A stretch of 64,000 nt of DNA from Capitulum mitella (taxonomy: Eukaryota > Arthropoda > Thecostraca > Pollicipedomorpha > Pollicipedidae). Where the stretch lies: positions 6,635,661-6,699,660 of the forward strand of contig CP099851.1 of assembly GCA_030062745.1 (NCBI GenBank). The letters are read 5' to 3'. The notes under the pieces were generated by a model that worked only from the letters and a program-made list of their open reading frames with translations, had not been told where the DNA came from and made no database searches. A program made the translations under genes and the position numbers. Numbering within the stretch: position 1 is the first letter of the stretch; every line of letters starts with the position of its first letter. Below are positions 1 to 64,000 of this stretch, in pieces.

Positions 1-1236
1 CCGAGTCCCGAGAACCCGAGCCGTCTGAACCGCAGCCAGTAACACCATCGCCGAGGACCGGACAGACGGAGCGCACGCGAGCCGGCCGATCGCGGCAGGG
101 TTCGCCGACTCCTTCGGCACCGTCTCCAGCGCCGCCGGCCGCTCGCCCGCCGCACCGGCCGCCAGCAGTCGCCGCTCGGAGTCTGCCGGCGCTGCCGTCC
201 TCCTGCCGAGCGCGGTAGGGCCGGAGAGGCGCCTCTCCGGGGAGCCGCAGCGCTGTGAGTCACGCGGAGCGACCGCGGGCACGGCGCCGGCGCCGAGCCT
301 GACCACCAGACGCCGGTCACGACCCCGAGGCCGGGTCTGGTCTGTTCGCAAGGGCGGTAACTGTTTTCAGGTGGGAGGGCGGTCAACATGAATGCAGGAA
401 CGTTATGGGTCGCACCAGAGCCATTTTGAAACAGCCATTTTCAGCGAGCAGTCTACTTTGCATGTGAAAAATATCCGAAGTTGACAGACATGCATCCTAC
501 CCGCCCTGTGAGCTGCTCCAGCTGGGAGGGGTCGGCTGCGTCGGGCGTCTGACCACGGCTGCGAGCCCAGGCGTCGGAGCCGGATCCTCCGACCGCGGTG
601 ACCTGACCTCCGTCCCGGCCCCAGTGGAGGCAAGACGGGAACCAGGGAACCCCTCCCGCGGACGTGATGTCAGCAAGACCAGAACGGCCGCCGCCGCATG
701 AGTTCACTGCCTCTCTGTGGAGGACGCCACAATCACGGGCAGCGTCCGGCCAGACCGCAGCGCGCTGCAGGCGTCCGAACTCTTTAAAAATGGCTCATGA
801 AACCGTCTGAAGATATTTAGTCCTGCGTATTACAGGTCGTGACCTTGTTTGAGGTGCGCTGAAGAAATCTGCACGAGACCTCCAGCCTGCCCACGACTGC
901 TTTTGCTGGCATTCGATTTGGAAAAGTTAGCAGAGATTCCGTCATCAACGTCGAATCTTTCTCCTCCATTTACCTATTACGCAATGCAAGTAAGACAGGA
1001 AATCATGTACTTCTATCTGCGAATTCTGAACTTAACCGCTGAATTACCAGATTCAGGCAATGCAGCAAAATAATAATTTAAGAAACACCCACGCCAGAAT
1101 GGCAATTAACCCTGTATTGCTTGTCCTGCAGCCAGCGCCCAGAAAACGCGGTGTGCGCCGAAAATAGAGCGAGGGTGACTGGCGGCTGCAGCAGCCTACA
1201 GCAGTTGTTGCAGGTCTCATCGGCCGCGGCGGCGCC
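1..1236. other. GC-rich non-coding stretch
   Basis: GC- and CpG-rich DNA. The short open frames have no recognisable domain, no good splice context and no signal peptide. I see no gene here. It may be intron or flank of the minus-strand prominin-like gene at 13.5 kb, which is inference. Confidence 0.4.
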
Positions 1237-1405
1237 GCAGGTGAGAGCGTTTCCCGCCGCCGGGCGCAGGTGAGAGCGTTCCTCGCCGCCGTGAGCAGGT
1301 GAGAGCGTTCCCCGCCGCCGTGAGCAGGTGAGAGCGTTCCCCGCCGCCGGGCGCAGGTGAGAACGTTCCCCGCCGCCGTGAGCAGGTGAGAGCGTTTCCC
1401 GTTGT
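1237..1405. repeat. 29-bp minisatellite, about 5.8 units
   Basis: A 29-bp unit beginning GCAGGTGAGAGCGTT and ending in CCGCCGCCGTGA or CCGCCGCCGGGC is repeated nearly six times with few changes. Each unit contains CAGGTGAG, a perfect match to the consensus 5' splice site, on the plus strand. The unit is not a multiple of three, so open frames through it repeat the same peptide in rotating frames and are not evidence of coding. Confidence 0.9.
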
Positions 1406-4249
1406 TAGGCTCGCTCGGGCGGCCATGCTCGACGTTCACGGCCAAGGCCAGCCGGCGCGGCGCCCTGTGAGCGCTGCGCCGCCGGCTGAAAGGCCCGGAA
1501 AGCCTGCCCAGGTGAACGGCCGGCGTCTCGCTCGCAGCCAGAGCCGGGCTCCGACCGGCGAGGGCCGTCCGACGCCGTCTGCACGCGCCGGAGACCTCGC
1601 CCGTCCCCCGTCACCCCGGCTCGGCGATTCTGACAATTTCCGGCGGGGTTCGGCCGCGGGGATGTCGGAGGGAATCGCCCGCAATCATGGCCAGCTCAGC
1701 GCGGCCTTCGGCAGCGCTCGGCCGAGCCGCGCCGATCTCGGCGATAACGGCAGGATCACGCCCGGATCAAGCCCAGAGCCGGCTGAAGTTCCCGCGAACG
1801 ACCTGAGCCAGGACTAGCGACGACCGAGCGGCGGCACCGTCCGACCGTTAAGACATCACATGGTGATGAGCTCATTACCAGCGGCTAGCGTGTCCAAGAT
1901 TTCTCAACGGGCTCTTTCAGGGTCACAGAGGCGGACACTCGTGGGTAATGGTGGCGACGTCCTACCCTGCGTTGTGGCTCACGGAGCGATCGTGAGGCCG
2001 TCAATATTACACAAAAGAAGTGAGGAACGGCAGGGAAACGACCCGAAACTGACGTACAGTTGTTGGCAACGTCACGTGTTGGTGCATGTTGGTCACGTGT
2101 GGGGCCTGCTAGTCGAAATTACGTCCAGTCTTTTCATCAGGTCCAATCACTCCTATCTTCGAGAAACAGTTCGTTTGCTGCGCTTGACACCAGCCGACAT
2201 CTTGTCGCCATCATTCTGAACCGCAAGAGCCGAGTGGGAAAACGCGGCCGAAAATCTGCCACCACCGCGTCAGGATCTCGACATGCCACCGAGGTCACAT
2301 CCCACCGCACCGTGCTCAGTCGGGAGATCACCAGTGGTGGATCAGGGAAGACGCAAACGGGGCAATGTCCCTCTCAGAATTAATGTTACGTCAAAATACG
2401 AGTTTTCTCGGTTTTGGTCGGCACGTAACGGTATACAATAACCTTAGGATCCTCATAAATCGAAACTGAAGTTTTCTTGAAAAACACTGCATGCATGCAA
2501 TCGTCGTGTCCGGGTAGATTTCATTCATCAGCCCCTCCCACACAGGCCAGCCAGATCCGTCTCTGCGGATCACAGCGCTCACGGGCGTGCCGAGACTTCC
2601 AACAGCCGGGCGACATTCGTGTCCGACAGCTCTCCAATGACGTCACACGAGTCTCCACCGTGGGCCACTGAAGCCGGCACGGGAGCGACAGACTTTGGGA
2701 CAAAAACCCGCAGTTTCCGGCATCGCGTCCGGAACGGAGTCACGATGACGCGGAAGCAAGGACAAAGCAGGCCTGCAGCGTATCCAACGCTGAGGGAGGC
2801 AGCGCAGCCCTTTCAAACTGCGTCTCTTCGTAGACCGAGTCCTGCATCCGCCGCTGCCGGCAGCGGAAGGTGACAGTACGAACCTGAGCGCCGGCCGCGA
2901 CTGCAGGCGCAGCCTGCGCGACACACAGCGCACACCGGTACAGTGTCGCTACTCGGTCCCAAAATTAGGAACGGCTGCGCCAGTGCAGTGCGAAGCGCAA
3001 ATCCGCACACGATGAGTCTTTTCCATTCAACTGCGGTGCAGCAAGTCATATTGCCGTAGCCCACGCGCTGGCGGAATGGCACTGTTCGTCGCGAGCGGTG
3101 CGTTCACCAAGGATCAGACGCACAGCACCGTGTTTTGAGTCCGCCATACGCTTATCTGTACCGGTGCCTGGTAGACGATAAGGTTCCGCAGTGAGTACTG
3201 GCCGATAGATGGAGAGTGGACGATGGCGGGGGTCACAAGGCGACGGTGGCGAAAAGAAAAAAAAATGCCGACAAGATCCATTACTGCTCGCCAGCCAAGG
3301 TGACGGCTAATTTTCAAGCGTCCAGCGCCGGCAGAGTTCGTGAACAGGCTCCAGAAGTCCCGGCGCGCCCCCTCCCCGTCCGTCAGTGTGGGAGACCGAT
3401 CCGCGGTCCGACTGGCAGTCTATTTCGGCCGTCAGCGCGGGCCGCCCGCGCCCCGCCCCAGCGCTGGAGAACGGCAGAGCGCCGCAACGAAAGGCGCAGA
3501 TGCCTCCCAGCCAGAGGTTGACATGGGGCGGCCAGCCGTGCGGCCGGCTGTAGCCTATGGGGTGGGGCGGCTGATCATATCTGGCAAGACGTGGCTGCGA
3601 CTGTGACCACGGCTATGGTCTGGCTGAGGAATACACAAAAAGTCAGCATGTGTATGATGATGCAACAAATCTGGCATGTGTATCATGAAGCCATTTAATA
3701 GTTTTGTGATGTTGCAGCCGAGAAATTGTTATTTTTTCTCATGCTTCATATTCAAGCATCACCTATAACAATAAAAAATGTTTTTAAAGTGAAGTTTTGA
3801 AAAAAGCTGACAAGGCTGGCCAACGGCTGACTGTTACGCCTATGGGTTAGGATGCGGCTAGGATGTTACGACTGTGGGGTGGGGCGGCCAAGGAAAATTA
3901 CAGTCGTGTTAACCTCCACTCCCAGCCAGGCTCGCGGCGGTCGGCCGCTGCCTGACTCACAACACCCGCGTATGGGGTCCCGGGACTATCCAACTGTTCG
4001 CAATGACTTGTCCGCCACAGAGCACTGGACACGCTCTATGAGTCAGGAGCCTGCTTCGCACGTCAGGGCTCTACACTAGGGCTTACATTTACAGATTCGC
4101 GCGGCGGTTAAATTCCCCAAAGCCTGAGCGGAGCCGGTAAGCGTACGGTTATTGTCCTCTCCTTTGGCTCGACCGGCGACGTCTTTTCCCGCGGCTCCTG
4201 AGCGACGCGGCTCCGCGGCTCCTGTTGTGGTTACTTTGGACGGCCGCCC
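1406..4249. other. GC-rich non-coding stretch with an AT-rich island
   Basis: No supportable exon. About 3,640-3,830 is AT-rich within GC-rich DNA. It is flanked by related GGGGTGGGGCGG stretches near 3,560 and 3,880, which could mark an old insertion, but I found no clear terminal repeats. Confidence 0.35.
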
Positions 4250-4775
4250 ACACCACGGACGGCTCGTACTGGGCGGGGGAGCCGCGGACGAGGGACGCAC
4301 TCCTGGTGGTGGGCCCAGGCCCTGAGCCCGCTTTTCTCGGCAGCCTGGGCGGGGGAGCCGCAGACGAGGGACGCACTCCTGGTGGTGGGCCCAGGCCCTG
4401 AGCCCACTTTTCTCGGCAGCCTGGGCGGGGGAGCCGCAGACGAGGGGCGCACTCCTGGTGGTGGGCCCAGGCCCTGAGCCCGCTTTTCTCGGCAGCCTGG
4501 GCGGGGGAGCCGCAGACGAGGGACGCACTCCTGGTGGTGGGCCCAGGCCCTGAGCCCGCTTTTCTCGGCAGCCGACACCAGGGGCGGCTCGTACTGGGCG
4601 GGGGAGCCGCGGACGAGGGGCGCACTCCTGGTGGTGGGCCCAGGCCCTGAGCCCGCTTTTCTCGGCAGCCGACACCAGGGGCGGCTCGTACTGGGCGGGG
4701 AGCCGCGGACGAGGGACGCACTCCTGGTGGTGGGCCCAGGCCCTGAGCCCACTTTTCTCGGCAGCCGACGCTGCA
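4250..4775. repeat. 76/97-bp minisatellite, six units
   Basis: The unit runs through GACGAGGGACGCACTCCTGG to a TTTCTCGGCAGCC block. Unit starts at 4287, 4363, 4439, 4515, 4612 and 4708 give three spacings of 76 bp and then two of about 97 bp, where a block of about 21 bp (related to GGGCGGCTCGTACTGG) is added. Because 76 and 97 are both one more than a multiple of three, all three minus-strand frames are open for 170-290 codons with the same peptide repeats. Confidence 0.92.
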
Positions 4776-5786
4776 GGGCTTTGTTCCATGGTCACGCGAG
4801 ACAAAAGTCGACGGCTAACTGCAGCGCATCGAAAAGCTCGCATGCTTCGTCCGCATGACGGCAAAGTTTGGAACAAAAACGTTGGAACTTTTCTGTCGGA
4901 AAACTGGGTAACCGGACACAACAAAAACAGGACGGCCCGCAACGTCAAGGTCGGATATGTGCAGACGTGTACAGCAGATGGGTGGCAGGTCTCGTCGTTT
5001 TACGACAGGCGTCAGAGCTGCTGCGTCGTGAACGATGGATTTACCAAAGCCGGCAGCATGGGTTTCGTCGTGACTGGAATTCAGGCAATGTCGGACCATT
5101 TTTGTCACTGCCTTTGTCTCCACTCCCTCAAATTCACTCACTAACCTAGGGCGTGAGCCTCCGACTAATGCGCAGCAATCTGTCTTCGCGGCCATGCCAT
5201 AAATCTTCCAACCCATCAGAGCTACCTCGCGTCACTCTGGGCCCATCTTCCGACAGCAGGCCCAGGTAAACAATATCTGAATTTGCAAGTCTTCACGATC
5301 TTGTCATCACCGCTCTGTGCAACAAACCCACAGAGCCAGAGGCCCCTTCGCGTACACCCGGAATTCAGCTTATCAGTCTTAAACTTTTCATATATCACTT
5401 CCGAAATGATGCCGCCATGATCGTCTCAGTGCGTCCGTTTACGCATCGTTTCCGACTAAGGCTGTCCAGTACAAAAGATTCACACACGCCGACCTGCGGG
5501 CGCGAAGACGCCATTTTGAGAGACGCGGAACAGCGCCGATCACCGGAGTCTGGCGGCAGGCTCCGCACTGGCAGTGGCGTAACGCGACGGCCCGCGGCCG
5601 CGGGCGATTCTGCTGAACTCGCCGGCCCGCGCGCAACACAAAGGCCCTGCAAATACGAGGAAAACACGCCGGCGGACGCTCAAAGGTCGGCACAATGTGG
5701 GCTCCTCGCTGAGCGGCGAGCCGTCCAGTGCAGGGCGGACTTCTCTTGTCGAGTCCGGTATGATACAGTGCGGTACCTCGTTTGTG
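4776..5786. other. Non-coding stretch
   Basis: Mixed-composition DNA with short overlapping open frames on both strands. None has a domain, splice phase or signal peptide that I can support. Confidence 0.35.
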
Positions 5787-5960
5787 GGGTCCGATGAGGT
5801 ACAGTGAGGTACCTCGCCAGTCGAGTCCGATAGGGTGCAGTGTAGTACTTTGTTTGTTGGGTCCGATGAGGTACAGTGAGGTACCTCGCCAGTCGAGTCC
5901 GATAGGGTGCAGTGCAGTACTTTGTTTGTTGGGTCCGATGAGGTACAGTGAGGTACCTTA
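5787..5960. repeat. 72-bp tandem repeat, about 2.4 units
   Basis: GGGTCCGATGAGGTACAGTG recurs at 5787, 5859 and 5931, a 72-bp period with only a few changes. Degenerate half-units built on GGTACCTCG and CGATAGGGTGCAGT extend to either side. The period is a multiple of three, so the repeat stays open in several frames on both strands; I treat those frames as by-products. Confidence 0.9.
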
Positions 5961-5990
5961 CCGGACCGATGAGGCAACTCCACCACGACC

Positions 5991-6025
5991 ACGCCGGGCC
6001 GTCTGTCCTACAGACGGCCCGGCGT
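5991..6025. repeat. Perfect 16-bp hairpin with 3-nt loop
   Basis: ACGCCGGGCCGTCTGT is followed by CCT and then its exact reverse complement. The stem is GC-rich, so it could form a stable hairpin or cruciform. There is no T-run after it and no gene end beside it, so I do not call it a terminator. Confidence 0.9.
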
Positions 6026-8204
6026 GCTTGGGTCGATCTCTCCTGTTCAGCACGGGGTTGGCCGGCGGGCAGTGATTTTCGAGCGGCCTTGTCACTGACA
6101 CCTGTCACCGTCCAACGCACTTGGCCTAAACGAAACGTGACGTCAAGGCGCGCCTTTGACAGCTGAATAAACGACGCGTGCCCATCCAAGGAAAATGACG
6201 GTCTTCCCGTTACACAGCAACCAAGACATGAATAGATTCGGGGCAGAGTCTACCACAGCACTGACCTAGCCTGGGTCCCCAAACAAGGCCTCTGAGGACT
6301 ACAGCCCGCGGACACCAGCAGACGTCACTCTCGGACGGCCGTCAGCGTGTTCGGCGCCCTCCACGCTTCCGTCGCGATCGCCGAGCCGCCGGAATACAAA
6401 CGACCGGCTCAGGCGGCTGTCGGAGTCGGCAGGTTTCCGGCGGCTCCAGATCTCCGGATCTCGGCGGCCAGGACCGCTCTCCCTGGCATTCCGCGCCTCC
6501 CGGACGAGGGTTACGGAACGTTCCAGGCGAGGGCCGCGGAGAGTTCACTTCTCGCCAGAGCAGCCCTCGTCTTCAGGGACGCTGCCTCAGTGACTATGGA
6601 GCTGATAACTGATTTGCGGGGAGATAACTTTGTATATATTTGGTATGGGACTTTTCATATCAAAGGAAATAATCGGTGTGGAATTCCATGCCAGTATTTT
6701 GACTCACTCATGCGCTTTCGAGCTTTAGAAAACAAAGTGCTGTAAATGCGTTACTAATGCCACATTTTATGGATAGAAGTGTTTATTTTTGATACTAAAA
6801 TTTGGCCCAATTCTACAACTATTTGAACCATAAATACTCTTCAATGAACTAGAAACAGAACCCCTCTCTCTCTCTACATCATCCTCTCTGTCACTCTGTT
6901 ACCTCCAGCAGTGCATGGATCAAACGGTGCACCAATTCAGACGTCAGTGACGGGCAGACCAGGCAGCCAGCACACGCTGTTCCGCTGCGTCGGCCGTGGG
7001 CAGCGCTCGGTTCGGTCTGGACCACAACAGGCGTGAGGCTTTCGAGGTGTCCGAGGACGATATGAAGTTCACTAAGGCCTTGGAATACTGGTTAATCGAA
7101 GTCCTGAAGCGCCGTGCAGACCAATGTAATGTACAAAAGATGAAACGACGAGACTACTTATAAATAGTCTGTAAGTTCCACAGCGCTCCGTCAGTCGGGT
7201 GCTCGAGCCAATGTCATCTCTGATGTCGTTGGGAGCCAATGTCATCCCTGATGCGCTTTCTCAGCTCCGTACTTGCTTGTCCTATTTCTGGAAATCCTCA
7301 CCGCACCGAGTCGTCAGCATGCCAAAACGACCACACTGCGCCCAGTCCCCCCCCGCGCTCCGTGCCTCCCGCCGAGGAGGCGGCGGGGGACAGCTTCCAC
7401 TCTTCCCACACGCACAGCGGCCGCCGCCGAGCATGAGTCACGGCCTCGTCACACGCGCGTCACGCCGCTGCCGAGAACCGGACTTCTGGCGGGCGCCGAG
7501 TCACGGCGCTGTGTACTGGCGACTCGGCAGAGATTTACCACGAATCGAGAAGAGCCGCCGCCAAGCCGTCAGGGTTGCCGGCGAACGATCGAAGGCGAAC
7601 TCCCTCAGGTTCGCGATGTTGTTTTTGTACCGACGTCTCTGGTCACGCCAATGACCTCTACCGCCTGCCGCGTTTCTCGCCTTGTTCCTTGGTGTGTTCC
7701 CCTCCGCCACCGACGCACTCACAGCTGCAACCCCAGCTGATCTGCCGTCCTTCCAGTCCCCTCCGGCTGCGGTTCCGTCACGGCAGTTGGCGCAGTGCTC
7801 TGTGACATGCCCTCAGCAGAGCTGCAGCGGACGGCCGACGGCGCAGATCAAACGACTGAGTGCATCTCCCCGACCGGCTGCCCCCTCCCCGGCCGCGGGG
7901 GGGGCGGCGTGGTCCGGCGCAGCAGCTGTGTGGCGCACCGCTCATCCGCCGCCGTCGCCGCCGCTGGGCAGCGTCCAAGGCTGCGGCTTTCTCGCGGTGC
8001 CCTGCGAGCCGGACTAACAGGAGGTGAAGACCCCCCAGCTCTCCCGCCGGCAGGTCCTGTGGTCCTCCAACCGGTTCACACCCTCATCGGCGCAGCAACG
8101 CGAGGAGTCAGGACAACGAGAACACCCACAAATAACACCAGATTGGCGTCGTGTGTCACGAGGACTGGTCACCAATGCCGTCGAAATGGCGTGCTGTGTG
8201 GCCC

Positions 8205-8312
8205 TGTGTGACCGGGAGTGGTCACAAACAGCACCAGACTGTCGTGGTGTGTGACCGGGAGTGGCCACAAACAGCACCAAGCTGGCGTGCTGTGTAACCG
8301 GGAACTACCAAA
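8205..8312. repeat. 43-bp degenerate tandem repeat
   Basis: Blocks built on TGACCGGGAGTGG and CACAAACAGCACCA start near 8,209 and 8,252, with a decayed third start near 8,295, giving a 43-bp period. Similarity is high between the first two units and weaker in the third. Confidence 0.75.
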
Positions 8313-10880
8313 ACACTGGCGGGTCGGGTAACTGACCACGCGTCAGGGAATGGCCATGAGGCCGGCCGGGCGGTCTGCGTGGCCCAGAGTCGACGGCCAT
8401 GACCAGAAACGGACGGCCCGGTGCGCCGCATGGGCGGCCGCCCCGTCCTTCCTCGCACTCACGGCCGCGCAACATCAGACTGGAAAACGATCGAGCGGAA
8501 AAACAATCGAATCGCATTCAGCCGGACGCCCGGCCCGCCGACCGGCCGACCAGCCGGAACAGGGCCGCCCCCGAGGCGTAGCGCCGGGTCTCACAGCTCT
8601 GCGCCGCGCCGCCAGCTCGCGGTAAACAAGCCCGTGTTTGGCGGCGCCCGGGAGGCGGACGGTGCAGCCGCGCCGGCCGGGAGGCCACCGCTCCGGCCAG
8701 CCGACACATCAGCCGGACACATCACACACCACATCACACATCACATCGGCGGCGGTTCGCGGCGAGCCGGGCTCGACGCCAAACAAGGCAGGCTCACGTT
8801 CGGTCAGAGCGCAGCCACGGTCCATGCAGCAGATCCTGACAGCCGTCACGGTTCGTGGTTGCCAACCGGGCGGGCCGTCCAACTTCGGATTCATTTTTCC
8901 ATAGATCGTGTTTCTAAGGTCCAATGTGCACGGCGCGGCGTCGCGTACATCCCCGCGGCCGCCAGGTTTATCACGCAGCGAGCGGGTGCTAAGCCTTCAG
9001 ACCGGTACCGGTGCGGAGCGCACCTGCCCGCGACTCACACAAAGACGCCCGCCCCCGGCCAGTTACCATGAGCCATACCATACTATGGGCTTCACAGGGA
9101 GCCGGTAGTGGAGCGGACGGACGCCCGCCGGCGGCCGGCGAACAAGAGCAGAGCGGGGCAGCGCAGAGCAGGACAGAGCAGGCGACCGGACACCAGCCGC
9201 TTCCGGAGCCAGACGGGAAGTGACGTCACCGGCGCGGCGTCAGGACAGTACGCGCGTGGAGAAACCGGGACAGGGCGGTGAGATAGTGGCGAAGCCGCAC
9301 CGCGAACGACGACTTCCGTGGTTCAGCGAACACTGAGTCAACCCGACAGTCGTCGGGGAAGGACCATCCGAAGTTCGGACAGATTAAAAGCCAGACAGAA
9401 CATCTAACTCCTCTGAGGACCCGTGGGGCCGGACGTACGACCTAATCGTGCAGTTCACTTAATTGCATGCAATCAGCTGAGGAAAATTAGGCTTCGCGCA
9501 GTTTTAATTAAGCTGACCAGCAGAGCAACAGCGGTGGCGAGGTCCAGGTCAATGACCCAAGATCCTGAGCCCAGCGGACGCTGCCGCATTCAAAACTACA
9601 GCCAGTTCCACCGAAGACCGCACTACAAACGGTACGCACGCGGCGGCATGAATTATGCGGCAGAGGGGAGGCAGAGTGAAAGGACAGTACAGTCGGTCCG
9701 GCACAGGGCTTCACGATCCACCGCGGTCGTCCTGCCGGAATGACATCTTCCATGGCCCCGACCCCCGCCAGGCCCTCATGCCTCGTCGCGAAGCCCCCTG
9801 GTGCTGGGTTATTCCAAGCCTAAAACCGTGGTTTCAGCCAGGCGCTTACTCAACCTCCGACCTTGCTTCTGTCCGTCAGGGGGAGAGCCGTTTACAAATA
9901 CACTCCCTGATTCTCTGTTGATCGCTGCTTTCCTCGCTGTACCGTGAGTCACGCGCTGACAGCCAGAATGCTCAGCTGATGATCGACACGGGGCGGAAAG
10001 CGAACGGCTCGCATAAACCGCTCGGAAAGATAAACAGATAGGAAACATCACAGTGAGGCGACGGGCTTCTCCGTCTAACGAGCTACACAGACGCGCCAGA
10101 AATGCGGACGTCCCTGTCCTCACAAACAGTCATGGGTGAAGAATTAGGCCAGATTTTGGCATGGAAAAACAAATTCATCGAAGCCTAAAATAAGACTTAG
10201 GAGACGCATTCACAGCACTTTATTTTATAAAGCAAGAAAACGCATGAACGAGTAAAGATAATGACATGGGATTTCATACCAATGATTTCCTCTGGTATGG
10301 AAAGCTCCATACCCAGGGTATGCACAGTTGCGCCCCAGCACACAGGTGACCACAATCAGCGGTCCCACGACACGTCACAGAGGAGCTGGAGCTCACGTCA
10401 GCCGTCAGCACTCTCCAGTGTCGCACGTTCTGTGCATAAACCTGAACGGCAGCATGGCACATCTAACTAGAGCGGGTCCGCGGAGATTCGCAGAGCAGAG
10501 TTTTAATGTCAGTTTCCTGCGCCCAGCCCCAGCAGTCGTCTTCAGACGCTTCAGACGCAACGGAACGTCTTCAGGACGGTCCTACACCGCCTTCGTGGTC
10601 TCAGGGAGCCCCTCTCCCGCTTCGGTCGAACGGTGACATCCGCTGGCCGCGGCCCCCTCCCCCTGGGCCGTTTCTGGTCGGAACGCGGCCGAACCCTGCC
10701 CCGGGGGCAGGTCAGCGGACGGCCGCTCGGCCCTGCCAGGCCAAACAGTGGCCGGCACGCTGTCTGGCGAGCTCCGCGGGGTCTCGGCGCCCACCGACGC
10801 AGTACCCCGGCCGCGGATACACCCGACAGCCGGCAACGTCGCCGCCGACGGAACTGGAGCTGTGCGAGGGGTGGGAGCGG

Positions 10881-11083
10881 CACGTGAGGTGACGCCGTTA
10901 GGGACCGAGGCACTGCCGCGTGAGGGAAAGGGTGGGAAGGGGTGATGACGTGGTCGGCGATGGAAAAAGACCCGAATCGGGAGGTGGGGCGGCACGTGCA
11001 GTGACGTGGTCGGGAAAAGAGGCACGTGAGGGTTGGGTTGGCAAGTGCAGTAACGTACTCAGCAACAGAACGTCAGCCACGTG
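10881..11083. promoter_or_regulatory. Cluster of four CACGTG E-boxes
   Basis: CACGTG occurs at 10,881, 10,993, 11,023 and 11,078, and several TGACG motifs lie among them. CACGTG is the core bound by bHLH-PAS and Myc/Max-type factors (family knowledge). Because the surrounding DNA consists of related GGCACGTG..GTGACG blocks, the cluster may come from local duplication rather than selection. Confidence 0.3.
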
Positions 11084-13494
11084 ATGAACCGTAACTCGGA
11101 CAACAGACATAGGAACGTCTGACGAGGCGTGCCACCCGCATCCGTTCGGGCCCTGATGGAGGACAATGTCGATACCTGGGGACACTTGCCCAGCAGTGAA
11201 CCGTCCTAGGTAGACACAGCTCATTTGCCCGCCACAGCAGGTCAACTCTGGCCTCCACCCGGCCGGCTCCAGACTTACCGACTCGCAACCACGCGACCTG
11301 GGGAACAGCTTTCATTCAGAAAGTCTTGGAAGCACGTTTCAAGTAACTCAGTGCTAACGATCAACGCCAAGCAGCGGTGTTTTTCCCAGTTGACCGGCAC
11401 CGACCCACGAACACCGTTGTCACGCAACCCTGCCAGTGATTTGAGTGGGGCCCGTTTGCGTGACTTGACCGGCCTAAAGCGCAGTTTTTATTCCACCTCT
11501 AGGTCATCGTGCGCGCGTACTTTTACAACCATCTGCCCGAGCTGACGCAATAAATCCCTGATCCAACCAAACGTGTGCCAAATGGCCCGAGTCTCGGCTG
11601 ACTCAGCGCCGATATGATGTAGTCATGCCGACAACGATGTAGACGAGACCTAAATAAACCGGTAAAATACGCGGAGGTGTGGCCTGTTGAAAGGACTACG
11701 CAAAGCAGGGTAGCAACAAATCAAATTACAACTGGCATGCGCAATACGTAATAGAAAAAGCAAAATGATGAAAATCCATCCCCGGTGTTGATGCCCACAA
11801 GACGGCGCTCATAAAACATGTGCATGAACTCTGACCTCGTTTGACGAGGTCACGAACCGCGAGAGCAAACAGCCTCCAGACCAGGCCCACTTAGTTCAGA
11901 TCTGCGACAGGCTAACCACAAGAACACGATGTGCGACGTTCGCTGGCAAAACGCCGAAGCTGGCAGCCACAACACGCGGGAAATACCCCGCTGAAGTGCA
12001 CAGCTGCGCAGAAGGCAGCGGGAACGTCATGTCGGCAGCTGCGAACTGCCCGCCTGGAAGGATTCAGGCTGACTGTCAACTCAGCTCTCACATTCAGGAG
12101 TCTTCTTCCGCCCCAAAATGAATGCTGAGACAAGAAGCTGTTACGAAGCTCGCCATTCTCAGGTCACCAAAATGAATGTTGACGATTTTTTCACGTTAAA
12201 AACCAACTGTACTTCTGGACACTTGTTGCGTCACATTCAGCAGCGACGAAAATGTGAGGCAAATCAGAGTAGTGTCAAAACTGCTATGCCAGTGCAAAAA
12301 CAAACATCTCCAAAACGGACCTACGGTCTGCAATTCTGGACTGTTGTGCGGCCAAGCTCCAGTCACAAAATATCAGCCACCCGACAACACAAAGGGAACT
12401 GCGCGGACCAGGCTGAGGGTTCATGTACGCCTACCGCCCGTCCACCACACTGGCACGAGGCGATCACGAACGGACTGAGCTGCCTTCACAACGCACCTCT
12501 CCAGGACAGCCCACATCCCACAGGAACATCTCTAGCGATGCGTGGGGTCGACGCCACAAAAATAGCCCCGCGTGGTCACGACCTGCGGCCATTCCCGGAC
12601 AGACGGCGGCAGTGCGCGGCCATCGGGCGGTACCAGGGAGCGACAGCACGTTCATGCAGAGAGGGGCACCCTTCCGTGGCAGTGTGACCAGGACCCATAA
12701 TCAGTCCCCGGCCCCCGTGCTTAACCGGGACACCGGAGGCAGGGCCCGGTTGGGACCTCCAACGTGTGATGACGCACGATCCCCTGCCGCCATGGACGCA
12801 AACTGGTCAGAGAAGGAACCCCGAGTCCTAGCGAGTTCCTGCACAATTGCAGACGTCTGGCTCTCTGCGCGGCCCGACGCCAGGCTGCTCGACAGCGTGG
12901 CAGGCACGACTCGGTCGGCTGCGTTTTTTTGTCTGGCCGGCTCGGCTGCAGCGGCGGCCGGCGGCGGCCGGCGCTGTTCACGGCCTGGCCGGCCCCGCCG
13001 GCCGAAAACCAGTTTCCCGGGGACTGTCCGAGAGGATGCTGGCCGCGCCCAGCGTACCCTTCCCCCGGGACCCACCATCCTGCGGGCTCAAACACGGCAG
13101 GGACATTGGGGTATGTGAAGTTCGCTTCCACATGCTGATGTCTGTCCTTGGCCCGTGCTGTGCCCGCTGTCAAAATCGGCAAACGTTGTGGAGGCGACGC
13201 GTCACACCGTGACGCAGTTCAGGCCCCAACAGCGGCGGGGGCAGGGGGACCGCGGGCTGTGCCGGGACTCTGCAGAGCGCTGCTCCGTTTCCCAGGCTCA
13301 GCCGCGCCGCACCGTTAGCGTAAATACGGGCCTGCGCGGCCGCGGCAGCTCCAGAGGCGGCGCCAGCGGCCCGGGCCGCGACGGCCTCAGTCCGCCCCGG
13401 AGCGTCGGCCGGTGACGCGGCTGCGCCCGTGACGGCCGCCCGCTGCGTGTCAGCGATGTCCGTTACCGCCTTCCCGGAGGTCAGCTGGACTTAC

Positions 13495-13765
13495 CGAGCG
13501 CGGCCGTGTCGTCCTTCTGGATCGCGTCCAGGAACATGTTGGTCACGTAGTAGAGGTGCTCCATGCCCTGCGGGCTGAACTCCGTCGAGGCGCGGTAGCT
13601 CTTGTTCAGCTTCGGAGCTGAGTACGCCACGGCGCCCGCGGCCGTCTCCTCCGCCAGTGTTGGCGTCACGCACAGCAGCGCCGCCAGCAGCGCGCACGTC
13701 CGCGTCCATGGCCGGGGCGTGCGGCCCCGCCCGCGCGCCGCGCGTCCGCCGTCCATCTCGCGCAT
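13495..13765 (-). CDS. Prominin-like protein, first coding exon (N-terminus)
   Basis: The frame opens at the ATG whose first base is 13,765, with an in-frame TGA just upstream, so this is the first possible ATG; a second ATG at 13,756 has a stronger context (GAGATGG). A basic, Arg-rich leader precedes a hydrophobic segment, TCALLAALLCVTPTLA, that looks like a signal peptide. After it comes YSAPKLNKSYRASTEFSP, then GMEHLYYVTNMFLDAIQ and KDD. The Y-x-(A/L)-P ... G-x3-LY-x2-(T/V)-x2-FL-x3-Q-x-D spacing resembles the extracellular N-terminus of prominin (CD133 family, five-pass membrane proteins of plasma-membrane protrusions). The exon ends at a GTAAGT donor (first intron base 13,494) in phase 1. 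Later exons are not visible; they should lie at lower coordinates, perhaps outside the window. Identification is from memory of the family pattern. Confidence 0.55.
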
Positions 13766-16261
13766 CTCCACCGCTCAGCGCCACCGGGCCGACTGCAGAG
13801 CGCGGTCGGCCGGCGGGGTTGTCCGCCGTCACACGCCGGCCGGCCGCCTCGCTGCCAGCGGGCAACAGCTGACGGCCGACGGCAGCGCCGCGCGCGGCCG
13901 CCGCCGGAACTAGCCTCGCAGATAGCGCCGCGGAGAGCAACAGAGACCGACCGGGTGAGTGACGGGCCGTAGAAGTGGGCTGGGGATCACTCCGCGTCTC
14001 GTTCTCGTGATGGCAAATCCCTGGTCCCGTTGGTGGAGGCTTTGCTTTGCGGTCAGCCACCAAAAAGGCGTGCAAACAAGAGCTGAAGATTCGGATTCGC
14101 GGGATTCGAATAGATTCGAATGTATCTGAACATAGGCGCGGAGGCCACGGACGTTCCGCACCCCGACTTTTTTGCAATTTAACATTGACCCTATGGGCGT
14201 TATCTGCAAAAAATTGGCCCAAAATGCTTCTCCCCCTTCAGCTGAAGAGGAGTTCCCGTGCCCATGTACCTCCGACGTATTTCCCCCGTGTATTTCCGTG
14301 CCCCAGCGAATTCCGGAATTTTTAAAACGAGGATTCGAGCCCTGAAGATCAGGATTCGAATTCTAAAAAACCATAGCCGGGTCCTGACAGCCATCACTTA
14401 AATTTGCAGATAAATGCAATGAAATATACTTCAGGCTCCAACTTTCTTCAGATAAACTAAATGTAACGCGTATATGTAGGTGCTCCACCGGACCTGTGCT
14501 GAACGTGCTGACGGCCAGCCCTGGCAAGCGGAAGGTGGCCAATGGGGCCAGCCACCGCCGGATTAAACCTGTATCCATGTACTGAGGCATTCATTCTTCA
14601 TGGATTTCACACTCGGCATGATCATTAGTTTGTTGATAGGTCAGATATCTATTTTATGTATAAACAAGTATGTAGGGGCAAGGTTGCGGCACCATGCCTA
14701 CTTTGCGATAAGCTTTCCCCATTCCACATCAAAAGTCAAAACTTCGACACTTACAGGGACTGGTTTCAGTACCCCCCCCCCCCCAGAAATGCGCCACTGG
14801 TAGAAGCGTTGAGAACAGTTAGCCAGGAACCAATAAAATCGATTTTAAAGTGGCTACCATACGACGTTCAAATTTCGCGATTTCAGTGCAAATATTCAAG
14901 TCCATTTCAGTCCATTCGAATCTGGAATCCGAATCCGAATCCGCTCACACTAGCATTCAAATCCTAAAATGCCTGCAAATCCTCAGCTTTAATTCAAACC
15001 CATCAGAACACATCCGCTCTATGAAATGTTTGCAAACGTCGAAATAGTTGCACCCTTACAACTTTCAAACCGGTGAAAGCGCGCATATCATATGTATATA
15101 AGAATGCGTGAGCCCTGAGTCTCTTCCCCTCTCCTTCACTCGCCTCCCCCTCTCTTGCACGCCATTATATGTCTTCGGAAGGATGGAAAATGAATTATCT
15201 GTTTTTAGTTAAGCCATTCATTGACAGCGGAATAAGACGTTTGAATGTTTCAACAAAGATATCGAAATGCTCCACTCTTGTCCACAGGCAACAGACGGCT
15301 GTAGCGGCTCTCGGTATCTGAATGGGCGACGATCTGACAAATGACGATCCAAATGAGGATGCTCTTCAGCGTCTAAAACCAATCTGCATTACCCACGTTC
15401 AACCGCCATTACATGAACTCGAGAAACCAGAGTGATCTTATGTATGCTACTTAAAAAAAAAACATGGAGGAAACATTTTCATGTATTTTCCACGGCAGTC
15501 ACGAACAAAATGAAACCTATTCGCCGTTTAAGAACGGTAACATGTCTGCGATGAAGAAAATAAACAAAATCGCTTCGGACATATTGACACGTTGCATGAC
15601 ACTAAAAATGAGACCATGAACTTCGAATTTCGAATAAGAGTACCCGAAACTCTGACGCACGCTCGGTAGCATAAATTCAATGAGCCATGATCGCTTTTAT
15701 CTGCTGTCTTAATAAATCTTTCGTTGTACTTCTTGGCAGTTCTTCTTTATCTCTTCATGTAGAATATGTAGGGTTTTCAACGTACGTGATTTGGACACGC
15801 ATTCTGTTCAGTACAAATCAGCCATAAAATGCCGCATACCATGCGTTTCAGATACCTTTGTTCTCGTCATAGTTTCTTTGCATTCGCGCTTCTTTTTGCA
15901 TCTGCCAAACAAGGTTATGCCGAAGACGCTGTCTCTGGTAAGTTACCATAAGTCTGTGCCAAAAGATCAACATGCTTTGCTAACATTTTCAATTCAATTC
16001 TACACGTAACCTACGATCAGCTGTGGATTAATGTTCAGTGTGAGGACGAAGGAAAATGGATGTTGCAAAAATGCATGGCTTTTAATTTGATCTGAATGCT
16101 TTCTCGGTGACAACAGTGTTTGCATCAGAGATCGAGCTAATCAGTGCTTGCTGCACGGACTCTGATCTTTACACCCAATCGCCCAGTTCCAGGTTCGTGG
16201 AATAACTTTGAGGCGAACGTTTAGCGTACCGACATCAACAACACGGTCACGTGGTAGTCAG

Positions 16262-16263
<2 letters not shown>

Positions 16264-16302
<39 letters not shown>
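16264..16302. repeat. TA microsatellite
   Basis: An uninterrupted run of TA dinucleotides inside composite copy 1. The same array sits at the matching place in copy 2 (60,042-60,097) but is longer there. Confidence 0.95.
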
Positions 16303-16305
<3 letters not shown>

Positions 16306-16988
16306 CCATATATCTCTGTAGACAGGTGTCAAGCGACTTTCCGAAGAAATAGCGGGCGCAGAGACGACTCGAAACCACCTTACCAGGATGGTGGGCGGTG
16401 ACAGACGCGGCACCAGCAGAGCAATCAGCACAATAATTTTGATTCTCAGGCAACTTATAAAGCAATATTCCATGCATAGTATCAAATAATGTTGAATTTG
16501 TGGGGATGAATCCTCGTTCCCGCTCTGGTGGAGTTAAGTTTGGCCTTCCGTAGGTCTGTCTTGGAATAGAAAAGTCCTCACTCATGAACTTTTTGACTGA
16601 CAGGCAATCACAGAATCCCAAAATATGATTAATTTTAAGTAGGAAATGACGTGTCACGTTGCCATCCAGAATCTCAATTCATCTCATGGTATTCAAAGTT
16701 AAGCGTTTTGTCACAGTTAAATCCAGGCGGAAAAAATGTGCTGCTTCATGACAGAGAGGTAAGCTTCATGTTAGCTGATGTTCTGGTGACGGTGACAGCA
16801 GTTTAACATAAATCTGAGGTTTTCTCCTCATCGTGTTATCAAAACGTCACGAAGATTCGTCGCCAGTTACCATAACCTAACTACAAGGTTACAAACGTAC
16901 TTATAGAGTCACTTTATTTCTCGGAAAAAAATATGGCATACATTACAAAATCATCTTGCAGAGGTGCTATCAGTTTAACTGCAGAACA

Positions 16989-18274
16989 CTAACCCGGCGC
17001 CGCCTGGCGTGTTCTGTACCTGCGACCGCCTGGGGGCGTCAAAAAGGAAACCCCTCTGTTATCTTAGGATCTAATTGTCGGAGCTGAACTGGTCTGCCAC
17101 CAGTCGATAGTCCTGAATCTTGTGATCTAGAAAATACAATGTTATCCCTATTCACGCGACTGATGACGGCACAGGCCGCGAAAGATGCATAACACAACGT
17201 CGGAAAAACTGACGTCGGTTGTATATCATATCACAGGCGATACTTGTCTTATAATATTTAACTGGGTACCAAACGAAAGGTAACAACCTTCTATATCAAA
17301 AGCTTGCCAAAAAGTTAGAAAATGTTGGGCCAAGGTCAGCCCAGGTCAGGTGAAATATTGGTCTCACTTTACACGCCAAACATCGACATTTACTAGGAAC
17401 CGTGTTGATTCACGTGACAAAAAGGACGAAAATGAAACCTGATGATGAGCGCTTCTGCATTACCTGCTTTTCATCCACTCAAGGTCGGTCTAGGTCAGGT
17501 CAGATAAGGTTGCATTACTCTTCCTGTCAAAGAACAATAATTTGGCTGAGATTTTGAACTGCGTCAGGTACAGAACTGAAGACATCTCATGATCATTCAG
17601 TCTGCGTTCTTTGCTCTTTCTTGGGTCAAAATCAAGCCAAATCAGGTCAGATAGCCATTCTTCTTTTTCTGACTAGGAACAATAATCGTCCTCTACTGGT
17701 ACTGAACGATATTCCACATACAATGTTGCATTTCATTTCGTTCTGACATCTACCTATGACGTGACCTGACATGACCTTGCGTTGCATTTGGCAAACCTCA
17801 TTAAGAGGCGGATATAGATTTGCTTGTCTGGCTTGAACGATGGGGAAGGTCAGCGGCAGTCTCCTCTATGACCCACAATGCAAATCAGTCTAATTGTCAT
17901 CATGCATGTGATCTAGTATGGGCTCCAATGTTGACGTGTCACGGTTGTGTATCCTTTTGGGGGTCATATCCTATGTAAATTGAAATAATTTATGCATTAT
18001 ATTCGCAAATAGTATAAAAAACAAGCATCGCCCGCGTTATTGTTACCGAGTTGCGCCATCGCTCGAAGCGGCGAAAACATACATGCAAGAGTTCACATAT
18101 GGCGTCACATCTCCATGATCTGACCTAGCATGAAAATAGTTACGATGTCAAAACATGTAAATTGGATTGACGAACAGTTACTGACAGTTCAGTTGGGCTG
18201 GCTCTCAGAGTCCAGGAGTTATTCAGGAAAAACAGAGGGGTGCCCTATTTGACCACCAGGCGGTGCCGGGTTAA
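16989..18274 (-). mobile_element. TTAA-type non-autonomous element, family F3 (copy 1)
   Basis: The tips are CTAACCCGGCGCCGCCTGG on the left and the inverse of TTAACCCGGCACCGCCTGG on the right, about 1.29 kb apart. TTAA targets and tips beginning CCC are typical of piggyBac-like elements (family knowledge). No transposase is visible. The interior carries several AGGTCA-type motifs, for example in CTAGGTCAGGTCAG near 17,490. Related copies lie at 48,173 and 58,085. Confidence 0.7.
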
Positions 18275-18480
18275 GCTCCAGACTGGTATAATCACTTTCA
18301 ATTTGAAGCGATACTCACTTACCTACCAAAGCTCGTAACGAAATCATACGTGATACTGAGTTTCTTCAAATACATCAAACGCCTTCGCGCTGATTTATCT
18401 TGTCATGCTTGCTTCTTATAACAAATCCATCATAAAATTTGGTCCACTTTCTGTATATCTCGAGCCAGGCAGCTTCTTCG
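18275..18480. other. Short intergenic or intronic spacer
   Basis: Unique-looking AT-rich DNA between composite copy 1 and the pyrimidine-rich minisatellite. No feature recognised. Confidence 0.3.
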
Positions 18481-18890
18481 CGCCGTGTCGATTCAGTCAG
18501 CTCCTCAGTCAGCTTCTCTGCCAGTCCTCTGCGCTCTGCCGATTCAGTCAGCTTATCTGCCACTCGTCTGCTCTCTGCCGGTTGTCAGCGTCTCTGTTAG
18601 TCTCTCTGCTTTCTGCCGGTTATCAGCTTATCGGCGAGACCTCTGCGCTCTGCCGGTTGTCAGCGTCTCTGCCAGTCTCTCTGCGCTCTACCGGTTCAGT
18701 CAGCTTCTCTGCCAGTCTTTCTGCTCTCTGCCGGTTGTCGGCCTTTCTGCCAGTCCTCTGCTCTCTGCCGGCGCAGTCGGTTTCTCTGCCAGTCTCTCTG
18801 CTCTCTGCTGGTTATCACCTCGTCTGCCAGTCCTCTGCGCTCTGCCGGTTCAGTCAGCTTCTCTGCCAGCCCTCTTCTCTCCGCCGGCAG
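18481..18890. repeat. Pyrimidine-rich minisatellite before a lectin-gene exon
   Basis: Degenerate units of roughly 40-60 bp are built on CTCTGCCGGTTCAGTCAGC and TTCTCTGCCAGTCTCTCTG. The array is strongly C/T-rich on the plus strand and ends in CCGCCGGCAG, which I take as the 3' splice site of the exon at 18,891. Almost every unit also contains TCTCTGCCAG, itself a credible 3' splice site, so the array is a series of decoy acceptors. Its open frames are repeat translations. Confidence 0.8.
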
Positions 18891-19081
18891 AGGGAGACCA
18901 GCCGCACGCGGTGGCCGCCGTGCACGGGCCGGACCCACACCAGCCGGAGATAATCGATCACCGCGTGCTGGTGGCCGACCAGGGCGTGGACGCCAGCACG
19001 GCCGGGCCCGGTCACTGCCGCCACCACGGCCTCGTCTACCGCCAGGGCCAGCTGCTCAGCACCGTGCTCACCTGCTTCAAG
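18891..19081 (+). CDS. Lectin gene exon A
   Basis: 191 nt, entered in phase 1 after CCGCCGGCAG and left in phase 0 at AAG/GTAGGG. It encodes the linker and the first half of the first Cys module, ending CRHHGLVYRQGQLLSTVLTC then FK. Confidence 0.65.
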
Positions 19082-21704
19082 GTAGGGGCCGCTGCGGGCA
19101 GAGGTCCGCCTCTCGCCGTCCGAGCGCAACTGTCGTCAGCGCGGCATGATCGCCACTCAGTCGGACCTGTGTTCATTGGCGAAACGGCACGACAGCCCAT
19201 CACGTGCAGAACCCTTACAGAACGTAAAGACTGGCTACAGAACAATGTTTTAGAATATGGGTAATGAAGCCCTTGCATAAGCTTTTTCAAGCTGCATTGT
19301 AGATACATTTGATTTGTTACAGGCAACCAAAGGAGTGACAGGAGTTTCTGTCGTTAAACAAACAGCTAGGATGAGACCGCATTTTTTATAAGAACACAAT
19401 CATTAACTGTTAGCGCACTTTAACTGAGATCCCCGCTATCGGTATCGAAAGTGACCTCGTAATTAGCGGCCAACTTTGCGTTGCCGACCGCTTGATTCTC
19501 TGAGTCTGTTTCCCTCTGAGCGGTAGCCGCATAACTCGGTGATTGTTTCTCTCTGGAGGAGCAGGCTCTGTGTAAGGCCGATGAGCTGCTCCGGGTGCCG
19601 GATGTGAGTCTGATCCTCCCTGGCGGTACAGGTCCTGTGTAAGGCCGGTGAGCTGCACTGGGTGCCGGACCCGGCCTGCTGTCCGTCGGAGGACGGTCTC
19701 CAGCCGGAGAAGACCCGCCAGGCGACGGCCGACGTCTGCATGGTGCGCCACTGCGCCGGCGGCCGCTGGCTGGTCCAGCCCGACTACGACCTTTGCTGCG
19801 AGCACGAGCGGCACTGGTATCCGGTCGGCTCCACGCGGCCCATGCAGGGCGGCCCGTGCACGTACCAGCTCTGCCACGCCGGCGTCTGGGAGTCGCACTA
19901 CAACACCAGCTGCTGCTTCGACGCGGTCGGCTGGCACACGCCCGGCACCGTGCTCTTCACCAGCGACCCGTGCCGCACCAAAACGTGCCGCGCCGCCCGC
20001 TGGACCGAGCAGTACACGTGCTGCCTGGAGCCGGGCTCGCGCCGACCCGTGGCCAGCGGCGACATCCGCAGGACCGGCGCCTGCGCCTACTGGCTCTGCC
20101 GCGAGCGCGCCTGGCACCGGCGGACCGCCTTCAGCTGCTGCGAGCGCGACGGCCATCAGTACGAGCACGGCGCCGTCGTCAACCTGGGGTCGACGTGCCA
20201 CCGCGACCGCTGCGTGGACGGCTCGTGGCACGTCGGTGCGCCGCGAGCGGGTGTCCCGTGTCGTGTGCAGGCGCGGCTGGCACCGGCTCGGTCCGCGCTG
20301 CGTCAAGAACATGAAGGACGCCACGTGGCACGAGGCAGAGCACGGCTGCAGGAAGGAGGGCGGCTATCTGCTGACGATCGCGGACAAGGCCGGCTGGGCG
20401 GAGCTGGAGAAAGTGCCCGGCAACAGGACCTTATGGCTAGGTGAGCGAGCATCGCGTCATCCCACCGCCAGGGAATGACACCCACAGAAACGGGATTCTG
20501 AGGCGTGATTGGCAGGGTTTTGAAGCACGCAGGAGCAGAAACATCTTCAGGTGTTTTTTCCATGTCAGGTCTTGCTCAAATTCTTCCACGTTTGTAACGG
20601 CGAAGAGCGGCTTCCCTTATTACGGCCTTCGGCTTCACACACGTACTTACTGTATTTTGTTAATCTGCTCCACGAGCAACAACGGGTACTGCACCGCAGG
20701 TCACACAAACACGAATAATCCGCATTATCAGTTAGTCGTCCGCTACCTTCTTGTTTCAGTTCGATACGTCTCTGGTACAAGAGGCGTGACCAAGGGAGGC
20801 CAAGGCGGCCATGACCCTTTTGGGGGTTGGAATTTTGACCTAAATGAAAACGAATATATATTTTTTTCGGAATTCAAGAGGTAGCCGAAATCCGAGAAGT
20901 TTTCAGTGTTGAGGGGGGCTAGGTTTGTCCCGACCCCCTTGTTGGCGAAATCCTGGCTACATCCTGTCTGGTACAGTCCTTACAAACAGGAATCTAACTT
21001 TTTGAAATAGATGGTGTTGCTTACTCATGCGTTATCTTGGGACTAACTTGGGGTCTTGGGACTCTAAATCATTGTGAGGTGCCTACCGAAGAAGGTGCCA
21101 TGTTAAATTCACAAATCTTTGGGGGCCCAGTCAACATTGGGGCTGTCAAAATGCCCGCAACAGAATTTAAAACTGCACCCATGGTTGCAAGGAACTGATC
21201 AGTATCAGACACGGCATTGCTACTTGATCGGCACGAGAGTAGTGGCATTGAAAGGCAATCAGATGGCGCTGGACGTTACTTGTACTTACCACAAATGTGC
21301 AGCTCCACCTTGAGGTGCCTAACACCCCCTGTCCAACGGAGATCACGCCAGATACAGACACGGACTTGACACCTTTCGTCTTGCATCAAACAAAGAGCAG
21401 ATTGAAAAACTGGGGCACTGTCGGTATGAAGCCCCCATGCCTTATCGCAGCCGCGCCGGTAGGGCCAACCTAACGCCATCTCCGTCCACCTGCAGGACTG
21501 AGGGGCCACCAGCACGTGGGAGACGTGACCGACTGGAACTGGGTGGACGGCACGCCGCGCTCCGTGCCCGTGCTCTGGGCCAGCGGCCAGCCGCAGCGGC
21601 GGGCTGGCCACGTCTGTGTCTTCTCCCTGCACGGCCGGGCTCACACCAGCTCCTGCGACGACCGGCGCAGCGTCCTCTGCCAGTACACCGGCTGCGAGCA
21701 CTAG
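18891..21704 (+). CDS. Secreted Cys-rich (VWC-like) protein with C-terminal C-type lectin domain; 3' three exons
   Basis: Three exons join in phase: 18,891-19,081 (donor GTAGGG), 19,632-20,440 (donor GTGAGC) and 21,496-21,704 (stop TAG). The protein begins with a linker, then modules with five CC doublets (ACCPS, LCCEH, SCCFD, TCCLE, SCCER). The modules are about 40 residues long, with pattern CC-x(18-22)-C-x(3-4)-C-x(9-14)-CC, like small von Willebrand type C modules. A C-type lectin domain follows: RGWHRLGPRC, then ATWHEAEHGC, LWLG joined across the last intron to LRGHQHVG, then DWNWVDG and SVLCQY. In this fold such domains bind sugars or proteins outside the cell. The usual EPN/QPD triplet is replaced by GQPQ and no WND is seen, so classical calcium-dependent sugar binding is doubtful. 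The N-terminal exon with signal peptide is not identified. A frame discontinuity occurs at 20,233-20,275. Confidence 0.8.
19082..19631 (+). other. Lectin gene intron
   Basis: A GT-AG intron of 550 bp with moderate composition. Its last 70 bp contain a near copy of the following exon's 5' end (see the duplication at 19,560). Nothing else recognised. Confidence 0.6.
19560..19671 (+). repeat. Partial duplication of an exon's 5' end
   Basis: CTGTGTAAGGCCGATGAGCTG (from 19,568) is repeated as CTGTGTAAGGCCGGTGAGCTG (from 19,636), about 68-70 bp apart; each is preceded by a CAG acceptor and followed by a GGTGCCGG block. The downstream copy begins the lectin exon (19,632). The upstream copy is an alternative acceptor with a diverged frame. 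Confidence 0.75.
19632..20440 (+). CDS. Lectin gene exon B (Cys modules and first half of the lectin fold)
   Basis: It starts in phase 0 with VLCKAGELHWVPDPACC and ends in phase 1 at TGG CTA G/GTGAGC. Frame 1 is open and Cys-rich up to DGSWHV (about 20,233). The lectin start, CRRGWHRLGPRC, reads in another frame from about 20,268. Between them lie about 35 nt that begin GTGCG and end TGTGCAG. This is too short for a normal intron, so one or two base indels (assembly error or real mutation) are the likelier cause. The third frame here gives RCAASGCPVSC, which would fit a Cys module. Confidence 0.75.
20441..21495 (+). other. Last intron of the lectin gene
   Basis: A GT-AG intron of 1,055 bp joined in phase 1 (G + GA makes Gly in LWLG). 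It carries one small hAT-type MITE at 20,780. The remainder has no recognised feature. Confidence 0.7.
20780..20966. mobile_element. Small hAT-type MITE in lectin intron
   Basis: TCTGGTACA is present on both sides (20,771-20,779 and 20,967-20,975), a duplication of 8-9 bp. The left tip reads AGAGGCGTGACCAAGG. The right tip, inverted, reads CAGGATGTAGCCAGGATTTC and resembles tips of other hAT MITEs here (53,555 and 54,406). No coding capacity. Confidence 0.55.
21496..21704 (+). CDS. Lectin gene last exon
   Basis: Acceptor CCTGCAG precedes it; it is entered in phase 1. It encodes the second half of the C-type lectin fold, with DWNWVDG, LWASGQPQ, the Cys of HVCVFS and the final SVLCQY, then TGCEH and TAG. 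Confidence 0.8.
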
Positions 21705-22557
21705 CCGTGTCGAATACCGACAAACGACGGCGTGGCGGGTACATTATTTCTCGCAACTGATTTCTAATAGCCGGCGTTTTTCTTTACGTTACCTTCGCGA
21801 CAAATGCCGCTTTATTGGAGTACAAAATACGCGTTCATGTCTCTCGGTGTATCCATTACACGTGTTTGTTTCTTTTGCAAATCCATCCTAAAGGCAACGC
21901 ACAATTTTTTTGTACAAAAATTTACCAATGGCTGTGTTTTGTTCCAAATGCCTAAGACACAATGCTATGACTTTAACGAAAGTCTCTTAAAAACTGTACT
22001 TTTTTGATGCGATGAAATGAACAAGTAGAAAATACAAAAGACGAACTATGTAGCATGTATTGCACACGTGAAGCAATAGTAGCGCATTGATTGACATACA
22101 AAAGACTGCAATGAAGAGACAATCACAGGCGCTTCTCTTTCGCACCAGATGGAACAAACATAAACGAAAACGTATCGGCCTTACCAAAAACAAAAAAAAA
22201 AGACAGAAAAACTTTAGAAAATATCACGGGTTTTCATTCCTTGCCTACCGAAAAAGTAGATTTCGCCTTCGAAACCTGCCAATGCGATTACTGGAGGCCC
22301 CCGCGCGGTTGGGAGCGATTCTCCTGAAAGCCCTTCTGGAGGCATTCGCCAGGCAACTGGCCTGGCTACGCACGACACAGAAGCTCGGACCAGCAGGCCC
22401 GAGTCCGACACCCCGGGCACCACCTCCCTCCGCGGCCGCGTGCCGGCCAGTCAGTCGGCGGCTGCGGCCACTGACGGGCGCCGGTGACCGTCTCCGCGCC
22501 TGCCCCGAGACGGTGGCCGAGCAGCACGCGTGTCCGGTTTTCGCTCGACCCCCGCTG
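21705..22557. other. Region between convergent gene ends
   Basis: The tails of the plus-strand lectin gene and the minus-strand gene ending at 22,558 converge here. AT-rich DNA, presumably both 3' untranslated regions. I see no plus-strand AATAAA close to the lectin stop. A minus-strand AATAAA-type signal could be read at about 21,808. Confidence 0.4.
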
Positions 22558-22886
22558 TCAGGTCGCGGTGAACGTCCGCAGGGCGTCGCGCCACAGCCCG
22601 GCCTGTTCCGGGCCGGCCGGCAGGTCCTCCGTCACCGCGCTCCTCACCAGGTCCAGCAGGCTCTCCGGCGAGACCAGCGCGCTCGCCGGCGACACGCACC
22701 CGGCGGACGCCTGCGGGCGCACTTCGTATGACTGGCGGTCGACGAAGTCGTCCTCCGAGTCGAACTCGACGTCGTCCATCGGCACGTTGTTCGTGACGAC
22801 GTCGACTGCGGGCGAGGCCGCGCTGGACGGCGCCAGTCCGGAGGCCTTCGTCTGTGGTCTGGTCTGCCTGTGCTGCTCGCGCTGTC
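22558..22886 (-). CDS. Last coding exon of an unrecognised minus-strand gene
   Basis: The exon begins after a GTTTCAG acceptor (intron side from 22,887) and runs 329 nt to a TGA at 22,558-22,560, entered in phase 1. It encodes about 109 residues. First comes a Gln/Arg/Thr-rich stretch (QREQHRQTRPQTKAS), then a small-residue linker, then an acidic segment PMDDVEFDSEDDFVDR. It ends with a likely helix, SPESLLDLVRSAVTEDL, and the C-terminus WRDALRTFTAT. Codon use is GC-rich and the peptide is not low-complexity. I do not recognise the family. Likely upstream exons lie at higher coordinates. Confidence 0.55.
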
Positions 22887-23959
22887 CTGAAACGGAACGT
22901 AAAGCTCAGCAGCTGTGTCATGCTCAACGCCTGTGGAATGTGTTGCTTTAGTTATGCATGAGACGTGGCAGTTTGGCACGACTGCTCTTGTTAACTCGGA
23001 TAGCCAGAACACCTGCGCCTGTTTTGTCACGGCGCGCAGACTTCCACCGTGCTATCCGCAACCACTTACGAAGCACTGCCAAGACAAAAAGACACAAATG
23101 GCAAAGACACTTGTGATTTAACGTAAATTTCCAAGGCAATGGAGGAAGGGCACAATGACCAGATATAATGTGCAATACGATTCAATATATAGGAACCACA
23201 GCACCAGAAATAAATAAGCCAAGGAAGAAGACTACGTTCTGTTGTGCACGACTAACGCCTTCGGGTAACCATAGCACAGTTTATTTTGGTTACCCAAGAC
23301 AAACTGCATTATAATATATCTGTGAATCTTACAAAACGGACTGAATCGCGAATGGAGTAAACAATCAGCTAACTGTACAGTAGTATCTTGTAAAGACGTA
23401 CTTTTTATAGTCTGTTGCGTACTAAAATGCATAATGATCACCAGATTCCTGCGACGAATTCAATGTTGGGGCCATTTTGTACTGAATCCTTCATAGAACA
23501 AGTGCGTAAGGTCGGCTAGCCCAACAGAAATCTGGATGTCTCAAGGTTACCGGTTATCCCCAAACCTGGCTGACTAGGTGCGCCATTCTATGCTTCATGA
23601 CTGTATACTGCCCTGGGATGGAAAACACACAAATGCCAACTTACATGAGGTACCAGAGGCAAAGCTTCAGGTAATCATGGAGACCTTTAGCTTTGAAAAC
23701 GTGCATCTCCGTTCTCCTCCTCTTGACCATTCATTCTGCTTCTATTGTAGTCCATGAAGAACCCAGTCCAAAATAGACCCAACGCGGGATCACAGTACAT
23801 GACTGTTCAAAACCCAAGCTCAGCCGAGCTTATGATTTATCCCCAAGATAAGTCAATGTGTATGAGATATCCGCATTTCAACTTTCTCGACACACCATAA
23901 TCCATTGCTTAGCAATTTGGTACCATTTGCATCTACTTGTTTTGGAGTCCCTTCGCGCG

Positions 23960-23996
<37 letters not shown>

Positions 23997-24260
23997 CAAG
24001 AAAGAACGTTGGCTGTTGGAACACTGTTAGCTGATGACCAGTACCCATGGTTACTGGTCAGGCAAACAGCGTAGCAACTTATTATCTATCCGACTTTAAC
24101 GACAAATCAAATTCAACTTCCGAGCGGCCAACAACGTCCCCACACAGCTCCGCCGACCGTTCGCATCCATATCCGACCTGCGGCGAGGTAGAGCACCTGC
24201 CGCCGACGGGCATAGCTGGAGGGGGCTTCCCCGACCTCCCAACCGGGCCCAGCTGACCAC
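22887..24260 (-). other. Probable intron of the minus-strand gene
   Basis: AT-rich DNA without a recognised feature except the CA microsatellite at 23,962. Confidence 0.35.
23962..23995. repeat. CA microsatellite
   Basis: Uninterrupted CA dinucleotide run of 34 bp. Confidence 0.95.
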
Positions 24261-24377
24261 CAGGGCGTGCCTGCAGATGGTGGTCAGCAGGTTCTTCTGG
24301 CAGGAGCAGACGCCCACGCTGACGTCCACAGTGCAGGGCCCGGCGCCGTCCGGCCAGGCCTGTTCTGTGTACCAGTC
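24261..24377 (-). CDS. Possible Cys-containing exon, minus strand
   Basis: Read on the minus strand after an ACACACCAG acceptor, 39 codons give DWYTEQAWPDGAGPCTVDV, then SVGVCSCQKNLLTTICRHAL. Cys spacing and residue balance look like an extracellular domain. The donor is uncertain: GTGGTC at 24,260 is weak, and a later GTCGGG would match the phase of the exon at 22,886. It may belong to the same gene. No family recognised. Confidence 0.35.
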
Positions 24378-24454
24378 CTGGTGTGTCTGTGGTGCGGGCC
24401 ACACACGTCCACTATGCATACTAGCCACTTATTTAGTAGGTACGAATGTGTCTT

Positions 24455-25010
24455 GCACGTGGGTCATTCCAGGTGAGATCGACCAGGGGGTAGCACACCA
24501 TAGTCTCAAACTGTACTGAAATTTTGTCTGGGGCTAATCTGTGGCTGGGATGCCAGATTTCCGATTCTCAGCTTCGTCTGACGAGAGGTTTTTGCGTTAG
24601 AGCAGTTTCAGATTTTGAAATTTAGTGATTTTTGGCCAAACTCTTGGTGCGATAATGTCTATTATTTCAGTAACCGCTGACCACATTTTTTAAAAAAACT
24701 GGGTATCGTTGTACTGAGAAGAAAATGTTGGAAGGTTCTGCTATTCGCATTCTCTAAAATTTCTGTTGGTTCTTGTTTGACCGTGAAACCTATTTTCAAA
24801 GTCAAATTTTGCAGATGTGACAGTGATTCCGACTGAAACTGTGAATAGATAAAATGTTCTTCAAATGGTTTTGATTCGTTTTAAATCGAGAAAAGTTCTC
24901 CATTTTTAGGTTTAACTTTCTACCTACACGTATAATTTATGGCATATTGGGTGAAAATATTCTCGTTGGACATTTCCTCGTCCGCTACCAGCGAATAAGC
25001 CGTATAAACA
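24455..25010 (+). repeat. Interspersed repeat F5, plus copy
   Basis: This segment matches the reverse complement of about 26,960-27,500, with shared landmarks TAATCTGTGGCTGGGAT, ACTGGGTATCGT and CAGTGATTCCGA in the same order. Substitutions are frequent, so both copies are old. No TTAA tips or coding capacity found. Confidence 0.7.
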
Positions 25011-25250
25011 TTACAGGTATAAGTGGTTTATGGTATGCAGTCACAAGTTGCTGTTATGAGCAAACATTGAACAGAAATGCAGGCACAAGAAACACTCGGT
25101 GTCATTCACGACGGAATCGACCACAAACTTGAAAAAAATCCAAGGTTTCAGTAGATGCTGTCGCAGTCTGGGCAGTGGGCAGGCAGTGCGGCGAGCTGGC
25201 TTAGGCGGCTTAGGCGCGAAACTGGACAAAAAAGTACCGAAATGGGAGTA
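25011..25250. other. AT-rich spacer
   Basis: Nothing recognised. Confidence 0.3.
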
Positions 25251-25282
25251 GTTGTTGTTGATGATGATGACGATGATGACGG

Positions 25283-25324
<42 letters not shown>

Positions 25325-25390
25325 GGAGGAGGAGGAGGAGGAGGAGGAGGAGGAGGAGGAGGAGAAGGAGGATGAGGAGGAGGAGGATTA
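25251..25390. repeat. GTT/GAT/GAG trinucleotide microsatellite
   Basis: A compound array of GTT, then GAT/GAC, then GAG units. Its plus-strand frame reads as a run of Asp then Glu, but without any flanking protein or splice support, so I treat it as a simple repeat. Confidence 0.92.
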
Positions 25391-26959
25391 TTATGATTAT
25401 TATGTAACCTTTTATTATTTGATATGTATAACTTTGTTGTTATTATGTATCATAATATAATATATATCATGCTATTGATATATGCTTTTATTACTATACA
25501 ACATTAACAAAAACAAAGATATCGAACTCTGTTTTGATACTTGACCTCATCCCGCCAATGGTCTTAAAACATTTATCTTGGAATTTCTCGAAAAGGCTAT
25601 GCAATAACCTGAGGTCAAGGAAAGGTTTAGTCGGTTTCAGCAAATTTTAATTTCTGCATTTTTTCCCTTGAAAAAATGCATTTTGGGAGTACAGAGTTAC
25701 ACCACAGCATCATAAGCATAACTGACAAAGATGGTCGACCGCAGTCGATGCAGAGGAGGTCAGGCCGAGGCCAAAGTTATTTTCCGTTTTTATCTCGCTT
25801 CTGAGGTAAATGCAAGCATTGTAGGGCAACATTTTACCTAGTTTTATGCCATGAATTGCCTTTTTTACCCCAAACAGCCCTAATATGTACCACTTATTGC
25901 ACCCTAGGGGATCAAGCTCACTTGAATTCATTAAAGGTTTCAAGAATCTACGTGGGCCTGAAACGTTAGGTTGAGAAGTTGAAAAGGCACATAAAATGTT
26001 TTTTATTTAATACTTTGACATATTTTGGCATATAAATGTACGAATTACGAGGTGATAGTGTGCGCTCTAAGCCCCACCCATTAGAAAGGATATTCATCAA
26101 ATACAGTGTCGTTTTGTCTTCTTGCAAATTATGTTTATAATTACACTTTATGGAAACAAAGAAGACAGTATGCTGTTTATCTCCTCCTCTGCTAGAACAG
26201 CTGGGCTGGCAGGGTGAGACAGCAGGCAGGTTTCGCCTGCTGCTGCATGGCGCAAGCGGAAGAACGCGTTGTAAAACCACAAGCTATTTTTTGCAAATGA
26301 TAATGGGATCATTTTACCATAACTGACTTGTTTTGGATGACACTAGCTCTGCCTTTTCGGCATTTTTTTCCTCTGGCTACAGTTCGCGAGTTGGGAAGGG
26401 GAAGCGTGTTCAGAGCCCTCTGGTACGGAAAGGTGGATCTGAATACTGATACTGAGCGGGTTAAAAGAAGCACAAAATCTTTCCAACCGGCCAAATCGAA
26501 AGTCTTTACAAATCTTGCACCTGAAAGCAGAGGTCCTCAAAAGAAACTGTGGGATATGATCAGGTGCACGCATTTAGCTGACTGCATCTTCGGTACAGTC
26601 CGTCGAGGTGTCACGTCATTAAAATCTGGTGTGTGTCATTCCGTTCGTCCGTCGAGTCCACGTCGGTCGAGTCCGGGACGGATTACTGTTCGTGTAAACT
26701 GCCTTCAGAAAGCTAAAAAAAAGCTAAAGAATTTTAACACTTTGCCGCCCCCCCCCCCCCGCACGATGCACTTCTCTGTGGCGTGTAGTGTGGGCCAGGG
26801 CCATGCGGTTCGGCCATCTATCGTGGAGAAAAAGATAACTACGTCTTCGCAGCGGGCGACAGATGGCAATAAACATAGTGGGATTACGAACTTTGTAGAA
26901 TATACCTAAAACAATGACCTGGGGTGTTTAGAACTGCTTTTGCCGGCCGCCACACTACT
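25391..26959. other. AT-rich intergenic or intronic stretch
   Basis: No exon supported. A C-run lies near 26,749. Nothing further recognised. Confidence 0.3.
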
Positions 26960-27500
26960 TTTTGCTGGTGCAGACTGGAAATTACCGACAAGGACGTTGT
27001 CGGTGAAATTATGGCGGATTTTAGGTGCGATTTGTAACATACATAACTAAAATGAACTTCTCTTGATTTAAAACGACCGAAAATTGCACGGGACATTTCG
27101 CCTGTCAAAGATTTCAATCGGAATCACTGACCACAACCTCAAAATCTGACCTTGAGAATAGGCCTCAAGGTCAAATAAAACGCAAAAGATATTTTGGAAG
27201 GTGCAAATAACAAAAAGAGGCAGCATTTCGTCCTCATTACGATACCCAGTTTTTGAAAATGTGACCATTAGTCACTGAAATATCGCACATTATTTCATCA
27301 AGGGTTTGACCAAAAATCGTCATATCTCAAAATTTCAAATTGCCCTAGCACAAAACCTGTTTGCCTGACCAAGCTAAGAAGTGAAAATATGAAATCCCAG
27401 CCACAGATTACCCACCGTACTAAATTTCATTAGAGTTTTAGACTACGGCGTGTTAATTTTGATAGGTGCCTAGTCGATTTGTCCTGGAACGCCCCCGTGC
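26960..27500 (-). repeat. Interspersed repeat F5, minus copy
   Basis: Inverted counterpart of 24,455-25,010, sharing ATTCCAGG/GTTCCAGG and ATCGAC near the outer edge and ACTGGGTATCGT inside. The two copies face each other about 2 kb apart. Confidence 0.7.
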
Positions 27501-28339
27501 GATAAAGTGGAATCCCGACCAAAAAGAGCCATTGCAAAAAACATGCTACAGAAACCACTGCAGTAGCATAGATGGGTAGCAAGACCTTATTTTTTTTTTG
27601 TTTTTGAACGCAGAGACGGTTGAAATTACAGGGTCCTTTGACTGGCTTCTGGTGAGCCATCACTATGGCTAGCTAGTAAAATAAAACCTGAGGTTCTGAA
27701 AGTGAAAAGAATAAGCACCATTATGCTTGCTGTGTGAGGCATATCACAGGCGCGTTTAGCATGAATACATCTATTTCGTAAGTTTCCACTAGATCCGTGA
27801 AAACGTATGTTTGTGTAATATATTGGAAACTTCATATACGCCATATTGCCAAACTCCTAGAGCATATAGAACGGACGCAACGCAACAGACGCCTCATACA
27901 CAAAACAAAACTCTACAGCGCTTCGGAAATGAAAAGAACATACATAATGCAAAGAAGTATACTGCAAGAAACAGTCAATGGATCCGCCCATGCATATACC
28001 CATGGCCGTAATGAGTTGGAAAGAAATGCATAATGCATAACAATAAAAGTAATGCAACTGAGAAGCGTTACCGATTGAAACAAATCTTACTGGCGATTCG
28101 GCGAAAATGCGACTATGGTATTATTATGACATGATGGTCGAAACCTCTTCTACTACCATCGCCGTAAGCGAGAGCTCCGCTCCAAGAACAAAAAAAAACA
28201 TGTCGGAGCAGCAGCAGCAAATGCTCCCCCACCAAAAAAAAAACGAACACCAAATGCTGAGTCGGTGCCAGTTATGGGCCGTTATTAATAATTTCACCTT
28301 CAACTAATTTACTGATTTACTAAACTAATCAAGCACTCA
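27501..28339. other. AT-rich stretch
   Basis: No gene or element recognised; several A-runs. Confidence 0.3.
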
Positions 28340-29566
28340 TTAACCCGCGCACGACCGTCGGTCCGTTTGCAACATGGGTGACTGGGGGGGAGGCAGTTGG
28401 CCGCCCCCCTCAAACTCACAAACGGTTGGTCGCGCGATAAAAATAAGCACACCGTTAAAAAGCTTGTGACCAGTAGAGCTCGCAACTGGTCTTATTTTTA
28501 GTTTTAGATAATATGTAAGACTTACGCCCTATATAAATATATATGTTTTCTCATAGCCGGCTCCATGAGACCGAGAAATGGCCTGAATCTCAAGGGCTGT
28601 GACTAAAAACGCCTAGGTCAAGGCACCAGCGCACAAGTAAAGGTCCGTGGATGCCGATACACGCCTAATTTCCCAGATTTGTTCAATATATGCGCCGAAA
28701 CGTTGAGTTAAAGACACGGCATTTCTTGCGGCAGCTGTAGGCGTGCGCTGCTGCCGTATACACTAACAAGTTAACGAGAACTAATTTTAGCTTTCCTTTA
28801 TTTCCGCGAAAAAGACGATCTATGTATATTTTATTGATCTTAATGGTTCTTGTGATGGTTTTTCATGCTTAAATTTAGAAAAAATTAATTAGTTACCAAT
28901 GTACAGAATTGGCGGAGCTTTATTCGCGAGAGCCTGTTTATTTCCAAAATATGCTACTTTTTCAAACTTGTTGAGGTTCCTGGTATTACTTACGCCTGTG
29001 CAAGCTAGTTCTGCCAGTTTTTACTCATTCTCAGTAATTCATCGATAATTTTGACGGTGGTACATTTTGGCTCACTAGTTATTTGTGGCCTGACCTCAGG
29101 TCAATGGCTGGAAGTCATTGATATTTTGTCCAATGACGGTAACTAGATGTCTGCTTGACTCCACACTAAAAATGTTATGAAATATTCCGTCAATTTCCAA
29201 AAAAACGACGAGATGTGTTAAAAATGGGCTTGACCTTAGGTCAATGACTTAGAAAATTCCGAAAAATCTGAGATAGCAGATTTGTTGCATCTATCACGTT
29301 CACTAATCCCTGAAAGCATTATTGAGATATCTTGTTTTGCGAAAAAGTTATAGAGCGCTAAACTTTTTTGGACATAGGTCCGTTTGACCTGACCTAGGTC
29401 AGGCACCTGACCTGACCTGAGGTCAAAATTTTGACAGGAGATGTAAAATTGATGAAGCAAAAGGTACACGAAGTTTCTGTGTGACTCTGTGTTTGTTGGT
29501 TCTTTCGCAATCTCAGAAAAACCTCAGGGGGGGTAGTCAACTGCCCCTCAGTCGGGGAGGGGTTAA
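28340..29566 (+). mobile_element. TTAA-type non-autonomous element, family F2 (copy 1)
   Basis: Starts TTAACCCGCGCACGACCG and ends GGGGAGGGGTTAA, 1,227 bp. An inverted second copy lies at 44,340-45,555 and shares the interior. Near both tips a G-run, a short palindrome and a C-run occur: around 28,385 (GGGAGGCAGTTGGCCGCCCCC) and 29,526 (TAGTCAACTG between G and C runs). A dense cluster of AGGTCA/TGACCT half-sites lies at 29,384-29,424. No transposase. It is piggyBac-like by its TTAA target and CCC tips. Confidence 0.75.
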
Positions 29567-29725
29567 AAAGCAATCCTCCCGAAAGTAATTTGACTAATTC
29601 CCAAAGACATTTCAACGAAACAGCACTTACACCACAACCGCCACAAATCTTCGTACATCTGTCACAACGTTTGTCAGAAACAGAGGGTTATCGTGGGCTT
29701 ATCCCTGGCCCGCGCCAATCGTCAC
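29567..29725. other. Short spacer
   Basis: Nothing recognised. Confidence 0.3.
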
Positions 29726-29888
29726 TTGGCAGGGGATGTCGCGCTCCGTGCGGACGGCGCCCGTCGGCTGCCGTCGCCGGGGCAGCGGCCGCCTTCGCCG
29801 GGCCGGCGCCGTCAGTTCGCGCTCGTAGAAGCCGCCGATACGCGAGGTCACCACATCGCGCAGCCGCACGGTGTCGAGCCCGAGCGAC
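29726..29888 (-). CDS. Probable exon of an unrecognised minus-strand gene
   Basis: After a GACACTGCCAG acceptor, the minus strand encodes SLGLDTVRLRDVVTSRIGG, FYERELTAPA, an Arg/Pro-rich stretch, and VRTERDIPCQ before a weak GTGACG donor. The first half looks like folded protein; the second half is basic and less constrained. It may share a gene with the exons at 30.2-30.5, 24.3 and 22.6 kb. Function unknown. Confidence 0.4.
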
Positions 29889-30221
29889 CTGGCAGTGTCA
29901 CGCATGAGTCAGGCGGTCGTGCGTGAAGCATGAGACAAGCGGTCAGCGGTCATAATCGGTCACAAGAGGTCACCGAACGGGAAACGCGGTCATTAGCGCC
30001 GAATGACCTCAAAGTCGGTGCACCCATAAGCCCCAATAATCAATCGAGAAAAGTGGTCATACGTCGTAATATTTCCTGAGCAGTCTTCCCGGCACTGTCC
30101 GTCCAGGACCATAAGTGGCCTGTATCAGAATACTAACGGCCGGGCCACAACAAATCGTCAGGACAAACCACACAGCAGTCGACGCAGTCATAACACAAGT
30201 CAAACCACACAGCAGTCATAC
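29889..30221 (-). other. Probable intron between two minus-strand exons
   Basis: About 330 bp with repeated GGTCA-containing phrases (GCGGTCA, CGGTCACAAGAGGTCA) near 29,930-30,000. No other feature. Confidence 0.3.
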
Positions 30222-30464
30222 CGTCCGAGCTCGTCGTCCCTGAGTGTCTGCAGACCCTCCTCACCGCGCGGTCCGCGTGTTTCCGTCGACAGGACGATCC
30301 GCTCCCAGACAAGGCGCCCACTCTGTGCCGTGCTCAGCCAGCTGGTGCAGGCACTGTACAAGCGCGGGGTACCGCGCTCGCCAGGCGTCCGCCGGACGGG
30401 TCATCTCGGCGGTCAGGGCCGACTCGTTCCCGGCACAGACCAGCGTCTGAGTGGCCTTCAGCAG
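30222..30464 (-). CDS. Probable exon of an unrecognised minus-strand gene, with a frame slip
   Basis: Starting after CCGTCTGCAG, the minus strand reads LLKATQTLVCAGNESALTAE, MTRPADAWRARYPALVQCLH and QLAEHGTEW. Near 30,300-30,330 the protein-like reading moves by one base to LVWERIVLSTETRGPRGEEG then LQTLRDDELG, which ends at a good GTATGA donor (30,221). Both halves look like one soluble helical protein. So either there is an indel (assembly error or inactivation), or one half is chance. I do not recognise the family. Confidence 0.4.
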
Positions 30465-30499
30465 CTGCAGACGGTGCTGCGTGCGGACGGGTGTCACAT

Positions 30500-31886
30500 G
30501 AGGTACGACAGGTACCTCAACTGGTAACCCCAGCGCAGGTCAGCAACTGTGCGGCCTTCGATACTTGCAGACGGTGCTATGGGAAAATAAGTGGCATGTG
30601 GAAAATGAACTTCCACTGTGTCTTTACCGTGACCACGTACGTTGAAACATCGAAGCATTCTCAGTATGATATCAAATACGTTAGACGTCATTCAAGAATG
30701 CAGAATGAAACCCGGCTGCATTCAGCTTGTCACTAGAATGTCCATTGACAAATACGCTAAATGAAATCAAGAGATGACCTCTGTGCATGAACCGCTGGTT
30801 TAAATCGAGAGCAAGGATATCATACAGGCGCAAAACAACTTCACAGTATCGAAACCGTAAAATTGTGAACTGCTTCTGCAGTCATTAAAACCACTGGTTT
30901 GATGTGTAGACTGTCATGTTATGAAATGTCGGCCAGGCCGGTGGAACATTCCTTTTACAATCTCCTTCTGGCATTTATGCACCACTAAATCGCTGAGTGG
31001 TAGTCGGCAAGAGCAAAATGAAAAAAAAACAAATTTGGTAACATTTAAATACTCATGATGCATTACTCTGTACTCCAAAAACACCCTTTCCCGTGCAAAG
31101 TGTTAAATGCAGTCAGTGTTGTTTTTGCATACTGCTGGTACATTTTGTTGAATTCTTTGGCTCTGGCTTCAGCTGGTGGACCAATATAGCCTTCTACTCA
31201 TCCACCTTCCAGCATCTGCAATAAAATATACAACACATCCTCTCAGTGACTATCACTCACTACACAATTAATAACAGCACGCCATAAAATAGAGTACAAA
31301 ACAAGGTAGCATAAAGTTGGCCTGATGACTGATATGTCTTCATAAATATCTCAGAGCAGTGGTTACGCACTGTTATTTCGAAATCACTTTTAGCAAACAC
31401 TCTGCAAATGTGTGCTTTTCATAGAACCTCAGGCAATCTAAAAAAGAAAACAGACCTTCATATATAACAATGGATTAGGCCTTCATTTTTCTTTTACCTC
31501 CTGAATGTTTTCAAACAGTTCCACAGCATTTTAAAGATTTTTTATTTGTAAACCCAACATGAACATCATGGATACAACATAAGCTGGTCATATTGGATAG
31601 GAATCCATGTTAAGCAGAACTTGTCATACATACCCTACCACTGCTGTTCCAAATATTCCGGCCAAAAACCGATGATTTTGTTCCATATGCTGAGCCAGTT
31701 GGTGCCAGAGGGTTTTGTCCCATATGAAAATGTATGAAATGGCCAATGGAAGCATTAAGCCTAACAAGTATTTGCCATTTGCCAATATCTAACATTACAT
31801 GGTGGACAGGGCAGTAAAACCAAAAAACATTTCCGTATCTGGTGTGGCAGAGCACATTTGAGCATGATGAAAACTTATGACGATAC
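30500..31886. other. AT-rich stretch flanking the hAT element
   Basis: No exon or repeat recognised. Confidence 0.3.
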
Positions 31887-32622
31887 CACCTTAGCATAGG
31901 TGGGCACTGGTCCGTTACTCCGTTACTCCGTTACTAACGAAGTTACTTTTTTGAGTAACGGAGTAACGGACCCGTTACTTTTATTTTACTGTAACGGACT
32001 GAGTAACGGAAGTTACTTTTGTGGTCCGTTACTCCGTTACTTTTTGGTCCGTTACTCCGTTACTCCGTTACTCCGTTACTTTTTAAACTCCTGACAGACA
32101 CCGCCCGGCTTTATTTGCATCGGCACACCCATTGGCTACTTGAATAGCCAACACCCAATAGCGTGCGGCGATACAAGCGCGGCTGGGCGCGCACTCAGCT
32201 GACAATCGCGGAGTAGACTTGTTGACAATATTCGTCAGCTGATAAACGTTGACGGCAAGCTGGCGGCAATGGTTCAGTATAAAGGCCAGTTGACTTTGGT
32301 CTCTTTTGGGACAAAAGTATTGAATTATGCGTAAGTTTGATATGACTTAAAATGATAAATTAACCGGTCGTCATTTTTCAGGCTAAAAGATATCAAAGTT
32401 ATTGTCATTTATACTGGAACAGCCAGCTGACGGCAGTTTTCAATGTTGTCTCAAATTAGTCACGGATTGCTTACCACCGCCACACGGTTCCCCGCCAAGA
32501 TCACTCAAGGCTATTGAGGACATGATTACTGCCGCCATGGCCTTGGATCTGTGATGTCCATGGGGTGATGGAGTGGTGATTGATTCTTGACTGGCCTGAA
32601 ATTTTAACTACCTGACACTAAA

Positions 32623-32898
32623 ATGTCCCATCAAGGCGTCTTTACGCCGCCACTGGAGGTCGAAAACCTTGACTCCAAGTCCGACAGCTCCTCAGCTTCG
32701 GAGGCAGAGGACGAGCCCGGTCTGGGTCACCCATGGCCACATCTAGAAACGTGCTTTGAGTTTAAGGAGGAGGGGAAAAACGTCATTTTTACGTATGTCC
32801 TGTGCCGACCGAAAGAGGTTATAATCAAGGGTCACAAGAGTAGCCTTTCAAACCTAAAGGCACATATCAAGAGGAAGCATTATTTACGGTATTTCCAG
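32623..32898 (+). CDS. hAT transposase N-terminal exon with degenerate BED zinc finger
   Basis: Starts MSHQGVFTPPLEVENLDSKS and continues into an acidic Ser-rich stretch. The finger region follows: WPHLETCFEFKEEGKNVIF, TYVLCRPKEV, and LSNLKAHIKRKH. The aromatic residues, one Cys and both final His of a BED finger are present. The second Cys of the expected C-x2-C is Lys (CRPK), so zinc binding is probably lost. The exon ends at TTTCCAG/GTGAGA. BED fingers bind transposon ends in hAT transposases. The rest of the protein is not found downstream, so this copy is not autonomous. Confidence 0.65.
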
Positions 32899-33020
32899 GT
32901 GAGAACAGAATGTGCACAATAAGTTGTGAATAGTGAAGCATAATTATGAAGCTTGTCGACTATTGCTTGGACTTTTTGCCTTAACCATATTCTCTGCAGG
33001 CAGTGAGATTCACATTACCC

Positions 33021-33595
33021 TGGGGGGGGGGGCAGATCTGCGGTAATCTACCTTTCGGCCGACGCTTACGCGTAATTTTTGGAGACGCGGAAGTGGCAAC
33101 ACAAGTCGTGTGAACAATTTAGCCCATTCAGGTATTTTTCGAAGCACTGGCCCCTACTTGATGTGTGAACTGACTTGGTTAGGTAACTCTTGAATTTTGA
33201 TTCAGTTGACACATGTTTGCCTTCAGCCGATACGAGCTAACCAAACCAAAAAACAGGCAAATTGAACCTAACAAAAAATTAGTTTTACATGCCCATCTGG
33301 GGCAATCCCTGCAACCATACAGTAGGTTTTAGGTTAGGTTAGGTCAAATCATTTTTAACTTGGAGGACAGGCTACATTGTCCATGCGATTCGAGTCACCA
33401 CTCCTGCGTTCCCGAAAAAAATATCAACTGGCCGAAACACCTTTCGGCTGACACATTATCTTTTGTAGACGCAGAAGTGAGGACCCAAACTCAAACATGA
33501 TATGAGCCGTTGCCACTTTTGCACCTTCGAAAAATATGCATTGGCCGAAAGGTGAAGATTACCAATTCTGCCCCCTCCCCTCCCCTCCCCGCTCT
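33021..33595. mobile_element. Inverted-repeat MITE nested in the hAT element
   Basis: The left arm reads GGGGCAGATCTGCGGTAATC then CTTTCGGCC. The right arm, inverted, reads GGGGCAGAATTGGTAATC then CACCTTTCGGCC. These give imperfect 30-bp tips outside about 500 bp. The outermost bases are long G- and C-runs, so exact limits are uncertain. A (TTAGG)3 stretch inside, near 33,330, looks like chance. Confidence 0.55.
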
Positions 33596-34384
33596 TCCAG
33601 AGATCTCGAGATGCATTCGTCCAATGTTGATGGAATGAATGCCATTTAATATGTTTCAACGAGATCTCTAATTCCGGACCCCAAAAACTCCAAAATTGCG
33701 AAAATAGGGCGTGGGGGCAAAAAAACTCCAAAATTTCGGGATTTTGAAAGGTCACTGCTGCCGTGTTTACCAACCAATTTTCATGGGAATAACACGGTTC
33801 AGCTTGAAATGTCCAAGTCTTTTATATACCGAAAGCTGAAATTTAAAACAGAAAACCATAGGCAGTTCCAGGGAGGGCAAAAAGGGTGATTTTTGAAATA
33901 AGAAATTTCCTTTGCTTTTTTTGTTTTGGGTGATATAAACATCAGATGTACAACTAGCAAGCCAGTTTAAGTTTATATGTAGCGAAGAGGTGGATCCAGG
34001 TAAACAAAATTGGGAGGGCACCATAAGCACAATAGTGTGCTCCCCTATTTTTTCAGTACCTGGGTGTGCGTTCGCCTGAAAATGTGTGTGCATACGCATT
34101 GTTTAGGATGTGTATGACTATATAAATGAGTCAGTGATCTTTATTTCTACTCAGAATGTCACGATAGTGAACCGCACAACTTTGCAGCTTCACGCACAGC
34201 AGATTACCGCCGAAAACGGGGGCTTGGAACCGCCTCTGCGGGACCGATTTTTTTTTTAAATGTTGACAAAACACTTGTGTATCAATTCCATGAAATGCCA
34301 GAAAATCTTGTGGCGCTGCGGCAAACAGTGTGGGAGCGACAAGCAAAAAGACACGGGTAGCAGAATCTGCCCCCCCCACAGGGA

Positions 34385-34450
34385 ATAGGGTTAAATGAAG
34401 TGTTTTTAACCCGTCTCCGGCCGGGCTCAGAATGCCCTTTGCCCGGCCGG
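34385..34450. repeat. Element-tip debris with TTAA
   Basis: GGGAATAGGGTTAA (ends about 34,394) equals the right tip of F1 elements, and TTAACCCGTCTCCGGCCGGG follows about 22 bp later. These look like an element end and another element start. I cannot find complete partners. Confidence 0.4.
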
Positions 34451-35597
34451 AGGGGGAGCGCGGATTTCCGCACCTCCCAGGATCTCGGCTCCCAGATATC
34501 GCACGGAAAAAAGGAAAACACCGGCGGAAAGGTTTTGTCAAACCGAGACGAAAACATTCAAGAGTTTTGACCTCAGACCAATTTTGAGGCCACCAGACGC
34601 CATGAAAGGTCAAAACACGTTTTTGGAATTACGTAAATAGACACAATACCTTGTCCCTGAAAAGCTGAACTTAAGCGGCATATACTGAACCGTAAGACAA
34701 TAGCGAGTTCATTGATATCAATTTTGGCCTTTCACAGGGGTCAGGTCAGGTCACGTCATCGTTCCAAAATGTTCCACTTGTGAACGGCTAACATCCTCCG
34801 TTGCATCTTACTTATGACCATGTTTTTATAGCTAATTTGTCTTTTCAAGGGTGCTGAAGAGTACTAAAGCACGTTTTTTAGTCTTTTATTTCACAATAAT
34901 AAAATCCATATCAGTCATGTTTTTTTGAGTCCTTCGTCGTTTGGTATTAAAAAAAAAACGTCAGGGGTATCAGGAATCTTACCTCCACGCACGCGCTCGT
35001 ACACAAACTAATACACACACATAATTTCAAAACAAAACAAGAAGTTCGCGAGACCGAAACGAGCTCTGAACGGAGACCATTATGTTCAGGGCGGATACTT
35101 CGAGAGGCATTGTTGATCAAACCCAGTCGATAGATGTCCGCTGTTTGTCGCATTTTGCATGCGTCCGCTCCAGCGCCGGTTGTTCCCGCTCCGTCGGCGC
35201 CGCGAGCAATGAACAGGAATTCGTTGGTTTGAACATTGTGGCTAACACAGTGGTAGAATACCCGCCGCGGCTGTTGTCCCGGCGCCGCCGACTCTACAAC
35301 GGCTGGTGAGGGCAGTGGGCAGCTAGCGGAGTGTTTTGGGTAGGAGCTTTTTGTTTCTTCCCTTTGTATATGGAATGCGTTTTACAACCACAAAGCAGCA
35401 TAAAAGACTTAAAACCCGCGTTCGCTTGGTTTTCACTGCATTTAAAAAAGTAACGGAATAACGGAGTAACGGTAACTTCCGTTACTTTTTAAGGCAGAGT
35501 AACGGAGTAACGAGTAACGGACTGGCTTTTTTGAGTAACGGAGTAACGAGTAACGAAGTTACATTTTTTAGTAACGATGCCCACCTATGCACCTTAG

Positions 35598-36480
35598 TCA
35601 CAACTCGTGATCTGAGGTGTGGCTGGCCAGGTGACCCACCACGGCCAGCTGAAACACGGCAGCAATATTCTCCAACAACAAAGCAATACATCCTGACCCT
35701 GTACAATGTTATGTGCAGTTCATTAGCATTCAAGCATTCAGTGCATTCGTGGGAATACAATGTACATGTGGAGCGCAACTGCAATCTGATAGTCTTGCAA
35801 CATTGCAATAATTTGCAATTTTTGACCCAAGACGTTATTTGATGGACTGGAGCCTCGCGAGCACACTGGCGGTGTCCGTTTGGTGCTCTGGCTGACAGTT
35901 GCGGAGATATTGCTCCTTGCAACATGTACAACATTTTGCAACAATGGACAAAATGAGCCAAATCGAAGTATGAGATCGCCGGAACACGCCTGAACCCAAG
36001 CCAGGACGTCGCGGGCCTCCGAAAGTGCCGCCAGCCGGACAAAGCTGTGACCGCCCACGCCTGTCGCCTGCCGTGAACGGGGGCGTCTGCGCACAATTGG
36101 GCTGCCTGTTTCGGTCACTGCCATCGACAGAACATTTTAAGGATGAGGCAGGTCAAGGCTGATCAGCGTATAGCCGGGTCACTTCTTACGTCGAGGGTTT
36201 TAGTTATGAAGATGAACGGTAAGATCTGGGTGAGAGCAGGGTTGACGGATATTTCCTCTCTTACTCCCAGTCTCCCGGGCATTTGGTGGCCAGTTGGACG
36301 GAGATCGGATAAACGTTCATTCAAAGGAGAGCGTACTTTGAAATTTTGGTTGACTGACGTTGCTTCTGTGATGTAATTAATTTATGCCCTCCAAGGCCAG
36401 TTGTTCCCGTTAATCCTGCAAGGCACCTGTCCATCCCCACTAGTTCCTTAGCTCCCGCGTCGTCCGTCACCACTCGGTGA
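35598..36480. other. Stretch between the hAT element and the Gypsy fossil
   Basis: Mixed-composition DNA with no exon supported. The two long minus-strand frames between 35.5 and 36.1 kb partly read through the hAT subterminal repeats. Confidence 0.3.
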
Positions 36481-36499
36481 CGGAAACCAGCCAGCCAGT

Positions 36500-37065
36500 C
36501 CAAAAAGAAGGTGTGTACTGTAGACATTCTAGCAGAGCACACTGCTGCTACAACACGTTTCAGTCACAAAGTAGCTCTGACAGTGTGACAACAGAATGTG
36601 ATATGCTCCTGAGTACAGGAGCTCAAGTGTCTCTGATACCAAATGAGTTGTACAGATATTGCTTCCATATGTTACCTCCAAAGGAGGCACCACAAAAGCT
36701 CGTATCTGTAACTGGCCAACCCCTCCCAGTGGCAGGGTACGTACAGTTGTAAGCAAAGGTGGGCAACAAAAGTACCTCTGGTTAGTTCTATGTGGTGCAG
36801 GGCATTAAGCCAATTCTAGGCCTGAATGCAATGTCTGCCCTGGCACTCACACTGTCTCCAGGTGCCGCACCGCCAGTCTCAGAGGTGAAAGCAGAGAAAG
36901 AACTGCAAATGACCAAGCGTTTCACTCACCGACCGAAAGTGCACCCTCAGGAGAAGCCAGTGAGGGAAAAGATCCGGCGCCTACTGTACAGTATCCGAGA
37001 TGAAGTTGACAAGGAGCTGAAGAAGATGCTGGAAAGTGACGTCATTGAATTCAATGACGTCAGAG
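36500..37065 (+). mobile_element. Ty3/Gypsy LTR retrotransposon fossil: protease and start of reverse transcriptase
   Basis: A retroviral-type aspartic protease remnant (LLSTGAQVSLIPNELY, then LVSVTGQPLPVAGY) is followed by ILGLNAMSAL and then the entry to reverse transcriptase (RDEVDKELKKMLESDVIE). This order is usual for Ty3/Gypsy. The element is broken, with several breaks, and looks old. Other parts lie downstream on the same strand (42.7 and 45.7-46.6 kb). Its recognisable sequence stops at the palindrome at 37,037. Confidence 0.65.
37037..37062. repeat. Perfect 26-bp palindrome with two CRE motifs
   Basis: The half-site TGACGTCATTGAA is followed at once by its exact reverse complement. 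Each half carries TGACGTCA, the full CREB/ATF site. It lies where the Gypsy reverse transcriptase similarity stops. Confidence 0.9.
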
Positions 37066-37377
37066 ACCGACTCAACCGCTATTTCGCGAGTGTCATTTCC
37101 GCTGCTGCAGACGACCTGAGTGCAGCGCAAACCGGAGAGACGCTCCTATCACGGCCGTCACGCGTCTGCAGCGGACCCCCAAGCCCGGCATACGACTGTC
37201 TTACGTGCTTCCGGCCACCGTCGACGTTTCACCGCAACATTGTGACAGTTCCACCACTATGTCCGACAAGAGACACTGATGAAAAAATAGGTCAGATCCA
37301 GGAAATACAGGAATACAGAAATACGGGGCGAAAAAAACTGTGTGTCAGAATTATTGGTATCCCCGTGTGGTGTCGGG

Positions 37378-38090
37378 AAACAGAACGTCGGGGAAAAGTT
37401 AAATTTGTATCGTAGGAAAACTGCCCATGAATGAGTTCCAAAACACTAAAAAAGTTTCGGATTTTTTTTTAAATAATGACATTTTTGACCCGTATATGTT
37501 AAAAATAATACCTTCGAAGTGTTCTAGTTCCGACCATGAAAAATGCTAGAGCAATTCTAAAGATGCCATTGAAAAGACAATAGAATGTGCATTTCGGTTA
37601 AATATAATTTATAACATGCATATAATGAAATATTGCATCGGGTGACGAGGTATAACGTCGTTTTCACTTCCCTATATCTGTGAGGTTTTTGGACTTTGCT
37701 GACGAGTTGTTGTCCATGTATGCTTCCAAAATTGAAGAAAAGACTTGCACAAACATTTTCTTTAAATATTGACGAACTAAAACGCCCATGACTGAACGTG
37801 ACATGACCTGAGCTTGTCACCAAACCTAACATTCAGCCGTTTTCTTTGCTTTATTTCGTGTTCTGTCGCAGATCATTGACAATGCAAACAAAAGGGCAAG
37901 CAGTAGCTTTGGATTCAAACTCTTTGGGTTCTCCCACCATGATAAATATGGTAAGGGCGGTCATATGACCTGACCTGACATAGGATTATGACCTGATTTG
38001 GAACACGCTTGGGCTTCATGTTTTTTTGTGCCTAGATCTTCCATTATCTCATGAAGTGAACTGGAACATTATTGATTTTTGATAGGAGGG
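37378..38090 (+). repeat. Partial copy of TTAA element family F4
   Basis: Matches about 46,838-47,530: ACAGAACGTCGG, GAATGTGCATT(T/C)CGGT, CATATAATnA(A/C)(A/G)TATTGCATC and GAGTTGTTG occur in the same order. Both tips seem missing. Confidence 0.7.
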
Positions 38091-38846
38091 GACAGACCAG
38101 AAGCTGATATACGACCAAATATTGTGAACTTTTGGTGTAGCTTTTCACGTTTAGTAAACATGCTGCATAATTACTAGAACAGGGATAAGGAAACCTGTTT
38201 TTATTCCAAGTTGGTAAGGCAGAAGTAGCCTTCAGCCCATAACATCAGTAAAGAACGAAGACAAACTAACTCATGCTGTATTTCTGCCACGGGCCTTCCG
38301 TAGAATCCCCCATTCTCAAGGATCCCTGAGGTAGGCCCGTGGCCGAAATGTACCGTGGATTATTTTGTTTCCATTTTTGTGATATCATGAGCTAAAGACT
38401 ACTTCTGTCTTACCTAACTGCAACAGTAATTGTCAGTTCAGCACTGCAGTATATTTTTATTCCTATACTATTACATGATAGGTGAATTAGCAATAGCCTG
38501 GTGTAGAACGGACTGATTCAAATCTTGCCGTGAACCCACTCGACCATTTTTCTGGTTTTAAAGGCCTGCACTGCGACACATTGCATTCATAGTTGAACGC
38601 AATAGGGAATAAGCGAACGTGGAATCCTTTGAGCACCATCTTTTCAATATTTAACTTAAAGAACAGAAATTCCCAGATCTGGACCGGAGGGATATTTATG
38701 GCTCTTGCGCACTTTATCCGCATTCGTTCGACTATTATCAGAAGTTGTGGAATCTCTCCAGGTGGTGTGCTCTTTCTAGAGGATTACGTCCAGGATTATT
38801 GCGTTCCAAAATAACTACATCACGTTGGTTGCAATGAAAATACGTT
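38091..38846. other. Spacer
   Basis: AT-rich, nothing recognised. A short inverted pair lies near 38,296-38,345 (CACGGGCCTTCCG and TAGGCCCGTGGC). Confidence 0.3.
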
Positions 38847-40065
38847 TTAACCCTATTCCCGGCAGGGGGGGGCGGAATCCGCCCCCCCTCGGGTTTCTTG
38901 CTTGCCAATTCTAGGCTTTTTAACGCAGCTTCACGAAACTTAGTCACTTTTCCTAGCTATTCTTTCTGCTTGCCGTGACAAAATTTCAAAATTCTATTTT
39001 GCTCAGGGGCGGAGCCAGGCAACGTTTTTGGGAGGCACCTCATGCCATTTCTGGCCATGTAAAGGGTAAAAGGAAAATGTCTGCCAAAAACAGAGTTTTT
39101 AAGATAGAACTTAAAACTTTATATGGATCTATAGCTCAATAGTTGGGCAATGTGCAGATATAGTTTTATTCTCCTGAGGTCATTTTGCAAGGTCAGGTCA
39201 AGGTCAAAAGTCAAAATTTATTTTTTCCGCTATAATTTCGGTGCTGTTTTTTTTTCAAATGCCAAACCCGGAATATGTATGACGTAGAAGGGTGGCTTCT
39301 ACTTGTGTACCAAGTTTTAGCTTGATATCAGGTCGGGTCACGGAGCTATGGCCTAAAATGTCCGTGAGCGTACCCTATACCGCAATAGCCATAAAATGAA
39401 ATTTTTGAAATAGAGTGAATTCAAATGATTGAAAACGTTTAAAGATAATATTAAATGCACAGGAGATCATTCCAAGTGACCACAAGGTCACTGGAGGTCA
39501 TTTAAGGTCAAAGGTCACAAGTTGATCTGAGAAACGTGTGACCATGACAGTTCCCCCTTTTTCATGTCCCTGGCACCGCCTATGCTAACATTATACAAAC
39601 ATTGTAATGCGATTTGTACTTCTTTAGTATAACATGACTAGCAGAAGCCAAAAAAGGGTGTTTGCCTCTTTTGTTCATCCAGTTGTTAGAAAATTAATCC
39701 TCCTATTTTTGAAACCCTGTGAACGCCCATGAATTTTCTCAAAATTTCAGATTTGCGGACCCATGGTAAAAGTCCTATCCATGATCTCTCGATTCATGCC
39801 AGTTTCATCGAAATCGGTCAATAAACAAGGGAGTTATAAGAAGTCCAAAAGTACCCCCCATTTTGACATTTTTGCCCCCCTGTATCCACAAATTTCAAAA
39901 TTTTGAAACTTTCTTTTTATAAAAAGGTAGTTAACGTCACGACAAATCGATTGCCGTTTGTTGCGATGAAATCGGACAAGTAGTTCTCGAGATCTCAGGG
40001 GGGCCGAATCCGCCCCCACTGCCGGGAATCGGCCTTACCGCCTAGCCCTCCGGGAATAGGGTTAA
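38847..40065 (+). mobile_element. TTAA-type non-autonomous element, family F1 (copy A)
   Basis: The tips are TTAACCCTATTCCCGG and CCGGGAATAGGGTTAA, 1,219 bp overall, with TTAA on both sides as in piggyBac insertions. Just inside each tip is a G-run, CGGAATCCG and a C-run (38,866 and about 40,000). The interior carries AAGGTCAGGTCAAGGTCA (39,189), and an array from 39,487 that ends in AGGTCAAAGGTCA, a perfect one-base-spaced direct repeat. It also contains CAGGGGCGGAGCCAGG near 39,005 and an inverse-like GGCACCGCCTATG near 39,580. These may be an older hAT MITE shared by all F1 copies. No open transposase frame. Confidence 0.8.
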
Positions 40066-42680
40066 TCTCTGATTCCTACAAGTATGTTTAGTTATGTGCA
40101 ATGTCCGTCACGTCAAAAGTGGTAGTAAGAGCCTTAACTCTCTCCCTGCGGGGCCATTTTTACACCCTCGCCCAGCGGGGCGCGGTTCAAAAATGACCCC
40201 CTACTTACTTTAAAACCAGGAGAGTATAGCAATGCGGCAAAAACCAGTGTGTTGCATAACATGTAAGCAGCTCAACGATATCCAGCTCTTTGGTGTCAGG
40301 TCAAAAGGTGACCTCTCAGGCCACGGCAATAACGTCAAAAGGGTCATGTCAAAATGTAGCGAAGTTTCCTGAGCAATACAGTTCCTGAACTTACAACAAA
40401 TTGATTCTGAAGCACGAATGTGTTGGCCGTTGTCACACGAAAAATGCAAGGTTTTTGTTCTAGGTAAATGGGTGACCTCTAAGGTCACGAAAATGCCATC
40501 ATAACTGAACTTTGCAATGGAGTCATTATCTTTGCATTACACTTTTGTCGGCTCACAGGTCAAACAAACGACGGCACTCTGACAAACTTGGTCCACCGGT
40601 TCTCCTCGGGCTGGGGGGGATCGCCTGTTTGGGGTCGCGGCCGTCCTAGTTCCCAAGGTCACCGCCAGGGCGCTCATGACATTTATCGGAAATCGTTCGT
40701 TGTCGAAAACCACACGTGCTGGAGGCGTCAATTACGTGTTCAGGTAGGCGGGCACGCGGTCTATCCTATCATTTAGTTGTGATGATGGCTGCGATACGTT
40801 TTCAAGGTCACCGATAGGGGCGCAATCGAATTTCGTATGTTCGAATTTTTGAACTTCTCTGACCCAGCGTGACCACCTTAACCTAAAAAATCAGCTTTAC
40901 ATTACGTCAGACTATGTTCGTCAAAATGATGCTGACATGGTGGGTCGTAGATAACATAGATAGATGGTAAATAAAGCATTCCTGCCAGTGCGGGTATCAC
41001 TTAATCCGCATACAAAACTACAATGGCGTTTGACGTCAATGTTTGATATGCACGATTGACCTGGCTTGACTCCTGATGACCTGACCTTTTCCATACACTA
41101 AAATGAAGTCATTGGCACCAACATTTGTAAAAGAAACATGTAACACAACATTACAATACCCAGTTCCCAATCAATGAAATTAATTTTTCGACTTGGTGAA
41201 AAACAAGACTGACATGGCCTTGACGAAATGGTCATAGGTTACGATCTAAGGCATGAAAAAATTTCGAAAATTTTACTCAAGGTAAACAAATATTCAGAAA
41301 TATTCAGCTAAAGCAAAAATCATTGCTCTATCTCCCGCCATTAAGTTATTTAGGAGAAACCGCAGGGGTGTCCTAGAACGAGCCACGCGTCGGACGAGGA
41401 TTGAGCAAAATATAATTCGTAATATTGTTTTTATGCTGGAGCATCTCATTTTTTCAGATAACACAGGGAGTTAGTTCTATCATTTACTCTTGGCTGTGTC
41501 GGGTCCTTTCTTCCCAGGAGACTTTAATCTCTTCCGCCTCAGTCATGATCAGTAAGCTAGAGAATATTTTCTCCGCGTTCTTGTACAATGAAGCTCATTT
41601 TACGACAGGTACAAACTGTTTCAACCTATGGAGCACCTTTGGATTCTCCGAAGCACGTTACAAAACTCTGTGGCGGTATCCTGAACTTTTCATGTAACCA
41701 ACTTGGCGTTCTTTTTACGACTGAAGGGCAGTCTTGGCGGTGACCGAATACGTTTAGCACCTTCACGGAGCCTTTAACTAACAATTATACAGCTAATCCG
41801 CCCAGACCACAGAATCTATAAGATTCGAAAACTCAACTGAAGATCTGGATCCTATCATCGCAAGGGCCCAACTACAAAAGAGGCATATGGAAACTTTTGG
41901 TGGAATCAGATCATGTGTGAAGGGGGGATCTCCATCGGCGCAACCTACCCAAGCCCAAGTGTCCCAGATTTCGGACAACTTGTTACGTCGTTTTCGAAAA
42001 CTGACATATACTCTAACAAAATTTTGCCTAAAAAACAGAATATGCGCGATTTCCGTCCGAGAATGGCCAAAAGACATGTTGGCCCATTTTCCAGCAAAAC
42101 GGGGCTCATGGCCACGATGGCCCTCCTAGGATCTGGCAGTTGGGGGAACGTGGGCAGAATATATACAGGCGACAGTCGGCACCGATTTTTTCTAAAGCGA
42201 CAGCAGCGTAACTGATGTTTTCATCATGGGCGTAGGCGTTGAGTCTGGTGCCAGGAATGGAAACGATTACGCATTCATCATGGCTTCCAGTAGTTAAGTT
42301 CTCAAAAGCACAGAAAGGCATTAGTGCTCATTAAGCTAGCAGCCAGAGGAGCGATAACATCCGTAGGTCAGGACTATGTTTCTTTAGTCTGTATAAAGAA
42401 TTGGTAATCTAAAGGTTAATCGTATTTTTTATGTAGGTTTTGTGTGGAGAAATATTTATATTTATTTTTCACAGTAAGACACCATTTCGTTTCCCGTCAA
42501 GGCTCGCCGTCAGAAGCAGAAACTGAGTTGTTGCCCAATAAGAGTTTGATGGTTTAGCTCCAGGTAACGTTTTCCTTAATGAGTCCAATTGCCCTTGAGC
42601 AAAAATGATTCGATCCTATGATTTCGTCAGGTGACTACCTCTATATGCGATTCGGATTAACGTAAAGGAGATAAAACCTT
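40066..42680. other. AT-rich stretch, probably old repeat debris
   Basis: No gene supported. TTAACTCTCTCCCTGCGGGG at 40,135 with nearby GGTCAAAAGGTGACC resembles another TTAA-element start, but no second tip was found. The 90-codon frame at 41,425 has no recognised domain. Confidence 0.3.
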
Positions 42681-42689
42681 AGATGTTCT

Positions 42690-43270
42690 CGTCCCGACCG
42701 TCGGATCATGGGGAGCTGTTGGACACATGGCCAGCCGCCCTCCTATCCCAGGTTTACCCATGTTCACATCAGAGGAGGTTGATGTTGTTGAGGATGGCTC
42801 GTGAGTGCGTGTTCTGGGCGGGTGGATTGGCCTCAGTGTTGATTGTTGTTGTTGATTGCCTCAGTGTGGATTGGTCTCAGTGCACCAGCAAAGCTCTCCG
42901 GAAGGAAACGTAGGCTGCTGGAGGGGGTCCACTGCGGGCTCTGTTCTGTCCCAAGTGAAGGCCTGGTGTGTCTCCTACCCAGCTCCTGTTTGACCGCTCC
43001 GTCGTGCGTTTCTGCCTACCGCTCGTTCAACTCCGACACTGAAAGTACAATTTCAGGCTTGGGTCGCCATGGACGGTTCGAAGACCAGACAGGCAACGTC
43101 CTATAAGCGAGACACTCACTCGCTATCCCCCCGAGGAAGTGGTCAAGCTATCCGCATGCTCGTGCCCTCGCTGTCACTCAAGTCTCGTGGCATCTGTGCT
43201 AAACCACTAGCTCATATCTGTTGAAGGTGGACGGTGTTCTCTATCGTCGTAACCGGCACGAGCTGATAGC
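42690..43270 (+). mobile_element. Ty3/Gypsy fossil: integrase zinc-binding remnants
   Basis: The pattern H-x(7-9)-MARECVFWAG matches the region around the integrase HHCC finger of Ty3/Gypsy elements. A second piece, LKVDGVLYRRNRHEL (about 43,224), matches the motif normally just before the finger, so the order here is disturbed. Broken and old. It may be part of the same element as 36.5-37.07 and 45.7-46.6 kb. Confidence 0.45.
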
Positions 43271-43469
43271 CTCCGGGGAGGCCTGTCCACCAGACCGGAT
43301 CGATTTTAGACTGCTTCAGGGGAGCATTCCCATACGCATCGTAACCTGCAATGGACCTTTAAACAATGAAAACGCCGAAATAAAATTCCCAGAAATATTC
43401 TTGGAGTGCCAACTTTTTGTTGAAAACGTCATGTTTTCCGCTACCGCAACATTGAAGTCTCCACTGGTA

Positions 43470-44343
43470 TTAGCATGCAAAACAGGAAGATAACACTGAG
43501 TGTTGTCATTCTGTCACGTGGAAAGCTGAACGGGAAGTGTCTGGATGATAGGACATTGCTTATTAAGTGCATCGATAGCATTCGGTACGTTTTACGAAGG
43601 ACATGAATGGTATGTGTACAACTTGATGATTGGCAATGCGTTACAGTGAAAACGGATGGGCCATTGGCGGACTGAATACCCTATGGTGATAAATCGATGC
43701 AATGATGATTTCCAGAAAGAGTTCAGTCGTCGTTTCTGCCGAGTTAATGGCGATAATTCGCCGTTTCTGACAAGCGCTGTCAATAGGCATTCTCACATGC
43801 TGCGCAGCTGCCGGCATCAGGCACCAGTGACGTCACCGCTCTGTACTGAGCGTCTCGAAGATGGACATATGTAGTGTTATGAGAGTACCTCCTGGTAACT
43901 GCTGATGTGAGGCTGTTCTTTCTACCTTCATGGCGCACCGTATGCATCACGCGATCCGAGAGCAGCGACGAGACAGCGTTTGTCATCGGATACCCAGGCC
44001 CGTTCGGTCTCCTCAACACGTGCCTGCCCAGTGCCAGTGCTTGTAATAAACGGCGAACTATCGTCATTAACATGAAAGCAGAGGCAACTGGACTTTTTCA
44101 TGGAAATCACCATCGTACTGATATGTCACCAAAGACTATCCAGTCCGCCAATGGCCCATCCGTTTTCACCGTGATGCATTGCCGTGTATCAAGCTGTGTA
44201 AACACCATTTACATCCTACAAAAAATATGCCGAATGCTATCAATGCACTTAGCAAGCAATGCCCTACCATTCAGACACTTCAAGTTTCCGAATGACACAA
44301 GCTATGGCAATGCCTGGTGTCATGATCCTGTTCTGCATGCTAA
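43470..44343. mobile_element. Foldback element with arms of 300 bp or more
   Basis: The left arm (about 43,470-43,785) and right arm (about 44,030-44,343) are inverted copies. The block around ACGGATGGGCCATTGGCGG and AGCATGC are in both. The tips are TTAGCATGC and GCATGCTAA. The left flank CACTGGTA (43,462-43,469) pairs with CACCGGTA at 45,556-45,563, which would be its 8-bp duplication (7/8 identical) once the F2 element inserted in the right tip is set aside. No coding capacity. Confidence 0.7.
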
Positions 44344-45555
44344 CCCGTCCCCGACTGGGGGGGCAATTGACTGCCCCCCCCTGAAATTTTGTGGAATTGC
44401 AAGAGAACGAACAAACACTGAGTCACGAAACTTTCTGTACCTTTTTCTCCATCAATTTTACATCTTGTGTCAAAATTTTGACCTCAGGTCAGGTCAGGTG
44501 CCTGACCTAAGTCAGGTCAAACGGACCTATGTCCAAAAAAGTTAAACGCCTGCAACTTTTTCGCAAAACAAGATATCTTAATAATACTTTCAGGGATTAG
44601 TGATCGTGACAGATGCAACAAATCTGCTATCTCAGATTTTTGGGACTTTTCCGGGTCATTGACCTAAGGTCAAGCCTATTTTTAAGACATGTCGCCTTTT
44701 TTCGGAAATCGACGGAATATTTCATAACATTTTTAGTGTGGAGTGAAGCAGACATCTAGTTACCATCATTGGGCAAAGTATCAATGACTTCCAGCCATTG
44801 GCCTGAGTTCAGGTCACGAATAACTGTAGTGAGCCAAAATGTACCACCGTCAAAATCGACGATGAATTACTCAGAATGGGTAGAAAATAGCAGAACTAGC
44901 TTGCACAGACGTAAGTAATACCAGGAACCTCAAAAAGTCTGAAAAAGTAGCATATTTTGGAATAAACAGGCTCTCGCGAATAAAGCTCCTCCAATTTTGT
45001 AGATTGGTAACTAATCAGTTTTTCCAAAATTTAAGCATGAGAAACCGTCACAAGAACCACAAAGATCAATGAAATATACAAAGATCGTCTTTTTTTGCAA
45101 AAATAAAGGAACGCTAAAACTAGTTCCCGTCATTTTGGTACCGCATACGGCAGCGGCGCACCCCGACAGCGGGCGGGAGAATTGCCGTGTCTTTAACTCA
45201 ACGTTTCGTCGTATATATTGAACAAATCTGGGAAATTAGACGTGTATCGGCATCCGGGGACCTTTACTTGTGCGCTGGTGCCTTTACCTATGCGTTATTA
45301 GTCACAGCCCTTGATATTCAGGCCATTTCTCGGTCTGATGCAGTCGGCTATGAGAAAACATATATAGGGCGTAAATTGCTTACATATTATCTAAAACTAA
45401 AAATGAGACCAGTTTCGAGCTCTGCTCGTCACAAGCTTTCCAACGGTATGCTTATTTTTATCGTGCGACCAACCGTTCGTGAATTAGAGGGGGGCAGTCA
45501 ACTGCCCCCCCAGTCGTCCATGTTCGAAACGGACCGACGGTTGTGCGCTGGCTAA
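44340..45555 (-). mobile_element. TTAA-type element, family F2 (copy 2), nested in a foldback tip
   Basis: Inverted relative to copy 1 (28,340-29,566). It is bounded by CTAA on both sides (44,340-44,343 and 45,552-45,555), so it used CTAA instead of TTAA. Tip signatures GGGGGGGCAATTGACTGCCCC (44,358) and GGGGGGCAGTCAACTGCCCC (45,489) are present, as is the half-site cluster at 44,480-44,520. Confidence 0.75.
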
Positions 45556-45699
45556 CACCGGTAGCGCAAAAGAGACCTTTTCAACGAAAAGTTGGCAGTC
45601 TCAGAATATATCTTAAAACTATTATTTCGACGTTGTTCAAAAGTCCATTGCAAGGTACCGTGACTGGTGAAATGCTATCGATGAGGTCTACTGTCCACT

Positions 45700-46602
45700 G
45701 ATCCAGTGGAGCACCTGACGCAGTCGCATCTTCTAGGCCGGCCACTCAGTCCGTGCCTCCTCGGGCCGCGCAGTCGGAGCCGAGCCTCCCGTCGAACCGT
45801 GAGGCTGAGCCATCACGGCGCGCCGGCAGCCGACGATTCATTTTTGCAAACCCCTGATCCTACGCAGCCCACTTCTCCCATTCCGCTTCGTCGGCCATCC
45901 CTGGTCACGAGACGCCCTCGTCACTTGGAAGATTCAGCTTTGCAAGAAGAAGATTTTGTGTCGTGGCATGTACTACATACCATCGTCAGCTGTGTACTTG
46001 CTCTGTTGCGTCAGCTTGCGCATGTATATCTAACAGTGTTACTGTACTTGCTCTGCAAGGAAAGGGAGATATGACGTTTCGGGCATTACGTATGACGTCT
46101 TGGGCATACGGCATGGTGTTAGGCGGGGAGCCAGCGGAACGTGCGGCGGGCAAGGTAACCAAAGCGGTAACCAAAGCAGAGTGCGGGAGTACGCGTGCGG
46201 ACATGAGCGCGTTGAGCGGCGCTGGCGGGTTGTGGGCTGTACCGGCAAGTGTGCAGGCCCAATGCGAAGCACAGAAACAGGTCAGGCCGATCAGTCGAGG
46301 CCGGTGCTGCTGGTTTCCAGACGGGCAAGTTTCCCTGAAGCAGGCGAGTGGTGGTGTGGAGTTCCCAGCTCGGGCGCAGCCGCCGGCGGCTGGCTGGTCG
46401 CGCTGACTCAGTCCGGGGATATCCCATCCCGCCTGAGAGCTGATCCTCGCGGCGATACGGAGACTGAACGACAGCCGGCGGTCCGGACTATCGCGCCGCT
46501 CTGTTCTCTCCGGGGGAGAGCTGAGCGGCTCCGAGGAGGAAAGCATGAACACGTGGGCGTTTCGGAGGCAGTCGGGCCTGTCTCAAGAGATTTGGAGGCA
46601 CA
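45700..46602 (+). mobile_element. Ty3/Gypsy fossil: integrase C-terminus, polypurine tract and LTR candidate
   Basis: An Arg/Pro-rich tail (LRRPSLVTRRPRHLED) and a hydrophobic end (LLYLLCKEREI) precede a purine tract AAGGAAAGGGAGA. A possible LTR runs from TG at 46,072 to CA at 46,602, and TTTGGCGTCCTGGCGG just after could be a primer-binding site. This order is tail, tract, LTR, primer site, so it may mark LTR-LTR recombination between tandem copies. Broken and old. LTR limits are tentative because no second LTR was found. Confidence 0.4.
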
Positions 46603-46752
46603 TTTGGCGTCCTGGCGGTGAGCGACGATTCACGCCACGGGAGGCAGAACGGCTTTTGCCAGATGGTAAACTGCGAGAAACTGAACTCTTTCGGCCATGT
46701 CTTAACCCGTCATTAACGGGTTAAGACATTGACGGAGGGGGGTTGGAAGCGC
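46603..46752. other. Spacer between the LTR candidate and F4 element
   Basis: Contains the TTAACCCGT hairpin at 46,697 and a G-run at 46,735. Confidence 0.4.
46697..46729. repeat. Perfect 14-bp hairpin made of two TTAACCCGT tips
   Basis: ATGTCTTAACCCGT, a 5-nt loop CATTA, then the exact reverse complement. Each arm contains TTAACCCGT, the tip sequence seen in F2 (TTAACCCGTCC reading from one end). It looks like two element tips back to back with no interior. Confidence 0.85.
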
Positions 46753-48176
46753 TTAACCCTCCCCCTATCGGCCCCCTGACATGGGCGGCCGAGCCCTGGC
46801 GAGACAGGGGGCGTTTCGACGTCCCCCTCTATCTTGCGAACAGAACGTCGGAAAAATTAAACTTACGTTGTCGGAGAGTTCGCCATACATGCGTTCCAGA
46901 GCACTCAAAATTTTCTCAAATTTTAGAAAAATGGTGCAATTTTTCTCATCTTTTAATGAGAAATAGGAGTGTTTGAGAAGAGCTCTAGCTTCGAATTCCG
47001 AACAGGCCAATGGAAAACCCATAGAATGTGCATTCCGGTGACATGTGATTATAACTTGCATATAATCACGTATTGCATCACGCGATCTGATATAATGTCA
47101 TTTTTCATTTCGCTATATTTGTGAGATTTTTGAACGTCGCTGGAGAGTTGTTGTCGATGTATGCTTCCAAAACGGTGGGAATGATCTCCACCAACATTTT
47201 TTTCTTAAACACCAGCAGACTTGGACGCCAATAAACCGACATGCTCCAACCTGATCTTGTGACCCGACCAAATATTAAGCCCTTCTCTTTGCTTTATTTT
47301 GTGTTTTGTCGAGGATCAGTAACAATGCAAACAAAAGGGCAAGGAATACCTTTGAACTGGAGCTCCTTTGGTTTTACAACTGTGATCTATAGACGCTATG
47401 TAATGTCGACCGTATGACCTAACTTTACGTTTGATCATGACCTGATTTCAAGCACGCTTGTGTTTCATCTTTTCATGCCTAGATCTGCTATTGGCTCATG
47501 AAATAAACCAGAGAGATAAAGATGGACATCTGGATATGAACTCAGCCTCTACCACGGTGGCCTCGCATGACCTCAGATGACCTAAGGTTATTTCACAACA
47601 TGCAAGCGTCTTGATGCAATGCTCAACTACAAAATCGACTTCAGTGCCTATTTTTACCCCAGGAATCATCAGAGCAGGGTTTAGATTCCTTTTTTGCTAG
47701 TTTATCCAAAATGTGACCTTGATGAACTTCTGACGCTTCATGTCGGCCAAAACCATTTTTCGTGATTAGTGACATTCTTGGCCAAGGAACGCATTTCAGA
47801 CAACAAGCCGAGGAAATGGCTCGAAACCCTTGGAAATAGCGAAATAGGAGGGAAATTGAGCTGACCTCAGGTGATTAACCTTGAGTTTGACAAACAATCT
47901 GAGATAGCACAATTCCTAGGAATGTCCTCGACTACTGTTCCTAAAAAAGTTAGGTCGACAGACCGCACGGCGTAGTTTGTTGAAGATTTTGAAGGAATCA
48001 GAGGCTTACCTCTTTTACGTGACCCAGGTTACTGACCTCAGAAGACCGGAAGTCGAAAATTATACAGGACATGCGCAAAAGGTTTAAGAAAAGGGACTGA
48101 AAATTTTGCTTCCACCAAAAGTCCTGGGGGAAGTCGAAACGTCCCCCCCCTCCCTTTCCGATTGGGTGTGGATTAA
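46753..48176 (+). mobile_element. TTAA-type non-autonomous element, family F4
   Basis: Starts TTAACCCTCCCCCTATCGG. The right end, inverted, reads TTAATCCACACCCAATCGG, matching 15 of 19 bases. The interior matches 37,378-38,090. Its final TTAA (48,173-48,176) is also the first TTAA of an F3 element, so two insertions share one target. GACCTCAG-type half-sites occur near 47,570. No transposase. Confidence 0.65.
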
Positions 48177-48905
48177 CCCGCTACCGCCTGGAGGGTGTTA
48201 TATAGGTCACTCCTATCGTTCTTTCCTGAATAACTTCTGAACTGTTAGAGTCAGCGCAGACGGATATTCAGCACCTATTCAACAATCAGTTTGACATATT
48301 TTGACATGAAAACCATTTTCATGCTACGTCAGGTCATGGAGATGTGACGTCATAAGTGAGCCCTTGCATGCTTGTTTTTGCCTGTTCAGGCGGTGACGCG
48401 AATTTGCTTGTTTTTTCATAATATTTACGAATATAGTGCATGAATTATTTGGATTTGCAGAGGGCAAGATCCCGAAAAGGATATACAATCGTGATATGTC
48501 AATATTAGAGGTCATGCTAGGTCACATGCATGATGGCGACTGGACTGATTCGCATTGTGGTTGATGGAGATTGTTGCTGCTGACTTTCCCCATCGTTCAA
48601 GTCAGACAAACAAATTTATATGTGCTTCTTAGGGAAGTCCAGCAAATGCAACGTGAGGTCATCTCAGGTCAGGTCACGTCATAGGTGGATGTCAAAACGA
48701 AAACGAAACGTCAAAACGAGTAATGTTTGCTCTTCATCAGGAAATGCAATGCAACCTTATCTGACCTGACCTAGACTGACCTAGACGAAATGCAGATAAT
48801 GCAAAACTGATCATAAGAAGGTTTCACATACATTCTTTTCGTCACGTAGACCAAAACGGCTGCGAGTAAATATCGATCTTTGGCATAAAAAGTAAGACCA
48901 ATATT
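48173..48905 (+). mobile_element. TTAA-type element, family F3 (truncated copy)
   Basis: Starts TTAACCCGCTACCGCCTGG and follows the F3 copy at 58,085 up to the GATCTTTGGCAT ... AAGACCAATATT block (48,870-48,905), after which similarity ends. AGGTCAGGTCACGTCATAGG occurs at 48,666. Confidence 0.65.
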
Positions 48906-50600
48906 AATGTCACTTTGCTCATATTGACGAAAATTCGAAACAAGACCATCTTAGGCCACGATTTAATGACGTCATAAGGACGATCATGTTTTGCGATTGG
49001 ACGTAAAATTATACTTCATCGCCGTATTGTTTGTGCTTTTACAATGTATAATGACTGTCGCTTGCAATACATATCAGCATGACCTGAAAAATCAATATGG
49101 GGCTCGTCTTACGTCGGAGGCGTTGGAACCGGGGAGCGGGGCAGGGGGCAGCTGTCCCAACTTAGGCAACATTTAGCATTAGCCCTATGGCGGTGCAAGG
49201 GAAGAAATGAGGAAAAAATCGCATTTGCCTCCCTCCCCATCCTGACAGAGGCTTCGACGCCACTGTCTGATGTCATGGTAAGTCATCTTTGATCAAATAT
49301 GCAGTTGCATTTTCTGGGTCCGGTGAAAATACGTGTTAGAGAATGAACTGAACAAAGTGATTTTTGGATACGGCCACATAAATTATCGTTTTTTTCAACG
49401 AACTGAACGTGCAATTTAAAGGGTCGTTTCTTGCAACATGGCAATATTTTTCCCGCAGTTTTAGATGAAGTGGTTTTATGCAGATTTTAGCTTAATGAGT
49501 AAACTGTTGACGCCTGTTTGACGTTCTGGATGAGCGGCGTGGAAATAGCGACCTTTGCAATGTTGTGCAACATTCCGTGGAAATGTGCAAGATCGTGCGA
49601 ACTGAGGGTCATTCAAGGATTTCAGATGGAAGTTACGAGCGTGGCTGTGGTATCCCGAGTTTGGAACTATAAAATGCTTCAGTGTTGCATGTGCACAATT
49701 GGGGCCATTTCAAGGGTTGTTTGGACCCCAGGCTCTTTAAAACTGCGTTTTTTTAGAATCTCAGTGTCCATTGGACCATGAGATTTGCATTAGACGGCAA
49801 GTCTCATGCAAGTCTCATAAACGGAGGTCAAATTTGGCCAAACCTGTGATCTCGACCTATTATGATATTGGGCCAAGTGGCCCTTAGAATATAAGAATGA
49901 GCCACCAGAAACATATTACCATGAGTCGCAGTCTGCTTTTCGTTGTCAATAGGCGACTGTGGAGGAAACGGTTACTTTGTCGTGTTTTACCTGATCTGTG
50001 GCGTCATCAGTGATTCAAAAGTACCAAAATGTATATGCCACAGGACCGCAGGTTTCGGCACTATCGATTGGCGTTTGGATCGGTCGAATCGGAGCATTGG
50101 TTCTTGAGACTGACATGGGGCGTAAGAACCCCCCGCTCCTCCGAGTAAATGGATGATGGCGAAATGTCCCAGTCATTGCCGGATTGAAGGCTTGAGCACA
50201 GGGTCGCAGAATCGCCAGAGTTTCCAGGCGTTATTATGTAGTAAACAGAAAGACTCTGCGCTTTTGGCCGCCTGCCAGGCGGCGACTCGCGCTTATCACC
50301 ATGTGGAGCTGAGAGACGAGGTCAGACGATTGCGCCAGTGCCAGATGGCATCGTTATGTCCAGGCATCAGCGCTGCCGCGGCTTCCTGAGAACGGGGTGC
50401 AAACTTAGCGAGGAGCAGAACATAACGCTCGTATCTAAACTTAATCGAAGGCACTGTAAGCGCCCCACTGGGCGCGATGAATCCTTTAATTGTATCAAGC
50501 CTTCGCTAAAGTACATAACATCGGATGAACGATAAAAAACAACGTCTGAAAAATTACTCCAGTAGCACAGCCTAGGTGTCTAGGCTCAGCCTTCTAGAAG
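48906..50600. other. Non-coding stretch
   Basis: No exon, domain or repeat that I can support. The 78-codon frame at 50,153 is Cys/Gln-rich and unrecognised. Confidence 0.3.
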
Positions 50601-50689
50601 CCTGCGTGGGGTCTCCGTCTTGCGCGCGGCGGTTACATCACTTCCCACAGACGTTTCACTTCCGAACTGTGAGAAATCATCGTCTTCAG

Positions 50690-51090
50690 TCCCCAGTTCC
50701 GAATTTTCGTCCCAGTCGCCCAGTCTCAACCCCGTGTCTTCAGTTTGGCAGTCCCTGTGCTCAGTCCCGGGGTCCCCAACATCGGCCTGAATGAAGGACG
50801 CGCAGGCCCCGGGCACACATTCCAGTCTCCAGCCCTTTTCATTCCGCAGTTTCAGCCTCAGTCATCAGTCCATTATCTGCAGTCCAAGTACCCAGTCATC
50901 AGTCCATTGTTCACAGTCCAAGTATTCAGTCATCAGTTGATTGTCCGCAGTCCAAGTATCCGGTCATTAGTCCATTGCCCACAACCCAGATATCCAGTCA
51001 TTCGACCATTGCCCACAGTCCATTGTCCACAGTCCAAGTATCAAATCATTAGTCATTTGTTCGAAGTTCCAGCGTTCAGTCATCAGCCAA
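50690..51090. repeat. Degenerate CAGTCCA/CAGTCAT tandem repeat
   Basis: Phrases such as CAGTCATCAGTCCATTGTCC, CACAGTCCAAGTAT and CCCAGTTCC recur with a loose period of about 25-45 bp, clearest at 50,860-51,080. Open frames through it are translation of the repeat. Confidence 0.65.
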
Positions 51091-51683
51091 TGGTCCTCAG
51101 TCCCAGTGCCCGTCTGCAGTCGGCCTCCAGATTTCAGCACCGAAGGTCCTAGTCCTCACCCATGGGTGGAACCTTAATGTAAATCGGCCCATCCTGACTT
51201 CGCGAAAAGTCACCATTACGCGTACGGCGATGCATGGAATAAATTGGGCTCAAACTGGCTTGTGCGTTCCCAATACTTTTGGACATATCCCACTCCCATC
51301 TTCTCACCCGTTTGCGCTTGTCTCCTGTTTTCGACTGCAGACCACCTGCCCAGCAGTGGAGCCCCCAGACCCAGTCTCCAGCGTCCTGCCACAGGTATCA
51401 CAGTCCCAGGTGACAGCCAGTCTTCAATACCCAGCAGTCACTCTCTGGTCCTAAATCCCCACTCATATCACATTCCCCGCGCCTAATGCGGAACCCCAGC
51501 CCGACCTTCCCAGCCCCAGGCCACCAACCACAAGCCCGACTAGCCGTCCGCAGCCGGGCTTCCCGCCTCACGTCACCGAGTAGGGGGGGGGGGGGCGAGC
51601 CACGCTATATCTAACGTCGACCGGCCGTCGCTGCATCATTCACCCTGCAGCGGCGACGAGGCGTGTGTTCCCGCAGCGTAACC

Positions 51684-51756
51684 ATGGCGACCGTCCGCGC
51701 GCGCATCTTCTGCTTCCTGGTGCTGCTCAGCTGGCTATCGGCCGGGTCTGCGCAGA
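51684..51756 (+). CDS. Protease exon 1: signal peptide
   Basis: ATG in ACCATGG; 24 codons plus one base, ending CAGA/GTGAGT. Reading past the donor runs into unrelated LINE sequence. Confidence 0.8.
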
Positions 51757-54700
51757 GTGAGTGCTTATGTGATTGGAGTTTAGCGTCGAGCCTTGGGCTG
51801 TGTTGCTCTGAAGAAAAGATCCCTGCCACCTGGTCTTCCTCTACTATCATTCCCATACTGAAATCTGGCAAACCTTCCACTATCCTTGGCACTTACCGCC
51901 TCGTGTCACTCACCAGCTGCGCATGTCAACTTCAAAAGAAAGATTAATGATCGGATTATAGTATATGCGAGCACGAACAGTATTCTTTCTCTTTCCAGCG
52001 CGGCTATCGATCGCGTCTATCCATGGCCGATGGCCTAATCCAAGTCATTCACTCTATCCAAAATAGGTTATCCCATCGCGAGTTGAAGGTAGCGCCATTC
52101 CTGGACTTGAAAGCTTCCTTCGACAAAGTACACCGTTCTCCCGTCTTCATAAAACTAGAGGCAAACCTACGCGTTACGCGGCTGGTTTGGGAGAAAAATC
52201 GAAGCTTTGCGTCTCGCCTAGACCTGTGCACCCGCTTAGTACCAGCATTTCCCTTCTCATAAGTAAAAGATGCTTGCGAGTCGGTACCATTCACACACTT
52301 GCACAGTGAAAGAAATCTGTATAATAACGCCTTACTATGAGCTCTGGAAATGCTCCGCGGCCGGCAGGGCTCGAACCCGCGGTTTCTGATTCGCAGTCAT
52401 ACGTTCTGACCACTAAGCCACGATCGCCAGAGACCAGAAATGGTCTGAAATGGGATCCCTTAGTAAACTGCACTGCTCGCGTCTTGTAAATGGTCCATAA
52501 AAGAGTCGCAGATGCATAGCACGTGGCTCCTTACACATTGTATGAGGTACCGTTGGATAGCCCTGGTGCTGGTATGTCTACTCACCTAATTCCAGCCGCC
52601 TAGATCACTGCTTTCGGCACTCGGAGGTCTCCGAGTCCAAATCGGAACACATACCTGAGGATCGCCACGTGGATCACACTTCGGTACAGACCACAAAAGC
52701 ATGCTCCGCAGGTGCGGCCCATGTTTTCATCACGTCTTGAGTCAGCAGCACCCGCCATTGGACCTGTGCTCGTGATTAATTGAATTCTGCAGGGATTTGC
52801 CTCGCGTCGCGTGGTACGTGCTACAAGCTCGCGTCGCTCGAGACCTGCATCATAATTTGTCCGCCGGGTCGGCGCACCGCTTCCATTTGTGTCGCGATTA
52901 GCTGGCGCGCTCGGACGCTAGAGGCTCCGAAGCTTGAAGACACATACACACGCTGATACACACAAACATCTCGATCTGAACTTTTCGGAGCGACTGCCAG
53001 CTATGAAATCCCACTCGCTAACAACTCATTCGCATCATGGAAACAACTGCCAAGGCTTCACCCACGGACGTCCGTAAGGTCGTTGCATCGCGGGTGCGCG
53101 AGCTAAGCTCCATTCCTCCACAGTCATCTTCGGACGGCGACCGACTCCGCCGCCGTCGCCGTCGCCGGCCGCCAGCGACCTGGGCTCCTCCTGCCTGACT
53201 CCCGAGGACCGGCCGGGCGTCTGTGGGCTGGTGACCAAGTGCGCCTCGCTCACCAAACACCTGAAGAATAGGAACATCGCCTACCTGAAGGCGTCCCTCT
53301 GTGGCCGGCACGGCTCCACGCAACTGCTGGTCAGCGTGCGGACGGAGGGTTAAGCTCAGGCTCCACTGCGCGCTCTTTTGTTTTGCGATTTTCCGTTTTG
53401 ACGTTTTTTTGTATCGGGAATTCCCTCTTTTTCGTTTTTGCATTTTGTTCTTTTGCACCACGATTTCGCATTTTTCATCTTCGCGTTCTTTGAGTTTGCT
53501 ATCGTCGACATAGTGTAGCTGTATTTAAACTGAGTGGTGTGCACGGATTTACAGCAGAGACGCAGCCAGGATTTTCTTACGGGGGGAGGGGGGAGAGCTC
53601 AGTGTGAACTGAAATCAGACGGAACTTGCCTGCTGGGAAGACGGTGTGCAATGGTTTTCACGCAAATGGGTGCCTGAGGGGGGAACGCTGGCAGAGGCGT
53701 TGATGTCTGTAAATGATGGGGGGGAGGGCGCGGGTTGGTGGGAGTGGCCGAGCCGAGGACTTGACAACCTGACCTCCCTCAAATGTGGTTTTCTCAACGG
53801 ATTTAGCACACTTCATTTTGACCAACGGAAATTACAAGTTTTTGTTACTTTTCATAATTTTAAGAAGTTCATTTAATATCATGCATATATATATATATAT
53901 ATATGTAGAAGATAGCAAGATGAATAAATACGTCTCCCTAGACGATATTTTTTGCTTTCTATCTCTTCTCTATTGCGGCTGTTCTTTGCTCTGTTATTTC
54001 CCATTTGCCCTTAAAACAGGCAGAAAATATTGGGGGCCCAAACCAACATGGAGGCGGGCCAGATCAACAAAGGATGTGCCAGGGCCCTCTCAAAAGAATA
54101 CAGATCGACACCCCTGGGGTCTGGGCCTCCCGGGATACCTTTAGCTGCGCTGGTGATTTACAGTTCAGAAACAGAACTGAGGTTTTCGGAGGTGGATCCA
54201 GCTTTTGGACGTCGGCGCCTATCACGCCTGCTGCTGCGGCGGCGGCTTTCGGCATCGGGACCGGCAGCAGCAAGTGCTGTCTGTCTTTCATGTAAATGTT
54301 TCCCTGTAATCAAGCACGCAAGTGGGAGATGTAAAAGTTTCTGATTACCAGCAAGTAGCTATCAGCACTGCAGTAATCAACATGCCTGTTAAGATTACCT
54401 TGACCCAGAGGCGCAGCCAAGGGGGCGCCCTCCTTAACCCTATTTCCGGCAGGGAGCTGAATCTGCCCCCCTCAGGTTTTTTGCTTGCCAATTCCAGGCT
54501 TTTTAACGCATTTTACGAAACTTGGTGATTTTTCCTAGCTATTCTTTCAACGCTCCGTGACAAAATTTCAAAACTCTATTTTGCTCAGGGACGGAGCCAG
54601 GCAACGTTTTTGGGAGGCACCTCATGCCATTTTTGGCCATGTTGAGGGTAAAAGGAAAATGTCTGCCAAAAACAGCGTTTTTAAGATAGAACTTAAAACT

Positions 54701-57700
54701 TTACATGGATGTATAGCTACGTAGTTCAGCAATGTGCAAACATAATTTTGTTCATCTGAGGTACAAGCTCAAGTCAAGGTCAAAAGTCAAAATTTGGTTT
54801 TATAGTAATAATTTCGGCGCTGTTTCTTCAAATGCCAAACCCGGAATATATGTGACGTAGAGAGGTACTCTCTACTTGTGTATCAAGTTTCAGTGTGATA
54901 TCAGGTCGGGTCACGGAGCTATGACCTAAAATGTCAGTGCGCGTGCCCTATACAGCAATAGCCATAAAATGAAACTTTTGAAATAGAGTAAATTCAAATG
55001 ATTGGAAACGTCTACAGATAATATTAAATGCACACGAGATCATTCCAAGTGACTCCAAGGTCATTGGAGGTCATTCAAGATCAAAGGTCACAGGTTGATC
55101 CGAAGAACGTGTGACCATGACAGTTCCCCGTTTTTCATATCCCTGACACCGCCTTTGCTAACATTATACAAACATTATAATGCGATTTGTACTTGTTTAG
55201 CATAACATGACTAGCAGAAGCCAAAAAAGTGTTTTTTGCCTTTTTTGTTCATTCAGTTGTTGAACAACTAATCGTCCTAATTTTGAAACCCTACGAACGC
55301 CCATGAATTTTCCCAAAATTTCAGACGTGTGTGCCAATGGTAAAAGTCCTATCCATCATCTCACGATTCATGCCAATTTCATCGAAATTGGTCGATAAAC
55401 AACGGAGTTATAAGAATTCCAAAAATACCCCTGATTTTGATATTTTTGCCCCCTGTATCCACACCTTTCAAAACCTTGAAAATTTCTTTTCATAAAAATG
55501 TAGTTTACGTCATGGCATATCGATTGCCGTTTGTTGCGATAAAATCGGATGTGTAGTTTTCGAGACCTCGGGGGGGGGGGGGGAGGCGGAGGGCGAATCC
55601 GCCCCCCCCTGCCGGGAATCCACCATACCGTCTAGCCCTCCGGGAATAGGGTTAAGCCCGCTTTTTTGTGAAAGCTATCGCATATCGTCTTCCCGGCAGC
55701 CGGTTTTCGTATGATTTCTGTCCACACTGAGCTCCGGGTCCTCTTTAAGAAAATCCTGGCTGCGCCCCTACCTTGACCTTGCCCCTCCACCAAGGCGCTC
55801 TTCTCTCCAGGTACTTGTTCCTCTTCCTCCGCCTTCACCGAACCAGCCAAGGTAACTACAACGCCAAACCCTAAACCCTGAACTTGGAACCAGCCCTCCG
55901 TGCTCCCGTCCTCAAAATCCACTCAGATTCAAGGAAACCTAAAATTGATGCGACGCGGCTTCCAGTCCAGGGCGATGTGACCAGCGTAGTCAATGTGACT
56001 GTGTTGGAAAACCGGAAATATTTAGACATTTCTTTTCTTTGCCGATTTTTTGATTTTTTTCTTTCTCGGAATTCTCGCTTTTCTATTTTTCGTTTTACCT
56101 TCTCGAATCTCGGCCTTTTCAATTCGTTTTACGGTTTCTTGTCATGAGTTTGCGTTTTTCCAATACGGTGTTGCGTAGTGGAGCCGGCCGCGTCTATTCT
56201 TACGGATCTAACATTTTTCGGTGACGGAATAGTGCAAAACCGGGATGAAAAGCCGCAAAATCGAAACAGCAAATTGAAAAACCGCGCAGTGGAGACTGGC
56301 TGTTATGGTCAGGAATTTGGCCTGAGGCGTTCAACTGCCCCAGGCGGTCACTGGGGGGAAGGAGGGCAGTAACGTGTTGTGGGGTGGTCAGTTGCTTGTG
56401 GGGCGGTCAGTAGCGTTTTGTGGGGTGGTCAGTAAGGTGTTTTGGGGTGGTCAGTAATGTGTTTCGGGGCGGTCAGTAACGGGTTGTGGGGCAGTTAGTA
56501 ACGTGTTGTGGGGAGGTCACAATTCTGCGCTGGTGAAGTCAAGGATCCGCGGCATTACGGGCAGTCAGATCTGCTGTTAGACGTGTCTAATAAAGCGCAG
56601 AAGGCCGGACAAACGTACGTTTTGCGCATTTACGTGCTATTTCATTTGTAGGCGTTTTTCAGTTCAATTCTTTAATTTCTGACGCGTCTGATCTGACATA
56701 CCTACGTTTCTTTCACAGTGCCTGTGAAACCTAACTGGCATTTCCATGCATCGTGGGTGGGCAACAGTAAACATTGTTCCTACATCTCAAAGACGTGATG
56801 TCGGCAGAGCAAGCAGCGCTCTGCCAGCGTTGCCGTTTCATAAACGAAAAATTGCGAGCTCCCTCCCCTTCGGCTCTGTCCCAATCGCAGCTGGCGGCTT
56901 GTGACGTGACGGCACGAGGTGAATTTCAGTATGAACTTGCCGCACCAAATAACGAAGCATAATATGTCTCTTTCCTGGTCGAAATCGCGTAAATAAGGCA
57001 GACGGCGATTTAACCGTTCGTAGCCGTTTGCATTCTTCTTGCGGTGCCGACCCTGTGACGAGCTGGTGCCCAGATTTGCAATGTTGAGAAGAAAATGTGA
57101 TTTAAGCATTAAATAAATACATCCCAGTTGTGGAAATAATTCCATCTGAACATCATTTTGGCAGCAAATTGCATGTGTTGAGACCCTGATGTTGCATCTT
57201 CACAGTGCAGAAATCAATCAAAATGCATCTTCCCCCTCCACGATTTTGACATCCTTTGGAAATGTTTACATCCGCACAAGTAACTGAAAATAGACTTTTT
57301 AAAATTGTGGCCGTTGGTAACCTTTGTTTTTGCCTTTACCACGGAAATATTTACATATTTCGATTTATTTGCTGCATCTCGACTCCAGTGTGAAATGAAA
57401 TGGGCCACATTGGTTGGTGCGGGCTGGAAAAAAACAGCCGTTTCCTGGTGACCACTGAGACACTAAGAAATTTGTTTTGAAGGATATATGTAGTAAAAAG
57501 TAACTAAGATCTGAGCGTTTAAGTGATATATCGCGGATTTAGTTTTTCATTGTATTTTCCATCCTTTCAGCGTTTTCCCTGTGCAAATCCTGCAAAACTG
57601 CATGCTCATCGGGCAAATTTACGCATCGTTACCATGTTTTCGAAGCCCGCGTTTTAAGCGGCGTCGCGGCCTGTGTCGGCAGTGCTGCCCGGACGGCGTG

Positions 57701-60040
57701 ACGGCGCAGTTCGTGTCGCCGAAGAACTGTGGCGTCTCACAGCTGGACTCTAGCCACATTGTGGGCGGCTTTCCGGTCAGGAAGTTGGGCGACTTCCCCT
57801 GGATGGCGGCGCTGGGCTACCGCTCGAAGCCCGTCTTCAAGTGCGGCGGCGCCGTCATCAACAGCCGCTGGATCTTGACGGCCGCTCACTGCCTCACGAG
57901 GGACGGACCGTGAGTGGCGGCTGCCGGGGAACGGCAGGGCGCGGCGGGGCACAGGGCAGAGCACAGGACAGCAGGGCAGGTGGTGCCCGCAGCAGTCACC
58001 CTGCCTCAGGGCAGCAGCCAGAGGTACTGAGGAAAGCATTCGTTCGCCCTGCGTCCACGCCAAGTCGTTTAATTACGTATTCAATTAACCCGGCACCGTC
58101 TGTGGATGTCAAATAGTGTACCTCTCGATTTTGCTGGAATAACTTCTGAAGTGTTAAAGTCAGCCCAGACAAATCTTTCGTAGCTGTTCATCAATCAGTT
58201 TCACACAATTTGACATCAGAATCATTTCCATGCTAGGTTAGGTCATGGAGATACGACGCCATAAATGAGCCATTACATTCATGTTTTCACGTCTTCGGCT
58301 GGTGGCGCAAACATGCTTCGTTTTTTATAATATTCGCCAATATGATGCATACATTATTTGAAGTTAAATAGGACGCGGTCCCGAAAAGGACATAGAACCG
58401 TGACACATCAATGTCAGAGGCCATGCCAGGTCATATGCATGATGACAATTCGGCCGATTTGCGTTGCGGATGATAGAAGTGGTTGTCGCTGACCTTCACC
58501 ATCGTTCAAGCCAGACAAGCAAATCTATATCCGCCTCTTAGAAAGGTTTACGAAATGCTACGTGAGGTCATGCCAGGTAACGTCATAGGTATATGACAAA
58601 ACGAAATGAAATACAACATTGTCTGTGTAAGGTAGTTCAGAAGCAGCAGAGAGCAATTATTGTTCTTAGAAAAAATGACTTTCCGCCATGGCGTGGATTG
58701 AGCTGGACCCGATAAAGAGGGGACAGCGAAGATTGAATGACCACGAGATGTCTCCATTTCTATATCTAACGCAGTTCAGAATCCCAGACAATAGTTATTG
58801 TTCTTTGACAGGAAGAGTAATGCAGCCTTATCTGACCTGACCTAGACCGACCTTGACTGGATAAAAAGCAGGTAATGCAGCACCACTCATCATCAGGTTT
58901 CATTTTCGTCCTTTTAATCATCTGAATCAACACGGTTCTTAGTAAGCGTCGATCTTTGGCATGTGAAGAAAGACCAATATTTCACCTGACCTGGGCTGCA
59001 CTGAGCTGCACTGCATGATATTTTTTAACTCTTTAGCAAGTTTTTGATGCAGAGGGTTCTTATCTTTCGTCTGGTACCAAGTTAAATGTTTTAAGACCAT
59101 TATCGCCGGTGATATGATGTACAAACCGATGTCACCTTTTCCGACGTTGTGTTATGCGTCTTTCGCGGCCTGTGCCGTCATCAGTCGCGTGAATAGGGAT
59201 AACATAGTATTTTCTGAGTCATAAGATTCAGGGCTATCGACTGGTGGCAGACCAGTTCAGCTCCGACAATTAAATCCTGAGATAATAGAGGGGCGTCCTT
59301 TTTGGCACCCGCAGGCGGTCGCAGGTACAAAAACACGCCAGGCGGCGCCTGGTTAGTGTTCGGCTATTAAACTGATGGCACCTTTGCAAGGTGATTTTGC
59401 TATGTATGCCATTTTTTTCTGAGAAACAAAAAATGACTCTACAAGTACGTTTGTATCCTTGTCGTTAGGTTATGGTAACTGGCGACGAATCTTCGTGACG
59501 TTTTGATAACACGATGAGGAGAAAACCTCAGATTTATGCTAGACTGCTGTCACCGTCACCACAACATCAGCTAACATGAAGCCTAACCCTTTGTCATGAA
59601 GCAATACATCTTTCTGTCTGGATTTAACTGTGACAAAATGCTGAGCTTTGAACACCATGAGATGAACCTTGATTTTGGATGGCAACGTGAAACATCATTT
59701 CCTCCTTGAAATTAACCATATTTTGAGATTCTGTGATTGCCTGTCGGTAAAAAAAAAGTTGTGAGTGAAGACTTTTCTATTCCAAGGCAGACCTAAGGAA
59801 GGCGAAACTTAAGTCCACCAAAGCGGGAATGAGGATTCATCCTCACAAATTTAACATTATTTGATATTACGCATGGAATATTGTTTTATAAGATGTCTGA
59901 GTATCAAAATTATTGTGTTGACTGCTCTGCTGGTGCCGCGTCTGTCACCGCCCACCATCCTGGCAAGGTGGTTTCGAGTCGTCTCTGCGCCCGCTGTTTC
60001 TTCCGAAAGTCGCTTGACGCCTGTCTACAGAGATATGTGG

Positions 60041-60099
<59 letters not shown>

Positions 60100-62726
60100 A
60101 CCCTGGCTACCATGTGACGGTGTTGTTGATGTCGGTACGCTAAAGGTTCGCCTCAAAGTTATTCCACTAACCTGGAATTGGGTGATTGGGCGCAGAGATC
60201 AGAGTCCGTGCAGCAGGCACTGCTTAGAGCGATCTCTGATGCAAACACTGCCGTCACCGACAAAACATTCAGATCAAATTAGAAATCTTTTATTTTTACA
60301 ACATCCATTTTCCTTCGTCCTCACACTGAACATTAATCCACAGCTGATCGTAGGTTACGTATAGAATTGAATTGCAAATGTCAGCAAATCATGCTGATCT
60401 TTTGGCGCCGACGTGTGCTAACGTACCAGGGGCAGCGTCTTCGGCATAACCTTGTTTGGGAAATGCGAAAAGAAGTGCAAATACAAAGAAACCATGACGA
60501 GAACAAAGGCAACTGAAACGAATGGTATGCGGCATTTTATGGCTGATTTGTACTGAACAGAGCGTGTGCCCAAATCACATAAGTTGAAAACCTTACATAT
60601 TCTACCTAAAGAGATAAAGAAGAACTGCCAAGAAATAGAACGAAAGATTTATTAAGACGGCAGATAAAAGCGATCATGGCTCATTGAATTTATGCTACCG
60701 AGCGTGCGTCAGAGCTTTGGGTACTCTTATCCGGAATTTCAAGTTCATCGTCTCATTTTTAGTGCCACTGTATGTTCTGCAACGTGTCAATATGTCCGAA
60801 ACGAATTTTGTTTCTTGTCTTCATCGCAGACATGTTACCGTTCTTAAACGGCGAATAGGTTTCCTTTTGTTCATAACTGCCTTGAAAAATACATGGAAAT
60901 GTTTCCTTCATGTTTTTTTTAAGTAGCGTACATAAGATCACTCTGGTTTCTCTAGTCCTTGCAATGGCGGTTGAACGTGGGTAATGCAGATTGGTTTTAG
61001 ACACTGAAGAACAAAGAACATCATTATTCTGTTCATTTGGATCGTCATTTGTCAGATCGTCGCCCATTCAGATACGGAGAGCCGCTAACAACCAGAACGT
61101 CTGTTGCCTGTGGACAAGAGTGAAACATTTCGATATCTTTGTTGAAACATTCAAACATCTTATTTCGATGTCGATGAATAGCTTAACTAAAAACAGATCA
61201 TTCATTTTCCATCCTTCCGAAGGCACGTTAATGGCGTGAAAGAGAAGGGGGAGGGGAGTAAAGGAGAGGGGAGGAGTCTCAGGACTCACGCATGTTTCCC
61301 ATACGCATATGATGTGTGCACTTTCACCGGTTTGAAAGTTGTAAGGGTGCTACTGTTTCAACGTTTGCAAACATTGGATAGAGCGGATGTGTTCTGATGG
61401 GTTTGAATTAAGGCTGAGGATTCGCAGGCATTTTAGGATTTGAATGCTAGTGTGAGCGGATTCGGATTCGGATTCCAGATTCGAGTGGACTGAAATGTAT
61501 TTGAATCTTTGCAATGAAGTCGCGAAATTTGAACGTCGTATGGTACCCACTTTAAAACCGATTTTATTGGTTTCTGGCTGTCTGGCTGACTCAACGTTTC
61601 TGCCAGTGGCGCATTTCTGGGGGGGGGGGGGGGGTATTGAAACCAGTCCCTGTAAGTGTCGAAGTTTTGGTTTTTGATGTGGAATGGGGAAAGCTTATAA
61701 CAAGGTAGGCATGGTGCCGCAACCTTTCCCCTCCATACTTGTTTACACATCAAATAGATATCTGACCTATCAACAAGCTAATGGTCATGACGAGTGTGAA
61801 AATCCATGAAGAATGAATGCCTCAGTACATGGATACAGGTTTAATCCGGCAGTGGCTGGCCCCATTGGCCACCTTCCGCTTGCCAGGGCTGGCCGTCAAC
61901 ACGTTCAGTACAGGTCCGGTGGAGCACCTACATATACGCGTTACATTTAGTTTATCTGAAGAAAGTTGGAGCCTGAAGTATATTTCATTGCATTTATCTG
62001 CAAATTTAAATGATGGCTGTTAGGACCCGGGTATGGTTTTTTGGAATTCGAATCCTGATCTTCAGGGCTCGAATCCTCGTTTTAAGAATTCGAGGATTCG
62101 CAGGGGCACGGGAATACACGGGGAAATACTTTGAAAATACATGGGCACAGGAACTCCTCTTCAACTGAGGGGGGGGGAGAAGCATTTTGGGTTGATTGTT
62201 TCCAGATAACGCCCATAGGGTCAATGTTAAATTTCAAAGAAGTTGGGGATGAAGGTCCATGGCCCCATGGCTTCCGTGCCTACATTCAAATATATTCGAA
62301 TCTATTCGAATCCTGCGAATCCAAATCTTTAGCACTTGTTTGCACGCCTTTTTGGTGGCTGACCGCTTAGGAAGGCCTCCGCCAACGGGACGAAAGATTT
62401 GCCATCACGAGAACGAGAGGGGGATGATCCCGCGCTCACCACTCGCCGACTCGGTCTCTGTCGCTCCCCGCGGCGCTATCTGTGCGGCCATTTCCGCTGA
62501 ATCTGCGAATCTTAGTGTTTTGATGATGATCGCAGAATCTCTGCACGTGTTGGAGATCTGAATCTGGTCACCCCGATCGACGATGACGTCTCCAGTCCTC
62601 CGCAAAACATCGAGATCGAGAAGGCCATCAGACATCCAGAGTTCTCCGGAGGATTCATCGCTCCGAACAAGGGCCTGATCAACGATATCGCCGTCCTCAA
62701 GGTCAAAACGCTGATTGCGTTTTCAC
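51684..62726 (+). CDS. Clip-domain serine protease (CLIPC-like), first four coding exons; 3' part outside window
   Basis: Exons 51,684-51,756, 53,124-53,329 (or 53,335), 57,683-57,909 and 62,536-62,726 join with matching phases (1, 0, 2). The order is: signal peptide (RIFCFLVLLSWLSAGSAQ); a Pro/Ser linker; a clip domain (CLTPEDRPGVC, TKCASL, SLCGRHG, CCPDG); the NCG Cys that tethers it to the catalytic chain; activation site SSH/IVGGFPV; the catalytic His in LTAAHCL; and the catalytic Asp in NDIAVLKV. The catalytic Ser exon lies beyond 62,727. Such proteases are secreted zymogens in arthropod immune, clotting and developmental cascades. His before IVGG, rather than Arg/Lys, points to the CLIPC group (Snake/Persephone type). 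ATG context ACCATGG is strong. Introns are 1.4, 4.4 and 4.6 kb and full of mobile elements. Confidence 0.85.
51800..52260 (+). mobile_element. LINE (Jockey/I-like) reverse transcriptase fragment
   Basis: PATWSSSTIIPILKSGKPST and YRLVSLTSCA match the first reverse transcriptase blocks (P-x2-W ... IIPI-x-K-x-GK ... YRPISL). GYRSRLSMADGLIQVIHSIQ and VAPFLDLKASFDKVH match the next (G(F/Y)R-x2-ST-x-D and (F)LD-x3-(A)FD-x-V). The usual YRPISL appears as YRLVSL, and the reading frame is interrupted near 51,945 and again between the two halves. The fragment is truncated at both ends. It sits in intron 1 of the protease. Confidence 0.75.
52357..52427 (-). tRNA. tRNA-like sequence (anticodon GCG, Arg-type), probably a SINE head
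   Basis: On the minus strand: acceptor GCGATCG pairing with CGGCCGC (one mismatch), A-box TGGCTTAGTGG, loop CTGCGAA with anticodon GCG, T-stem GCGGG/CCTGC and B-box GGTTCGAGCCC. Both polymerase III boxes are intact. The anticodon stem has a mismatch, and GCG is not the usual eukaryotic Arg(CGN) anticodon, so I read it as the head of a tRNA-derived SINE whose body runs down to about 52,260. It lies in intron 1 of the protease, antisense to it. Confidence 0.6.
52430..53123 (+). other. Rest of protease intron 1
   Basis: No further element recognised. Ends with the acceptor CCTCCACAG at 53,123. Confidence 0.5.
53124..53329 (+). CDS. Protease exon 2: clip domain
   Basis: Entered in phase 1 (A + TC). 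It encodes a Pro/Ser linker and five clip-domain Cys contexts up to TQLL. The donor is ambiguous: GTCAGC after 53,329 gives LLCCP across the junction, and GTGCGG after 53,335 gives LLVSCCP; both keep phase 0. Confidence 0.75.
53555..54155. mobile_element. hAT-type MITE, 601 bp
   Basis: Flanked by perfect 8-bp duplications ATTTACAG (53,547-53,554 and 54,156-54,163). The left tip reads CAGAGACGCAGCCAGG. The right tip, inverted, reads CACCAGCGCAGCTAAAGG. G-rich stretches and a TA microsatellite (about 53,884) lie inside. It sits in protease intron 2. Confidence 0.6.
54406..55770. mobile_element. Small hAT-type MITE (about 143 bp) split by an F1 element
   Basis: The tips CAGAGGCGCAGCCA and, inverted, TAGGGGCGCAGCCA fit the hAT (C/T)A(N)NG rule. 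Perfect 8-bp duplications CCTTGACC flank it (54,398-54,405 and 55,771-55,778). The F1 element fills 54,434-55,655, leaving 28 bp of MITE on the left and 115 bp on the right. Confidence 0.75.
54434..55655 (+). mobile_element. TTAA-type element, family F1 (copy B)
   Basis: Tips TTAACCCTATTTCCGG and CCGGGAATAGGGTTAA, 1,222 bp, same interior as copy A including the half-site array at about 55,050-55,095. Inserted in a TTAA inside the hAT MITE. Confidence 0.8.
55779..56345 (+). other. Protease intron 2, unique-looking stretch
   Basis: No exon recognised. A T-rich tract lies at about 56,025-56,150. Confidence 0.35.
56346..56520. repeat. GGTCAGTAACGTGTTGTGGGG tandem repeat, about seven units
   Basis: Units of roughly 20-25 bp are built on GGTCAGTAA(C/T)GTGTT(G/T)(T/C)GGGG, with small length changes between units. 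In protease intron 2. Confidence 0.85.
56521..57682 (+). other. End of protease intron 2
   Basis: No exon or element recognised. The acceptor CTGTGTCGGCAG at 57,682 has only a modest pyrimidine tract. Confidence 0.35.
57683..57909 (+). CDS. Protease exon 3: end of clip domain, activation site and catalytic His
   Basis: Entered in phase 0 with CCPDGV. It contains SPKNCGVSQ, SSHIVGGFPVRKLGDFPWMA, KCGGAVINSRWILTAAHCL and ends phase 2 at GGACC/GTGAGT. Confidence 0.88.
58085..59356 (+). mobile_element. TTAA-type element, family F3 (copy within composite 2)
   Basis: Tips TTAACCCGGCACCG and the inverse of CTAACCAGGCGCCGCCTGG, 1.27 kb. GACCTGACCTAGACCGACCT (58,838) is its half-site cluster. Confidence 0.7.
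60042..60097. repeat. TA microsatellite
   Basis: TA dinucleotide run inside composite copy 2, longer than its partner at 16,264. Confidence 0.95.
62536..62726 (+). CDS. Protease exon 4: catalytic Asp
   Basis: After a GATCGCAG acceptor. Two bases left from exon 3 plus A make Pro, then ISARVGDLNLVTP, IEKAIRHPEFSGG and NDIAVLKVKTL. It ends in phase 1 at TTCAC/GTAAGA. Confidence 0.85.
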
Positions 62727-63140
62727 GTAAGAAGTTCTAGTAATGCTGCAAAATGCATCGGGTTTAGCTGTACGTTTGTTTAGGTTTGGTGTAAGATCAG
62801 TAGGGAAATGAAACATGCAGATGCTCGTTTAGTGGAAACAAGCGGCAATTCTTTTTTAAACTTCTCAGTGCTATCGTATCACACATTCTTGTATTATTCA
62901 AGAGCGCTGTTTTAACAAATATTGTTTTGTTCAGCAGACCTTAAAAACACTATTTCTCAGATGCAATCATTTAGTTGAGATACGTAGTGTTGGTATTCCT
63001 AGAAAACTAGGAATACCATTATGTTGCCCATCATTGTTCTGCTGACGTGAAGGACTTTATTGTTCTTCGTGATTATTTGGAAGACGGTGACCAGCTTTCT
63101 GGTCAGAGTAACAGCAACGCTAGAGCAACAGCACTGCTCT
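62727..63140 (+). other. Start of next protease intron
   Basis: AT-rich; a short inverted pair GTATTCCTAG...CTAGGAATAC lies at 62,992. No exon. Confidence 0.5.
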
Positions 63141-64000
63141 TTAACGCTATTCCCGGAGGGCTAGACGGCATGGTCGATTCCCGGCAGGGGGAGGATTCGG
63201 CCCCCCCCTGAGATCTCGAGAACTACTCGTCCGATTTCATCGCAACAAACGGCAATCGATTTGCCGTGACGTGAACTACATTATGATAGAAAGAAATTTT
63301 CAAAATTTTGAAATTTGTGGATAAAGGGGGGCAAAAATGTCAAAATGGGGGGTACTTTTCGACTTCTTATAACTCCGTTGTTTATCGACCGATTCCGATG
63401 AAACTGGCATGAATCGAGAGATTATGGATAGGGCTTTTGCCATGGGTCCACAAATCTGAAATTTTGAGAAAATTCATGGTCGTTCACAGGGTTTCAAAAA
63501 TAGGAGGATTAGTTTTCTAACAACTGAATGAACAAAAGAGGCAAACACACTTTTTTGGCTTCTGCTAGTCATGTTATACTAAATAAGTACAAATCGCATT
63601 ACAATGTTTGTACAATGTTAGCATAGGCAGTGCCAGGGACATGAAAAAGGGGGAACTGTCACGGTCACACGTTTCTCAGATCAACTTGTGACCTTTGACC
63701 TTAAATGACCTCCAGTGACCTTGGGGTCACCTGGAATGATGTGTGCATTTAATATTATCTGTAAACGTTTTCAATCATTTGAATTCACTCTATTTCAAAA
63801 AATTCGTTTTCTGGCTATTGCGATATAGGGTACGAGCACTGACATTTTAGGTCATAGCTCCGTGACCCGACCTGATATCAAGCTGAAACTTGGTATACAA
63901 GTAAAGGGAACCTTTCTACGTCATTTATATTTCGGGTTTGACATAAAAAAACGGCGCCGAAATTATTGGAAAAAAACACATTTTAACTTTTGACCTTGAC
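63141..64000 (-). mobile_element. TTAA-type element, family F1 (copy C, runs off the window)
   Basis: Begins TTAACGCTATTCCCGGAGGG, the inverse of the F1 right end, and matches copies A and B up to the window edge. It carries the perfect TGACCTTTGACCT motif near 63,691. Confidence 0.8.

Follow-up and report, generated by a model that had tools for sequence, protein, structure and literature searches.

Clusters of the half-site AGGTCA in putative piggyBac-type elements of Capitulum mitella: a pattern consistent with selection during amplification

Introduction

The window analysed here, a stretch of 64,000 nucleotides from Capitulum mitella (assembly GCA_030062745.1, contig CP099851.1, positions 6,635,661 to 6,699,660 of the forward strand), contains four families of TTAA elements, F1 to F4. 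A sequence-only reading described these families as unrelated and reported that each of them carries clusters of AGGTCA/TGACCT. Many nuclear receptors recognise AGGTCA as their half-site, and two explanations were put forward: either the motifs bind a shared transposase, or the elements spread receptor sites through the genome. The locus thus raises the question of why these families hold the same short word, and of what has kept it there.

Results

The copies and site clusters located in the window, counted from its first letter, are as follows.

28340..29566, plus strand: F2 copy, TTAA to TTAA, 11 AGGTCA/TGACCT (end taken as 29569 in the shuffle test)
29385..29425, no strand assigned: F2 cluster, six half-sites (--+--+) in 41 bp
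44341..45555, minus strand: second F2 copy (F2b), 87.8% identical, 8 sites (start taken as 44334 in the shuffle test)
44479..44519, no strand assigned: F2b cluster, five half-sites
38847..40065, plus strand: F1 copy, TTAA to TTAA, 8 sites
39177..39206, plus strand: F1 cluster, four sites, with TCAAGGTCA
39485..39517, plus strand: F1 cluster, four sites, ending in the DR1 AGGTCAAAGGTCA (39505-39517)
54434..55655, plus strand: second F1 copy, 85.9% identical, 5 sites
63141..64000, minus strand: third F1 copy, 91.5% identical, truncated where the window ends; 6 sites, with the DR1 at 63689-63701
58085..59355, plus strand: F3 copy, extent taken from matches in loci L021 and L023
16990..18274, minus strand: F3 copy, outside the coordinates given by the sequence-only reading
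48173..48905, plus strand: F3 copy in two matched pieces (48173-48702 and 48727-48905), with 10 sites over the whole span; the right-hand part is absent or rearranged
48762..48782, minus strand: F3 cluster TGACCTGACCTAGACTGACCT, three sites
46753..48176, plus strand: F4 copy beginning TTAACCC; its right end, judged by eye, abuts F3 at 48173
37379..38061, plus strand: F4 fragment, 4 sites
34207..34394, minus strand: short piece resembling the left end of F1 (62.5%), tip TTAACCCTATTCCC

The individual sites reported earlier were recovered: the six F2 sites in 41 bp lie at 29385-29425, the F1 site TCAAGGTCA lies within 39177-39206 and the F3 site TGACCTGACCTAGAC at 48762. The perfect AGGTCA-A-AGGTCA of F1, previously placed at 39,510 and 63,691, occupies 39505-39517 and, on the minus strand, 63689-63701. 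The short piece at 34207..34394 is a further diverged relative.

A 4.4-kb repeat (13905-18274 and 58085-62496) was considered as an autonomous F3 and rejected, since neither copy gave a Pfam match in six frames, its one hit (E 0.16) being below the cut-off; nor is it the F3 unit, as other copies place the F3 ends at 59355 and 16990. An element at 31.9-35.6 kb gave no Pfam match either. No coding domain was thus found in either copy of the 4.4-kb repeat or in this element, and a six-frame scan of positions 1-13900 returned nothing at E 0.01. Positions 19585-20478 gave a weak match to C-type lectin, whose E of 0.03 misses the cut-off.

The window holds 132 AGGTCA/TGACCT. Against an order-1 expectation, we found 105 versus 19.3 in positions 22001-64000 and 27 versus 9.4 in positions 1-22000. 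Outside the named elements, 43 were counted in the first of these parts versus 14.1 expected, and 17 in the second versus 7.7. A comparison with shuffled sequence had been proposed as the check on the clusters, and was made with 500 dinucleotide shuffles per element, in which shuffles averaged 0.3-0.6 sites and copies held 2-11. The observed count was never reached for F1a (8 sites), F1b (5), F1c (6, cut by the window), F2a (11), F2b (8), F3a (10), F3b (6) and F4a (4). Of two long F3-containing stretches, F3L1 (10 sites) was likewise never matched and F3L2 (8 sites) was matched once. F4b, with 2 sites, was matched by 19 of 500 shuffles and does not stand out. The claim of clusters in every family is borne out by the consensuses, which carry 9 (F1), 11 (F2), 16 (F3) and 14 (F4) sites: pooled, AGGTCA occurs 50 times versus 2.4 expected, and all 18 one-base variants reach 4.6-fold or less. 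The hexamer AGGTCA is strict in F1-F4.

We also sampled the genome at 20 scattered places of 10 kb (200 kb, GC 48%). AGGTCA occurred 302 times versus 91.7 expected and topped the over-represented 6-mers, leaving aside simple repeats and G/C-only words. Matches to F1-F4, which put the length of each family at about 1.2-1.4 kb, cover 24,810 of the 200,000 bases (~12%) and hold 153 of the sites. By repeat group, counts were 67 versus 4.7 for F1, 61 versus 4.0 for F2, 55 versus 4.0 for F3 and 32 versus 2.1 for F4. With these matches masked, 149 AGGTCA were left in 175,190 bases, in which nine other hexamers of equal base composition occur 43-129 times. The autonomous-type piggyBac copies examined, at 12 loci, showed no AGGTCA excess within the repeated elements (6 versus 9.0 and 6 versus 6.7; a core stretch, 0 versus 7.4). 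Among the repeats of the sample, the enrichment is specific to the F1-F4 group. Genome-wide, the exact DR1 occurs 7332 times versus 55 for its reversed control (477 Mb, 16 contigs); we rejected this count as independent evidence because 7 of 8 retrieved DR1 loci proved to be copies of F1, so that it mostly measures F1 copy number.

What kind of elements are these? All four families start with TTAACCC, and (T)TAA-CCC tips are found at both ends of the F1-F3 consensuses and at the left end of that of F4. One palindromic block, a G-run followed by a C-run, was seen per tip, at unequal distances: 19 and 47 bp in F1, 17 and 45 bp in F2, 18 and 44 bp in F3 and 51 bp at the left of F4, whose right tip is absent from the consensus. 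Across families, the nearer block thus lies at 17-19 bp and the farther one at 44-51 bp from its tip. Locus L014 contains a fifth element starting with TTAACCC, F7, with three 148-bp units and 7 sites. An F1 copy nested in an F7 relative at locus L003 is flanked by TTAA on both sides, and the uninterrupted L014 copy has at the matching site a single 4-bp CTAG, two letters off TTAA; the evidence for TTAA duplication is this one nested case, in F1, aligned by eye.

The available text of one study describes the piggyBac palindromes as asymmetrically arranged (PMC11707139), and that of another gives Kolobok termini as 5'-RR, unlike piggyBac (PMC9587614). The termini here are 5'-CC, with the pyrimidine start of piggyBac, and Kolobok membership was rejected on these letters; the TTAA duplication (one case in F1) and the asymmetric blocks also agree with piggyBac. 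On the best explanation, F1-F4 and F7 would be families that diverged within a single group of TTAA elements, of piggyBac type and non-autonomous. The genome contains at least 118 matches to DDE_Tnp_1_7 (piggyBac transposase). At the 15 transposase loci read, tips were recognised in 12, of types A and B, both unlike the F type, and were not recognised in 3; the transposase mobilising F1-F4 was not found among these 15.

The kinship between families was assessed by alignment. With the sites left in and 30 shuffles, high scores were obtained for F1 left with F2 right (48.8 versus 27.2), F2 right with F3 left (45.2 versus 25.3) and F2 right with F4 right (56.6 versus 28.3), and lower ones for F1 with F4 (35.6 versus 26.6), F1 with F3 (30.7 versus 25.1) and F3 with F4 (28.8 versus 25.3). 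Because shared sites inflate such scores, the local alignment of consensuses was redone with the sites masked, using 100 shuffles per comparison. The outermost ~135 bp of F1 left and F2 right still matched (34.5 versus a shuffle maximum of 20.9), F2 right matched F3 left over ~131-136 bp (32.5 versus 19.8) and F2 left matched F4 left over ~224 bp (49.0 versus 19.8). The right part of F1 and the left part of F4 scored 29.9 versus 25.3, F1 with F3 (23.2 versus 22.0) and F3 with F4 (21.2 versus 20.5) were marginal, and the remaining six masked comparisons gave scores inside the shuffle range. Moreover, the matching ends agree with the position of the palindromes, the near-tip blocks being those of F1 left, F2 right and F3 left and the far ones those of F1 right, F2 left and F4 left.

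On these alignments, F1-F4 are relatives whose outer ends are homologous, and with the families being kin, their clusters may stem from a common ancestor instead of having arisen by convergence. Homology of the interiors, clusters included, was not upheld: masking the sites confines the matches to the outer ends, and further in than about 130-225 bp no inter-family alignment rises above a weak level. The word "unrelated" thus goes too far: the interiors differ, but the ends are homologous, and the tips share palindromes of piggyBac type.

We then considered how the sites are laid out. Clusters lie ~130-1100 bp inside the tips, in F1 and F2 mainly towards one side. Their centres are spaced by 154 and 150 bp in F1, 138 and 162 bp in F2, 132-185 bp in F3 (two lone sites set aside) and 171, 150, 129, 159 and 148 bp in F4. 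With lone sites included, the best pooled period is 152 bp, matched by 6 of 1000 random placements. Site-pair distances in the genome sample, copies of F1-F4 included, peak at 140-160 and 300-320 bp; with F1-F4 masked, a weaker peak is seen (19 pairs at 125-150 bp, with 12 on either side). Response elements of nuclear receptors consist of RGGTCA half-sites in defined pairs. Overlapping half-sites (spacer -1) are the commonest pair type in the four consensuses, with 8 cases, and such a pair would presumably not accommodate two receptor domains at once, which counts against a receptor as the binder. DR4 follows with 7 pairs and the others with 3 or fewer, among them one DR1 and one IR1; the EcR-type inverted repeat IR1 was rejected as the unit on that single case.

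Such a recurrence might simply be a relict of tandem duplication, in which an ancestral ~150-bp unit with a chance TGACC-rich sequence was duplicated and spread with no function. In F3, tandem similarity reaches 99.0 versus a shuffle maximum of 21.4, and still 42.9 versus 13.6 with the sites masked, so that by this measure its units are true relict tandem repeats. The tandem 148-bp units of F7, three in a row, and the ends common to the families fit this account as well. In F2 and F4, weak lag similarity persists with the sites masked (17.4 versus 15.2 and 18.5 versus 13.9), outside their clusters. Against a functionless relict, the lag-300 similarity of F1 is carried by the sites, falling from 25.6 to 14.1, the shuffle maximum, once they are masked; moreover, shared changes avoid the sites and their retention is high without any consensus, as described below. 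We regard this origin as a rather unlikely explanation of the clusters.

If the elements need these sites, substitutions at AGGTCA should bear its mark. Substitutions found in one copy (singletons) were taken as mostly arising after insertion, and those found in two or more (shared) as mostly inherited from the source, a split that serves as a proxy and is not a tree. Pooled, shared substitutions at AGGTCA numbered 30 versus 123.4 expected (O/E 0.24), whereas singletons had an O/E of 0.98; it should be noted in reading both ratios that aligners can pull repeated motifs together and that sites in one family are not independent. Of 60 words with at least 12 loci each, the five best protected were AGGTCA and its overlapping shifts; by shared O/E, AGGTCA itself came second, after one of these shifts, ACCTGA.

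For F1, 17 of 20 aligned copies were used, after a partial copy from L008 and two from L015 had been dropped, and the DR1 bases were left out, 7 of the 17 having been fetched through DR1. Singletons amounted to 18/607 at AGGTCA versus 313/11630 elsewhere and shared substitutions to 0/607 versus 324/11630; with all 20 copies, the figures were 21/605 versus 358/12780 and 2/605 versus 533/12780, respectively. At consensus-defined sites in the other families, shared substitutions were fewer in F3 (12/475 versus 276/4993, p=0.0035), were 0/272 versus 32/3081 in F4 (p=0.11) and did not differ significantly in F2 (ratio 0.72-0.80; p=0.58 for 0.72). The corresponding singleton ratios were 1.02-1.03 in F2, 0.71 in F3 (p=0.088) and 0.73 in F4 (p=0.12).

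Given that consensus-defined sites favour well-kept ones, consensus-free versions were made to avoid this bias. The shared rate at AGGTCA was then 0 versus.0339 at rotated positions in F1 (0/3000),.0121 versus.0336 in F2 (261/3000, not significant alone),.0275 versus.0596 in F3 (22/3000) and.0202 versus.1095 in F4 (0/3000; 4 copies, loose threshold). Singleton rates did not differ significantly from those at rotated positions in any of F1-F4 (970, 1543, 237 and 2238 of 3000). Among F1 copies retrieved independently of DR1, a weaker deficit was seen (.0043 versus.0246, 131/3000; with the L015 copies added,.0088 versus.0420, 46/3000). In the seven fetched through DR1, with the DR1 bases kept in, the shared rate was not significantly low (0 versus.0200, 237/3000) and singletons were low (.0185 versus.0372, 64/3000).

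Retention pointed the same way. Measured pairwise without a consensus, AGGTCA was 4th of 437 words; on the consensus, 213 of 341 sites were intact versus.513 for rotated positions (0/2000), and random sets did as well in 15 (F1), 271 (F2), 48 (F3) and 35 (F4) of 2000 cases. The tips, taken as a positive control, were clearly protected in F1 (shared.0051 versus.0379), but not clearly in F2 (.0280 versus.0387), F3 (.0707 versus.0600) or F4 (.1188 versus.1127). In the six F1 copies nearest the consensus, motif changes are also few (ratio to local flanks 0.21), a result hard to square with neutral decay of inserted copies.

A shared deficit with an ordinary singleton rate, the mark of selection at the level of the element, was thus found in the pooled data and in F1, F3 and F4 singly, F2 not being significant. 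Because shared changes avoid AGGTCA and singletons accumulate at the ordinary rate, the pattern fits selection during amplification followed by neutral decay, and suggests that the elements may need AGGTCA in order to multiply. Conservation above the rest of the element, which the sequence-only reading had looked for as a sign of function, is therefore present in shared substitutions and absent from private ones.

This bears on whether the sites, having been spread, are preserved by the host as regulatory elements under receptor control. That AGGTCA is a half-site of many nuclear receptors would favour this. Transposons with such sites are also reported from primates in the available text of two studies (PMC1785376, PMC3252374). 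The ordinary singleton rate, pooled and in F1, argues that typical copies are not kept, and we consider host retention very improbable as the general explanation, although a minority of copies could be used by the host. The elements do spread receptor-type sites by copy number, as had been proposed, with no sign that the host keeps a typical copy.

The other proposal was binding by a transposase. The clusters could be sites of the elements' own transposase or of another element-encoded protein, arrayed inside the element much as other DNA transposons have repeats in subterminal position; such sites would show the same protection in the source lineage and the same ordinary decay later. According to the available text, piggyBat has a further internal transposase site, which restricts transposition (PMC11707139), and the F1-F4 transposase was not found among the 15 loci read of at least 118 matches. 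However, the tip palindromes already supply sites of piggyBac type, the clusters lie ~130-1100 bp inside and mainly to one side in F1 and F2, and the autonomous-type elements examined show no excess. We find this explanation doubtful. A host AGGTCA-binding protein, perhaps a nuclear receptor, appears more likely, because the tips carry separate palindromes, the clusters begin at least 130 bp inside and run through the interior, and the autonomous-type piggyBac copies examined lack the excess.

We propose that AGGTCA was kept while source elements multiplied and was then left to decay in inserted copies. As the substitution patterns suggest, the sites would help the element to multiply. The putative binder would be a host protein with the specificity of the nuclear-receptor half-site, active in the germ line. 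Its binding, about one cluster per nucleosome-sized interval, might keep the chromatin of the element open, and a transposase binding the tips could then reach and mobilise it. Taken as a whole, this reading (a piggyBac-type group, sites kept during amplification, a germ-line receptor-type binder that opens chromatin) is offered tentatively, as plausible but somewhat short of probable.

Discussion

Like known non-autonomous, MITE-like elements of the piggyBac superfamily, the group has TTAA duplication, CCC tips, unequal palindromic blocks and no coding region found; unlike them, its members are 1.2-1.4 kb long and carry AGGTCA clusters about every 150 bp inside. Several systems resemble it in part, as far as the available texts describe them. 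In Brassicaceae, MITEs have amplified E2F sites (Henaff et al. 2014, as given in the review PMC12595863), so that there, too, non-autonomous elements multiply one transcription-factor site genome-wide. By that account, several superfamilies and a plant factor are involved, in contrast to one related group, arrays of receptor half-sites and a contrast between shared and private substitutions here.

Alu is a retroelement. Alu repeats with DR2 retinoic-acid or HNF4-alpha sites likewise spread AGGTCA-type sites, according to the available parts of two studies (PMC1785376, PMC3252374), whereas here DNA elements carry many half-sites each. The Cg_HINE or pearl-type elements of bivalves (oyster) are also non-autonomous, with internal tandem monomers of ~140-180 bp, about nucleosome length (PMC7492417); they are of Helentron type, not TTAA elements, and an AGGTCA array is not mentioned in the available text. 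In the literature searched, in which subscription journals are thinly covered and some sources are available in part, we found no report of AGGTCA arrays in piggyBac-type elements and no precedent for their combination with the shared/private contrast. New here are the recurrence of clusters at ~150 bp, the relict units repeated in tandem in F3 and F7, and the finding that substitutions avoid the sites when shared but not when private.

The strictness of the word AGGTCA points to a nuclear receptor as the binder. It is conceivable, if unlikely at present, that these cut-and-paste elements, about one eighth of the sampled sequence, are dependent on a nuclear receptor of the host, their half-site arrays keeping the element open in the germ line and being held by selection at the level of transposition; transposon activity would then follow hormone-receptor state.

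Extrapolated from 153 sites per 200 kb, the repeats of this genome would hold several hundred thousand half-sites, which need separating from real regulatory sites. Moreover, transposon-borne sites are often viewed as gifts to the host, whereas the contrast seen here suggests service to the multiplying element, most copies decaying afterwards. Should the binder be a nuclear receptor, these elements would provide a link, open to test, between a DNA transposon and a hormone-receptor protein of its host.

Motifs in the family consensuses

In the consensus sequences of F1–F4, the diverged families of non-autonomous piggyBac-type TTAA elements, ACGTCA, a variant of AGGTCA, was also found to be elevated (9 vs 2.0). 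The F3 consensus additionally contains two perfect TGACGTCA palindromes, which are CRE-like, at positions 170 and 1090.

Further elements and repeats

A fifth TTAACCC element, F7, was observed at another locus of the genome (L014:1251 to about 2560, with an unclear right tip), where three 148-bp tandem units carry AGGTCA sites; a copy in L003 is split by an F1 insertion.

Within the window, F3 accounts for just the outer 1.3 kb of an inverted duplicate of 4.4 kb (13905–18274 and 58085–62496), whose copies are 85.6% identical, and a Pfam search of both copies returned no match in the part beyond F3. The element of ~3.7 kb at 31888–35595 has terminal repeats of the GTTACTCCGTTACTCC type and contains more TTAACCC pieces; 2.8 kb of it is also present in L013, at 96% identity.

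A minisatellite at 4234–4769 (76- and 97-bp units, matches 97%) falls within a minus-strand open frame (4076–4999), and the open frame at 19585–20478 shows a weak C-type lectin match at its end (E 0.03, below the cut-off).

Autonomous-type piggyBac copies

At L033:268–4394, an autonomous-type piggyBac with family A tips is nested within an F2 copy, with tips at the following positions:

268 and 4394, F2-type tips
1123 and 4025, family A tips

The autonomous-type copies of family B, the other tip type, in L032, L037, L038, L041, L042 and L043 have in common one AGGTCA, 63 bp from one tip.
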